From Rhododendron vialii (taxonomy: Eukaryota; Streptophyta; Magnoliopsida; Ericales; Ericaceae): 64,000 nucleotides of DNA. The notes under the pieces were generated by a model. It searched no databases. It was not told where the DNA came from and was given only the letters and a program-made list of their open reading frames with translations. The DNA lies in assembly GCF_030253575.1 (NCBI RefSeq), contig NC_080561.1:9334501-9398500 (forward strand), in the 5' to 3' direction. The translations under genes and the position numbers were made by a program. Positions 1 to 64,000 of this stretch are shown here, piece by piece (position 1 is the stretch's first letter; each line of letters begins with the position of its first letter).

Positions 1-287
1 CTTTTTCCCTAAAACTAATTGGCACGTCCTCATTGGTACGTGTAGAAGTCTAGGAGCGAGAGAAAATTAGGGAATACACTAAACTCTTAATTAGGCTGCG
101 TTCTTAAACTTAACTTAAAATGAGTTAATTTGTCATTATTTGAATTTTTTTTGCATTTCTTAGTTTTGCATCAAATTTTTGTGGAATATTGATTCGTTTT
201 GACGTGAGGAGCTGGAAAAGTATTTTTTTTTACTTTTACCCAAATATTTTGAGAAATAATCACTTATTTCTCAAAATAATTTAACTT

Positions 288-629
288 TTTTTTTTGATCG
301 GCAAAAGATGAATTTTATTAAAAAACGGGGAAAGGGGAAGGGAATCTAACAAACAGTTGGATAATACACCACAAGGCAAAGCCCATAACATCCAAAGGTC
401 GACCAAGGTCCACATCAAATCATACAATAAAGCTCAACCCAACACCCAAATAAATCAAGGAAAGCCCATGCAAACACCTAAATCTGGCCGAAGCCTCGAT
501 TGGCCCACCCAAACCATCCCACAAAACCCTAACTACACTGGCAGCCACTGTTGTACAAACCACCGGACCCTAACCTTGCCGTTAAGCCAAGCCGGCCTCT
601 CCCAAATGTACGTAGAGACCAGCAATGGG
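288..629 (-). mobile_element. Short non-LTR retroelement (5'-truncated LINE/SINE-like), inserted in NAC upstream region
   Basis: Read on the minus strand, the element ends with an AATAAAATTCATC-type stretch, GCCGATC and a poly-A tract, a typical plant LINE 3' end. The uninterrupted sequence survives at about 14,821 and 58,605, so the insert is defined by comparison. ACTT flanks both sides (284-287 and 630-633) as a short target duplication. It has no coding capacity. Copies at the same site occur at 46,623-46,954 and, cut off, at 35,403-35,556. Confidence 0.75.
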
Positions 630-1304
630 ACTTATTTTACTTTTTCTGCTAAAAAGTGGTTATTTCTAAAAATACTTGGGTAAAAGTACAAATTTTTTAC
701 TTTTTCGATTTCTCTCGTCTAGACGAATTAATAATCCATATAAGTTTGGTGCAAAACTAACAAATATGAAAAAAATTCAAAATCTAGAAAAATTTGTTAA
801 TTGGCTATTGACGGGAGTGGAAATCCACTAGTTTCCCACTACCCTCACAAAATCTCGAAAAAAATATTTAGCGGTCTTGGAACACCATCACATGGGGCAC
901 TGTCATACATGTTTGTGGGGCTCAGTAGTACAAAGTATATCGACTCCACAGACTGGTCCGTTAATTCCAACTAATTAACCCAAAGTCACGTTTTTTGTTT
1001 CGATTAGGAAATTCATACTTTGTACTACTCAACCATCCCAAATTACTTTTGGTCTGCAAAAAGTCAAAGGAATTTTTGGATCGAAAAATAAAATACTTTC
1101 ATGAAAATTTTTTAGAATTTTTTTACACCAAATTAAAGAACAAATCAAGCACTTCATATTGATGCAAAGAAAATCAAAAAATGATACACGACGTAATTTT
1201 TTTTTCCCGAGAAATTACAATTCTTTTCGTAGGGGACAAGTAACCGCAGACGGAGATAGTACACTACTACTCTAGTAAGTATATACATAGCCTACTTTCT
1301 GTTG

Positions 1305-1349
1305 TCCTATATATATCCCATCACATTACCTGGACTAACAATGTAAGAT

Positions 1350-1413
<64 letters not shown>
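1305..1413 (+). promoter_or_regulatory. NAC-A core promoter and (GA)n 5' leader
   Basis: A TATA box (CTATATATATCCC) lies at about 1,308-1,320. It is followed by a leader with a long GA microsatellite at about 1,356-1,410 (roughly 27 dinucleotides), then GTGTGTG and the NAC-A start at 1,444. The same TATA box and leader occur at equivalent positions before all seven NAC copies; the GA tract is longest here. Confidence 0.6.
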
Positions 1414-1443
1414 GTGTGTGTGGATAGAGATCGAGAACAAGAT

Positions 1444-2810
1444 ATGAGCGTACCAGTGGGTTATAAGTTTAGGCCTACAGACCAAGAACTTGTTATCGAC
1501 TATCTTGAGAGCAAGTCCGAGGGTAAAGCCCTGCCTTGCGACGTCGTTTTCGAGCGTGAGATTTACGGGACTGGAAACAAAGCTCTGTGGCAGATTTTCA
1601 CCGAAAACGACCCGTGGACAGAAAGCAGCATCTACGTTCTCTCCAAGTTAATCAGGGCCAAAGGCAGCGACAAACGGATAGCTAGAATGGCTGGCTGTGG
1701 CTCGTGGCATGGAGAGACCAGTCCCGAACCAATATACGACCAACAAACCGGTCCTGAACCAATATACGATGAACATACCAATCCTAAACTGATAGGGTAC
1801 AAGAGGACGATGTGTTTTTGGACCACGGACGAATCAGGAGCGATGGAAAAAGGCCGTTGGATCATGCATGAGTTCGAGCAATGGCTTAAAGGAGAATATG
1901 TTCTTTGTAGGATAAAAAAAAATACGACTCAAAAGACACCAATATATTTCCGAGGAACGTAAATTGCACCAAGAAATCTACGGGGAGAGCAGAGAATGTT
2001 GAGGCTGCTGCTGCTGATGTTACGCTCCGGAAACCCGCAGAGCGTACTAGGAGGGAGTCTGAGGAAGAACAGAAGATGGAAGCACCGGAAACAGAAACTG
2101 TTCCTTACTCGCGAGAACTATCGGAGGCGGAGAAGGAAGAAAATCATTCGGGGATGCTTTTCGACATGGACGCAGATCTTGAAGAACAAGTTCCTATGTT
2201 GGAGCAGCTACGAAGTTTCGGTCTTGATTTTGATGTGTCGGTCCCTCAAATCCTATCTTGGCTTCCCCTGACACCTTTCTCTGAAGAATTTTCGGAAGCG
2301 GAAAAGCAAGGAAACTATTCACAAATGCTTCTTGACATGGATGCGGATCTTGAAGAACAAGTTCCTATATTGGAGTTGGAGTAGCTACCAAGTTTCGGTC
2401 TTGATTTTGAGGCGTCAGTCCCTCAAACCCTATCTTGGCTTCCCCCGACACCTTCCTCGGAAGAGTTTTCGGAAATGGAGAAACAAGGAAACTATTCACG
2501 AATGCTTCTTGACATGGATGCGGATCTTGAAGAACAAGTTCCTATATTGGAGTCGGAGCAGCTAACAAGTTTCGGTCTTGATTTTGATGCCTTGGACCCT
2601 CATACCCTATCCGGGCTTGCCCCAACACCTTTCTCAGAAGATATTTTGGAAGTGGAGAGGCAGGGAAATAACTCACAAAGGCTTTCGGACATGGATGCGG
2701 ATCTTGAAGAACTAGTTTCCATATTGCAGTGGGAGCCGCTACCAAGTTTCGATCTCGATTTTGATGCGTTGGGCCCTCAAGTTGTTGCTGATAAATTTTT
2801 CCTTGTTTGA
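1444..2810 (+). pseudogene. NAC-A, type I NAC transcription factor pseudogene
   Basis: Translation from the ATG at 1,444 gives NAC subdomains A to E: PVGYKFRPTDQELVIDYL, REIYGTGNKALWQIF, GCGSWHGETS, IGYKRTMCF with RWIMHEF, and EYVLCRIK. Near 1,920 an A-run is one base shorter than in the 47.8k copy, shifting the frame to a stop at 1,960-1,962. The original frame resumes through the C-terminal acidic repeats (about 2,076-2,384), hits TAG at 2,382-2,384 (CAG in paralogues), and continues open from 2,385 to 2,810. It has no introns. With one frameshift and one nonsense codon it is very unlikely to make a full factor, although the DNA-binding part (about 170 residues) is still open. Confidence 0.85.
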
Positions 2811-2991
2811 TTTGTTAGTTTTGCATTTCTTTCGCAAGTTGATATCGTTGGAATCCCAAAGCATGAGTTCTCTTTGTGAGACTGTGTTTATATCAAAAGT
2901 TAACAGTCCCGTATTTGATTTTTATTTACGTATTGATATTTTTACAGTCCATAAAAATGTATAGTGAACGTGATTGTGTGCATATTTAACA

Positions 2992-3074
2992 ATGAGTTTT
3001 CTTCGAGCTGTTGAGAGCTCATTTTTTGTTTTGAAAAAAAAAAAAGAGCTCTCAACAGCTCGAAGAAAACTCAT
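2992..3074. repeat. Perfect 29-bp inverted repeat (hairpin) downstream of NAC-A
   Basis: The arms at 2,992-3,020 and 3,046-3,074 are exact reverse complements over 29 bases (starting ATGAGTTTTCTTCGAGC) around a 25-base T/A-rich loop. Sequence just beyond the right arm again resembles the left arm (GAGAGCTCATTT), so the hairpin probably arose by template switching. The equivalent at 49,178-49,259 has one mismatch. Confidence 0.9.
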
Positions 3075-3409
3075 CGAGAGCTCATTTCGTGGGAGCACAT
3101 CCCTTGATAGCATCCCAAGCTTGATGTAACTCTGGTTTTTGCTCTGCCCAATAAGGCGTACCAAGAGTGTGCGCGAGGAAGACACATTATATGTGGATGC
3201 TATGCTAGACCAGATGCTAATTCTAATGAGAAATATTGACAATTCTTAACCTGCATTACTCAATTTTGGCTTCTTGATATGATTTTGATTAAACAGGATT
3301 TTGAAAACAACTAGCTTGATGATGGCATCCCTTCAACGCTAGCACTAGCCTCATATTCGTTTCGACACAGAGACTCATTGACATGTTATTTTGTTTCTTA
3401 ATGGTAGAT

Positions 3410-3660
3410 TCTCAATCTTCAGATTGAGTCTCACATTGGCAGCGTAAATGATCTAGCCTTTGCAATTCCGCGTAATAAACTTCTGGTTGTTACCTGTGGA
3501 GATGGAAAAACGATTAAGGCAACTTTCGACGCCCCAGTCTCCTATAGTTATATTGTTTCCAATCCAGCATTATACCCTATCCGTATCCATAGCCGTAGAT
3601 GTTGGCATGGCTCTCCTGTTTTTTCTGTTTGCCTTCATGTCAGGGAAAACATTCTTGTAA
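3410..3660 (+). pseudogene. TOPLESS-like WD40 exon fragment (TPL-1)
   Basis: After a T-rich tract and an AG acceptor near 3,410, the + strand reads ESHIGSVNDLAFA, LLVVTCGDGKTIK and, after a short intron-like gap, HGSPVFSVCLHVREN. This matches the order of a WD40 blade pair in TOPLESS/TPR co-repressors (HxGGVNDxAF, CxVTCGDDKxIK, GHEAPVYSVCPHxKEN). The VWD residues after KTIK are lost and the rest of the protein is absent. The fragment recurs behind the other NAC copies. The family is recognised from memory of the conserved motifs; a translated search would confirm it. Confidence 0.6.
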
Positions 3661-4107
3661 CGGAAAGATGAAATTATGGACATATCACTTCATAATTTTG
3701 TTACAATTTGATCTCCACAAATGGACAATCGGTTCTACATAGTAACTATTGCATTCGTTGATTTTAAATTTCTGAAACCGTATGGCACTCCCATGATTCG
3801 TTTCGATTAGTAGAATGGCACGGTACTGGCTTCATCAACAAAAAACTATCAGTCATCGCAAGCTCATAAAACTCCTTGATTTATTGTCGTAACTCAGGTC
3901 AGTTCAGTAATCATGCCAAGGGGATCTAAACCAAATTCCTGTTGAACCATTCAATGGATTTCCAGATAGAATATGCTTTTGTAGTAACAAATCTGCCCTA
4001 TCTCTAACATTGGTAGCTGACATGGAAGATTTAGCTTTCCTCAATATACGCATATTGAAGATAAGGCCTTGAACCCTTTCTGTACCCTAGTAGCGCATAA
4101 AGAATTG
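3661..4107. other. Intergenic between TPL-1 and TNL-1
   Basis: No coding signal is seen. The block is also present at about 49,850-50,290 with high identity, so it belongs to the repeated unit. It probably holds the 3' flank of the minus-strand TNL pseudogene. Confidence 0.5.
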
Positions 4108-5995
4108 TCAGGTAAAAAGCATGCAACCATAATTACAGAAGCACATACACACAAATAAGGAAGCTAGTGTTTCTTTAATCTCTTCTCTTGAGGGTGCAAT
4201 AGGAAGGATCTTTCTTACAGTTTTGTTACTCAATACATGGAAAGCATCCTCATGATCCCACACTGTGCTACGTCTCCCAGGCTCATTGGGTGACTCTTGG
4301 TTACAATTCTTCTTCCCAGGCTCATTGGGTGACTCTTTGTGTACAATTCTTCTAGCCATGTCGCGGAGCAGTTGATCCATAATCAACTTATTCCCTTCTC
4401 CAATTGTTATGAGGCCTCTATCCACAAGGTTTTCAATTCCAACTGTTGCATAGAAATTACATTCATCCAGCATTTTGACCACATATTCCTTGTCCTTCCC
4501 AACAAAAAATGAAGCAATGTGGAGGAATAATTTCCTGTTGTGATCATGTTGTAAGGACATAAAGCTAATTGCCAGTGTTTATAGGATCTGATTTCCAGTG
4601 AATGATTCCATTTCTTCCAATGAAGTCTCCTATTCCTCTGCACTTCTATCACGGAGAGAAGAACCCAACAGTTTAAGAGCATGAGGGAGTCCTTTGCACT
4701 GTTGGGAGTACACTTTTTGAGTACTCCATGAAACCTTCAATAGGATGTGCTTGTCTAAAGGCATGTCAACTGAAGAGCCGCAGTGACTCATTATAATCAA
4801 TTTCCTTAACCTTAAAGGTCGTCAACTTTATATGGTTTCAACAGTTTCTCATAACGCGTTGTTATAATAACCTTACTTCCGGGACAAAACCAGTCTCACA
4901 TTCCAAGTACTGCATTCAATTGATCTAGTTGATCCACATTGTCAAGAACAACGAGAACCCTTTTGTAACTTACTGCATTTTTAATCTTAATCATTCCCTT
5001 CATCAACACTGCCAATTTTTAGTTTTCCACACCACGAAATATCTGAAAGTAGTTGTTCATGTAAATGTACCAAACCATTGGGCTATTTAGAAGTCTCTCT
5101 AATATCTAAAAGAAACCTACTGCATTCAAACCTGTCAAAATTTGAGTTATAGACAGTTTTGGCAATGGTTGTCTTCCCTATTCCACCAATCCCGGCGATC
5201 ACCCCAATGCCAACATCAGTTGCCCCATCTTGTAACCAATAATTTATGTTCTCAACTCGAGAATCAATTCCAATATGGTATTGGGTAACACCCAAGACCC
5301 CTACGATTCAGTTTGTTCGAGATCTCTTTGATAATTTCCTGGATGAACTTCGATTCATGCCTACAGATTTTGATCAACAAAACAAAAAACAAAAAAGCAG
5401 AGTAAGAATTTCATGTTACTTACAAACACATGGAAAGGGAAACCATCAAGAAAACTACCAGCTGCTAGAACAATATTTCTAGACTGATTTCGAACTCTTT
5501 TCTAATTAACATGTATCCTGTTCCTGTCAGAATCTTTATGTAAATACTGCAAAACTATGTGTGGGCAACATCTGAATGAAATTACGGGCACATACAGCCC
5601 AATGGTGCCTTATAAAGAATTCCGGGACATTTACCCATCAGATTGATTTTGCAAGACCATCCCTCTTAATTTTGCAACTTCCCTGAGACCTGCTCTCCAC
5701 CTCTCCACGTTTTCCATCAAATCCTTTCCCTTCCATCTGTTGCTGAAATGAATTGTTCTTCATGATTAGCAAACGCTTCTCCGAAACTCCCAGTCTGCTT
5801 CCCAACTTCAGATGGGTCCACATTGTAGTACACCGGCAATATCCTATGTCCAACTGCCTTCCAGCGTTGGAAAACATCTAGAAGTTCATCAAGGCACCGT
5901 CCCGAAGAAGCATAGCCTTTCGAGAAGACAATTACTGAAACACTGGATTCTTCGGTGGCTCGTTGACATTCTGACTGCATATTGTGCCCTCTCTC
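4108..5995 (-). pseudogene. TNL-1, TIR-NBS(-LRR) resistance-gene pseudogene
   Basis: On the minus strand, a TIR piece (5,980-5,717) has SVSVIVFSKGYASSGRCLDEL and ILPVYYNVDPSEVGKQTGSF. The NB-ARC starts near 5,295 with the P-loop GIGGIGKTT, followed by degraded kinase-2 (VLVVLDNVDQ) and GLPHALKLLGSSL, then an ARC2-like part ending near 4,108. The TIR start is lost: compared with 37.0-37.25k about 200 bp are deleted near 5,995. Lesions include CAG-to-TAG near 5,085, TGG-to-TAG near 4,632 and an in-frame TAA near 4,583. No LRR exons follow. TNLs normally sense pathogen effectors through TIR NADase signalling; this copy cannot. Confidence 0.85.
4274..4354 (-). repeat. 39-bp tandem duplication inside TNL-1
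   Basis: CCCAGGCTCATTGGGTGACT begins at 4,276 and again at 4,315, a 39-bp period that keeps frame and repeats the peptide QESPNEPG/KESPNEPG just after the ARC2-like region. In TNL-3 the same duplication has a 40-bp period and shifts the frame. Confidence 0.8.
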
Positions 5996-6684
5996 TCAAT
6001 ATGCACTAGGCTTGTAGTTTCACTTATTTGGATAGCTAAAGAAAGATATAAGTAATGGTGGAAAAAAGATGGAAAATAAACAAAAGGACGAATCTTTATT
6101 GGGTCCAGTTTGTTTCTCACCAAATCTCATCACTTTTAGCAAGACTTGGTATGAAACTACAACCCTTTCTCTTCTCTTCCTTTCTCACAAGCAAAAGCCA
6201 GTGGACGGAAGAAAAAAAAGCATAAACTTAGCATAACACAAACTAGCACAAATGTGAAACAGAAAAGAAGACGACGATCAACAACAAGAAGTAGCGAGAT
6301 TGCGAAAATTACCCAACTGATCAATCGGAACCCTAATTTTTCCTTTCTGCGATTCCAAACACAGGGTATTTTTTTCCGGTTCCGTTTATGGAACGAGCAC
6401 GACGTTAATTGATAAAAAAAAATTCTGATTTTTTTTTCAGCTCCATATTTGATGCACTATAGCATTGTTCCATTCTATACACGGGAAGACACACACAAAT
6501 ATATTATTAATTATTACCAAGTAAAAATTTGAATTGTGAATAAGACAAATTCAAATTAGTTTGCAATTATGAAAGATGTTACAAGATAACGAAGCAAATA
6601 ATAAAATCTAAAAAGTATGATATTCCACTATTTATTTAAATCTTTGTTTTTTATCTAATGAAGTAACTCTCCATGTTCCTAATA

Positions 6685-6690
<6 letters not shown>
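5996..6690. other. TNL-1 upstream region and spacer
   Basis: The first part (to about 6,340) matches the region upstream of the TNL start at 37,250-37,560. From about 6,360 to 6,530 it differs from the other units. No gene seen. Confidence 0.5.

Positions 6691-6765
<75 letters not shown>
6690..6765. repeat. (CT)n microsatellite
   Basis: An almost uninterrupted CT tract of about 75 bases. The same locus in the other units is shorter (37,883-37,919; 53,031-53,067, interrupted), so it is a length-variable microsatellite shared by the spacer copies. Confidence 0.95.
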
Positions 6766-6768
<3 letters not shown>

Positions 6769-6928
6769 AAAAAATAAAAAAATTAGAAAATTAGTGATGA
6801 TTAATACTCCTCATATAAAACTAAATCGCTTTTGTATTTACTTGCTTAAAAATGAATGTGTACATTTGTCTTGCGTACTTTCAGTTTTTGAAAATAATAC
6901 CTTTATTTCCGGCTGCTGATTTTGTCAC

Positions 6929-7025
6929 TCCATTTTTTATTAACACCACTCCTCTGCAAATGTATTTTTTGGTGCAAAAATACACTTGCAGGGGAGTGGC
7001 GTTAACAAAAAAGGGAGTGGCAAAA
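6929..7025. mobile_element. Short palindromic MITE-like fold-back in spacer
   Basis: About 50-bp arms (left begins TTTTGTCACTCC, right ends GGGAGTGGCAAAA) pair around a short centre with few mismatches. Copies are at about 41,030-41,115 (left end deleted) and 53,225-53,330. No coding capacity. Confidence 0.65.
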
Positions 7026-7371
7026 TCATTTCCCTTATTTCCATGCCTTCCGATTACTTTATTGCGTTTCAAAAGAAAAAATTATACTAAACGGGTATTG
7101 TGGATTACTTTAGTTTTTTTTTTTTTTTATCTTTATTCAATTTTTTTTTTTTTTTTTTTTGCATTTGTTAGCATTGTTCAATCCATGCCTTCCGATTGAC
7201 AGCAATTCATTTGCAAAAAGTGTTTCAATATTCATGAAACATGCACACAGTTTGTAAACGGGGTATTCCTAATTAAGTTCAAAATGTATATTGAAAATTT
7301 AAATTCTTTACCATTGAACGTATAATATCCACAATTATTGATTGGTGGTTATCAAATTCTACTCTCAAAAG

Positions 7372-7607
7372 GGAGAAATTTTGGGTGCAGAGCGGGGCAT
7401 CATGTGGTGCCCGAGCAGCGCATCCGGGCCATTCATTTTGAATTCGGAGAGAGAAAGAGGAGAGCGAGTGGTGGGGTAAGAGGACAGAGAGAGAGAGAGA
7501 GTTTCAATCTGAACTGTCCAACACACTTTTGAACAGCTCGGATACGCTACTCGAACACACACAGGGGCACGACCACATGGTACCCACCCGGCACCCAAAA
7601 ATTTCTC
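7372..7607. mobile_element. hAT-like MITE, 236 bp
   Basis: Terminal inverted repeats GGAGAAATTTTGGGTGC and GCACCCAAAAATTTCTC bound the element. The 8-bp direct repeat CTCAAAAG flanks it (7,364-7,371 and 7,608-7,615), the duplication length typical of hAT elements. The 34.9k and 46.2k spacers lack it, which gives an empty site. Confidence 0.8.
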
Positions 7608-7675
7608 CTCAAAAGGAGGAAAAAGTTATCATTTGAATGGGGTTGCATCATACATGGGGCAATTTCACTAGAACT

Positions 7676-7940
7676 AGTGTTTGTCCGTGCCTACGGTATT
7701 ACGCACCTCAATAGTGTCGTAGGCACCAGCATTTTTGTAATATATTTTTGTTTTTTTATCCCAATACTAGAAGCCGAGCAGTCGGTAAAAAGAACCGATG
7801 GCATTTTGTTATATATTTGCTAGAGTTCGGGTGTTTTCTTAAGAGAGTTGAAGAGCACACATCAGCCCTTGGATCAAATGAATCTCAATCCTTAGATCAA
7901 CATTTGTTTTATTAGGTAGATTGTGCAAATTCAGAAAATG
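7676..7940 (-). mobile_element. Small Helitron-like insertion (tentative)
   Basis: Compared with 35,030-35,090, foreign sequence starts after an A with CTAGTGTTTGTCCGTGCC and a GC-rich stem-forming stretch. On the minus strand this is a CTAG-ending Helitron 3' terminus inserted before T. The other end is unclear because flanking sequence is also deleted. Confidence 0.4.
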
Positions 7941-8032
7941 AATTAAAAATTAGATCTAATTAATGAGGAAAAATTCTACAAAACATTTTTGCCCTAAAAC
8001 TAATTGGCACGTTCTTTTTGGTGTAGAAGTCT

Positions 8033-8423
8033 GGGAAATGCTACACACACAGCAAAAGTGCACAGATTTTGTGCACAGATTTTTTGTGGGGCCCACTACG
8101 GGTCTCACACAAATAATCCGAGCCGTTCATTAAATGTAAAACATTTTTTCAAGGGCCTCCGCAAAAAATCAGCTTAATCCAATACCTACAAGGGCTTGAT
8201 TCAATCATCTAACTTTTCATTATCCTGAAACTCGAATGAAAAGTTAAATGATTGAATCGAGCACCTATATATATCGGATTGAGTTGATTTTTCGCGGAGG
8301 CCTTTGAAAAAATGTTTTACATTTAATGAACAGCTCGGATTATTTGTGTGGGACCCGTAGTGGGCCCCACAATAAATTTGTGCACAAAATCTGTGCACTT
8401 TTGCTGTGTGTGTAGCATTGCTG
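8033..8423. mobile_element. Large fold-back MITE (about 390 bp)
   Basis: Almost the whole element is one long inverted repeat. The left half begins AATGCTACACACACAGC, and the right half ends with its reverse complement, with matching internal blocks (GTGGGGCCCACTACGGGTC, CATTAAATGTAAAACATTTT). It sits in the NAC-B upstream block, where about 15 bp of host sequence are missing, so no clean target duplication remains. No coding capacity. Confidence 0.85.
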
Positions 8424-8502
8424 TTACGGAATATACCCAACTCTTAATTAGTGGAAATCCACTACACCGTCACAAAATCTAGAAAAAGTAATAATTATTA
8501 TT

Positions 8503-8909
8503 TTTATTGGCAAAAGTTACATTTTATTAACGGGATGGAGAAAGAGATTTCCAAGGTTGAATAAAACAATAAGAAGGGACAGACCCATACGCTCCTAAGG
8601 GCAAAGCCCAAAACATTTAAAGGCCTCAAAGTCCAAATATTACAGATGAAGCTCAAAACACCACATGATCTAAAAAATCTAAATCTTACAATTAAGCACA
8701 ATCAAAGAAGCAAGCCCAGCCCCCAAAGACCCAAAATAAAACCTAACGTTACAAATCTTTAGCCCGCCGCCCACCAATCAGACAGCAACCAAACCCAAAC
8801 CGCTGACCATTCGCCTCCGATCACCACCATGCCACCTTTGGCCAATCCAAACAGAGAAAGGAAACTGGCGATCAAACAATCCAGCCGTTGTCGCAGGAGC
8901 TTAACAAAA
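8503..8909 (-). mobile_element. Non-LTR retroelement, 407 bp, upstream of NAC-B
   Basis: Minus-strand reading ends in AATAAAATGTAACTTTTGCC and a T/A-rich tail, like a plant LINE 3' end. A perfect 10-bp target duplication AATTATTATT flanks it (8,493-8,502 and 8,910-8,919). It is 5'-truncated and non-coding. Confidence 0.75.
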
Positions 8910-9435
8910 AATTATTATTGTTGTTGAGACACTGTCACGTGATGCCTCAACAGCTTTATCTGCCACACATGTTTGTGGGGCTCAATACAAAGTAAATCAA
9001 CTCTGCAGAAACGTGTGGCGGACAAGAGTGTTGTGACATCGTGCGACCGCTCAATAATTACTCCACAAGTTAATCCAACACCACCGACTGATCTGTTCCA
9101 ACTAATTACCCAAAGTCAGCGTTTTTTTGTTTCCATTAGGAACATACTTTGTGCTACTCAACCGTACTAAATTACTTTTCCTCTGCAAAAAGTCAACGAA
9201 ATTTTTGGATTGAAAAATAAAATACTTTCATGCATATTTTTTAGAATTTTTTTTACACCAAATTAAAGAACTAATCAAGCCCTTTATATTGGTGCAAAGA
9301 AATTCATATATATATATATATGCACGACGTATTTTTTTTCCAAAAAATTACAATTATTTTTGTGGGGGACAAGTAACCACAGATGGAGATAATACGGTAC
9401 TACTCTAATACATACATAGCCGACTTTCTATTGTG

Positions 9436-9496
9436 CTATATATATCCCATCACATTACCTGGACTAACAAAGTGAGATTAGAGAGAGAGAGAGAGG
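9436..9496 (+). promoter_or_regulatory. NAC-B relic core promoter
   Basis: TATA box (GCTATATATATCCC) with a short GA leader, as in the other copies. The leader here runs straight into the coding homology because the segment carrying the ATG is deleted. Confidence 0.5.
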
Positions 9497-11103
9497 AGCG
9501 TACCAGCGGGTTATAAGTTTAGGCCTACAGACCAATAACTTGTTATCGACTTTCTTAGGAAGAAGTCCAAGGGTGCAGAAGCCCTGCCTTGCGAAGTCGT
9601 TTTCGAGCGCGAGATTTACGGGACTGGAAACAAAGCCCCGTGGCAGATTTTCACCAAGAACGACCTGTGGGAAGAAGGCAACGTCTACATTCTCACCAAG
9701 TTGATCAAGGCACGCGGCAGCGACAAACGGAGAGCTAGAACGGCCGGCTGTGGCTCGTGGCACGGAGAGACCGGTCTGAACCAATATACGACCAACAGAT
9801 CGGTCCTGATGATGAACAAACCGATCCTGAACTGATAGGGTACAAGAGGATGCTACGTTTTCAGATCACGAATGAATCGGGAGTGATGGACGAGAGCGTG
9901 GGAAAAGGCTATTGGACCATGCATGAGTTCTCTTTGCGGCTGGATGGTAATAGTACTTCGAGTATTAGGAAACAATCGCCTAAAGGGGAATATGTTCTTT
10001 GTAGGATAAAAAGAGATGCCTCAAGAGACACCAAGATAGTAAAGTGCACCAAGAAATCTACGAGGAAAGCAGAGAATGTTGAGGCTGCTGCTACTAGTGA
10101 TGCTGATGTTATAATGGTCCGCAAACCCGCAAAGCGTGCAAGGAAGGAGGAGTTTCATGAGCAAGAACAGAAGGTGGAAGCACCAGAAACAACACAAGTT
10201 GTTCCTCACTCGCAGGAACTTTTGGAAGCGGAGAAGGAAGGAAATAATTATTCGCAGATGCTTTCCAACGTGGATGCGGCGGATCTTGAACAACTACGTC
10301 CTATGCTGGAGTCGGAGCAGCTAGCAAGTATCGGTCTTGATTTTGATCCGTCGGACCCCCGAACCCTATCTTGGCTTCCCCCAACACCTTTTTCGGAAGA
10401 ATTTTCGGAAGTGGAGGAGCAAGGAAGTTATTCGCAAATGCTTTTTGACATGGATACGGATCTTGATTTTGACGCGTTGGACCCTCTAGCCCTATCTGGG
10501 CTTGCCCAAACACCTTTCTCGGAAGAACTTTCGGAAGCGAAAAAGCAAGGAAATTATTCGCAAATGCTTTTTGACATGGATGCGAATCTTGATTTTGATG
10601 CATTGGACCCTCAAGCCCTATTTGGGCGCCCAAACACCTTCCTCGGAAGAACTTTCAGAAGCAGAGAAGCAAAAAAATTATTCACAAATACTTTTTGACA
10701 TGGATGCGGATCTTGATTTTGATGCGTTGGACCCTCAAGCCCTATTTGGGCTTGCCCGAACACCTTTCTCGAAAGAGAACTTTCGAAAGCGGAGAAGCAA
10801 GGAAATTATTCACAAATGCTTTCTTCCATGTCGGATGCGGATCTTCATCAGGAACTAGTTTCTATATTGGAGTCAGAGCAGCTACCAAGTAGTATCGGTC
10901 TTGATTCTTGGGTTCCCGGCCCGACAGTGCCAACACCTTTCTTTGAAGAATTTTCGGAAGCAGAGGAGCAAGGAAATTATTCGCAGATGCTTTCTGACGT
11001 TGATGTGGATACTGAACTAGTTCCTATATTGGAGTACTTGGAGCAGCTGCTACCAAGTTTTGGTCTTGATTTTGATGCGTTGAACGAGAAATGGAGCTTG
11101 TAG
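9497..11103 (+). pseudogene. NAC-B, NAC transcription factor pseudogene
   Basis: Homology begins with SVPAGYKF but the start ATG is missing: GACATGAGC of paralogues is GAGGAGC here. The NAC domain reads on to GSWHGETG, where one base is lost near 9,775. The next frame (to 10,698) carries IGYKRMLRF, MHEFSL, YVLCRIK, a basic RPAKRARK-type segment and several acidic repeats. Two bases are lost near 10,630 and two gained near 10,780, restoring frame for the last part (10,816-11,103, ending LNEKWSL). The sequence is intermediate between types I and II. It carries more acidic-repeat units than the intact copies. Confidence 0.85.
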
Positions 11104-12500
11104 ATGTTAGTTGATGCGTGTTGTTTGTTGTTGGAGGGGAATGAAAAACAAAAGAAATATGAGCAGTAGATGTTAGTTTACTAGTAGGTCATTGATCGAG
11201 CCCATTCGTCATTCATTTATAAGGAATCGATCGAAAACAGAATCGTAGATATGGAATGTTCTTATCAGTTACGATTGTACGTTCTATGCTTTGGAGTGTA
11301 GACCTACTTCTATTTTCCTAATGGTTGGCTTCTTTAATTTGCCTATTGGTTTGCTGTTCTATTTGCCTGTTGGTTTGCTTTCTTTTGCGCCGTATGTACG
11401 TAGCACACAATCGCTAAGTACCAAAGGGATACGAAGGAGTCTCACTTTGTCATTTATTTCTCTCTTGGGAGTTTGTGCATATTAGATTTTGCTATTTGTC
11501 CTGTCGTGGATAAAATGATGTCCGGTGGCGATGTGATGAATGGAATAAGGTTGTTGGATGGACGAAAACAACGTACAGATGCTGGTTTCTATATTTCCTA
11601 AAAGAAGTATTTCGGTTTGAAGCAATAACGTTTAACTGATAGGGGCTGTAATTTTCTTACCAAATGCTCCTAGATTGAAAGCTCCATCATCATGGGAATT
11701 ATATCTTGAAACTTTCGAAACTCAGAGCGCCGATGCTGATTTTTTTTTCCTGTATTAAAAATTATTGTTGCTAATAAATTTTGCCTTGTTTGATTTGTTA
11801 GTTTTTCATTTCTTACACAAGTTAATATCGGTTTGAGAAAAAACAAAAAGAAGCAAGGGAATGTATATCCTTATTGGAATCCCAAAGCAAGAGGGGAGAA
11901 CCCTCAAAACCAAAAACAAGCAAAAGAAAAACCAAGCCATTGCGACAAAAACCAATATCCAACCTACAGCAGTCGTAGCAAGGATTTTTAAAAGGGTCAT
12001 CGCGTACAGAAAACTGAAACCATGACAGTTACGGCAGAAACTTACAAGACATTACCCCGGCCTTCTTAAACCTATGATTTTCCACCTAGTAATATATCGA
12101 TCCCGAGAGTGCTAGTTTGATCTCACATGTAATAGATCTGGCATTGCAATGCTGAATAGAAAGTGAACTCAACGATGAGAAAGTCCCGAACGACTTCTTT
12201 TTCAGAATCAATATCATTCTCAATTTTGGCTAGACTCTGAATCTTTCTCGGCTCTCATATTTCAATCAAGAAACTCTGGCAATCTATCTTTATGGACCCC
12301 ATGTCCTTCTGCGTGTTGGTTCGCTCTCATGATCTAAGTAGACGCAGTTGATTAAGGTGAAAAGTATTTTTCTTGGTAATGAAGCATCTGGTGCTACATA
12401 TGCATATCTTGCACTTACATTTCTTATCACGGCAAAGCAAATATTCAGAGGAATTAAGAGCTAGGTCCAAGCTCTCATATTCGTTTCGACCAACAGAGAC
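11104..12500 (+). other. NAC-B 3' flank
   Basis: Conserved 3' flank of type II units (compare 43,400-44,700 and 55,745-56,700). It contains a downstream T-rich stretch and intron-like sequence leading to the TPL fragment. No independent gene seen. Confidence 0.5.
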
Positions 12501-12509
12501 TCATTGACA

Positions 12510-12760
12510 TGTTATTTTGTTTCTTAAGGGTAGATTCTTAATCTTAAGATTGAGTCTCACATTGGCAGCATAACTGATCTTGGCCTTTGCAATGCAGCGC
12601 GTAATAAACTTCTGGTTGTTACCTGTGGCTGTTGAGATGGAAAAACGATTAAGGTGACTTTCAACTCCCGAGTCTTCTATAGTTATATTGTTTCCAATCC
12701 AGAATAAATACACTAACCGTATCCATAATCGTAGATGTTGGCATGGCTCTCTTGTTTTCT
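12510..12760 (+). pseudogene. TOPLESS-like WD40 fragment (TPL-2)
   Basis: Same fragment as at 3.4k: an AG acceptor, an ESHIGS-type start, LLVVTCG, then a WHGSLVFS-like piece cut off at 12,760 by CACTA-like sequence. It has frame breaks in several places. Confidence 0.55.
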
Positions 12761-14223
12761 CCAAGAACTTTTAGTGGTGGTTGTAAAATCGTCGTTAATA
12801 GCCAGAAACCTTCACTAGCGGTAATTTACTGTCATTTTTGTATTTTTGACAATTGTTTTGTCGGCGGAAAATTTACAAGCGATAATTTACTTCAACCAGT
12901 GGGGTTTTGGGACTATTACCGGTAGTTTTAATACCGCTTTTTTTGAACAGCAAAAAAAAATTTCATTAATCTTTAAATTGTTACAAGACTAATAGGAGCA
13001 AGGAAATAACATCTTATTCAGAAGAACAATCAGTCAAATCCGATACCGAATAACTAAATTGGCAAGAAGTGAATTCAGAACACCCAATGGGACGAATGGG
13101 TGGAAACCCCTCTAAAGGCCGAAGCCCAATCACCCTAAATGGGTCTAAAAACCCAGATCAAAACAATTAAGAGCACAAGGCCTAATATGCCCAAATCATA
13201 CAATAACGAACATCAATGGGCCAAACCCAATCCAAGAGGAGCCAAGCCAGGCCCAAGCCCCAAACCTAACCCTAATTAAGGGTCATCATTTAGCCCGAAG
13301 GCCCGCGACCCACCCGAAGCCCGCCCGGCCTGACGAGCTTTTACTCGGCCCGAGACCATAAAACGGGCGGGCTAGCCCGGCCCGTAGTTTGTAATGGGTG
13401 AGCTCGGGCCTATAAATTTTTACTCGGCCCGGCCCGTGAGCCCACCCGTAGTACCCCCCCAAAAGCCCGCCTATTAGCCCAAAATTTCATAAAATCCTTT
13501 CTTTTTTCTCTTGGTTTAGTTTTGCCCAAGGAAATTTAAGCCCGTCCGGCTTTTGGCCCGCCGGCCCACCAATTGGGCTAGCCCATGGGCCGGGCTTGGG
13601 CTTCAATTTACGATAGGTAACCCGGCCCGCCAAAAAGAAAAGGCCCGGTCGGCCTGGCCCGTGGGTGGGCTTGGGCAGCGACTTGGCGGCCGGCCCAGCC
13701 CGATGATGACTCTTAACCCTAACTAAAACACAGCCACCACACACCACCGCCGCCCAAAGCAACCGCCGACCACCATACCCAGGCAAACAACCACCACTTG
13801 AAAACCCGAAGCAGGTCGCAATCAAAACCACTAAACCCGTAGCCGATAACTAGCACCGTCGCCCACTAAAACGGTCGGAAAATAGCAGCCCACCACCAAC
13901 ACGGAATTACCCTTTGAAGCTTTGAGCACCACTAAAAACAGTAAGCCCAGATCTAGAGGCCACACCGATGCACCATACGCAATTTCCCCAACGTCGATGA
14001 CCACACCTCACCATTGAGCAGGACTGATAACACCAACTGTGATAGCTGGCGGCACGATCGGAGCAAAAAACACACAATCCTCCCTCCAACCCCACGACCG
14101 CACCTCACCATTGAGTAGAACCAGCTACACCAACTGTGTTAACCGACAGCACGATCGGAGAAAAGGACGAGGTGGGAAGGAGGTCGGTGGCCAAAAGGGC
14201 AGTGAGATAGATGGAATTGCAAA
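12761..14223. mobile_element. Truncated CACTA element with nested LINE and hAT-like insert
   Basis: 12,761-12,938 is GGCGGT-rich subterminal sequence of a CACTA-type element; the matching right TIR survives in other copies as TTTGGCGTAGTG (for example 58,058-58,069). A minus-strand LINE 3' part starts at about 12,939 after TTTTAATACCGCT (the first copy of its target duplication). It contains two diverged copies of a unit with ACCTCACCATTGAG and GCACGATCGGAG. At about 13,275-13,720 a GC-rich element is inserted in it. The right end has been replaced by unrelated sequence from 14,224. Confidence 0.65.
13277..13714. mobile_element. hAT-like non-autonomous element, GCCCGGCCCG-rich
   Basis: The empty site in the LINE copies at 34,245 and 45,455 (CCTAACCCTAACCAAAAC) shows the insertion. 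AACCCTAA flanks it on both sides (8 bp). The ends are inverted (AAGGGTCATCAT and ATGATGACTCTT). The interior is full of AGCCCGGCCCG motifs. No transposase frame. Confidence 0.65.
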
Positions 14224-14510
14224 GGGGGAAATTATAGTTACCCCCCTCGAACTAACCCTCGCATACACTTACCCCCCTTTAACTTTTATTTTTGACACTT
14301 AACCCCCTCAAACTAACTGAAATTCAAACGGTCATAACTTCAAACGGTCATAACTTCTTCGTCCAAAATCGAAAATATGCAAATTATATATCGATTTCGA
14401 GGTCTTGAAGTCAGCTTTCTAATGACACTAAAATCACATCACAATTCAAAGCACACATAAAGTTATGATCAAAACGGTCTTTCTGTCTACCAACCCTTAC
14501 TCTTTTGATC
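14224..14510. other. Unassigned insertion between units
   Basis: This stretch replaces the end of the LINE/CACTA block. It includes the tandem AACGGTCATAACTTC repeated near 14,328-14,356. It is absent from the other units and looks like mobile-element sequence of unknown class. No gene seen. Confidence 0.4.
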
Positions 14511-15572
14511 TGATTAATGAGGAATAAATTTACAAAACCTTTTTGCCTAAAACTAATTGGCACGTCCTCATTGGTATGTGTAGAAGTCTAGCAACAGGAG
14601 AAAATTTGGGAATACACCAAACTCTTAATTAGGCTGTGTTCTTAAACTTAACTTAAAATGAGTTGATTTGTCATTATTTGAATTTTTTTTGCATTTCTTA
14701 GTTTTGTATCAAACTTTTGTGGAATATTGATTCGTCCCGACGTGAGGAACCGGAAAAGTAATTTTTTTTTTTTACTTTTACCCAAATATTTTGGGAAATA
14801 ATCACTTATTTCTCAAAATAATTTAACTTATTTCACTTTTTTTTGCTAAAAAGTGATTATTTCTCAAAATACTTGGGTAAAAGTACAATTTTTTTACTTT
14901 TTCGATTTCTCTCGTCGAGACGAATTAATAATTCACATAAGTTTGGTGCAAAACTAACAAATGCGACAAAATCTAGAAAAATTTGTAAATTGGCTATTGA
15001 CGGGAGTGGAAATCCACTAGTTTCCCACCACCCTCACAAAATTTAGAAAAAATATTTAGCGGTCTTGAAACATCGTCAAGTGAGGTTCTGTCATACATGT
15101 TTGCGTGGGGCTCAGTAGTACAAAGTATATTGACTCCACAAAAACGTGTGACAAATTAGGGTGTTGCGACACACTGCGCGACCACTGAATAATTACTCCA
15201 CAATTTAACCCAACATCACTGACTGGTCCGTTAATTCCAAATAATTAACCCAAAGTCACGTTTTTGGTTTCGATTAGGAAATACATACCTTGTACTACTC
15301 AACCATCCTAAATTACTTTTCCTTTGCAAAAAGTCAACGGAATTTTTGGATTGAAAAATAAAATATTTTCTTGGAAATTTTTTAGAATTTTTTTACACCA
15401 AATTAAAAAACAAATCAAGCACTTTATATTGATGCAAAGAAATTCAAAAAATGATACACGACGTATTTTTTTTTCTGAGAAATTACAATTCTTTTCGTAG
15501 GGAACAAGTAACCGCGGACGGAGATAGTACACTACTACTCTAGTAAGTACATACATAGCCGACTTTCTATTG
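14511..15572. other. Upstream block of NAC-C without the retroelement
   Basis: Homologous to 1-1,300 but with an uninterrupted empty site near 14,821 (AATTTAACTTATTTCAC). No gene seen. Confidence 0.75.
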
Positions 15573-15574
15573 TC

Positions 15575-15696
15575 CTATATATATCCCATCACATTACCTA
15601 GACTAACAACGTGAGATCAGAGAGAGAGAGAGAGCCAAAGATTAGAGAGAGAGGAGAGAGAGAGAGAGTAGAGTGGTGAGAGATCGAGAACAAGAC
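15575..15696 (+). promoter_or_regulatory. NAC-C core promoter and GA-rich leader
   Basis: TATA box CTATATATATCCC at about 15,575-15,587, about 120 bp before the ATG. It is followed by ACCTAGACTAACAACGTGAG and a leader of broken GA repeats. Near-identical in the NAC-D and NAC-F promoters. Confidence 0.65.
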
Positions 15697-17097
15697 ATGA
15701 GCGTACCAGTGGGTTATAAGTTTACGCCTACAGACCAAGAACTTGTTATCGACTATCTTGAGATCAAGTCCAAGGGTAAAGCCCTACCTTGCGATGTCGT
15801 TTTCGAGCGCGAGATTTACGGGACCGGAAACAAAGCCCCGTGGCAGATTTTCACCAAGAACGACCCGTGGGAAGAAGGCAGCGTCTACGTTCTCACGAAG
15901 CTGATCAAGGCCACCGGCAGCGACAAACGGACAGCTAGAACGGCTGGTTGTGGCTCGTGGCACGGAGAGACCGGTCCTGTACGAATACTCGACAAAAAGC
16001 ATCGTGTGATAGGGTACAAGAGGATGCTGCGTTTTCGGATCAAGAACGGATCGGAAGCGATGGACGAGAGCGGGGAAGGAGGCCGTTGGATCATGCACGA
16101 GTTCTCTTTGTATGGCGGTAATGGTACTACTTCGACTAGGAATAAGCAATCGCCTAAAGGATCAGAATATGTTCTTTGTAGGATAAAGAAAATATATAAC
16201 TCAAAAGACAACAAGAAATCTCCGAAGAAAGTAAAGAATGTTGAGGTCCCGAGGCCTGCAAAGCGTGCGAGGAAGGAGGTGTTTGAGCAAGAACAGGACG
16301 TGGAAGCACTGGAAACAGAAAATATAGTTCCTTACTCGCAAGAACTTTTGGAAGCAGAGAAGGAAGGACATTATTCACAGATACTTTCCGACGTGGATGC
16401 GGATCTTGAACTACTACGTCCTATGCTGGAGTCGGAGCAGCTAGCAAGTATCGGTCCTGATTTTGATGCGTCGGACCCCCGAACCCTATCTTGGCTTCCC
16501 CCAACACCTTTCTCGGAAGAATTTTCAAAAGCGGAGGAGCAAGGAAATTATTCGCAAATGCTTTTTGACATGGATGCGGATCTTGATTTCGATGCATTAG
16601 ACCCTCAAACCCTATCTGGGCATGTCCAAACACCTTCCTCGGAAGAACTTTCAGAAGCGAAGAAGCAAGAAAATTATTCGCAAATGCTTTTTGACATGGA
16701 TGCGGATCTTGATTTTGATGCGTTGGACCCTCAAGCCCTATCTGGGCTTGCCCAAACACCTTTCTCGGAAGAACTTTCGGAAGCGGAGAAGCAAGGAAAT
16801 TATTCACAAATGCTTTCTTCCATGTCGGATGCGGATCTTCATGAGGAGCTAATTTCTATATTGGAGTCAGAGCAGCCACCAAGTAGTATCAGTCTTGATT
16901 CTTGGCTTCCTGGCCCGACAGTGCCAACACCTTTCTTTGAAGAATTTTCAGAAGCGGAGGAGCAAGGAAATTATTCGCAGATGCTTTCTGACGTTGATGC
17001 GGATACTGTAGAACTAGTTCCTATATTGGAGTACTTGGAGCAGCTACCAAGTTTCAGTCTTGATTTTGATGTGTTGAGCAAGGAATGGAGCTTGTAA
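15697..17097 (+). CDS. NAC-C, intact type II NAC transcription factor with acidic C-terminal repeats
   Basis: An intronless frame of 466 codons. The ATG at 15,697 is chosen because MSVPVGYKFTPTDQELV aligns with the usual NAC start; a GTG 24 bases upstream is in frame but unlikely. Residues 4-163 form the NAC domain (A: PVGYKFTPTDQELVIDYL; B: REIYGTGNKAPWQIF; C: GCGSWHGETG; D: VIGYKRMLRF to RWIMHEFSL; E: EYVLCRIKK), which in this family binds CGT-core DNA and dimerises. Residues 172-194 are basic (KKSPKKVK, RPAKRARK), a likely bipartite nuclear signal. Residues about 215-466 hold five copies of an NYSQML-DMDADL-type acidic unit, predicted to activate transcription. Most NAC genes have two introns; none is visible here. 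Target genes are unknown. Confidence 0.9.
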   Translation: MSVPVGYKFTPTDQELVIDYLEIKSKGKALPCDVVFEREIYGTGNKAPWQIFTKNDPWEEGSVYVLTKLIKATGSDKRTARTAGCGSWHGETGPVRILDKKHRVIGYKRMLRFRIKNGSEAMDESGEGGRWIMHEFSLYGGNGTTSTRNKQSPKGSEYVLCRIKKIYNSKDNKKSPKKVKNVEVPRPAKRARKEVFEQEQDVEALETENIVPYSQELLEAEKEGHYSQILSDVDADLELLRPMLESEQLASIGPDFDASDPRTLSWLPPTPFSEEFSKAEEQGNYSQMLFDMDADLDFDALDPQTLSGHVQTPSSEELSEAKKQENYSQMLFDMDADLDFDALDPQALSGLAQTPFSEELSEAEKQGNYSQMLSSMSDADLHEELISILESEQPPSSISLDSWLPGPTVPTPFFEEFSEAEEQGNYSQMLSDVDADTVELVPILEYLEQLPSFSLDFDVLSKEWSL

Positions 17098-17494
17098 GAG
17101 CAAGAGCAAGCGAGTAAAAGGCCCGTTGTTTGTTGTTGGAGGGGAATGAAAAACAAAAGAAATATGAGCAGTAGATATTAGTTTACTAGTAGGTCATTGA
17201 TCGAGCCCATTAGTCATTCATTTATAAGGAATCAATCGAAAACATAATCGTAGTTATGGAATGTTCTTATCAGTTACGATTGTTCTATGCTTTGGAATAT
17301 AGACCTGCTTCTATTTTCCTAATGATTTGCTTCTTTAATTTGCCTATTGGTTTGCTGTTCTATTTGCTTGTTCTTTTGCGCTGTACGTACGTAGCACACA
17401 ATCGCTAAGTACCAAAGGGATATGAGGGAGTCACTCTGTCATTTATTTCTCTCATGGTAGTTTGTGCACATTAGATTTCGCTATTTATCAAATC
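17098..17494 (+). other. NAC-C 3' flank, cut at 17,494
   Basis: Matches the 3' flanks of NAC-D and NAC-F until GATTTCGCTATTTAT, then switches to unrelated sequence. The continuation of the array resumes only at about 33,211, with roughly 735 bp of the expected flank missing. Confidence 0.7.
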
Positions 17495-17659
17495 TTCTTG
17501 GGGAAAAGGACAAAGGGAACACAATGATAAAATCATAAAACCAAATGCCGTGATTTCACACTAATGATGAATCACAACCAGAATCAAAGTTCACTACAGC
17601 TCCCAGTGACTTTGATGAGCCTTATGCTCCTACATCAAGTATGTTTGCACCTAATGCAG

Positions 17660-17921
17660 CAAACTAATGCGCTTCTGAAATGCTATACCACAACAAGCTG
17701 GGCATAGGGACGTATACCCCTTGTTTCTGGATATCCGGGATCTCACTCGAGAAGGGAATTTCAAGCTGGCTTGGGTTAAGATATCCGCCAACAAGGTCGC
17801 TCATCAGGTAGCAGCATTGGCAGGCTGGAAGATAAAGGGAGGCATGCCCCTGATAGTACGTCTTAGTCGCTTGAGCCGTTTTGGCATTTTTGTCTGACAA
17901 AAAAAATAAAAAAAAAGATTC
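17660..17921 (+). pseudogene. LINE RNase H remnant with poly-A end
   Basis: The + strand reads DIRDLTREGNFKLAWVKISA then NKVAHQVAALAGW, fitting the C-terminal motif W-V-x-x-x-A-N-x-V-A-H of plant LINE RNase H domains. A stop and an A-rich tail follow (about 17,897-17,921). The rest of the element is absent (5' truncation). Confidence 0.5.
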
Positions 17922-19127
17922 TGGTTCTTAAGGATGATTGGAGAAGTAAGATAGTCAGAAGAGGAAACTTAATTCCCCGCAAACAGAGATTCCAAAACTG
18001 AGACATAGGATTGAAAATTTCTACCAGCTGGCCGACCAAAATCATCAAGAACATAAATCTACGGAAGGCTGTACAATGAACTAAGCGAGGCAGCCCTGAG
18101 CCTTAAGGTCATTTCTTGGACCATTACATAAAACCATCTCAAGTGTTTAAGAATTGTTCCACGGGATGTAGAGTCTTATTTGGATGCCTAAAATGGCCAA
18201 AATACACAACATCCAACAAGATAATGTGAGTAATTATCAAATTGAGACCCACTGATTTCTTTGGAATGTGACTGCTGAAGTTGTATGATGACTAAATCGA
18301 AGCTCATAATGTTGTATAACGCAGCTTCTGTAGACCAGAAAAGAGACAAGTTCAAACAGAAACCGTGACATCATGGTTTTAATCCAGCCCAATATTTATC
18401 TTAAACTATTTTGTTTTAGAAAAACAAAAGTTAAATTTATACCAAGTAATACTCCATGGCCTGGAAAAAACCATGAAGCATAACGAATGAGGAAAAGATT
18501 TAAATGCACAATAATCAATTTCGATATTTCTTAAAAGACTATAACTACTTGACTTTGCAAAGATAAATCTCTTAAGTACAATTACTTGACTTTCTTTGAT
18601 GACAATCAAGTGTACATAGAAGGCCATAGTCAGAGATTGCACATAAGCAAAGTCAATAAAATTACTAGCGAACAAGAAATAATACCTCATGTTGTTACAT
18701 AGAGCATTCCTATTTCCTCTCTCTGCTTCAAATGTTATCACACTCCTCAAGCATTTATCACTGAAACACTGGGTGAACAAAGGTACCAAGATTAATGTTT
18801 TTAGTTTCCATCAGGCTTTGGTGGTTTAACAGAAAAGCTTAGTTGAAGTTACAGCGGGTGGACCCAGATACTTCAATATGCAGTATACCATACGTATGAA
18901 GATAAAGTACTGATAATGAAATAGATGATTTTCAGTAGTGCAAAATGTGGATACAGTATTTCGATTTAATTTGTCATTATCTTTTATGTCAAGGGTAGCA
19001 TAGTCTTTTTGATTAGGTTTGCTTAGGGTTAACCTATATAGTTCTGTCATAGCCTTGTTTTTTTTCTTTAAGGTGCTCAGCAATAAAACTCCTACACAAG
19101 TATTCTATCTATTGTAACATGGTATCA

Positions 19128-19139
19128 GAGCTCAAGTTG
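19128..19139 (+). mobile_element. LTR-retrotransposon primer-binding-site relic
   Basis: TGGTATCAGAGC, complementary to the 3' end of initiator tRNA-Met, directly follows ATTGTAACA, a plausible LTR end. No gag/pol or second LTR is evident, so this is a degraded remnant whose LTR start cannot be placed. Confidence 0.6.
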
Positions 19140-19304
19140 AAAGTGGTCTTGGGTTCAAGCTCTCCGTTTGCATTTCTTTCGACCTTTATCACCCATATCA
19201 CAGCACATCTACGCAACTCGAAAGAGCTCTAGCATTTTTCTTCCAACTAAAGGCCATGTAGTTATCCAAAGGCTTTGGCCTTTATACTATTGCTTACAAA
19301 CTAT

Positions 19305-19663
19305 GAAGCACCGACACCTCTAGAGGTCGAAGTATCGTTGTGTGGGACACGGCGGGGACACGTATGGGACACGCCATATACATTTTTTAGGGGGACACTG
19401 ATGGGGACACGGTAGGGGCCAAACTGTAATTTTAAAAAAATTGGAGATCAAACTGTAATTTTTTTAAATTTTGGGGCCAAATTGTAATTTTTTAAAAATT
19501 TCTCAGTATCAAACTATAATTAATTATTTAATTATTTAAATAAATAAATAAATACACACACACACACACACATACGTGGCCGTGGCCGTGTCCGAGTCTC
19601 CATTTTTTTAGAATTTCCGTGTCCCCGTGTCAGTGTCGGTGTCGGTATCTGTGTCCGTGCATC
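19305..19663. mobile_element. GACAC-rich MITE-like element with 16-bp flanking repeat
   Basis: The element begins GAAGCACCGACACC and ends with the near-complement GTGTCCGTGC. ATTGCTTACAAACTAT flanks it on the left (19,289-19,304), and a copy with one difference on the right (19,664-19,679). The flanking repeat is long for a DNA transposon. The interior has a CA microsatellite (about 19,556-19,572). Confidence 0.65.
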
Positions 19664-20890
19664 ATTGCTTACAAATTATAGGCATCTAGTGATAAGTCGA
19701 AGCACTTTAACTTATAAGACGTTTCTCTATGAGAATTGAACTATAAATAGGACCTGCTTTTCCAATGCAAGCCACTTGTCCAAATATTGAGGTTGCTTTT
19801 CAGTTTGAGCACTTAATTGCCTAGACAAACTTATCTATGAGTTCACATTACAAAGACAACGAGTGGTGCTAAACTAACTACAAAAGAAAGATGAAGTTGG
19901 ACTTCATTCATAGAAGGTGTTACTATTCCTGCCTTTTCCATTTACATTCCTAGCTTAATAGTTCCTGTTGTTTGCTCTTCAAGAGTGTTTGCGGTCCAAG
20001 TTGAACATCAAGTCTCATATGATGTTCCCAATGACAATAAAATCTTGTCTAAACTAAGTTAAAATACAGTGAACTCCGAAATGCTAATTCTTCAGCCGAC
20101 AACAACCACGTCATTATAATGAGTTCATTCAAGATTACAAAAAATCCGAGTGGGGAGATATATAAAGGATACGACTTAAACTAAAACATATATGTACCAA
20201 GATATAAACATCAATTCTTAGTCAAATTCAACAATCCAACGGGTAAAAATGTCCATAAAACCAGGACATGGTAGAAAAATTGGATATCCAAAAGAAGTAT
20301 GCTTTGCCGCAATATTCATGTTTACTTCCACAAATAAAAAGTAAACCATTGTTTCAACATGTAATTCAAGAAACTACAAATGTGGTATAGAACTCGTTCA
20401 TACCTTGCCACATGCTTGCACAAGTAAGACTGACATTGCCATGTGCTACAAAGTTTTTGTACGGAAGGGCAATGCCTGAAAAATATAAACATCAAACTTG
20501 AAAATTTTGAGTACGGGGAGGGAAGTCTGGTAGGAATTCCTCAGGGCGTATTACGGTTTTTCACCGAGGGGGTGGATCGAAGCGATTGCAGCGAAGAATA
20601 AGATTCTACAATCACATCTACAGTCAAGTAATCATATCCATAAAGAGCCTAAAAAATAAACTTAATCACAGTGATGATGTGCTAATGAATGCAAACTGGT
20701 TACGAATATATAAAACCCTTTTTTGACCCCATAGATCATGCAACCATATATTAATTACGTAAACCAAATATTAAGATAAATCCTTAAAGGCTTTAATTGT
20801 GTTTCTTATGATTAATGATGACATGAAATCAGTTCAAATAGTAATCTTGTACTCTAAAACACCAATGTAAATCAAAATCATGCTACATAT

Positions 20891-21130
20891 TGTTGAGAAT
20901 ATAAATAATAAAGTTGCCCCTCTCTCTAACAGCTTAAGCTTTTAGATGAGTATGTGGTTAACAATCTAATATGGTATCAAAGCAGACAATAGATCCTATG
21001 TTCGAACATCACCGCCTACCTAACGATTAAAATTTACACGTGTTTAGCCCCTTATGGAAGAGAGTCTGGCTACACGTGAAGGGGTGTGTTGAGAATATAA
21101 ATAATAAAGTTGGTGGTTAACAATCTAATA
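20891..21130 (+). mobile_element. TRIM retrotransposon (terminal-repeat in miniature)
   Basis: LTR 1 (20,891-20,971) begins TGTTGAGAATATAAATAATA. It is followed at once by the primer-binding site TGGTATCAAAGC, a short internal part, a purine tract (GAAGGGGTG), and a second, internally deleted LTR copy (21,087-21,130). CATAT/CATAC at the flanks is a likely 5-bp target duplication. No coding region, as usual for TRIMs. Confidence 0.8.
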
Positions 21131-21269
21131 CATACCAATGAGTAGATGGGCAATAAGTCTTTAAGTGTTCATACCCCTTGAATAAGATGAGAGCAACAAT
21201 CAAATTCGACATCTTTAATCATAGGCATTGGATTAAAGTACAAAACTGGTATCGGATCCATTTATAGGA

Positions 21270-21576
21270 GAAAAAAAATAAAGTTGACTCCTGTCTATTG
21301 AAGTAAGAGTGCACTCATGCTTATATTCTTCATATTACTTTGGTACCCAAGCGATGTGGGATTTCGCTTCACACCCTCCCTCACGCCCAACGTGCACACT
21401 CGACAGCACCTGTCACGTGCAGGCCAGGGACACACACCTTACCCATCCTTGGCATACCCGACTCTGATACCATGTTACACCTTCTTGGGTAAAACTCAAC
21501 TCTAAAAGCTAGCTATTTAAGTGAGGGTGCTCTCACGCTTACTTTGGTACCCAAGCGATGTGGGACTTGCTTCACA
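21270..21576 (-). mobile_element. Second TRIM retrotransposon, minus orientation
   Basis: The direct repeats at about 21,270-21,373 and 21,474-21,576 share ACTTTGGTACCCAAGCGATG and TGTGGGA. Between them the reverse complement of the primer-binding site (GACTCTGATACCA, about 21,460-21,473) abuts the right repeat, so the element reads on the minus strand. The left start is approximate. Confidence 0.75.
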
Positions 21577-21991
21577 AATCCATCATTCATCATCCATGAC
21601 TATGACAAGTCCCTTAGAACTTCCAACCAAATTCCAACCCATGATCCAAAATATTGATTTGTGAAGGGAAAAGAGATCAGAAGAGGAAGATTGAGTTTTT
21701 TTCCCAGCGTTCTAATATCCAAATACAACCTCTGGCTATGAAGCACTAACACACCTAAGTTAGTCATTGTATGAGTGTCAAACACGCTAAAAACAGATAT
21801 ACCGGGTACATAGCGAGGAACGCCACGTGGTGTGTCCATTTATTTTAATTAGTTTTCTTTGATTCACACGAGGTGATCTACCTGGGACATGGCAAGACCT
21901 GTATGGGATACTACAAAGTAGAGTATACAATTTAACAAACACTTTGTTTGGTTATGAGTTTTGAGGAAAAAAAATTTGATATAATGAGTGG

Positions 21992-22018
21992 AGAGAGAGA
22001 GAGAGAGAGAGAGAGTGA
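21992..22018. repeat. (GA)n microsatellite
   Basis: About 13 GA dinucleotides inside sequence resembling the left half of a TTTGTTTGG-type MITE (compare 26,632). Confidence 0.85.
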
Positions 22019-22519
22019 GAAATTTATTGAGAACTGTGTAGAGAGTAAACAAAAATTCAAAACTAGTAAGTGAACAAAGTGAAAGCTCTTTTGGGGGTTA
22101 AACTTCAATATTACAAAACTTGGGATAAAACTTTTAAAAGGATATGTACACTTATGATGTAGCCTGAAACCTACTATTTCTTTGTCCTCAAGAACCAAAT
22201 TCCAGTCCTTGGGAAGGATACCCCCCAACCTATACACCAAAGAGTTGATGGTGTAAAATCCAATTTTTGATAACCATCAAAGTCATTCTGTCCAGAAATC
22301 CTCCTACCAATTCAAGAATGTTTTGTTTGTCTTTGTCTCACAGTGATGTGTTTGTTGTGTTAACTGGTATAAGTTTAAGAGGTGGTATTTTTGGTCATGT
22401 TAAAAGATCCCACTTTTGGTTGGGAAGTTTAAGTGAATGTTTCTCCCAAATGAAACAACTTAACATCATGAAGAAAAATAGATGGAAAATCCAAGGGGAC
22501 GATAGATAGAAATTCCAGC

Positions 22520-22640
22520 AGGTGAGTTTAGGACACCTCCTGAAAAAATTGGAGACATTCAATTCTCCGTCTATGAATGCAAAGCTGGGATGTGGAAGAG
22601 AGGTCTGGTCATCAAAGGCATTGCCATTCAGCCAAAAGCC
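22520..22640 (+). pseudogene. Exon-like stretch, family not recognised
   Basis: The + strand reads EFRTPPEKIGDIQFSVYECK then AGMWKRGLVIKGIAIQPKA and a stop. The composition is protein-like and not repetitive, and an AG precedes it. No family is recognised. It could be a captured exon, since other gene fragments lie nearby, or chance. Confidence 0.25.
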
Positions 22641-23238
22641 TGAAGCTTTAGATCTACCAAGAAGAACAATACACTTTTGCATTCAGCTTTTCATTTAGAC
22701 ATTGTGACCTAGCGTGGTAGCAAGTGCTATATAATGCTAGTTCTGTAACCAAGGTTCGTAATGGAAGCCCTGCAAACTAGGCACAAGACATGTAATAAAT
22801 ATAATCATAACAACCTGAGGCTGGACATTAATAAAGCTCCACTCTCAGACAAATGCTTCGCTATCTTTTTCATTTTCATGCAAACTTACTAATCAAGTAG
22901 CCATCTAGCCCTTCAAATTTTCCCATATTTTCATGATTGGTTAAAAGTATCCAACTCAATATCCATTGGCAAGGAGTGTAGAGACCACTCAAGCTTCCTA
23001 GAAGTGATAATTAACCGATGTGGGACAACCTTAACACTCCTATGTGCGACCCTGGAATCATACTATGAGAGGTAAACAAAGTATTATGGGTCTCAATGAA
23101 AGGAAGAGCAAGGGAAAATTAATCTGGAAAGTCTTTCTTAAAAGCCTAGTTTTGATTGACAATCAATGGCGATGTCACCTAGATTCATATTCGAGTGTTG
23201 GAATTGATAATTAACCAAGGTGGGTCACGCTTTGAAAT

Positions 23239-23493
23239 TAGGGGTGCAAATGAGTGAAGTGTTCTAGCTCGGCTCCTTTACTAACGAGCCTAAAACTCGA
23301 ACTCGAGCTAAAAACCGAGCCCTTATTGAGCCGAGCCTGGTTCATTTACTAAATGAGCCTCTATAGTTGAGTCGAGCCTATACGAATGAAGACGAGCCTA
23401 AAACTCGAGCTTGGACCGATTGCTGAACTAGTTGACCCAAGCCAAGCCCTTGACGACGCAACCCTCAAGCTGCTCAATTTGTTTGCAACCCTA
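23239..23493. mobile_element. hAT-like MITE, 255 bp
   Basis: Inverted ends TAGGGGTGCAAATGAG and (right, reverse-complemented) TAGGGTTGCAAACAAA. Flanks TTTGAAAT (23,231-23,238) and TCTAAAAT (23,494-23,501) match at 6 of 8 positions, consistent with an aged 8-bp duplication. The interior repeats GAGCCGAGCC-type motifs. Confidence 0.75.
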
Positions 23494-24727
23494 TCTAAAA
23501 TGGTATTTGTTAAGGGGAAGTTCAATCACTGTGTATGTACAAATAAAAATAAAAATATATATACGTTAAGGGGAAGTTCAATAGACTAAAGAACTACATG
23601 GCATGGATAAATGTTTTCTGATGCATTCATTTGGTTTCAAATTTGAAATTTAACAAATTGACAAGTGATGGAAATACCAAATTGCAGTATCTGAGACAGA
23701 GTCCCACACATGTTTTCAACTCAAAAGACCGCCAAAGAAAGTAAAGTGAAACCAATCAATCTATTAAATTGGTCAGAGCACAGATTAGGGAGACGTGGCC
23801 TTCACTCAGTTCAAAACTACGAACCTATCTAGCTATTTATGATCATGTGATAAAAATATAAATCGTGGATGAATAGTAGCAACAAATGAAGCCAATTTTC
23901 CACTACTTTCCTCTTTCAAATTCAGTTAGAGCAAAATGAATGTAGAAGGCACCTGATAGTTTTCTGGCTTAAACCACAACGAAAATCAATACCCTTCTTC
24001 TCCAATTTCTCTGTAGCAGGACCAATTCACTCCAAAAGCTGCAGTTCATTCAAGTAAAAATTATGCAATTCCATTCACCAATGGCAAGCCTAAGACTTGC
24101 ACTGTCACACAAAAGTGATGCAAATTTATAACAAAGTCAAATTTCGTACAAAAGAAACAGAGACTACCCTGGGCATGCAGCACACCATTGGAACATTGGA
24201 TACACAAAAATTTCACCATCCATGCAATAAACTACCCCTCCAGCCCCTTCAACTATCTGCTTGAAGTGTAAATCAGACACATGCAAAAAAATAGCATAAA
24301 AAGCAAAAAATTTAAACAGCAAGTGAGTAGTAGATGATTAAATTCTGTTGATCATAACAATATTCAATGTAGATCTTTTATAGGCAAAATGAGATTGTCA
24401 AACATATCCCAATACTGTAAGTTTCAGACAGAGTGAATCAGTTTATCTATTAATTAAATTTTGCTATTCATGAATACCCCTCATACTAAAAGTTGATCTC
24501 AAATAATTTCTCACCTAAACAGCCAAGCCCAGTAGTTAAACTAACAAAAATGATTATATTTTTCCCGTTGTACGAAATGTCATCTACCATTAAGGTAGTA
24601 AAAGAAAGTTTGAATGTCCTTTTGCAGTCGCAGCATCACAAGGGAATGCCATTTCATCTTATCGTGTTTTTTGTTTTGAATCCTAGCGGAGGGAAAGAGC
24701 ACTTATCAAATGTTCTTGCAACTGTGT

Positions 24728-24854
24728 CATACAATACCGCAGTCTATTCGTAATCTAGGTAGAATTTACAAAATTTCGATTGACAAATTATCATACAATA
24801 CCGCAGTATATACGTAAACTAGGTAGAATTTACAAAATTTTGAATGACAAATTA
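24728..24854. repeat. 64-bp tandem duplication
   Basis: CATACAATACCGCAGT begins at 24,728 and again at 24,792; both copies run through AGGTAGAATTTACAAAATTT. A simple local duplication. Confidence 0.85.
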
Positions 24855-25490
24855 ATGAGCATGATTGATTTGTTCTCAAGGACAAAGTTCAAGAAATTTT
24901 TATTAGTGGGGTCAAAAATCAACCAAAAATGTGCGTCAAATTTGCAACCGCCCATAAGCCTCCAAAACTAAAAACATGCATCTTGAAGACCACAACCACT
25001 AGAACATCTACTTCCGCCAAAAAAAAAATTTAATTAATTAAAGAACATCAAAAGAATTTTTATTTTGAAACTTAAAAGTGTCGATCCATGGTAAACATGT
25101 GTCACAGCTAAATAGTAGTTCTTAGTCATTTGAGATTTAGTGTGAGATAACGCTAAGATCATAGTTCATGGCCAATTCGTTCATACCCATGAAAAGAAAT
25201 TTGAGAGAGAGATAGAAAGAGTGCGAGAAAATCTTCTCATTGTTTGCCCTAAAGAAACTTAGCAAACTGTGCATTTTGCGGGTCAAGAGACTCAAGACTA
25301 TCCAAAACCTTAAGAGAAGTATCTGGCAATTTCAATGACGGTGGGGTCAAGTGACCCCACGTGCGCCATAATCTCTCCAATTGTACTGGAAGCATATATA
25401 TCTTTTTCTAGAATCCTTGTCTTTCATATCATTCTGCCATTGTTATCCAGAAGAACAATCGGCAAAGATCTCTTCAGAAAGTGTTATTAC

Positions 25491-25604
25491 CAAAACACCA
25501 GCAGCCATATCCCATGGTTGTAGACAATATTCCCAATATGCTTCAACAATTCGAAGAGCTACAAGGCTCATATCCACTGCTGCAGCACCTAGCCTTCCTA
25601 CTCC
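25491..25604 (-). pseudogene. Inositol-monophosphatase-like exon fragment
   Basis: Minus-strand exon of exactly 38 codons between an AG acceptor (TATATTTAG) and a GT donor (GTAATA). It reads RLGAAAVDMSLVALRIVEAY followed by WEYCLQPWDMAAGVL, which fits the conserved IMP-family segment G-A-A-A-V-D-M to W-D-x-A-A-G, closest to plastid IMPL1-type enzymes. The W-D-M-A-A-G aspartate that binds metal is present. No other IMP exon was found on either side, so this is a fragment. Confidence 0.7.
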
Positions 25605-25726
25605 CTAAATATAAAGGCGAAAAAGGGGGAGAGATACAGGGAGAGAGAATATTACATAAACTACCCTCCCATACATTATATATAGCAAAATCTAAGACAT
25701 GTTGCTCCTATAGTCCTATGTATATA

Positions 25727-25870
25727 CCAGTAATTCCCGTGCTTCGCACTTCGCACGTTTCCGCGTGCTCACTCGATGAATTGGCATCGGGAAGTGTTTT
25801 TGGTTTTCGTAGTAATGATAGTAGAGAAATAGCAAGACGTTATTGAAGCACAAATCAGTTTCAGTTCTTG
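25727..25870 (-). mobile_element. Helitron-like 3' end (end 1)
   Basis: On the minus strand the element ends hairpin-spacer-CTGG followed by T (plus: A then CCAGTAATTCCCGTGC). The stem is GCACG/CGTGC. About 130 bp are homologous to end 2 at 27,122. Fits the Helitron rule (CTRR end, insertion between A and T). The 5' end was not located. Confidence 0.55.
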
Positions 25871-26332
25871 AAATATAAGGCATTTATTGGTGCAATTGGT
25901 AGTTAGGAAGTTAATATACATATAGTGTTTGGTCTAATAATGTTGGTATCTGTTTTTGGTAATGTATTTGTTCTTCTAGTGATGATAAGTAGAAAACAAA
26001 CAGTATGAAAATGGAGTGTGGTACATCAAGATAGAGCACATGAAATATTCCTCACAATGTTCAAAGCTAAGATACAAACTGTTAGATACTACATCCTTAC
26101 ATAAGCATTGGTCAATGACACACCTGAATATCATCTAATCATAATCATAATCATAATCACCTTGTAACTTTACATTGAGCAAAAAAATTCATCAAAAATC
26201 TTCAGTAAGGGTTTAAAAGGCATGCTACAATTGGATCCTCAGAATGAAAGTTGATTATGCCCTTGTACCAACAAAATAAAAAACAACTATTCCGGTCAAA
26301 ACCTCAGAGGCTGAGAAAAGGAAACTTTAAGA

Positions 26333-27053
26333 TCATCTTTCTAGTTCATCACACCCATTATACCAATCAATAATTTCACCAATTTCCTCATTATAACTTG
26401 ACTCCAGATTCATGGTATCTTCAAGTTCCATAAATTCTGCGTATATGATCGTAAGATTAGCGATAAGTTCACACACCATAGACTTAAAAACCTTAGTGTA
26501 AGTTGGTAAAAAACACAAGCATGTAATTTTCAATAGATGAAGAAGAGAATTAAATCAACTTATTAGCTGATCCAGAAAAAAAAAAGAAAAAAGAAAAAAG
26601 AGAGAGAAACAAAACCTGAATCATTTATACCTTGTTTGGATAGTGTTCTGAAAATTTTGAGTTTGGTTTTTGGGTAATGAGTGGAGAGAGAAATTAGGTA
26701 AATGATTGGAAATAAAAGTAATGAGTGGAGAGAGAAATGAGAATAATGAATGGGGAGAGGAGAGAGAAATGAGAGTAATGATTAGAAGTAGGGGTAATGA
26801 GTGTTTTTTGAGTTGGAATTTTTTTTTCAAAATATGATCCAAACAAAGCATTACGTTGGTAGAGTTTGGCTACGAGTTCTCGTTGGATTCCTCCGCTTTG
26901 ACAAATTTGCTGGATATTATCCAAACCCAAGTCACAGATTTCCTGCATTACAATGATTTCTCCCTTTGTCCTCAATGGATTTATCCTCTTCAAAGAAGCC
27001 CCAATCTCAATTGATTTATCCTCGTGAACAAAAGCATGTAATGGAAATCTATT
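26333..27053 (-). pseudogene. Two exon-like segments of an unrecognised gene
   Basis: Segment 1 (27,053-26,855) reads NRFPLHAFVHEDKSIEIGAS then LKRINPLRTKGEIIVMQEIC onward to LVAKLYQR, followed by a GT donor. Segment 2 (26,491-26,333) follows an AG acceptor, reads VFKSMVCELIANLTIIYAEF onward to GCDELER, and stops. The splice signals and composition look genuine, and the intron holds a MITE. I do not recognise the family. It lies just inside Helitron-like end 1, so it may be a captured gene fragment. Confidence 0.4.
26632..26848. mobile_element. TTGTTTGGAT-type MITE
   Basis: Inverted ends TTGTTTGGATAGTG and (right) ATGATCCAAACAAA. The interior holds a small GTAATGAGTGGAGAGAGAAA minisatellite. 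It sits in the putative intron of the unrecognised exon pair. Confidence 0.6.
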
Positions 27054-27121
27054 CTTAGTTTGGGTTCGTTAGAAACTACCATCGGGTAATCTGTTACCTA
27101 ATTAATCCTCTTCTCTGACTA

Positions 27122-27260
27122 CTAGTGTAATGCACAGGCTTCGCATGTTTTCGCATGCCCATTGGATGATTTGGTATGTGGAAATGTTTTGGGTTCTCGT
27201 AGTGATGATAGTAGGGAAATATTGAGGTGTTATTGAAGTAGAAAAGCTGACAAGATGAAG
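27122..27260 (-). mobile_element. Helitron-like 3' end (end 2)
   Basis: Plus strand: A then CTAGTGTAATGCAC and the stem GCATG...CATGC; on the minus strand this is a canonical CTAG|T terminus. Homologous to end 1 for about 130 bp (shared CGTAGT-ATGATAGTAG). The amidase pseudogene begins immediately inside it. Confidence 0.6.
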
Positions 27261-27310
27261 ATGCATAACCAAGCCTAATAAGTATTGACTTGCCAGAGTA
27301 TGGAACTAAC

Positions 27311-28702
27311 CAAATTGGCTCCGGCATGCCCTTGCATGACTCGCTTCCAGTGATCACGAGAATCAAGTCCAGTATCTTGAGGTTTCTGCACCTTGGAGAA
27401 CCATAGCTCGAACTGGTCCAGTATCTTGAGGTTTTTGCACCTTGGAGAACCATAGCTCGAACTACCTCTGGAAACCACTGATCCCAGCAAATTGCTGACA
27501 AACACTATGCAAAAGTTCGATTAGATATCTACTAGTTTTTTAGCTTCTCATATTTGAGAACAACATACTCAAAAGCCAGATCTAAACAAGTTTACAAGCT
27601 AGTATAAATCAACACAAACTATTTGACAAACTGAGAGCCAAAACAATGAATGGAAAAGGAAAAAGTTCTTACCAACTCCAATTTTTGCAATTTAGTATGG
27701 AAAACCTGTGTACAGAAACCATAACAGCAAAAAGAAGTTCCATTAAGACACAAGCCATCATCAAATTTTGTAAACACCACTACATTTCAACTATATTGAA
27801 CACCCACCTTAAAGCCAGTGTCTCCTGGATTAAAGTAGATTTCCTGGTAGCCTGACAAGAGGAACTATTCATTTCAGCAAAAAAATGAAAACACCAACAT
27901 AGCAGCTTCAAGGTTAGTTGGTCCACAAACCTGGTCCATCTGAAATATGGGACTTCCTATAGAGTCTAAGATCTGCCCCATCAACATCAATTATGGCTAT
28001 TGAATTGTAAGAGCATCTACACAAGAATTGCAAAAAGGGGATATTAAGGTATTCTACCTAGTGAAAACTAAGAAAACCTACTCACAGCAGTTTCGGTAAC
28101 CCCTCTCTATTTTACATCCAGCGAATCGACGTCGGTATAAACCCCGAGGCACTATTCATCAGGTATCCCATACTTTATTATTTTTTTCCCACCTCATTCA
28201 CTCTCTCCTCTCTCTTCTGCCTTCACTCTCTGACATTACTTTATTTTAAATTAGGGACAAAGGTAAAATAATAGAGGGTAGGTATGAAACTAATATTATA
28301 ATAATAGTGGGTAGGTAAAATAGAGAGTATTGGTGTAGCATTGAAAAAGATTTGGGTAGGTAAAAGATAAAATAAGTACTGTTCATAGCCATTCTTGCTA
28401 ATAACTGATGTACATGCTCTAATGAGCATTGTTTGCCTCTTCAAAAAAGCTAAATGGTATAACTACCCCCAACTCTGTTGCAAGTTTTTGCATCCTACAT
28501 AGCATGCCAGATGGAAGTGTTGTTTTATCGTATGGCAAGGGCCTCAATAGCATAAATCATTCAATCAGTTGACCCACAGTTTATAGCCAACCTCAACCTT
28601 AGTTATCTACCTTAGAATCGTGGGAAGGCCCTTATAAGGCTTGGCTCGCTGAAAGAAATCCTCCCTTTGAGCTTGACAGAAGTAATAACCTTGAAATAGT
28701 TC
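27311..28702 (-). pseudogene. N-carbamoylputrescine amidase pseudogene (five exons, introns kept)
   Basis: Minus-strand exons in order: 28,702-28,611 (ELFQGYYFCQAQREDFFQRA); 28,494-27,931 (LATELGVVIPFSFFEEANNA, then after a MITE NSIAIIDVDGADLRLYRKSH); 27,851-27,808 (GYQEIYFNPGDTGFK); 27,705-27,673 (VFHTK, one base short so out of frame); 27,494-27,311 (AICWDQWFPEVVRAMVLQGA to GHAGANL). Splice GT/AG signals fit. The nitrilase-fold enzyme makes putrescine from N-carbamoylputrescine; its catalytic C-W-D-Q-W motif and the lysine region are recognisable. The first exons and everything after GANL are missing, and the last exon has a roughly 50-bp tandem duplication and frame breaks. Introns show it was copied as DNA. 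Confidence 0.8.
28021..28419. mobile_element. PIF/Harbinger-type MITE inside an amidase exon
   Basis: Ends GAGCATCTACA and TGTACATGCTC are inverted repeats. The 3-bp repeat TAA flanks it (28,018-28,020 and 28,420-28,422). Removing it rejoins AAC-AAT-GCT-CAT with TAC-AAT-TCA in frame, so the insertion postdates the exon. Confidence 0.85.
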
Positions 28703-31700
28703 CTTCATGGAGACACATGGAAATGAAACTGAAATCTAGATAAATCAAGACTCAGAATCTCCAAAGATATAAGATACAGAAAGAAGGGAATTTAGCTCAA
28801 TCAACAGAAGAAGACGTAGAAATTCACTGGTTCACAAGACGAGGTAGTATCCAATTGGAATCAAAGCTTAAAATTGTGCGCATGTGTGTGAAAAAGAGAG
28901 AGAGAACTCTATAAAGGTATGTCATGAGTTCGTAACTACATCAATATGAGCATTCATTATGCACGCAAACTATTCGCAATAAACTCTCATCTACGACTCT
29001 TTCCAATGTAAAAAACACAAAATCCAAAGGGAACTTAAGTAACTTCACCATATAGTGTTCGGAGTTTCAGCTAAAAATTGGAAGAGCTCTACGGCAATGT
29101 TTCGCCCTGAATAATTGGCTTATACCCCTATAGCCAAGAGAAACAATAAACCACAACAGATAAGCTTGTCCCACCCATGGGTCATGAGTAAGTATTTCAT
29201 AGTAGCCAGTAGTCATGATTTACAGGTATCATTCTTTACTTTGTGGTCCACCAAAGAGAAAAGTATATCGTTCAATCTGTGAATTCTAATTTCCTCAGAC
29301 TTGCATATTTCATCAATTCTTTTGACTAACCAGATATAACAGTTGCTAACATCTATCCACACAACTTGTAGCATCTAAGATTCTATCATAATTGAAGAGA
29401 TCAAATAATAGGGCTTATGAGTTACATGGACTGATGAAAAGAGTAAAGAAACTGAATATTCTGAATTTCTCCTCATATTGGTTTCAAGGTCTTCAATTCC
29501 ACAAATATGGACTAATAACTTGCAGTGGAAAAATTCTGAAAGTTAGAATAGAGAAGAGGGTCAAGGGATTTTTGCATTAGGATCAAAACTCGAGCTAAAT
29601 AATATGTAAGCTGCGTTTAAACAAATAAATTAAAAAGGCATCAGATAGCATAAAGATTAATTCAGCACAAACATTGGCTCTCATATTGATGAAATAGTCG
29701 TCAAGAAAAGAAAGCAACATTAAGGCCGTGTTTCGATAGTGAATTTGTGGACTGATTTACCAATGAAAAAGAATAACTATGGCTTATTCTCTTCATTAAG
29801 GCACATCCAACATCTATACCAGAGCTAGGGTTCTTGTTCGAATGGTGCACACATAGAAGATGACAAAGGGATTCTAACAAGTTCAAATCTGTATTCCCTA
29901 CATCATTGAATCGAATCGAATCGAAACTTGAAAATGAATGGGAATTTACCTCTGCTCACGCATTTTCTTTGATTGTAGCCTTAACCACGTCAGGATTGAG
30001 GTGAAGCAATAACAAATCGCGACTCTCCTTTAAAGATGGCAACAACCGTAAGAACAATGATGTGATGATGACATAGTACAGGTCAATCTGCAGAACAAGT
30101 ACCAAAATTGAGTGAAATCCGGAAAGAGAGTACCAATTTGGTGAGTGAAATCCGGAGAACCGACTGTCATCTCTCTCGTTCTCGATCGTTCCCAAGTAAA
30201 AGGCAGAATACCAAAACTAACCCTTGCTCCACACATACAAGTACCAAGCAAGGAAAACTTTGGAGGGCAATAACGTAATTTCAACACATGGCTTGGCTTG
30301 CCATCCACGTGTATTTATTCCCCAAGCATTTTTTCTCTTGCAATGCATTTCCCAATAGGAAGATATCAAATCAGTTATACTTTCATAAATTGTGGCTTTT
30401 TTAATATTAATTGTGGTTAAACTTGGTAGGGTCTACAAGTTAAAAACAACCAATAGGAGTGAGGGTAACACACCCTCGTTTGGTTAGGGTGAGCAAAACA
30501 ATTGAAATATATCTGTGTACCAAACATAACTTCTATCGTTCACCCTCATTCAAGATCATGATGTTCCTGATTGTAGTGATCTATAGAATCGTGTTCTAAC
30601 AGAACGATGAAGTGCCAGCAACTGCATTCGCAAATATATTTGTGCACCAAACATAACTTGTAATGATTGACATGTACATATGCATGAAACCAAAATGTTC
30701 ATATGTTTCAATGCAATGAAAGCGAATCAACAACAGTCTGATGGTACCATCAACTCCAGAATCTGTATGTTTTCAGTGGATCTTGAAACAAATGCATATT
30801 CTAGTCAACTGAAAAAAGGAGTCGTGTGGAAAGGGGCTGATTTTTAAGTGGAAGTAAGTCAAAAAACAATCGAAAGAACTAACATAGAATAAAGCTAAAA
30901 CTAACATACTAAAGATTAACGGACGAAAATTGAATTTTCCGCCTAAAAAATCAGGACATGCCACCATATTAATTTTCAACAAGACAACAGGTAACTTTAC
31001 ACCAATATTTCATCTTTGAACATTCCAAATAAGCTTATGCATTTGTATATTGAAGCTTCAAAATAGTGGGAAATCATTTTTTGCGCTTGACATATTTAGA
31101 AAGAAGAATAAGCTAACAGACCAAGCATCTGTTTTAGACAGCTTTCTCAATTTCCATAAAGAAAGTTGGCAATTTTTAGGCTTAAGGAATCCAAATATTC
31201 ATAGTTTCGGAAAAGGAGTTTGATAGATACAAATGCAAGTTAATTCAATTTTAGTATTGAAACCAAGAGTTTCTTCCAAAATACAACGTAATTAACATGT
31301 CTTTAAGTGACGGAAATGTCCCTATTGAGTGTCCGAAGGACCTAGATATGTAAATTCTTGGAAGAGATGACACGTTTGGGGATGTGTGTCTAACATGAAG
31401 TGTGTAGCGAGTGTCAGCATCTGTCGAACATCCCACCTTCTTGGAAGTTTTTGCGCTTCTTAGCAGTTATGTCAAAGAGCCTCTAAGCATGTTTGATCTT
31501 GTGTAAGTGAGCATAAACCCACGAGAACTACACATTCAGGTTTTGTAATGATTTCCTATGCCAAAATAGTTGAAAAAAGGTCTAGTGTTGCAGAAAATGA
31601 GTACTCATCTGAACACAAAGGATAGAATTTATCATGGAGAGCAAAGATAGAAATTTGAATACCATTGAATCTCAGGACAATATGATGGCACCATATCATT

Positions 31701-32751
31701 TTAATTCCATTTTTGTCATTGCATGAAGTCAAGATACTGGTTGGTGATGAGAAACCTATAAGCACAAGACACAGAAGTTCAGACATTTTAGGAAAATCAT
31801 GGATGAGAAGTGGGAATTAGTTTAGCCAATGCGTGATGCCTATTATAATTTATAAGTCCAGTTTGTGAAAGGAATCCCAAAAGTTACAATTTTCGTCAAA
31901 AGCTAAAAACTGTAGATGACAATGAGACAAAAGTCAGCTTTTTTCTTATACGAACTTTTTCCAAAATTGGTCCATATAGTTCTACTTTGGATTTCTCTCA
32001 TTTGAGATAAAACAAACAGTGACCAAAAACTATAAAAAAAATTCATGAAATCACAAAATTAAACAATTACTAAAGAATTAAGTTAAGCCAGTCCAAACTC
32101 AGCCAACATACAAGGAATAGATATAGATATGAGATGGGGCTACAAGACCACAGGGACACACAGTTAATGGAAAACTTAAAAATAATTATGACACGGATAC
32201 GATCCGCCTACCTTTGTGAATTTTGTTTTCTATAGCGTCTAAAATTGCATAAGGCTAAGTTTAAGATGGTAAGACCGACTTCGGAATTAGGCACGAGTTA
32301 AAGAGCTAGTAGCCAGTCACGAAAAGTATTATTTGAGGATTTTTACAATCGACATCCTCTCATCTATTATATCACTACTTCTTGTTCTATAAGCATTGAC
32401 CAAATTATTAGTAAGAGTTTCATTTGTCCTACCAACAAATTGTAGTCTGAGAAAGTAACAATCTCAACTTCATCAAATTAGGATACACAACACAGAGTAT
32501 CCGAAAGCATGCAATTCTATCAGAGAAATCATCGTGCAACATAAACTGAAACAAAATTGATTTAAACTATGGACAGGTATGGCAAGTATCAGTACATATG
32601 CACGAGTGTCCCACAATATAGCATCCAATAAAGGTGTGATACAGACACGACTCCTTTTAGAGTTATTCGTTCTTTGTAGCAGTCTTGCATTCCGGGTGGA
32701 GTAGTTACAAACGAGTGCAATAGAGATCTTTAGAACCTCAATTTTCACCCT

Positions 32752-33070
32752 CCCCATGCCTGTTCAAACAGTACGTCCAGAGTGCCTCTAGAGACATAGT
32801 GAGTTTCTCCAGGAATGGGATTTCTCGGAGCAACCCCAAACATCAGAGGGCGTAGCGTGGATATGTTCCATGCAACAACAGATATAAACCTGTCAACGGG
32901 ACTCCTCCCATTGGCACACTACCCAACAGATCTTAACTAACGCAACAAACGGACTGCCCATAAACCTGAAGCATTGTCTTGGGGATGTTGAAGATTGGCG
33001 GCACCTGAACTTGTAGGGAATAGCAAAAGACTAAAATCAATCTGACCATCAGCATGGCTCAAACCAAAGT
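32752..33070 (-). other. Exon-like minus-strand stretches, unrecognised
   Basis: Around 33,070-32,980 the minus strand reads GLSHADGQIDFSLLLFPTSS and ends at a GT. From 32,850 it reads MFGVAPRNPIPGETHYVSRG then TLDVLFEQAWGG and a stop. They look protein-like but no family is recognised, and no joined model is convincing. Confidence 0.25.
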
Positions 33071-33210
33071 TATTGTAAGCAATCTAGAGAAAGAGAAAGA
33101 GAGAGAAGGAACACGGAATCGTTAAATAATACATGGGCATGCCTTCTTCAGTGGGATAGCACAATGGCGTTTGTGTTGTGTTTAAGCAACCCACGATTCC
33201 CAACATTAAG

Positions 33211-33744
33211 ATCATGCTAGACTCTGAATCTTTCTCGGCTCTCATCTTTCAATCAAGAAACTCTGGCTATCTTTCTTTATGGACCCCATATATATCCTTC
33301 TGCTTGTTGGTTCGCTGGCATGATCTAAGTAGACGCAGTTGATTGAGATAAAAAGTATTTTTCTTGGTAATGGAGCATCTGGGGCTACATATGCTTATCT
33401 TGCACTTACATTTCTTATCACGGCAAAGCAAATATTCAGAGGAATTAAGAGGTAGGTCTAGGCTCTCATATCCGTTTCAACCAACAGAGACCCATTGACA
33501 TGTTATTTTGTTTCTTAAGGGTAGATTCTTAATCTTAGAATTTAGTCTCACATTGGCAGCATAACTGATCTTGGCCTTTGCAATGCCATGCATAATAAAC
33601 TTCTGGTTGTTATCTGTGAAGATGGAAAAACGATTAAGGTGACTTTCAACTCCCGAGTCTTCTATAGTTATTTTGTTTCCAATCCAGCATAAATACAATA
33701 ACGTATCCATAACCGTAGATGTTGGCATGGCTCTCCTGTTTTTT
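33211..33744 (+). pseudogene. Array resumes: NAC 3' flank and TOPLESS-like fragment (TPL-3)
   Basis: From TAGACTCTGAATCTTTCTCG the sequence matches 44,430-44,950. It carries the WD40 fragment (HIGS, NKLLVV, EDGKTIK) at about 33,535-33,740, degraded, ending at the CACTA-like sequence. No NAC gene precedes it; the nearest upstream in array order is NAC-C, across the 15.7-kb segment. Confidence 0.55.
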
Positions 33745-34851
33745 CCAAGAACTTTTAGCGATGGTAGTAAAATCGCCGTTAATAGCCAGAAACCTTCACC
33801 GGTGGTAATTTACTGCCCTTTTTGTATTTTCGACAATTGTTTTGCCAACGGAAAATTTACTAGCGATAATTTACTTTAACCGGCGGGGTTTTGGGACTGT
33901 TACTGGCAGTTTTAATGCCACTTTTTTTGAACAGCAAAAAAAATTTCATTAATTTTGAAATTGTTGCAAGACTAATAGGAGCAAGGAAATAACGTCTTGT
34001 TTAGAAGAACAATCAGTCAAATCCGAGACCCAATAACTAAATTGGCAAGAAGTGAATTCAGAACACCCAATGGGACGAAGCCCCTCTAAAGGCCGAAGCC
34101 CAATCACCCAAAATGGGTTTTAAAAACCCAGATCAAAACAATTAAGAGCAAAAGGCCTAATATGCCCAAATCATACAATAACGAACATCAATGGGCCAAA
34201 CCCAATCCAAGAGGAGCCAAGCCTGGCCCAACCCCCAAACCTAACCCTAACCAAAACATAGCAACCACACACCACCGTCGCCCAAAGCAACCGCCGACCA
34301 CCATACCCAAACAAACAACTACCACCTGAAAACTCGAAGCAAGTCGCAATCAAAACCACCAGACCCGTAGCCAATGACCAGCACCATCGCCCACCGAAAT
34401 GGTCAGAAAACAACAGCCCACCACCAACACGAAATCACCCATTGAAGCTTTGAGCACAACTGAAAACAGTAAGCCCAGATCTAGCGGCCACACCAGCTCA
34501 CCATATGCAATTTCCCAACGTCGATGACCGCACCTCGCCGTTGAGCATAACCGATAATACCGACTGTGATAGCTGGCGGTACGATCGGAGCAAAAAACAC
34601 ACAATCCTCCCTCCAACCCCAAGACCACACCTCGCCGTTGAGCAGAACAGGCTACACCTACTGTTATTACCAACGGCACGATCGGAGAAGACGATGAGGT
34701 GGGAAGGGGGTCGGTGGCCAAAAGGGCAGTTAGACGGATGGAACTGCAAAGTGCCTCCCCCGGCAGCGGAGGAAGATGTTGAAGCCGAAGGGTTTTTTGG
34801 GGGGTTAGAGAGCCAATTTTAATGCTGCTGATGCAAAAATTTGGCGTAGTG
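33745..34851. mobile_element. Truncated CACTA element with nested LINE
   Basis: GGCGGT-rich CACTA subterminal sequence, then a minus-strand LINE 3' part (33,923-34,816) flanked by the 13-bp repeat TTTTAATGCCACT/TTTTAATGCTGCT, then the CACTA right end TTGGCGTAGTG at 34,851. The left CACTA terminus is missing. LINE minus-strand reading ends in AATGAAATTTTTTTTGCTGT plus poly-A. Confidence 0.7.
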
Positions 34852-35402
34852 CATGTATTGAAAATTTAATTTTTTTTACCATTGAACGTATATTATCCAA
34901 ACTTAATGATTTGTGGTTATCAAATTCTACTGTCCCGTGGTGCGCGCAAACTGACTCAGAAACTACGTTACCAAAAAAACCTACTGTCAAAAGGAGGAAA
35001 AAGTTGTGATTTGAATGGGGTTGCATCATACGTGGGACAATTTCATTAGAATTGTGAGGTCAAAGTCACAAAATAAATCAATTGAACTGATTAATAAGGA
35101 ATAAATTTACAAAACCTTTTTCCCTAACACTAATTGGCACGTCCTCATTGGTACGTGTAGAAGTCTAGGAACGAGAGAAAATTAGGGAATGCACTAAACT
35201 CTTAATTAGGCAGCGTTCTTAAACTTAACTTAAAATGAGTTAATTTGTCATTATTTGAATTTTTTTTGCATTTCTTAGTTTTGCATCAAATTTTTGTGGA
35301 ATATTGATTCGTTTCGACGTGCGGAACTGGAAAAATATTTTTTTTTACTTTTACCCAAATATTTTGAGAAATAATCACTTATTTCTCAAAATAATTTAAC
35401 TT
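34852..35402. other. Spacer and type I upstream block
   Basis: Matches 46,078-46,622. No gene seen. Confidence 0.6.
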
Positions 35403-35559
35403 TTTTTTTTGATCGGCAAAAGATGAATTTTATTAAAAAACGGGGAAAGGGGAAGGGAATCCAACAAACAGTTGGATAATACACCACAAGGAAAAGCCCA
35501 TAACATCCAAAGGTCGACCAAGGTCCACATCAAATAATATAATAAAGCTCAACCCAACA
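35403..35559 (-). mobile_element. Truncated copy of the upstream retroelement, fused to TNL-2
   Basis: Same retroelement as 288-629 and 46,623-46,954, but cut at CCCAACA (35,553-35,559), where TNL sequence starts. See the deletion-junction finding. Confidence 0.85.
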
Positions 35560-37162
35560 AAAAATGAAGCAATGTGGAGGAATAATTTCCTGTCGCGATC
35601 ATCTTGTAAGGACATAAAGCTAATTGCCAGTGTTTATAGGATCTGATTTCCAGTGAATGATTCCATTTCTTCCAATGAAGTCTCCCATTCCTCTGCACTT
35701 CTATCACGGAGAGAAGAACCCAACAGTTTAAGAGCATGAGGGAGTCCTTTGCACTGTTGGAGTACACTTTTTGAGTACTCCATGAAACCTTCAATAGGAT
35801 GTGCTTGTCTAAAGGCATGCCAACTGAAGAGCCGCAGTGACTCATTATAATCAATTTCCTTAACCTTAAAGGTCTCGTCAACTTTATATGGTTTCAGCAG
35901 TTTCTCATAACGCGTTGTTATAATAACCTTACTTCCTGGACAAAACCAGTCTCGCATTCCAAGTACTGCATTCAATTGATCCAGTTGATCCACATTGTCA
36001 AGAACAACGAGAACCCTTCTGTAACTTACTGCATTTTTAATCTTAATGCCAATTTTTAGTTTTCCACACCTCGAAATATCTGAAAGTAGTTGTTCTTGTA
36101 AATGTACTAAACCATTGGGCTGTTTAGAAGTCTCTCTAATATCATAAAGAAAGCTACTGCATTCAAACCTGTCAAAATTTGAGTTATAGACAGTTTTGGC
36201 AATGGTTGTCTTCCCTATTCCACCAATCCCGGCGAACACCCCAATGCCAGCATCAGTTGCCCCATTTTGTAACCAATAATTTATGCTCTCAACTCGAGAA
36301 TCAATTCCAATCTGGTATTGGGTAACACCCAAGACCCCTACGATTTAGTTTGTTCGAGATCTCTTTGATAATTTCCTGGATGAACTTCGATTCATGCCTA
36401 CAGATTTTGATCAACAAAACAAAAAACAAAAGAGCAGAGTAAGAATTTCATGTTTCTTACAAACACATGGAAAGGGAAACTATCAAGAAAACTACCAGCC
36501 GCTAGAACAATATTTCTAGACTGATTTCGATCTCTTTTCTAATTAACATGTATCCTGTTTCTGTCAGAATCTTTATGTAAATACTGCAAAACTATGTGTG
36601 GGCAACATCTGAATGAAATTACGGGCACATACAGCCCAATGGTGCCTTATAAAGAATTCCGGGACATTTACCCATCAGATTGATTTTGCAAGACCATCCC
36701 TCTTAATTTTGCAACTTCCCTAAGACCTGCTCTCCACCTCTCCACGTTTTCCATCAAATCCTTTCCCTTCCATCTGTTGCTGAAATGAATTGTTCTTCAT
36801 GATTAGCAAACGCTTCTCCGAAACTCCCAGTCTGCTTCCCAACTTCAGATGGGTCCACATTGTAGTACACCGGCAATATTCTGTGTCCAACTGCCTTCCA
36901 GCGTTGGAGAACATCTAGAAGTTCATCAAGGTAGGCACCGTCCCGAAGAAGCATAGCCTTTCGAGAAGACAATTACTGAAACACTGGATTCTTCGGTGGC
37001 TCGTTGACATTCTGACTGCATATTGTGCCCTCTCTCAATTCCATCATCTGCTCGACAAGTGTGAATTCCAGAGCGAACCAGCGCTGTATAAAGGTGATCT
37101 GAAAAGTTGATACTAGTGTCATCGCTGGAGCTTAAGAACACCTGGTAAGTACACTGACACAT
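35560..37162 (-). pseudogene. TNL-2, TIR-NBS pseudogene truncated by a deletion
   Basis: TIR start at 37,162 (YQVFLSSSDDTSINFSDHLY, TALVRSGIHTC). A 4-bp insertion (TAGG, near 36,930) shifts frame before the CLDEL catalytic region, which reads on in another frame (VDPSEVGKQTGSF). The NB-ARC exon is the best preserved of the three: about 232 codons (36,332-35,634) with GIGGIGKTT, FLYDIRETS, RRVLVVLDNVD, GSKVIITTR and CKGLPHALKLLGSSL, lacking about 15 bases after KIG. It ends at the TAA shared by all three copies. ARC2 beyond LHIASFFVG and all LRRs are gone. Confidence 0.85.
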
Positions 37163-37880
37163 GGAAGAGGAGGTTTTTTTGTGTCCTCATAGCAGTTACT
37201 GGACAAATATCTGGAAGAAAATGCAATTTCTGTTCAGTTGAAAGGACACTAGGCTTGTAGTTTCACTTATTTGGATAGCTAAAGAAAGATATAAGTAATG
37301 GTGGAAAAAAGATGGAAAATAAACAAAAGGACGAATCTTTATCGGGTCCAGTTTGTTTCTCACCAAATCTCATCACTTTTAGCAAGACTTGGTATGAAAC
37401 TACAACCCTTTCTCTTCTCTTCCTTTCTCACAAGCAAAAGCCAGTGGACGGAAGCAAAAAAAGCATAAACTGAGCATAACACAAACTAGCACAAATGTGA
37501 AACAGAAAAGAAGACGACGATCAACAACAAGAAGTAGCGAGATTGCGAAAATTACCCGACCGATCAATCGGAACCCTAATTGGCTATGCTCTGTTATCGA
37601 CTGGGAAAAAAACTTGTAGGACTGCCACTCTTGGATTATGCATCTTCTAGGTTTAACCATGGAGTAATTCAGGGAGGAGTTGAACTGAACACTCTTTAAC
37701 CGTAATTCCAAACAAAATAATTTTTCCTTTCCGCGCTTCCAAACACGGTAATTTGTTTGCAATTATGAAAGATGTTACAAGATAACGAAGCAAATAATAA
37801 AATCTAAAAAGTATGATATTCCAATATTTATTTAAATCTTTGTTTTTTATCTAATGAAGTAACTCTCCATGTTCCTAATA

Positions 37881-37882
<2 letters not shown>
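37163..37882. other. TNL-2 upstream region
   Basis: Nearly identical to 52,312-53,030. A 120-codon open frame on the minus strand (37,400-37,762) is shared with 52,548-52,910, but has no recognisable domain and lies where a TNL promoter/5' leader is expected, so I do not call it a gene. Confidence 0.5.

Positions 37883-37919
<37 letters not shown>
37883..37919. repeat. (CT)n microsatellite
   Basis: Shorter allele of the spacer CT tract seen at 6,690-6,765. Confidence 0.9.
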
Positions 37920-37921
<2 letters not shown>

Positions 37922-38132
37922 GAAAAAATAAAAAAATAAAAAAATTAGAAAATTAGGGATGATTAATTAGAAAATTAGAAGCTGATCCTCTTTTTTAGGA
38001 TTGGTTTGATGCCAACCCTAAATATTATTTTCGAACCTAAATAGGCTCGGATATATTGTGTAATGACTTTTATAGCCCGTTCCAACTAAAACTGATCTCC
38101 AGAACCCAATAAATCACTCCCCATCAAAAATC

Positions 38133-38500
38133 ACGGCGGACCCGTTCACTCTCGTCGCCGACTTCTGTTACGGCATCCACGTCCTCATAATGCCCTTCAA
38201 CGTTGTCGCCCTGAGATTGGCGGCGGAGCAGCTTGAGCGGACGGAGGGCGATGGCGACGCGGCTGACGAGAACCTAGGGCAGATGGCGGAGGCGTACTTC
38301 CACTACGCGATCTCCCTCGGCAGAGTACACGTTGACTGGATTCCAATCGTGCCTGCTGCTACTGCCGGAGGTGGAGACGACGACGGCTCTCGCCAGCAAG
38401 TGCGTTGAGGCATTGAGTGTGTTTATGCGCCAGCGCTGGAGGAAGCGACAGAAAAAGCCAGTGTCGGCAAGGTGCTCTGGCGACTTGACTAGGACCGTGA
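38133..38500 (+). pseudogene. NPH3/BTB-family gene fragment captured in the MULE
   Basis: The + strand reads ADPFTLVADFCYGIHVLIMP, FNVVALRLAAEQLERTE, ENLGQMAEAYFHYAI, then, after a frame break near 38,345, CLLLLPEVETTTALASKCVE. This is the collinear start of the NPH3 domain (A-D-F-C-Y-G, F-N-V-A-A-L-R-A-A-A-E-x-L-x-M-T-E, L-L-P-E-A-E) of phototropin-signalling substrate-adaptor proteins. The BTB domain and the rest are absent. It is GC-rich compared with its surroundings, as expected of captured coding DNA. Not functional. Confidence 0.8.
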
Positions 38501-38849
38501 AGGGGATCTTGGGACCTGCGTTTGGTTAGGTGTACGGTGGACAGTAAGAACCATTTGCAACATGAGATTGCTGATGGCGATGTCAAGGTCCTTGTTTTTT
38601 TAATAATATAGTTTTTGAAGTGTGGTTCTGGTATTTATTTTTGGGGTAACTAGAGGTGTTTGGAATTTGTTCATCGTTATGTTACATGAATGGTTCTGGT
38701 ATTTGTTTTTTTAGCTATGAGAACTGGTGGGTTGATTCTCCGCGAGTGCATGCATGGAGTTATGTAAACTGTATATTTTAGTGTGTATTTTGGCTATGTA
38801 AATTATGTGGTGGGTTATGTGAACTGTGTTTGGAAATTGGAATCTGCAT

Positions 38850-40610
38850 TGGAGAGAAAGTTATCGTGTTTGTTGTGAATTTTATTTGTGTGTGTATTTT
38901 TTATGAGAAATGTATATTTTTCTATGAGAATTGTGTATTTTCTTTGAGAATTGTATATTTTTCTATGAGAACTGTGTATTTTTTATGAGAATTGTGTGTT
39001 TTAGCGTGTAGTATAACTATGTGAACTGTGTATTTTCTATGAGAACTGTCTATAAGAACTATGTATTTTCCATAAAAACTGTGTATTTTCTATAATAATT
39101 GTGTATTTTCTACGAAAACTGTCTATGAAAATTGTGTAGTTTTCTATGAGAATTGTGTGTTTTTTTATAAGAATTGTGATTTTCTCTATTTTCTTTTCTT
39201 TTAAATATTTTATTTTTCAGCCTTACTTTTTTATTGTTACTACTACACTTGGTTAGATTTTAGTTGAGTGCTACGAATTTGTTTAATTTTTGTTCAATTT
39301 TTTGGTACTTTGAAAATTTGTTCAATTTTTGTTCATGTGTGTATTTTCTATGAGAACTGTGTTTTTTCCTATGAGAATTATGTATTTTCTATGACATTTG
39401 TGTATTTGTCCATGAGAACTGTCGATAAGAACTATGTATTTTCCATGAAAACAGTGCATTTTCTATAAGAATTGTATATTTTATGCGAAGGCTGTCTATG
39501 AGAATTGTGTATTTTAGATGAGAACTGTGTATTTTCTACGGGAACATTGTATTTTTCTATGAGAACTGTCTATAAGAACTGTGTATTTTTCTATGAGAAC
39601 TGTGCATTTTTTATGAGAACTGTGTATGAGTCCATGACAACTATCTATGAGAACTGTATATTTTCTATGAGAATTGAGTATTGTCCATGAAAACTGTGTA
39701 TTTTTTATTACAACTACATATTTTCTATAATAACTGTGTATTTTAGTATGTGATGAGGCTATTTGAACTGTGTATTTTTCAATTCACATAATCATTTCAC
39801 ATAGTTCTCATAGAACTGAAAATGAGAATTGACTATGAGAATTGTCAATTCTCATAATCAGTTCACATATCTAATGGTATTTTTGTTTGAAACAGTTCTC
39901 ATAAAAACAGTTCTCATAGGGACAGTTCTCATAGAAATAGTGTGTGGTATAACTATGTGAACTATATATTTTCTATGAGAACTGTGCCTAGTTCTCATAG
40001 ACACAGTTCTCATAGTAAACCTAGACCTTAGAGGGGGAAAGTGGCAATCCTCCTAAACTATGACGACTTATGTGTAAATGTAATGCTTAAAAATGGCTTT
40101 TGCATTAGCCTAATTTGATTAAACTAATAGAAAATTAGAGGCCGGTCCTCTAATTATACATGAGAATTGCGAAACTGTGTAAATTATGAGGCCGGTCCTC
40201 TAAAGTAGCTTTTGCATTGGCCTAACTTGATTAAACTATGATAACTGTGTATTATATATGAGAACTGTGTATTTTTCACGGGAACATTGTATTTTTCTAT
40301 GAGAACTATGTATTTTTCTAAGAGAACTGTGTATTTTTTATGAGAACTGTGTATTGTCCATGATAACTATCTACGAGAACTGTGTATTTTCTATGAGAAT
40401 TGAGTATTGTCTATGAGAACTGTGTATTTTCTATGACAACTACGTAGTTTCTATAAGAACTGTGTATTTTAGTGTGTAGTGAGACTATTTGAACTATGTA
40501 TTTTTTAGTTTACATAGCCAGTTCACAGAGTCAAAGGTATTTTTGTCCGAAACAGTTCTCATAGAGACAATTCTCATAAAAACAGTTCTCATAGAAAATT
40601 CTCATAGCAA
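38850..40610. repeat. Degenerate ~20-bp minisatellite, partly inverted
   Basis: Dozens of diverged copies of a unit close to TATGAGAACTGTGTATTTTC. Two runs on the plus strand (about 38,880-39,170 and 39,330-39,790) are followed by a run of the complementary form (ACAGTTCTCATAGA, about 39,790-40,020), then another plus run (about 40,235-40,490) and another complementary run (about 40,505-40,610). Short open frames here are repeat artefacts. Confidence 0.9.
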
Positions 40611-40937
40611 AGGGTATTTTTTTAATCTTACATAATTTCATATTTAATATGGATCTTGTTTAATAGATATCGTCGAGTAGGTTCCAAAAATATAATTTTT
40701 TTTAAAAATGAATATCTACAACAAAAGATATGACTTTTTGAAATTTAAACAATGTTTTAATGGTGCACCAATACTCATGGAGCACTTGATAATTTTTTTA
40801 TACTAGATGATTTCTAGTTCCGTGTGCTGATGCGCATGAAGGGACATGGTTGGAATAAAAAATACAAATAATTGTGTAGGACTAAAATAAATCCAAACCT
40901 AATTTTTGAGGCCGGCCTAAAAATTCCCCATGATTAA

Positions 40938-41433
40938 TACTCCTCATATAAAACTAAATCGCTTTTGTATTTGCTTGCTTAAAAATGAATGTGTACATTT
41001 GTCTTGCGTACTTTAAGTTTTTGAAATTTGTTAACGCCACTCCTCTGCAAATGTATTTTTGATGCAAAATAACCTTGCAGAGGAGTGGCGTTAACAAAAA
41101 AGGAAGTGACAAAATTATTTCCCTTATTTCCATGCCTTCCGATTACTTTATTGCGTTTCAAAAGAAAAAATTATACTAAACGGGTATTGTGGATTACTTC
41201 TTTTTTTTTTTAATCCTTATTCGAATTTTTTTTTTTTTTTTTGCATTTGTTAGCATTGTTCAATCCATGCCTTCCGATTGACAGCAATTCATTTGCAAAA
41301 AGTGTTTCAATATTCATGAAACAAGCACAGAGTTTGTAAACGGGGTATTCCTAATTAAGTTCAAAATGTATATTGAAAATTTAAATTCTTTACCATTGAA
41401 CGTATAATATCCACAATTATTGATTGGTGGTTA
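40938..41433. other. Spacer
   Basis: Continuation of the spacer interrupted by the MULE; matches 6,795-7,350 and 53,110-53,642. It joins NAC upstream sequence at GGTGGTTAT|TGACGGG, the same junction as at about 53,645. Confidence 0.7.
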
Positions 41434-42008
41434 TTGACGGGAGTGGAAATCCACTAGTTTCCCACCACCCTCACAAAATTTAGAAAAAATATTTAGCGGT
41501 CTTGAAACATCGTCACGTGAGGTTCTGTCATACATGTTTGCGTGGGGCTCAGTAGTACAAAGTATATTGACTCCACAAAAACGTGTGACGAATTAGGGTG
41601 TTGCGACGCTGCACGACCACTGCATAATTGCTCCACAATTTAACCCAACATCACTGACTGGTCCGTTAATTCCAAATAAATAACCCAAAGTCACGTTTTT
41701 GGTTTCGATTAGGAAATACATACTTTGTACTACTCAACCATCCCAAATTACTTTTCCTTTGCAAAAAGTCAACGGAATTTTTGGATCGAAAAATAAAATA
41801 TTTTCATGGAAATTTTTTAGAATTTTTTTACACCAAATTAAAGAACAAATCAAGCACTTTATATTGATGCAAAGAAATTCAAAAAATGATACACGACGTA
41901 TTTTTTTTCCGAGAAATTACAATTCTTTTCGTAGGGAACAAGTAACCGCGGACGGAGATAGTACACTACTACTCTAGTAAGAACATACATAGCCGACTTT
42001 CTATTGTC

Positions 42009-42126
42009 CTATATATATCCTATCACATTACCTGGACTAACAACATGAGATCAGAGAGAGAGAGAGCCAAAGATTAGAGAGAGAGGAGAGAGAGAGAGGA
42101 GAGTGGTGAGAGATCAAGAACAAGAC
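42009..42126 (+). promoter_or_regulatory. NAC-D core promoter and leader
   Basis: TATA box CTATATATATCC at 42,009-42,020, then a GA-rich leader to the ATG at 42,127. Confidence 0.65.
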
Positions 42127-43422
42127 ATGAGCGTACCAGTGGGTTATAAGTTTACGCCTACAGACCAAGAACTTGTTATCGACTATCTTGAGAGCAAGTC
42201 CAAGGGTAAAGCCCTACCTTGCGATGTCGTTTTCGAGCGCGAGATTTACGGGACCGGAAACAAAGCCCCGTGGCAGATTTTCACCAGGAACGACCCGTGG
42301 GAAGAAGGCAGCGTCTACGTTCTCACGAAGCTGATCAAGGCCACCGGTAGCGACAAACGGACAGCTAGAACAGCCGGTTGTGGCTCGTGGCACGGAGAGA
42401 CCGGTCCTGTACGAATACTCGACAAAAAGCGTCGTGTGATAGGGTACAAGAGGATGCTGCGTTTTCGGATCAAGAACGGATCGGGAGCGATGGACGAGAG
42501 CGGGGAAGGAGGCCGTTGGATCATGCACGAGTTCTCTTTGTATGGCGGTAATGGTACTACTTCGACTAGGAATAAGCAATCGCCTAAAGGATCAGAATAT
42601 GTTCTTTGTAGGATAAAGAAAATATATAACTCAAAAGACAACAAGAAATCTCCGAAGAAAGTAAAGAATGTTGAGGTCCCGAGGCCTGCAAAGCGTGCGA
42701 GGAAGGAGGTGTTTGAGCAAGAACAGAAGGTGGAAGCACTGGAAACAGAAAATATAGTTCCTTACTCGCAAGAACTTTTGGAAGCGGAGAAGGAAGGACA
42801 TTATTCACAGATACTTTCCGACGCGGATGCGGATCTTGAACAACTACGTCCTATGCTGGAGTCGGAGCAGCTAGCAATAAGTATCGGTCCTGATTTTGAT
42901 GCGTCGGACCCCCGAACCCTATCTTGGCTTCCCCCAATTCCTTTCTCGGAAGAATTTTCAGAAGCGGAGGAGCAAGGAAATTATTCGCAAATGCTTTTTG
43001 ACATGGATGCGGATCTTGATTTCGATGCGCTAGACCCTCAAGCCCTATCTGGGCTTGTCCAAACACCTTCCTCGGAAGAACTTTCAGAAGCGAAGAAGCA
43101 AGAAAATTATTCGCAAATGCTTTTTGACATGGATGCGGATCTTGATTTTGATGTGTTGGACCCTCAAGCCCTATCTGGACTTGCCCAAACACCTTTCTCA
43201 GAAGAACTTTCGGAAGCAGAGAAGCAAGGAAATTATTCACAAATGCTTTCTTCCATGTCGGATGCGGATCTTCATGAGGAACTAGTTTCTATATTGGAGT
43301 CAGAGCAGCTACCAAGTAGTATCGGTCTTGATTCTTGGCTTCCCGGCCTGACAGTGCCAACACCTTTCTTTGAAGAATTTTCAGAAAACAGAATCGATCG
43401 AAAACAGAATCGAGCCCACTAG
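42127..43422 (+). CDS. NAC-D, type II NAC factor with altered C terminus
   Basis: 431 codons, intronless. NAC domain (residues about 4-163) and basic segment as in NAC-C, with only a few substitutions from NAC-F. Four acidic repeats remain. After FFEEFSE the frame runs into what is 3' flank in the paralogues: the last repeat is deleted and the protein ends ENRIDRKQNRAH. AATCGATCGAAAACAGAATC occurs twice nearby (about 43,389 and 43,439), so slippage or repeat-mediated deletion is likely. DNA binding should be unaffected; the fifth repeat and the EWSL end are lost. The ATG is chosen by alignment with NAC-C. Confidence 0.85.
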   Translation: MSVPVGYKFTPTDQELVIDYLESKSKGKALPCDVVFEREIYGTGNKAPWQIFTRNDPWEEGSVYVLTKLIKATGSDKRTARTAGCGSWHGETGPVRILDKKRRVIGYKRMLRFRIKNGSGAMDESGEGGRWIMHEFSLYGGNGTTSTRNKQSPKGSEYVLCRIKKIYNSKDNKKSPKKVKNVEVPRPAKRARKEVFEQEQKVEALETENIVPYSQELLEAEKEGHYSQILSDADADLEQLRPMLESEQLAISIGPDFDASDPRTLSWLPPIPFSEEFSEAEEQGNYSQMLFDMDADLDFDALDPQALSGLVQTPSSEELSEAKKQENYSQMLFDMDADLDFDVLDPQALSGLAQTPFSEELSEAEKQGNYSQMLSSMSDADLHEELVSILESEQLPSSIGLDSWLPGLTVPTPFFEEFSENRIDRKQNRAH

Positions 43423-44715
43423 TCATTCAGTTATAAGGAATCGATCGAAAACAGAATCGTAGACATGTAATGTTCTTATCAGTTACGATTGTTCTATGCT
43501 TTGGAGTATAGACCAGCTTCTATTTTCCTAATGGTTTGCTTCTTTAATTTGCCTATTGGTTTGCTGTTCTATTTGTCTGTTCTTTTGCGCTGTACGTACG
43601 TAGCACAGAATCGCTAAGTACCAAAGGGATATGAAGGAATCACTCTGTCATTTATTTCTCTCATGGTAGTTTGTGCACATTAGATTTCGCTATTTATAAT
43701 GTCGTCGATAAAATGATGTCCGATGGTGATGTGATGAATGGAATAAGGTTGTTGGGTCGACGAAAACAACGTACAGATGCTAGTTTCTATATTTCCTGAA
43801 AGAAGTATTTCGGTTTGAAGCAATAACATTTAACTGATAGGGGCTGCAATTTTCTTACCAAATGCTCCTAGCTTGAAAGCTCCATCATCATGGGAATTAT
43901 ATCTTGAAACTTTCGAAACTCAGAGAGCCGATGCTGATTTTTTTTTTCCTGTATTAAAAATTATTGTTGTTGATAAATTTTGCCTTATTTGATTTGTTAG
44001 TTTTTCATTTCTTTCGCAAGTTAATATCGGTATGAGAAAAAACAAAAAGAGAAGCAAGGGAGTGTATATCCTTATTGGAATCCCAAACAAAGAGAGGAGA
44101 ACCCTCAAAACCAAAAACAAGCAAAAGAAAAACCAAGCCATTGCGACAAAAACCAATATCCAACCTACAGCAGTCGCAGCCAGGATTTTTCAAAGGGTCA
44201 CCGCGTACAGAAAACCGAAACCATGACAGTTAGGGCAGAAACTTACAAGACATTACCCCGGCCTTCCTAAACCTTTGATTTTCCACCTAGTAATATATAG
44301 ATCCTGAGAGTGCTAGTTTGAACTCACATGTAATAGATCTGGCATTGCAATGCTGAATAGAAAGTAAACTCAACGATGAGAAAGTCCCGAACAACTTCTT
44401 CTTCAGAATCAATCCTTCTCAACTTTGGCTAGACTTTGAATCTTTCTCGGCTCTCATCTTTCAATCAAGAAACTTTGGCTATCTTTCTTTATGGACCCCA
44501 TATCCTTCTGCTTGTTGGTTCGCTCTCATGATCTAAGTAGACTCAGTTGATTGAGATAAAAGGTATTTTTCTTGGTAACGAAGCATCCGGTGCTACATAT
44601 GCATATCTTGCACTTACATTTCTTATCACGGCAAAGCAAATATTCAGAGGAATTAAGAGGTAGGTCCAGGCTCTCATATTCGTTTCGACCAACAGAGACT
44701 CATTGACATGTTATT
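43423..44715 (+). other. NAC-D 3' flank
   Basis: Type II flank as at 11,104-12,500; no independent gene seen. Confidence 0.5.
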
Positions 44716-44724
44716 TTGTTTCTT

Positions 44725-44952
44725 AAGGGTAGATTCTTAATTTTCAAATTGAGTCTCACATTGGCAGCATAACTGATCTTGGCCTTTGCAATGCCATGCG
44801 TAATAAACTTCTGGTTGTTACCTGTGGAGATGGAAAAACGATTAAGGTGACTTTCAACTCCCGAGTCTTCTATAGTTATATTGTTTCCAATCCAACATAA
44901 ATATAATAACGTATCCATAACCGTAGATGTTGGCATGGCTCTCCTGTTTTTT
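44725..44952 (+). pseudogene. TOPLESS-like WD40 fragment (TPL-4)
   Basis: Same fragment: FEIESHIGS-like start, NKLLVVTCGDGKTIK, then CWHGSPVFS cut by CACTA sequence at 44,953. Confidence 0.55.
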
Positions 44953-46077
44953 CCAAGAACTTTTAGCGATGGTAGTAAAACCGCCGTTAATAGCCAGAAA
45001 CCTTCACCGGCGGTAATTTACTGCCGTTTTTTGTATTTTTGACAATTGTTTTGCCAGCGGAAAATTTACTAGCGATAATTTACTTTAACAAGCGGGGTTT
45101 TGGGACTGTTACCGGCAGTTTTAATGCCACTTTTTTTGAACAGCAAAAAAAAATTTCATTAATCTTGAAATTATTGCAAGACTAATAGGAGCAAGGAAAT
45201 AACGTCTTGTTTAGAAGAACAATCAGTCAAATCCGAGACCCAATAACTAAATTGGCAAGAAGTGAATTCAGAACACCCAATAGAACGAAGCCCCTCTAAA
45301 GGCCGAAGCCCAATCACCCAAAATGGGTCTAAAAACCCAGATCACAACAATTAAGAGCAAAAGGCCTAATATGCCCAAATCATACAATAATGAACATCAA
45401 TGGGCCAAACCCAATCCAAGAGGAGCCAAGCCTGGCCCAACCCCCGAACCTAACCCTAACCAAAACACAGCAACCACACACCACTGTCGCCCAAAGCAAC
45501 CGCCGACCACCATACCCAAACAAACAACCACCACCTGAAAACCCGAAGCAAGTCGCAATCAAAACCACCAGACCCGTAGCCAATGACCAGCACCATCGCC
45601 CACCGGAATGGTCAGAAAACAACAGCCCACCACCAACACGAAATCACCCTTTGAAGCTTTGAGCACAACTGAAAACAGTAAGCCCAGATCTAGCGGCCAC
45701 ACCAGCTCACCATATGCAATTTCCCAACGTTGATGGCCGCACCTCGCCGTTGAGCAGAACCGATAACACCAACTGTGATAGCCGGCGGTACGATCGGAGC
45801 AAAAAACACACAATCCTCCCTCCAACCCCAAGACCACACCTCGCCGTTGAGCAGAACCGGCTACACCAATTGTTATTACCGACGGCACGATCGGAGAAGA
45901 GGACGAGGTGGGAAGGGAGTCTGTGGCCAAAAGGGCAGTTAGACGCATGGAACTGCAAAGTGCCTCCCCCCGGCGGCGGAGGAGGATGTTGAAGCCGAAG
46001 GGTTTTTTTTTTTTTGGGGGGGGGGGGGGGTTACAGAGCCGATTTTAATGCCGCTGATGCAAAAATTTAGCGTAGTG
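44953..46077. mobile_element. Truncated CACTA element with nested LINE
   Basis: As at 33.7k. The LINE (45,132-46,042, minus) lies between 13-bp repeats TTTTAATGCCACT and TTTTAATGCCGCT; the CACTA right end TTTAGCGTAGTG ends at 46,077. A T11/G15-type homopolymer run sits at about 46,004-46,031. Confidence 0.7.
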
Positions 46078-47700
46078 TATTGAAAATTTAAATTTTTTAC
46101 CATTGAACATATATTATCCAAACTTAATGATTTGTGGTTATCAAATTCTACTGTCCCGTGGTGCGCGCAAACTGGCCCAGAAACTACGTTACCAAAAAAA
46201 CCTACTGTTAAAAGGAGGAAAAAGTTGTGATTTGAATGGGGTTGCATCATACGTGGGACAATTTCATTAGAATTGTGAGGTCAAAGTCACAAAATAAATC
46301 AATTGATCTGATTAATAAGGAATAAATTTACAAAACCTTTTTCCCTAAAATTAATTGGCACGTCCTCATTGGTACGTGTAGAAGTCTAGGAACGAGAGAA
46401 AATTAGGGAATACACTAAACTCTTAATTAGGCTGTGTTCTTAAACTTAACTTAAAATGAGTTAACTTGTCATTATTTGATTTTTTTTTACATTTCTTAGT
46501 TTTGCATCAAATTTTTGTGGAATACTGATTCGTTTCGACGTGAGGAACTGGAAAAGTATTTTTTTTACTTTTATCCAAATATTTTGAGAAATAATCACTT
46601 ATTTCTCAAAATAATTTAACTTTTTTTTTTGATCGGCAAAAAATGAATTTTATTAAAAAACGGGGAAAGGGGAAGGATTCAACAAACAGTTGGATAATTC
46701 ACCACAAGGCAAAGCCCATAACATCCAAAGGTCGACCAAGGTCCACATCAAATAATACAATAAAGCTCAACCCAACACCCAAATAAATCAAGGAAAGCCC
46801 AAACACCTAAATCTGGTCGAAGCCTCGACCGGCCCACCCAAACCATCCCACAAAACCCTAACTACACTGGCAGCCACTGTTGTACAGACCACCAAACCCT
46901 ACCCTCGCCGTTAAGCCAAGCCGGCCTCTCCCAGATGTAGAGACCAGCAGCAGGACTTATTTCACTTTTTCTGCTAAAAAGTGGTTATTTCTAAAAATAA
47001 TTGGGTAAAAGTACAAATTTTTTACTTTTTCAATTTCTCTCGTCTAGACGAATTAATAATACATATAAGTTTGGCGCAAAACTAACAAAATACGAAAAAA
47101 ATTCAAAATTTAGAAAAATTTGTTAATTGGCTATTGACGGGAGTGGAAATCAACTAGTTTCCCACTACCCTCACAAAATCTCGAAAAAAATATTTAGCGG
47201 TCTTGAAACACCGTCACGTGGGGCACTGCCATACATGTTTGTGGGGCTCAGTAGTACAAAGTATATCGACTCCACAGAAACGTGTGGCGGATTAGGGTGT
47301 TGGAACACTGCGCGACCACTGAATAATTACTCCACAATTTAACCCAACACCACCGACTGGTCCGTTAATTCCAACTAATTAACCCAAATTCACGTTATTT
47401 GTTTCGATTAGGAAATACATACTTTGTTAACCATCCCAAATTACTTTTGGTCTGCAAAAACTCAACGGAATTTTTGGATCGAAAAATAAAATACTTTCTT
47501 GGAAATTTTTTAGAATTTTTTTTACACCAAATTAAAGAACAAATCAAGCACTTCATATTGATGCAAAGAAAATCAAAAAATGATACACGACGTAATTTTT
47601 TTTTCCCAAGAAATTACAATTCTTTTTGTAGGGAATAAGTAACCGCAGACGGAGATAGTACACTACTACTCTAGTAAGTATATACATAGCCTACTTTCTG
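46078..47700. other. Type I upstream block of NAC-E
   Basis: Matches 1-1,300, including the retroelement at 46,623-46,954. No gene seen. Confidence 0.75.
46623..46954 (-). mobile_element. Upstream retroelement, third copy
   Basis: Same site and ACTT flanks as 288-629, so it was copied with the unit rather than inserted anew. Confidence 0.75.
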
Positions 47701-47704
47701 TTGT

Positions 47705-47823
47705 CCTATATATATCCCATCACATTACCTGGACTAACAATGTGAGATCAGAGAGAGAGAGAGCCAAAGATTAGAGTGAGAGGAGAGAGAGAGAGTAGAG
47801 TGGTGAGAGATCAAGAACAAGAC
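47705..47823 (+). promoter_or_regulatory. NAC-E core promoter and leader
   Basis: TATA box CTATATATATCCC at 47,705-47,717 and a GA-rich leader, still intact although the gene is dead. Confidence 0.6.
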
Positions 47824-48996
47824 ATGAGCGTACCATTGGGATATAAGTTTACGCCTACAGACCAAGAACTTGTTATCGACTATCTTGAGAGCAAGTCCAA
47901 GGGTAAAGCCTTGCCTTGCGACGTCATTTTCGAGCATGAGATTTACGGGACTGGAAACAAAGCTCCGTGGCAGATTTTCATCGAAAACGACCCGTGGACA
48001 GAAAGCAGCGTCTACGTTCTCTCCAAGTTGATCAAGGCCAAAGGCAACGACAAACGGATAGCTAGAATGGCCGACTGTGGCTCGTGGCACAGAGAGACCG
48101 GTCCTGAACCAATATACGATGAACAGACCGATCCTAAACTGATAGGGTACAAGAGGACGACGTGTTTTCGGACCACGGACGAATCAGGAGCGATGGAAAA
48201 AGGCCGTTGAATCATGCATGAGTTCGAACAATGGCCTAAAGGAGAATATGTCCTTTGTAGGATAAAAAGAAAATACGACTCAAAAGACACCAAGATATTT
48301 CCGAGGAAAATAAAGTGCACCAAGAAATCTACGGGGAGAGCAGAGAAAGTTGAGGCGGCTGCTGGTGCTTGTGATGCTGATGTTATGCTCTGAAAACCCG
48401 CAAAGCGTACTAGGAAGGAGTCTGAGGAAGAACAAAAGATGGAAGCACCAGAAACAGAAACTGTTTCTTACTCGCGAGAACTTTCGGAGGCGGAGAAGGA
48501 AGAAAATCATTCGTGGATGCTTTCCGACATGGATGCAGATCTTGAAGAACAAGTTCCTATGTTGGAGTAGCTACGAAGTTTCGGTCTTGATTTTGATGTG
48601 TCAGTCCCTCAAATCCTATCTTGGCTTTCCCTGACACCTTTCTCTGAAGAATTTTCGGAAGCGGAGAAGCAAGAAAACTATTCACAAATGCTTCTTGACA
48701 TGGATGCGGATCTTGAAGAACAAGTTCCTATATTGAAGTCGGAGTAGCTAACAAGTTTTGGTTTTGATTTTGATGCCTTGGACCCTCATACCCTATCCGA
48801 GCTTGCCCCAACACCTTTCTTAGAAGATATTTTGGAAGTGGAGAGACAGGGAAATAACTCGCAAAGGCTTTCGGACATGGATGCGGATCTTGAAGAACTA
48901 GTTTCCATATTGCAGTGGGAGCCGCTACCAAGTTTCGATCTCGATTTTGATGCGTTGGGCCCTCAAGTTGTGGCTGATAAATGTTTCCTTGTTTGA
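47824..48996 (+). pseudogene. NAC-E, type I NAC pseudogene with four nonsense codons and no frameshift
   Basis: From the ATG (47,824) to the final stop (48,994-48,996) one frame of 391 codons is kept with no net indel. It is interrupted by TGA at 48,208-48,210 (TGG in paralogues, in RWIMHEF), TGA at 48,391-48,393 (TGG), TAG at 48,568-48,570 (CAG) and TAG at 48,745-48,747 (CAG). The NAC subdomains are recognisable (PLGYKFTPTDQELV, EYVLCRIK). The first 128 codons could still make a truncated NAC domain. The C-terminal repeats are of the EEQVPMLE type, as in NAC-A. Confidence 0.9.
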
Positions 48997-49177
48997 TTTG
49001 TTAGTTTTGCATTTCTTTCGCAAGTTGATATCGTTGGAATCCCAAAGCATGAGTTCTCTTTGTGAGACTGTGTTTATATCAAAAGTTAACAGTCCCGTAT
49101 TTGATTTTTATTTACGTATTGATATTTTTACAGTCCATAAAAATGTATAGTGAACGTGATAGTGTGCGTATTTAACA

Positions 49178-49259
49178 ATGAGTTTTCTTCGAGTTGTTGA
49201 GAGCTCATTTTTTGTTTTGGAAAAAAAAAAGAGCTCTCAACAGCTCGAAGAAAACTCAT
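49178..49259. repeat. 29-bp inverted repeat (hairpin), second copy
   Basis: Arms 49,178-49,206 and 49,231-49,259, complementary except for one C/T difference that would form G-U in RNA. Confidence 0.85.
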
Positions 49260-49589
49260 CGAGAGCTCATTTCGTGGGAGCACATCCCTTGATAGCATCC
49301 CAAGCTTGATGTAACTCTGGTTTTTCCTCTGCCCAATAAGGCGTACCAAGAGTGTGCGCGAGGAAGACACATTATATGTGGATGCTATGCTAGACCAGAT
49401 GCTAATTCTAATAAGAAATATTGACAATTCTCAACCTGCATTACTCAATTTTGGCTTCTTGATATGATTTTGATTAAACAGGATTTTGAAAACAACTAGC
49501 TTGATGGCGGCATCCCTTCAACGCTAGCACTAGCCTCATATTCGTTTCGACACAGAGACTCATTGACATGTTATTTTGTTTCTTAATGG

Positions 49590-49848
49590 TAGATTCTCAA
49601 TCTTCAGATTGAGTCTCACATTGGCAGCGTAAATGATCTGGCCTTTGCAATTCCGCGTAATAAACTTCTGGTTGTTACCTGTGGAGATGGAAAAACGATT
49701 AAGGCAACTTTCGACGCCCGACTCTCCTATAGTTATATTGTTTCCAATCCAGCATTATACCCTATCCGTATCCATAGCCGTAGATGTTGGTATGGCTCTC
49801 CTGTTTTTTCTGTTTGCCTTCATGTCAGGGAAAACATTCTTGTAACGG
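49590..49848 (+). pseudogene. TOPLESS-like WD40 fragment (TPL-5)
   Basis: Nearly identical to TPL-1: IESHIGSVNDLAFA, NKLLVVTCGDGKTIK, HGSPVFSVCLHVREN. Not cut by CACTA, as in unit 1. Confidence 0.6.
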
Positions 49849-50292
49849 AAAGATGAAATTATGGACATATCACTTCGTAATTTTGTTACAATTTGATCTC
49901 CACAAATGGACAATCGGTTCTACATAGTAACTATTGCATTCGTTGATTTTAAATTTCTGAAACCGTATGGCACTCCCATGATTCGTTTCGATTAGTAGAA
50001 TGGCACGGTATTGGCTTCATCAACGAAAAACTATCAGTCGTCGCAAGCTCATAAAACTCCTTGATTTATTGTCGTAACTTAGGTCAGTTCAGTAATCATG
50101 CCAAGGGGATCTAAACCAAATTCCTGTTGAACCATTCAATGGATTTCCAGATAGAATATGCTTTTGTAGTCACAAATCCGCCCTATCTCTAACATTGGTA
50201 GCTGACATGGAAGATTTAGCTTTCCTCAATATACACATATTGAAGATGAGGCCTTGAACCCTTTCTGTACCCTAGTAGCGCATAAAGAATTG

Positions 50293-52311
50293 TCAGGTAA
50301 AAAGCATGCAAACATAATTACAGAAGCACATACACACAAATAAGAAAGCTAGTGTTTCTTTTATCTCTTCTTTTGAGGGTGCAATAGGAAGGATCTTTCT
50401 TACAGTTTTGTTACTCAATACATGGAAAGCATCCTCACGATCCCACACTATGCTACGTCTCCCAAGCTCATTGGGTGTCTCTTGGTGTACAATTCTTCTT
50501 CCCAGGCTCATTGGGTGACTCTTTGTGTACAATTCTTCTAGCCATGTCGCGGAGCAGTTGATCCATAATCAACTTATTCCCTTCTCCAATTGTTATGAGG
50601 CCTCTATCCACAAGGTTTTCAATTCCAACTGTTGTATAGAAATTACATTCATCCAACATTTTGACCACATATTCCTTGTCCTTCCCAACAAAAAATGAAG
50701 CAATGTGGAGGAATAATTTCCTGTCGTGATCATCTTGTAAGGACATAAAGCTAATTGCCAGTGTTTATAGGATCTGATTTCCAGTGAATGATTCCATTTC
50801 TTCCAATGAAGTCTCTTATTCCTCTGCACTTCTATCACGGAGAGAAGAACCCAACAGTTTAAGAGCATGAGGGAGTCCTTTGCACTGTCGGAGTACACTT
50901 TTTGAGTACTCCATGAAACCTTCAATAGGATGTGCTTGTCTAAAGGCATGCCAACTGAAGAGCCGCAGTGACTCATTATAATCAATTTCTTTAACCTTAA
51001 AGGTCTGGTCAACTTTATATGGTTTCAGCAGTTTCTCATAACGCTTTGTTATAATAACCTTACTTCCTGGACAAAAGCAGTCTCGCATTCCAAGTACTGC
51101 ATTCAAGTGATCCAGTTGATCCACATTGTCAAGAACAACGAGAACCCTTCTGTAACTTACTGCATTTTTAATCTTAATCATTCCTTCATCAACACTGCCA
51201 ATTTTTAGTTTTCCACACCTCGAAATATCTGAAAGTAGTTGTTCTTGTAAATGTACCAAACCATTGGGCTGTTTAGAAGTCTCTCTAATATCATAAAGAA
51301 AGCTAATGCATTCAAACTTGTCAAAATTTGAGTTATAGACAGTTTTGGCAATGGTTGTCTTCCCTATTCCACCAATCCCGGCGAACACCCCAATGCTAGC
51401 ATCAGTTGCCCCATTTTGTAACCAATAATTTATGCTCTCAACTCGAGAATCAATTCCAATCTGATATTGGGTAACACCTAAGACCCCTACGATTTAGTTT
51501 GTTCGAGATCTCTTTGATAATTTCCTGGATGAACTTCGATTCATGCCTACAGATTTTGATCAACAAAACAAAAAACAAAAGAGCAGAGTAAGAATTTCAT
51601 GTTTCTTACAAACACATGGAAAGGGAAACTATCAAGAAAGCTACCAGCCGCTAGAACAATATTTCTAGACTGATTTCGATCTCTTTTCTAATTAACATGT
51701 ATCCTGTTCCTGTCAGAATCTTTATGTAAATACTGCAAAACTATGTGTGGGCAACATCTGAATGAAATTACGGGCACATACAGCCCAATGGTGCCTTATA
51801 AAGAATTCCGGGACATTTACCCATCAGATTGATTTTGCAAGACCATCCCTCTTAATTTTGCAACTTCCCTAAGACATGCTCTCCACCTCTCCACGTTTTC
51901 CATCAAATCCTTTCCCTTCCATCTGTTGCTGAAATGAATTGTTCTTCATGATTAGCAAACGCTTCTCCGAAACTCCCAGTCTGCTTCCCAACTTCAGATG
52001 GATCCACATTGTAGTACACCGGCAATATTCTGTGTCCAACTGCCTTCCAGCGTTGGAGAACATCTAGAAGTTCATCAAGGTAGGCACCGTCCCGAAGAAG
52101 CATAGCCTTTCGAGAAGACAATTACTGAAACACTGGATTCTTCGGTGGCTCGTTGACATTCTGACTGCATATTGTGCCCTCTCTCAATTCCATCATCTGC
52201 TCGACAAGTGTGAATTCCAGAGCGAACCAGCGCTGTATAAAGGTGATCTGAAAAGTTGATACTAGTGTCATCGCTGGAGCTTAAGAACACCTGGTAAGTA
52301 CACTGACACAT
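50293..52311 (-). pseudogene. TNL-3, TIR-NBS(-LRR) pseudogene
   Basis: The most complete TNL copy. TIR start at 52,311, with the same 4-bp TAGG insertion as TNL-2 near 52,080. NB-ARC from about 51,486, with GIGGIGKTT, KIGSVDEGM, RRVLVVLDNVD, GSKVIITKR and GLPHALKLLGSSL. Stop TAA near 50,830 where TNL-2 has TGG, and the shared TAA after GNQIL. Then ARC2-like LFLHIASFFVGKDKEYVVKM and LIMDQLLRDMARRIV, where the usual M-H-D-type motif is MDQ. A 40-bp tandem duplication at 50,461-50,540 shifts frame. No LRR follows. Confidence 0.85.
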
Positions 52312-53645
52312 GGAAGAGGAGGTTTTTTTGTGTCCTCATAGCAGTTACTGGACAAATATCTGGAAGAAATGCAATTTCTGTTCAGTTGAAAGGGCACTAG
52401 GCTTGTAGTTTCACTTATTTGGATAGCTAAAGAAAGATATAAGTAATGGTGGAAAAAAGATGGAAAATAAACAAAAGGACGAATCTTTATCGGGTCCAGT
52501 TTGTTTCTCACCAAATCTCATCACTTTTAGCAAGACTTGGTATGAAACTACAACCCTTTCTCTTCTCTTCCTTTCTCACAAGCAAAAGCCAGTGGACGGA
52601 AGCAAAAAAAGCATAAACTGAGCATAACACAAACTAGCACAAATGTGAAACAGAAAAGAAGACGACGATCAACAACAAGAAGTAGCGAGATTGCGAAAAT
52701 TACCCGACCGATCAATCGGAACCCTAATTGGCTATGCTCTGTTATCGACTGGGAAAAAAACCTGTAGGACTGCCACTCTTGGATTATGCATCTTCTAGGT
52801 TTAACCATGGAGTAATTCAGGGAGGAGTTGAACTGAACACTCTTTAACCGTAATTCCAAACAAAATAATTTTTCCTTTCCGCGTTTCCAAACACGGTAAT
52901 TTGTTTGCAATTATGAAAGATGTTACAAGATGACGAAGCAAATAATAAAATCTAAAAAGTATGATATTCCAATATTTATTTAAATCTTTGTTTTTTATCT
53001 AATGAAGTAACTCTCCATGTTCCTATTACATCTCTCTCTCTCTCTCTCCCTCTCTCTCTCTCTCTCAATGAAAAAATAAAAAAATTAGAAAATTAGGGAT
53101 GATTAATACTCCTCATATAAAACTAAATCGCTTTTGTATTTGCTTGCTTAAAAATGAATGTGTACATTTGTCTTGCGTACATTAAGTTTTTGAAAATAAT
53201 ACCTTTATTTCCGGCTGCTGCTTTTGTCACTTCATTTTTTTGTTAACGCCACTCCTCTGCAAATGTATTTTTGATGCAAAATAACCTTGCAGAGGAGTGG
53301 CGTTAACAAAAAAGGGAGTGACAAAATCATTTCCCTTATTTCCATGCCTTCCGATTACTTTATTGCGTTTCAAAAGAAAAAATTATACTAAACGGGTATT
53401 GTGGATTACTTCTTTTTTTTTTTTTATCCTTATTCGAATTTTTTTTTTTTTTTGCATTTGTTAGCATTGTTCAATCCATGCCTTCCGATTGACAGCAATT
53501 CATTTGCAAAAAGTGTTTCAATATTCATGAAACAAGCACAGAGTTTGTAAACGGGGTATTCCTAATTAAGTTCAAAATGTATATTGAAAATTTAAATTCT
53601 TTACCATTGAACGAATAATATCCACAATTATTGATTGGTGGTTAT
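52312..53645. other. TNL-3 upstream region, CT tract and spacer
   Basis: Nearly identical to 37,163-37,967 plus 40,938-41,433 without the MULE. Contains the interrupted CT microsatellite (53,031-53,067) and the palindromic MITE (about 53,225-53,330). No gene seen. Confidence 0.6.
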
Positions 53646-54218
53646 TGACGGGAGTGGAAATCCACTAGTTTCCACCACCCTCACAAAATTTAGAAAAAAT
53701 ATTTAGCGGTCTTGAAACATCGTCACGTGAGGTTCTGTCATACATGTTTGCGTGGGGCTCAGTAGTACAAAGTATATTGACTCCACAAAAACGTGTGATG
53801 AATTAGGGTGTTGCGACGCTGCACGACCACTGCATAATTGCTCCACAATTTAACCCAACATCACCGACTGGTCCGTTAATTCCAAATAAATAACCCAAAG
53901 TCACGTTTTTGGTTTCGATTAGGAAATACATACTTTGTACTACTCAACCATCCCAAATTACTTTTCCTTTGCAAAAAGTCAACGGAATTTTTGGATCGAA
54001 AAATAAAATATTTTCATGGAAATTTTTTAGAATTTTTTTACACCAAATTAAAGAACAAATCAAGCACTTTATATTGATGCAAAGAAATTCAAAAAATGAT
54101 ACACGACGTATTTTTTTTCCGAGAAATTACAATTCTTTTCGTAGGGAACAAGTAACCGCGGACGGAGATAGTACACTACTACTCTAGTAAGTACATACAT
54201 AGCCGACTTTCTATTGTC

Positions 54219-54340
54219 CTATATATATCCTATCACATTACCTGGACTAACAACGTGAGATCAGAGAGAGAGAGAGCCAAAGATTAGAGAGAGAGGAGAG
54301 AGAGAGAGAGAGTAGAGTGGTGAGAGATCAAGAACAAAAC
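54219..54340 (+). promoter_or_regulatory. NAC-F core promoter and leader
   Basis: TATA box CTATATATATCC at 54,219-54,230, GA-rich leader, ATG at 54,341. Confidence 0.65.
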
Positions 54341-55744
54341 ATGAGCGTACCAGTGGGTTATAAGTTTACGCCTACAGACCAAGAACTTGTTCTCGACTAT
54401 CTTGAGAGCAAGTCCAAGGGTAAAGCCCTGCCTTGCGATGTCGTTTTCGAGCGCGAGATTTACGGGACCGGAAACAAAGCCCCGTGGCAGATTTTCACCA
54501 AGAACGACCCGTGGGAAGAAGGCAGCGTCTACGTTCTCACGAAGCTGATCAATGCCACCGGTAGCGACAAACGGACAGCTAGAACAGCCGGTTGTGGCTC
54601 GTGGCACGGAGAGACCGGTCCTGTACGAATACTCGACAAAAAGCGTCGTGTGATTGGGTACAAGAGGATGCTGCGTTTTCGGATCAAGAACGGATCGGGA
54701 GCGATGGACGAGAGCGGGGAAGGAGGCCGTTGGATCATGCACGAGTTCTCTTTGTATGGCGGTAATGGTACTACTTCGACTAGGAATAAGCAATCGCCTA
54801 AAGGATCAGAATATGTTCTTTGTAGGATAAAGAAAATATATAACTCAAAAGACAACAAGAAATCTCCGAAGAAAGTAAAGAATGTTGAGGTCCCGAGGCC
54901 TGCAAAGCGTGCGAGGAAGGAGGTGTTTGAGCAAGAACAGAAGGTGGAAGCACTGGAAACAGAAAATATAGTTCCTTACTCGCAAGAACTTTTTGAAGCG
55001 GAGAAGGAAGGACATTATTCACAGATACTTTCCGACGTGGATGCGGATCTTGAACAACTACGTCCTATGCTGGAATCGGAGCAGCTAGCAATAAGTATCG
55101 GTCCTGATTTTGATGCGTCGGACCCCCGAACCCTATCTTGGCTTCCCCCAATTCCTTTCTCGGAAGAATTTTCAGAAGCGGAGGAGCAAGGAAATTATTC
55201 GCAAATGCTTTTTGACATGGATGCGGATCTTGATTTCGATGCGCTAGACCCTCAAGCCCTATCTGGGCTTGTCCAAACACCTTCCTCGGAAGAACTTTCA
55301 GAAGCGAAGAAGCAAGAAAATTATTCGCAAATGCTTTTTGACATGGATGCGGATCTTGATTTTGATGTGTTGGACCCTCAAGCCCTATCTGGACTTGCCC
55401 AAACACCTTTCTCGGAAGAACTTTCGGAAGCGGAAAAGCAAGGAAATTATTCACAAATGCTTTCTTCCATGTCGGATGCGGATCTTCATGAGGAACTAGT
55501 TTCTATATTGGAGTCAGAGCAGCTACCAAGTAGTATCGGTCTTGATTCTTGGCTTCCCGGCCCGACAGTGCCAACACCTTTCTTTGAAGAATTTTCAGAC
55601 GCGGAGGAGCAAGGAATTTATTCGCAGATGCTTTCTAACGTTGATGCGGATACTGTAGAACTAGTTCCTATATTGGAGTACTTGGAGCAGCTACCAAGTT
55701 TCAGTCTTGATTTTGATGCGTTGAGCGAGGAATGGAGCTTGTAA
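54341..55744 (+). CDS. NAC-F, intact type II NAC transcription factor with acidic C-terminal repeats
   Basis: 467 codons, intronless, start chosen as for NAC-C. NAC domain (residues about 4-163) with PVGYKFTPTDQELVLDYL, GTGNKAPWQIF, GCGSWHGETG, VIGYKRMLRF, RWIMHEFSL and EYVLCRIKK; basic stretch at about 172-194 (KKSPKKVK, RPAKRARK). Five acidic repeats follow (YSQML, DMDADLDFDALD), ending SEEWSL. It differs from NAC-C by one inserted residue (LAISIG) and scattered substitutions, and from NAC-D mainly in keeping the last repeat. Likely a nuclear transcriptional activator; targets unknown. The 5' leader and promoter are shared with NAC-C and NAC-D, so expression could be similar. Confidence 0.9.
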   Translation: MSVPVGYKFTPTDQELVLDYLESKSKGKALPCDVVFEREIYGTGNKAPWQIFTKNDPWEEGSVYVLTKLINATGSDKRTARTAGCGSWHGETGPVRILDKKRRVIGYKRMLRFRIKNGSGAMDESGEGGRWIMHEFSLYGGNGTTSTRNKQSPKGSEYVLCRIKKIYNSKDNKKSPKKVKNVEVPRPAKRARKEVFEQEQKVEALETENIVPYSQELFEAEKEGHYSQILSDVDADLEQLRPMLESEQLAISIGPDFDASDPRTLSWLPPIPFSEEFSEAEEQGNYSQMLFDMDADLDFDALDPQALSGLVQTPSSEELSEAKKQENYSQMLFDMDADLDFDVLDPQALSGLAQTPFSEELSEAEKQGNYSQMLSSMSDADLHEELVSILESEQLPSSIGLDSWLPGPTVPTPFFEEFSDAEEQGIYSQMLSNVDADTVELVPILEYLEQLPSFSLDFDALSEEWSL

Positions 55745-56720
55745 GAGCAAGTGCAAGCGAGTAAAAGGCCCGTTGTTTGTTGTTGGAGGGGAATGAAAAA
55801 CAAAAGAAATATGAGCAGTAGATGTTAGTTTACTAGTAGGTCATTGATCGAGCCCATCAGTCATTCATTTATAAGAAATCAATCTAAAACAGAATCGTAG
55901 ATATGGAATGTTCTTATCAGTTATGATTGTTCTATGCTTTGGAGTATAGACCTGCTTCTATTTTTCTAATGGTTTCTAATGGTTTGCTTCTTTAATTTGC
56001 CTATTGGTTTGCTTTTCTATTTGCCTGTTCTTTTGCGTTGTACGTACGTTGCACACAATCGTTAAGTACCAAAGGGATATGAAGGAGTCACTCTGTCATT
56101 TATTTCTCTCATGGTGGTTTGTGCAAATTAGATTTCGCTATTCATCCTGTCGTTGATAAAATGATGTCCGGTGGCGATGTGATGAATGGAACAAGGTTGT
56201 TGGGTGGATGAAAACAACGTACAGATGCTGGTTTCTATATTTCTTGAAAGTGTTTCGGTTTGAAGCAATAACGTTTAACTGATAGGAGCTGCAATTTTCT
56301 TACCAAATGCTCCGAGCTTGAAAGCTCCTTCATCATGGGAATTATATCTTGAAACTTTCGAAACTCAGAGCGCGGATGCTGATTTTTTTTCTGTATTAAA
56401 AATTATTGTTGCTGATAAATTTTGCCTTGCTTGATTTGTTAGTTTTTCATTTCGTTCGCAAGTTAATATATCTTGAAACGTTTGTATGAGGAAAAACAAA
56501 AAGAGAAGCAAAGGAGTGTACGTATATCCTTGGAATCTCAAAGCAAGAGGGGAGAAAGTGAACTCAACGATGAGAATGTCCCGAATGACTTCGTCTTCAG
56601 AATCAATCCTTCCCAATTTTGGCCTTCTCAATTTTGGCTAGATTCTGAATCTTTCTTGGCTCTCATCTTTCAATCAAGAAACTCATTGACCAACAGACTC
56701 ATTGACATGTTATTTTGTTT
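55745..56720 (+). other. NAC-F 3' flank
   Basis: Type II flank, shortened compared with NAC-D (about 300 bp missing near 56,555). No gene seen. Confidence 0.5.
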
Positions 56721-56737
56721 CTAAAGGGTAAATTCTT

Positions 56738-56952
56738 AATCTTCAGATTGAGTCTCACATTGGCAGCGTAAATGATCTTGGCCTTTGCAATGCCGCGCGT
56801 AATAAACTTCTAGTTGTTACCTGTGGAGATGGAAAAATAATTAAGGCGAATTTCGACTCCCTAGTCTTCTATAGTTATATTGTTTTCAATCCAGCATAAT
56901 ACACGAACCGTATCCATAACCATAGATGTTGGCATGGCTCTCCTGTTTTTTC
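56738..56952 (+). pseudogene. TOPLESS-like WD40 fragment (TPL-6)
   Basis: Degraded copy: IESHIGSVNDLGLC-like with a shift, LVVTCGDGKIIK, then CWHGSPVFS cut by CACTA sequence. Confidence 0.5.
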
Positions 56953-58069
56953 CCAGAACTTCTAGCGGCGGTAGTAAAACCGCTGTTATAATAGCCAGAA
57001 ACCTTTACTGGCGGTAATTTTCTGCTGTTTTTGTATTTTCAACAATTGTTTTGCTGGCGGAACTTTTACCAGCGATAATTTACTTTAACCGACGGGGTTT
57101 TGGGACTGTTATCGGTGGTTTTAATGCCACTTTTTTTGAATAGCAAAAAAATATTTCATTAATTTTGAAATTGTTACAAGACTAATTAGGAGTAAGGAAA
57201 TAACGTCTTGTTCAGAAGAACAATCAGTCCAATCCGAGACCCAATAACTAAATTGGCAAGAAGCCAATTCAGAATACCCAATGGGACAAAGCCCCTCTAA
57301 AGGCCGAAGACCAATCACCCTAAATGGGTTTAAAAACCCAGATCAAAACAATTAAGAGCAAAAGGCCTAGTATGCCCAAATCATGCAATCACGAACATCA
57401 ATGGGCCAAACCCAATCAAAGAGGAGCCAAGCCTGGCCCAATCCCCAAACCTAACCCCAACCAATTAAAACACAGCCACCACACCCACCGCCGCCCAAAG
57501 CAACCGCCGACCTCCATACCCAGGCGAACAACCACCGCCTAAAAACCCGAAGCAGGTCGCAATCAAAACCACTAGACCCGTAGCCAATGACCAACGCCGT
57601 CTCCCACCTAAAAGATCGAAAAACAGCAGCCCACCGCCAACACGGAATCACCCTTTGAAGCTTTGAGCACCATTGAAAATAGTAAGCCCAGATCTAGCGG
57701 CCACACCAGCGCACCATTCGCAATTTCCCCAACGTCAATGACTACACCTCGCCGTTGAGCAGAACCGATAATACCAACTGTGATAGCTGGCGGCACGATC
57801 GGAGAAGAAAACACACGATCCTCCCTCCAACCCCAAGACTGCACCTCATCGTTGAGCAGAACTGGCTACACAAACTGTGATAACTGACGGCACGATCGGA
57901 GATCGAAGAGGACGAGGTGGGAAGGAGGTCGGTGGCCAAAAGGGAAATGTGACAAATGGAACTGCAAAGTGCCTCCCCCGGTGGCGGAGGAAGATGTTGA
58001 AGTCGAAGGGTTTTTTGGGGGGTTAGAAAGCCGGTTTTAATGCCGTTGATGCAAAAATTTGGCGTAGTG
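56953..58069. mobile_element. Truncated CACTA element with nested LINE
   Basis: As at 33.7k and 45.0k. LINE 57,132-58,034 (minus) between TTTTAATGCCACT and TTTTAATGCCGTT; CACTA right end TTTGGCGTAGTG ends at 58,069. Confidence 0.7.
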
Positions 58070-59368
58070 TATTAAAAATTTAAATTCTTTACCATTGAAC
58101 ATATATTATCCAAACTTAATGATTGGTGGTTATCAAATTCTACTATCTCGTGGTGCGCGCAAACTGGCTCAGAGACTACGTTACCCAAAAAAACTATTGT
58201 GAAAAGGAGGAAAAAGTTATGATTTGAATGGGGTTGCATCATACGTGGGACAATTTCATTAGAATTGTGATGTGAAAGTCACAAAATAAATCAATTGATC
58301 TGAATAATAAGGAATAAATTTACAAAACCTTTTTCCCTAAAACTAATTGGTACGTGCAGAAATCTAGGAACGAGAGAAAATTAGGGAATACACCAAACTC
58401 TTAATTAGGCTGCGTTCTTAAACTTAACTTAAAATGAGTTGATTTCTCATTATTTGAATTTTTTTTCGCATTTCTTAGTTTTGCGTCAAACTTTTGTGGA
58501 ATATTGAATATTGATTCGTCTCAACGTGAGGAACTGGAAAAGTAATTTTTTCTTACTTTTACCCAAATATTTTGGGAAATACTCACTTACTTCTCAAAAT
58601 AATTGAACTTATTTCACTTTTTCTACTAAAAAGTGGTTATTTCTCAAAATACTTAGGTAAAAGTACAATTTTTTTTACTTTTTCGATTTCTCTTGTCGAA
58701 ACAAATTAATAATCCATATAAGTTTGGCGCAAAACTAACAAGTAACAACTACAAAAAAAAATTCAAAATCTAGAAAAATTTGTAAATTGGCTATTGACGG
58801 AGAGGAAATCCACTAGTTTCCCACCACCCTCACAAAATCTAGAAAAAATATTTAGCGGTCTTGAAACACCGTCACGTGGGGTTCTACCATACATGTTTGT
58901 GGGGCTCAGTAGTTCAAAGTATATCTACTCCACAGAAACGTGTGGCGGATTAATGTGTTGGGACACTGCGCGACCACTGAATAATTACTCCACAATTTAA
59001 CCCAACACCACCGACTAGTCCGTTAATTCCAACTAATTAACGCAAAGTCACATTTTTTGTTTCGATTAGGAAATACATACTTTGTACTACTCAACCATCT
59101 CAAATTACTTTTGGTCTGCAAAAAGTCAATGGAATTTTTGGATTGAAAAATAAAATACTTTCATAAAAAAAATTTAGAATTTTTTAACACCAAATTAATG
59201 AACAAATCAAGCACTTTATATTGATGCAAAGAAAATCAAAAAATGATACACGACGTAATTTTTTTTTTTTCGAGAAATTACAATTTTTTTCGTACGGGAC
59301 AAGTAACCGCGGACGGAGATAGTACACTACTACTCTAGTAAGTACATACATAGCCGACTTTCAATTGT
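58070..59368. other. Upstream block of NAC-G, retroelement absent
   Basis: Homologous to 1-1,300 with an empty retroelement site near 58,605 (ATTGAACTTATTTCAC). No gene seen. Confidence 0.75.
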
Positions 59369-59461
59369 CCTATATATATCCCATCACATTACCTGGACTA
59401 ACAACGTGAGATCAGAGAGAGAGAGAGAGTATTGCCAAAGATTAGAGAGAGAGAACAAGAC
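59369..59461 (+). promoter_or_regulatory. NAC-G core promoter and leader
   Basis: CTATATATATCCC at about 59,369-59,381, then a GA leader to the ATG at 59,462. Confidence 0.55.
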
Positions 59462-60780
59462 ATGAGCGTACCAGCGGGTTATAAGTTTAGGCCTACAGAC
59501 CACGAACTTGTTATCGACTATCTTGAGAGCAAGTCCAAGGCCGGGTAAAGCCCTGCCTTGCGACGTCGTTTTCGAGTGCGAGATTTATGGGACCGGAAAC
59601 AAAGCCCCGTGGCAGATTTTCACCGAAAACGACCCGTGGACAGAAAGTAGCGTCTACATTCTCACCAAGTTGATCAAGGCCAAAGGCAGCGACAAACGGA
59701 TAACTAGAACGGCCGGCTGTGGCTCATGGCACGGAGAGACCGGTCCTGAACCAATATACGACCAACAGACCGGTCTTGAACCAATATACGATGAATAGAC
59801 CGATCCTAAACTGATAGGATACAAGAGGACGCTGTGTTTTCAGACCACGGACGAATCAGGAGCGATGGAAAAAGGCCGTTGGATCATGCATGAGTTCGAA
59901 CAATGGCCTAAAGGAGAATATGTTCTTTGTAGGATAAAAAGAAGATACGACTCAAAAGACACCAAGATATTTCCGAGGAACGTAAAGTGCACCAAAAAGT
60001 CTACGGGGAGAGCAGAGAATGTTGATGTTATGCTCTGGAAACCCGCAAAACGTGCTAGGAGGGAGGCTGGGCAAGAACAGAAGATGGAAGCACCGGAAAC
60101 AGAAACTGTTCCTTACTCGCAGGAACTTTCGGAGGCGGAGAAGGAAGGAAATCATTCGCGGATGCTTTCCGACCTGGACGCGGATCTTGAAGAACAAGTT
60201 CCTATGTTGGACCAGCTAAGAAGTTTCGGTCTTGATTTTGATGCGTCGGTCCCTCAAACCCTATCTTGGCTTCCCCCAACACCTTTCTCTGAAGAATTTT
60301 CGGAAGCGGAGAAGCAAGGAAACTATTCACAAATGCTTCTTAACATGGATGCGGATCTTGAAGAACGAGTTCCTATATTGGAGTCGGAGGGTTTCAGTCT
60401 TGATTTTGATGGGTCAGTCCCTCAAACCCTACCTTGGCTTCCCCCGACACCTTCCTCGGAAGAATTTTCTTAAATGGAGAAGCAAGGAAACTATTCATGA
60501 ATGCTTCTTGACACGGATGCAGATCTTGAAGAACAAGTCCTATATTTGAGTGGGAGCAGCTACCAAGTTTCGGTTTTGATTTTGATGCCTCAGACTCTCA
60601 TACCCTATCCGGGCTTGCCCCAACACCTTTCTCAGAAGAATTTTTGGAAGTGGAGAAGTAGGGAAATTACTCACGAAGGCTTTCGGACATGGATGCGGAT
60701 CTTGAAGAACTAGTTTCCATATTACAGTGGGAGCCGCTACCAAGTTTCGATCTCGATTTTAATGCGTTGGGCCCTCAAGT
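59462..60780 (+). pseudogene. NAC-G, type I NAC pseudogene
   Basis: After MSVPAGYKFRPTDHELVIDY a 4-bp CCGG insertion at about 59,541-59,544 gives a stop at 59,546-59,548. The shifted frame carries the rest of the NAC domain to TAG at 59,796-59,798 (CAG in paralogues), then TDPKLIGYKRT, RWIMHEF and YVLCRIKRR, and acidic repeats to TAA at 60,471-60,473 (GAA elsewhere). Later lesions include a shift near 60,535 and TAG at 60,659. Homology ends at GCCCTCAAGTT, where the LTR begins. Confidence 0.85.
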
Positions 60781-61058
60781 TTGTTGGAACATTTTTAATA
60801 AAATAAATGTTAAATATTAATTCCTCTATTATCATCCTCATTATTCTTCCGTTACAAAATTTATGTTTATATTAACTAAAATCGGTTACAAGATTTAAGG
60901 GAATTTATGATTGTTATTATGTCTATTAATACCTATTACATCTATATATATGGGTACTCCATATAAGTGTGATGGTGTGAAAAATAGAGAAAGCATATGG
61001 AGAGTATACACAAAAATGAAAGAGAGTTTCAGAATATTCATAAACTATTTTCTATAGA

Positions 61059-62092
61059 CACTACAAGAAAAAGTATGTTTAGTGACAAAAAAGTGGCGAC
61101 AAAATTTAATTTCGTCGCTAAATGAGTATATTTGGCGACAAAAAAATAAATTCGTCACTGTTTTGGTAACTTTCTTGACAAAATTATTTTGTCACCAATT
61201 ATAACTATTTAGCGACGAAAAAGATATTTTTGTCACTAAAGGCTCCTATTTGGCGACGAAATAAAATTTTCGTCGCTAAAAGAGTAAAAAAGGAGACGAA
61301 ATTATTTTTTGTCGCCAAAGATAACTATTCGGTGACGGAAAAAATATTTTGTCGCCAAATGAACCAATTTGGCGACGAAAATTATTTTCGCCTTCTTTTT
61401 ACGTTTTCAGTGACGAAAAATTTATCCTTTGGTGACGAAATTTATGAATTTCGCTTTGTCACCAAATATATTTCGGGCATAACTCTTTGCTCAGAACTCT
61501 GATTGAGATAATTTAAATTGGGTTTGAACAATAACATAAAGAGTTACGACTTTCATGTTTATTAAAATTGTTAATTTTAATGTTTAATAGTTCACAATGC
61601 CGTTCAAAATATATTTTAATGTTCAGTGTATGTGTTATATATTAGATATTTCAAACATATGCTGAAAAGTTTGTGTGGTGTAGTTGGTTAAAGCTTGCGT
61701 GCAAAACTTAGGAGACTCGCGTTCGAAACCCCGCAGGAGCAAGAAAGTGAGATTTTTTCACATATATAAGAATATCTTTCGCGACGAAAAATTTCGTCAC
61801 CGATGGGTCACCTTTGACGAGCCAAAGGGAATAATTTGTGACAAAATTTTTTGTCATCAAAAAAGCACAGTAGGTGACGAAGAAAATTTCATCACCAAGT
61901 CATTTTTTCGTGACGAAACTTTTCGTCACCAAAAGCATTATAGGTGACGAAAAATAGATTTCGTCACCAGGTAGGAATCCTCGACAACCTTTAGTCGACA
62001 AATTTTTTTTCGTCACCTATATTATTTGTGACGAAAAACATACAATTTGCGACGATTTTCATTCGTCACCCAATTCAATTTTTCTTGTAGTG
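61059..62092. mobile_element. Non-autonomous CACTA (En/Spm) element, 1,034 bp
   Basis: Perfect inverted ends CACTACAAGAAAAA and TTTTTCTTGTAGTG with the 3-bp target duplication AGA (61,056-61,058 and 62,093-62,095). Subterminal regions carry many GGCGACGAAA/TTTCGTCGCC-type motifs in both orientations, the presumed transposase-binding sites. No transposase. Short frames inside are made of these repeats. Confidence 0.95.
61676..61745 (+). ncRNA. tRNA-like Pol III promoter (SINE-type head) inside the CACTA element
   Basis: A-box-like TGGTGTAGTTGG (61,676-61,687) and B-box-like CGTTCGAAACC (61,720-61,730) are spaced as in a tRNA. The acceptor stem does not close properly, so this is tRNA-derived rather than a working tRNA gene. 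Confidence 0.5.
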
Positions 62093-62393
62093 AGAGTTGG
62101 GCAACTCGGTTCGTGACTCGTTCAAACCTCTCGGTGGTCGTGAACATCGGATGAGGAATGCTTGTGAGCTCTTGGGTTTAATCTTGGGGCTAGTACACTC
62201 CGGTGGAACCTTCACGAGGGGAGGAATATTAGCTTTAAGACAGTGACTACACGACTCTCATTCTCACAGGCAACATCTTTCCTACTTTCATTACTTGTAT
62301 ATTCTCTTGTACCTACTTGTTGAGTTTTTTATGTTTATGTGTACTTATATAATTCATGTGATAAATAAATATTTGTGAATATAAATCCTAACA

Positions 62394-64000
62394 GTTAAGG
62401 CTAATAATTATCTCTCAATAAATCGGAACAGTGAAGTCATGTTTTTATTCTTGCTAGGAAAAAAGTCAGTTTCTATTCTTACACGCGCGCATGGCTGGTG
62501 ACTATTACATGGATCTTGTATCCTGCTACACGTACACGTGTTTTGTCGGCATGTACTGTTGTAAACCTGATTTGTTACTATGTGAGGATTTGTATCATTT
62601 CTCACTATATCAACTATGCATGATATTTGGCGCTTATCAAATCTTTTCCGTGCCACTACTCCATGGAAAAGAATATGTGGTTTTATTTATTTATTTTTGC
62701 TTTGTTCATAGATGAATCTGGCATTATGATTTCCACATATTATGATGAGTTTGCAACTTTACATGTCATAATCAGAAGTAATTCTGTTCGAGTATTCGAT
62801 AAAAGAAATTTGGGAGTCGATGCTAAATTGTTGAGTTACTTGAGTTGCTACCGCATAATTTTACTGCATCTCAATATATATTATTCGAGCTTCATGAATT
62901 GTCAATTTGGTTAGAATTTTTGAGATACTGTAGAAAGCATGTATTTTGATGCTAGAATCCATTGGGTGCACAAATGTTGAACTCTGTTTCTGCTTTAGGT
63001 ACAAAAGGAAAGTTATGAGGCTTTTACTTATTTTCCTTAAGCATATATTTGTTTCAAAAAAAGTTTTGAGTAAATTAAACAGGTTCTCCAATATTTAATC
63101 TGGTTTGCAATGACTGACAGTGACAAGCGTGCATTTACGTTTTTGTAAATCAATTTGAAATTTTCAGAAAATAGTGAATTCCATTACTAACTTCTCTGCA
63201 CAGTTTTCCCACAATCTTAAGAAAAATTCTTTATGGGAATACGGTGTTTTCTAATTTTGATAAAACAGTTTCTGGGAGAATTAACATACCTGTTTGTGAG
63301 ACCGAAAGTGGTTTACGAGAAAACAAGAGTTTAGTCTTTCATTTGGTTACAAAGTACCGTAGAGCTCCTTTACACTATGTTGAATAGAAGTCTCTACTAG
63401 ATTTACGTTTTGTTGAATGCTATTCTACCCAATTACTAATGATTAGAATATCATTTAAGGTATTGTTTTATAAACTTTACTAGTTGTGTTAACAGAAATT
63501 GGGTACTGAAAGGGAAAAGAAAAAAAAAACTGTTGTTTTTCCTTTTGTAACTGATAGCAGTACTTAATAAATGTGGGCTGTGAATAAATTTGACTTTTCA
63601 AAGTTTGTAACTCACAGATCAGTGAAAGAATGTTTATACGTTGTATTTATTTGGTTTGGCAAATAACAATTTATTGACTTTATCATGTGATTTGTTGATT
63701 AGCAAGGTTAAAGTTTGACAATGAGTGCTCGATTTTGGGGAAAACAGTAGGTTTTTCCTGAATGTTAAAGGGAATCTGATTCTAGCGAAATAGTTGATAT
63801 ATTTGGTTTCGTGTTTATCAGATTCAGTGTGAAGAATGTTGTTGCTTACAGATATATTTTAGCCCCGACTATTGTTGTTTGAATAGTTTAGTGGTTGTGC
63901 ATTTTTTCCGGTTGATTTTAGTCTTTACGATTGAGTTTTGGAAAACAAACAAGATGGTGTCCAGATTTAAATAAAAAATAAAAAATTCTTGTCCACTAAA
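62394..64000. other. Right flank beyond the array
   Basis: AT-rich unique sequence unrelated to the NAC/TNL units. T-rich tracts before AG suggest it could be intronic or UTR sequence of a neighbouring gene, but no exon is recognisable and all open frames are short. Confidence 0.4.

Follow-up and report, generated by a model that had tools for sequence, protein, structure and literature searches.

A 64,000-nucleotide stretch of Rhododendron vialii DNA (hereafter, the window) carries NAC-type genes whose C-terminal tails are built of tandem repeats, which raises the question of what such a tail does and how it arose. Our reading, held with moderate confidence, is that the products of the three open genes, NAC-C, NAC-D, and NAC-F (C, D, and F), are NAC-type transcription factors with tandem acidic/hydrophobic modules that most likely form a multivalent acidic activation domain.

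The NAC cluster and its repeat arrays

Seven NAC-type genes or remnants were found on the plus strand of the window (Table 1). Open frames are limited to C, D, and F, and the other four copies (A, B, E, and G) are each broken by stops and/or frameshifts. The cluster extends from 1444 to about 60781, exceeding the range quoted in an earlier note on this DNA. The start codon position is occupied by AGG in B and by ATG in the other copies. C, D, and F have TATATATAT and a run rich in GA in common, both about 130 bp or less from the ATG. Segmental copies were detected in the cluster, and the window gave no match to Rfam. The resistance genes adjoining the NAC copies are present as fragments only.

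Table 1. NAC-type genes, remnants, and repeat arrays in the window (positions are those of the window)
Feature	Positions	Strand	Description
NAC-A	1444..2783	+	type I, 4 long units, frameshift past NAC domain, stop in unit 2
NAC-B	9497..11101	+	broken type II, six units, AGG for ATG, stops, frameshifts
NAC-C	15697..17097	+	open frame, 466 aa, NAM domain, KRARK patch, five repeat units
NAC-C repeat array	16333..17094	+	16333-16509 long; 16510-16635 short; 16636-16761 short; 16762-16932 long variant; 16933-17094 terminal
NAC-D	42127..43422	+	open frame, 431 aa, tail ends inside unit 5
NAC-D repeat array	42763..43386	+	42763-42942 long; 42943-43068 short; 43069-43194 short; 43195-43365 long variant; then unit 5 stub
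NAC-E	47824..48969	+	type I, 3 long units, several in-frame stops
NAC-F	54341..55744	+	open frame, 467 aa, NAM domain, KRARK patch, five repeat units
NAC-F repeat array	54977..55741	+	54977-55156 long; 55157-55282 short; 55283-55408 short; 55409-55579 long variant; 55580-55741 terminal
NAC-G	59462..60781	+	type I, 4 long units, frameshifts and stops

Tandem Repeats Finder, unprompted, reported arrays with a 126-bp period and scores of 578 (C), 550 (D), and 557 (F) at a score threshold of 50. With unit boundaries set by hand, the long units measured 54–60 aa and the short units 42 aa, in the order 59, 42, 42, 57, and 54 aa in C; 60, 42, 42, 57, and 54 aa in F; and 60, 42, 42, and 57 aa plus a unit 5 stub in D. 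These results confirmed the tandem tails of the open genes described in the earlier note, together with its YSQML-centred unit, as YSQML or YSQIL was present in every one of the 14 complete units in the open genes. Its count of four or five copies per gene was borne out (five in C and F, four plus the stub in D), whereas its unit size of 37–57 residues gave way to the measured 42–60. The sequence DMDADLDFD was limited to the two short units of each open gene, where it was followed by ALDP in four of six units and by VLDP in the other two.

The F repeat tail had no match among PDB sequences up to an E value of 10. Scans with F gave 24 pattern matches in prokaryotic contigs, none of which was confirmed by tblastn, and no match in viral contigs; since these collections are prokaryotic or viral, the outcome has little bearing on plants. 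Neither the six peptides taken from the C, D, and F proteins nor a NAC tandem-repeat activation domain was found in the literature searched, a scope outside which most subscription papers, preprints, and supplements fall.

NAC domain and acidic tail

PF02365 (NAM) matched C, D, and F with 78.7, 80.1, and 80.1 bits (E values of 2e-22 to 7e-22; curated cut-off, 27 bits). The match begins at aa 4, and the domain covers aa 4–138 in C and F; by this domain, all three proteins are members of the NAC family. Their best PDB sequence matches were solved NAC structures, namely SNAC1 (3ulx, 5.6e-13), ANAC019, and ANAC092. A KRARK patch is present in each (at aa 189 in C and F). As in SNAC1/ANAC019-type factors, an N-terminal NAM domain is followed by a variable C-terminal regulatory region. 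However, the three proteins lack the WKATG-type motif of the family, having WHGETG at aa 88, where SNAC1 and ANAC019 have WKATG. The WKATG-type motif of NAC domains contacts DNA. DNA binding of the usual type by C, D, and F is therefore not assured; the WHGETG sequence weakens a claim of canonical DNA binding, leaving that of NAC homology unaffected. The open frames also differ from NAC factors in having no interrupting intron and in a tail of tandem units, a feature absent from the account in the passages of PMC7147800 consulted, which describe the C-terminal regulatory region of NAC factors as variable.

The tail is strongly charged, with net values of −50 over 255 residues in C, −39 over 220 in D, and −53 over 256 in F. 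The acidic-activation-domain rule of Kotha and Staller, which uses net charge and W+F+Y+L counts in 39-aa tiles and was built on human factors, was applied as equation 1 is printed in the part of PMC10550315 consulted. Rule-positive tiles numbered 24/428 in C, 23/393 in D, and 35/429 in F, none of them starting in residues 1–200. Of the 13,524 tiles from the window's 679 other stop-to-stop frames, 7 were positive; these frames are mostly non-coding, which makes them a soft control. When the tails were shuffled, 864 (C), 407 (D), and 826 (F) of 1000 shuffles reached the observed number of positive tiles, so that the arrangement of residues in C, D, and F added nothing above composition. The positive tiles reflect composition, not residue order. 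The acidic and hydrophobic character ascribed to the tail in the earlier note was thus upheld, with the rule satisfied far more often than in the control frames; the rule responds to composition and not to the alternating order named in that note. The tails resemble acidic activation domains in the net charge and W+F+Y+L counts that satisfy equation 1 as printed there, and they differ in being natural tandem copies, of putative activity. No LxLxL, DLNxxP, or [RK]LFGV repressor motif was found in C, D, and F.

For F, AlphaFold supplied with six sequences from the window, of which three were fragments, produced a model too poor to use (mean pLDDT 33.4, pTM 0.20). The charge-hydropathy test did not discriminate, because the NAC domain also fell on its disordered side.

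The genes, domain, arrays, composition, and history come from observation of the window; nuclear location, DNA binding, activation, and coactivator contact are inferred for C, D, and F. The diverged NAC domain would serve in DNA binding or dimerization and would be followed by the basic patch, a possible nuclear signal, and the tandem array would be the C-terminal regulatory region. Each module sets F, L, M, and Y among D and E residues, a mixture that makes a multivalent acidic activation domain most likely; the acidic residues would prevent burial of the hydrophobic residues, leaving these free to make weak contacts, many times over, with a coactivator such as Mediator.

History of the units and gene copies

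Short units were absent from type I (0/11) and made up 9/20 units in type II. The breakpoints of the 51-bp step between the two forms are ambiguous over 6 nt (TCTTGA) in A2, A3, and G2, and an ambiguity of at least 5 nt occurred at 34 of 928 random 51-bp positions. Most simply, the DMDADLDFDALDP-bearing short unit would be a long unit minus 51 bp; taking the step as an insertion would be less economical. On that interpretation, the type I form with DADLEEQVPMLE, which the earlier note had regarded as a diverged version, would instead be the fuller one. Between the type I and type II first units (A1, E1, and G1 vs B1, C1, D1, and F1), dN/dS was 0.72–1.25 and in no case significant, suggesting little constraint. 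The short-unit dN/dS comparison covers pairs up to D2–D3.

In the tree of units, repeats grouped by position across genes, with good support at 12 of the 26 inner branches and weak deep branches, indicating that the array is older than the gene copies. Concerted evolution within genes was ruled out by the same grouping, subject to the weakness of the deep branches. C and F have the same five-unit layout, and D is shorter because a terminal deletion removed most of unit 5 plus the stop codon. Unequal exchange, which had been proposed as the source of copy-number differences, is consequently not supported for the open genes. Of the broken copies, B carries an extra short unit and E lacks a long one; gain or loss of units did therefore happen in the cluster. 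The probable course of events starts from a long-unit array present before the split of types I and II. A 51-bp loss between two copies of TCTTGA would then have shortened one unit of the type II line, joining DADL to LDFD into a dense acidic core; this short unit would next have been duplicated, and whole genes would later have been copied along with the adjoining resistance-gene remnants.

SQ sites and alternative readings of the tail

C and F have six SQ sites each and D has five, all in the tail, the first at aa 214. There is one site per repeat unit and two in unit 1, and the density reaches at most 3 per any 100 residues. Across the 28 aligned units of the protein table, which leaves out the frame-broken B3, B5, and G3, the serine was kept in 28 and the Q in 23. 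The 18 type II units examined (without B3 and B5, and with the B1 row one codon off upstream of YSQ) all retained Y, S, and Q despite silent variation (TCG 11 and TCA 7 for S; CAA 11 and CAG 7 for Q). Shuffled tails had at least as many SQ sites in 32 (C), 77 (D), and 39 (F) of 2000 cases, a count that overstates the excess because the units share ancestry and their sites are not independent. When each SQ serine was scored as −2, the rule-positive tiles rose to 89 (C), 70 (D), and 90 (F). These features, with a YSQ beside the acidic core in each unit, are consistent with an array acting mainly as a phosphorylation counter, in which DNA damage or stress would lead ATM/ATR-type kinases to phosphorylate the serines of the SQ sites, and activity would scale with the number of units so modified. 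A NAC precedent would be SOG1, for which the parts of PMC7767404 and PMC9026448 consulted report five C-terminal SQ sites and a graded response. Like SOG1, the open genes combine a NAC domain with several SQ sites C-terminal to it. They are unlike it in the spacing of those sites by repeat unit and in having no counterpart, with a Pfam match from aa 4, of the N-terminal extension of about 40 residues that precedes the NAC domain of SOG1 (PMC7767404, in part). Type I, moreover, keeps the Q in only 5 of the 10 units examined (5/11 with G3, whose Q is a stop). On balance, we regard a mainly phosphorylation-counting array as unlikely. A combined model, in which each unit would join a kinase site (YSQ) to an acidic activation core and unit number would set both activation strength and phosphorylation steps, is quite unlikely; it would amount to an independent SOG1-like or p53-like dial made denser by the 51-bp in-frame loss.

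The cluster might also be decaying, its copies having spread with a resistance-gene neighbourhood and C, D, and F being recent survivors that lack a present function. The four broken copies of seven, the loss of the last unit in D, the reduction of the adjoining resistance genes to fragments, and the diverged WHGETG all fit such a history. Nevertheless, the frames of C and F, at 466–467 aa, are still open, and whole-gene dN/dS was 0.40 for C–D, 0.43 for C–F, and 0.28 for D–F (Fisher p 0.021, 0.022, and 0.032; pairs not independent), making decay improbable in our judgment. A very unlikely alternative is that the tail recruits a partner other than a coactivator, for example SUMO through the VSILESE/VPILEYL-like stretches of the long units, or that it represses or decoys other NAC proteins. 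SIM-like stretches are found at aa 387 and 442 in F, 386 and 441 in C, and 387 in D; NAC domains dimerize, and the one here is diverged. However, a SIM is a short pattern, with two further matches inside each NAC domain; of the 14 units in the open genes, the six short ones have no such stretch, and the repressor motifs sought above are missing.

If the tail activates, these genes would offer a ready-made series in which a single activation module, long or short, occurs once or several times behind the same DNA-binding domain. Such a series would allow a direct measure of module number and density against transcription strength in plants and would show whether activation domains can be strengthened by an in-frame loss that fuses two half-motifs. 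Use of the SQ sites would make this the second NAC lineage in which output is graded by phosphorylation.

Organization of the NAC genes

The window holds seven NAC-type genes or remnants, all on the plus strand: type I (NAC-A, E, and G) and type II (NAC-B, C, D, and F). The NAM domain PF02365 scored 78.7, 80.1, and 80.1 bits in NAC-C, D, and F (Pfam; cut-off 27), and a PDB sequence comparison with the first 174 residues gave the NAC domains 3ulx, 1ut4, 3swm, and 7xlj as top matches; two rubisco matches (E 0.27 and 0.31) were taken as chance. The NAC domains of these three proteins carry a net charge of +10 to +12, and all three have a KRARK patch at residue 189. SNAC1 and ANAC019 have WKATG, whereas the aligned stretch here is WHGETG. 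Directly after WHGETG, type I domains repeat ten residues in tandem (TGPEPIYDQQ-like, with a period of 30 bp; 59737–59811 in NAC-G, also NAC-A), at a place in the domain that is expected to sit near DNA; type II copies are without this duplication.

Features of the NAC cluster (unit lengths in residues)
Feature	Position	Strand	State	Tail units
NAC-A	1444–2783	+	interrupted by stops and/or frameshifts	4 long
NAC-B	9497–11101	+	interrupted by stops and/or frameshifts; AGG replaces ATG of other copies	6, of which 3 short
NAC-C	15697–17097	+	single uninterrupted frame	59, 42, 42, 57, 54
NAC-D	42127–43422	+	single uninterrupted frame	60, 42, 42, 57, stub
NAC-E	47824–48969	+	interrupted by stops and/or frameshifts	3 long
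NAC-F	54341–55744	+	single uninterrupted frame	60, 42, 42, 57, 54
NAC-G	59462–60781	+	interrupted by stops and/or frameshifts	4 long
TIR	5720–5995	-
NB-ARC	35637–36344 and 50819–51493	-
Roq1-type winged helix	4111–4578	-

TIR-NB-ARC resistance-gene fragments lie between the NAC genes on the minus strand; among the 10 frames scanned for domains, 5 had no match at E 0.01 and one match was sub-threshold. The fragments occur in three copies (4111–5995, 35553–37967, and 50684–53107, minus strand), 96–98% alike and duplicated with the NAC genes. Shortly before the ATG, NAC-C, D, and F have a TATATATAT stretch and a GA-rich run in common, and in most copies GA-dinucleotide runs adjoin the start codon upstream (1355–1414, 15619–15673, 42053–42103, and 54263–54317). 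Minisatellite-like arrays of ~20 bp (CTATGAGAACTGTGTATTTT) occupy 38891–40607, just upstream of NAC-D, and were missing at the matching place before NAC-F in the window self-comparison.

Repeat units and their history

The tail units start with [FSY][SF]xE and have YSQML at their center. A total of 31 units were placed (20 type II and 11 type I), and the S of YSQ, L, and three D were invariant across the 28 readable in frame. The tandem repeats described in the earlier note are real and also old, although two details of that account come out reversed. A tree built from the DNA of all 31 units, weak in its deep branches, sorts them by position: B1/C1/D1/F1 (100/99), C2/D2/F2 (97/92), B4/C3/D3/F3 (85/83), B5/C4/D4/F4 (100/100), and B6/C5/F5 (100/100), and the first units of both types cluster together (99/97). 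Because units group by position, the array predates the gene copies, with no homogenization within genes. Units were nevertheless gained or lost in the cluster, since NAC-B has one additional short unit and NAC-E one long unit fewer. The NAC-C and NAC-F arrays are alike; that of NAC-D was shortened by a deletion that took the greater part of unit 5 together with the stop codon and sequence beyond it. Large segments were copied along with the genes (for example, 2285–5995 versus 48477–52185 at 96.5%).

Short units make up 9 of 20 type II units versus 0 of 11 in type I, and in unit comparison they match a long unit minus one 51-bp block. As both types contain long units, a 51-bp deletion is the simpler reading of the sequences and an insertion a less economical one. 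The block's flanks share TCTTGA in A2, A3, and G2, making the breakpoint ambiguous over 6 nt; the overlap is 4 nt in E2, where the second TCTTGA copy is altered, and 3 nt in C1, D1, and F1. B1 carries an extra codon, and the best fit of the block lands elsewhere. The presumed loss would fuse DADL with LDFD, giving DMDADLDFDALDP. This fusion clearly raises acidity in some units only, because charge scaled to 39 residues is -10.2 in D2, F2, and B2 (-8.4 in C2) but -7.4 in the third-position short units C3, D3, and F3, which falls within the range of long type I units (-6.2 to -8.6).

Acidic composition, SQ sites, and constraint

The tails of NAC-C, D, and F have net charges of -50 (255 residues), -39 (220), and -53 (256). 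Equation 1 from Kotha and Staller (PMC10550315) was applied to 39-residue tiles (charge ≤ -9, W+F+Y+L ≥ 7, diagonal bound). The passing tiles (24/428 in NAC-C, 23/393 in D, and 35/429 in F) coalesce into four stretches in NAC-C and three each in D and F, and none starts at residue ≤ 200 in these proteins. The control set, 679 mostly non-coding stop-to-stop frames that do not overlap the NAC genes, yielded 7 passing tiles among 13,524. Whole-protein shuffles gave means of 3.7, 1.3, and 4.0 passing tiles (C, D, and F), and tail-only shuffles 41.7, 20.5, and 52.3. Since shuffled tails pass as well, residue order contributes nothing to the equation 1 call: the alternating acidic/hydrophobic pattern that had been pointed out is visible but not needed for it. 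The proposed acidic-activator function is a reasonable prediction for these three tails, on the basis of composition.

The tails also contain all SQ sites of these proteins (6 in NAC-C, 6 in F, and 5 in D; at most three per 100 residues). Y, S, and Q are kept in 18/18 type II units examined, with only silent changes at S and Q, and Q is kept in 5/10 type I units examined. With each SQ serine scored -2, passing tiles rise to 89 (C), 70 (D), and 90 (F). The NAC factor SOG1 is described as having five C-terminal SQ sites that are ATM-phosphorylated with graded output. Putative SOG1-like use of the SQ sites is a lead only, because the sites descend from one ancestral copy and SOG1 has an N-terminal extension that the NAC-C, D, and F proteins lack.

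Whole-gene dN/dS among the open genes was 0.40 (C-D), 0.43 (C-F), and 0.28 (D-F), with Fisher p values of 0.021, 0.022, and 0.032 for three non-independent pairs. The repeats alone gave small silent/replacement counts (9/11, 9/15, and 4/3, respectively). First units compared between types gave dN/dS of 0.72–1.25, none significant, which counts against constraint.

An acidic NAC tail is by itself ordinary, because a review (PMC7767404) reports that NAC regulatory regions commonly place acidic residues around hydrophobic or aromatic ones. No NAC tail of this tandem kind was described in the literature searched, whose coverage was partial. It is the tandem form, not acidity, that sets these NAC tails apart.
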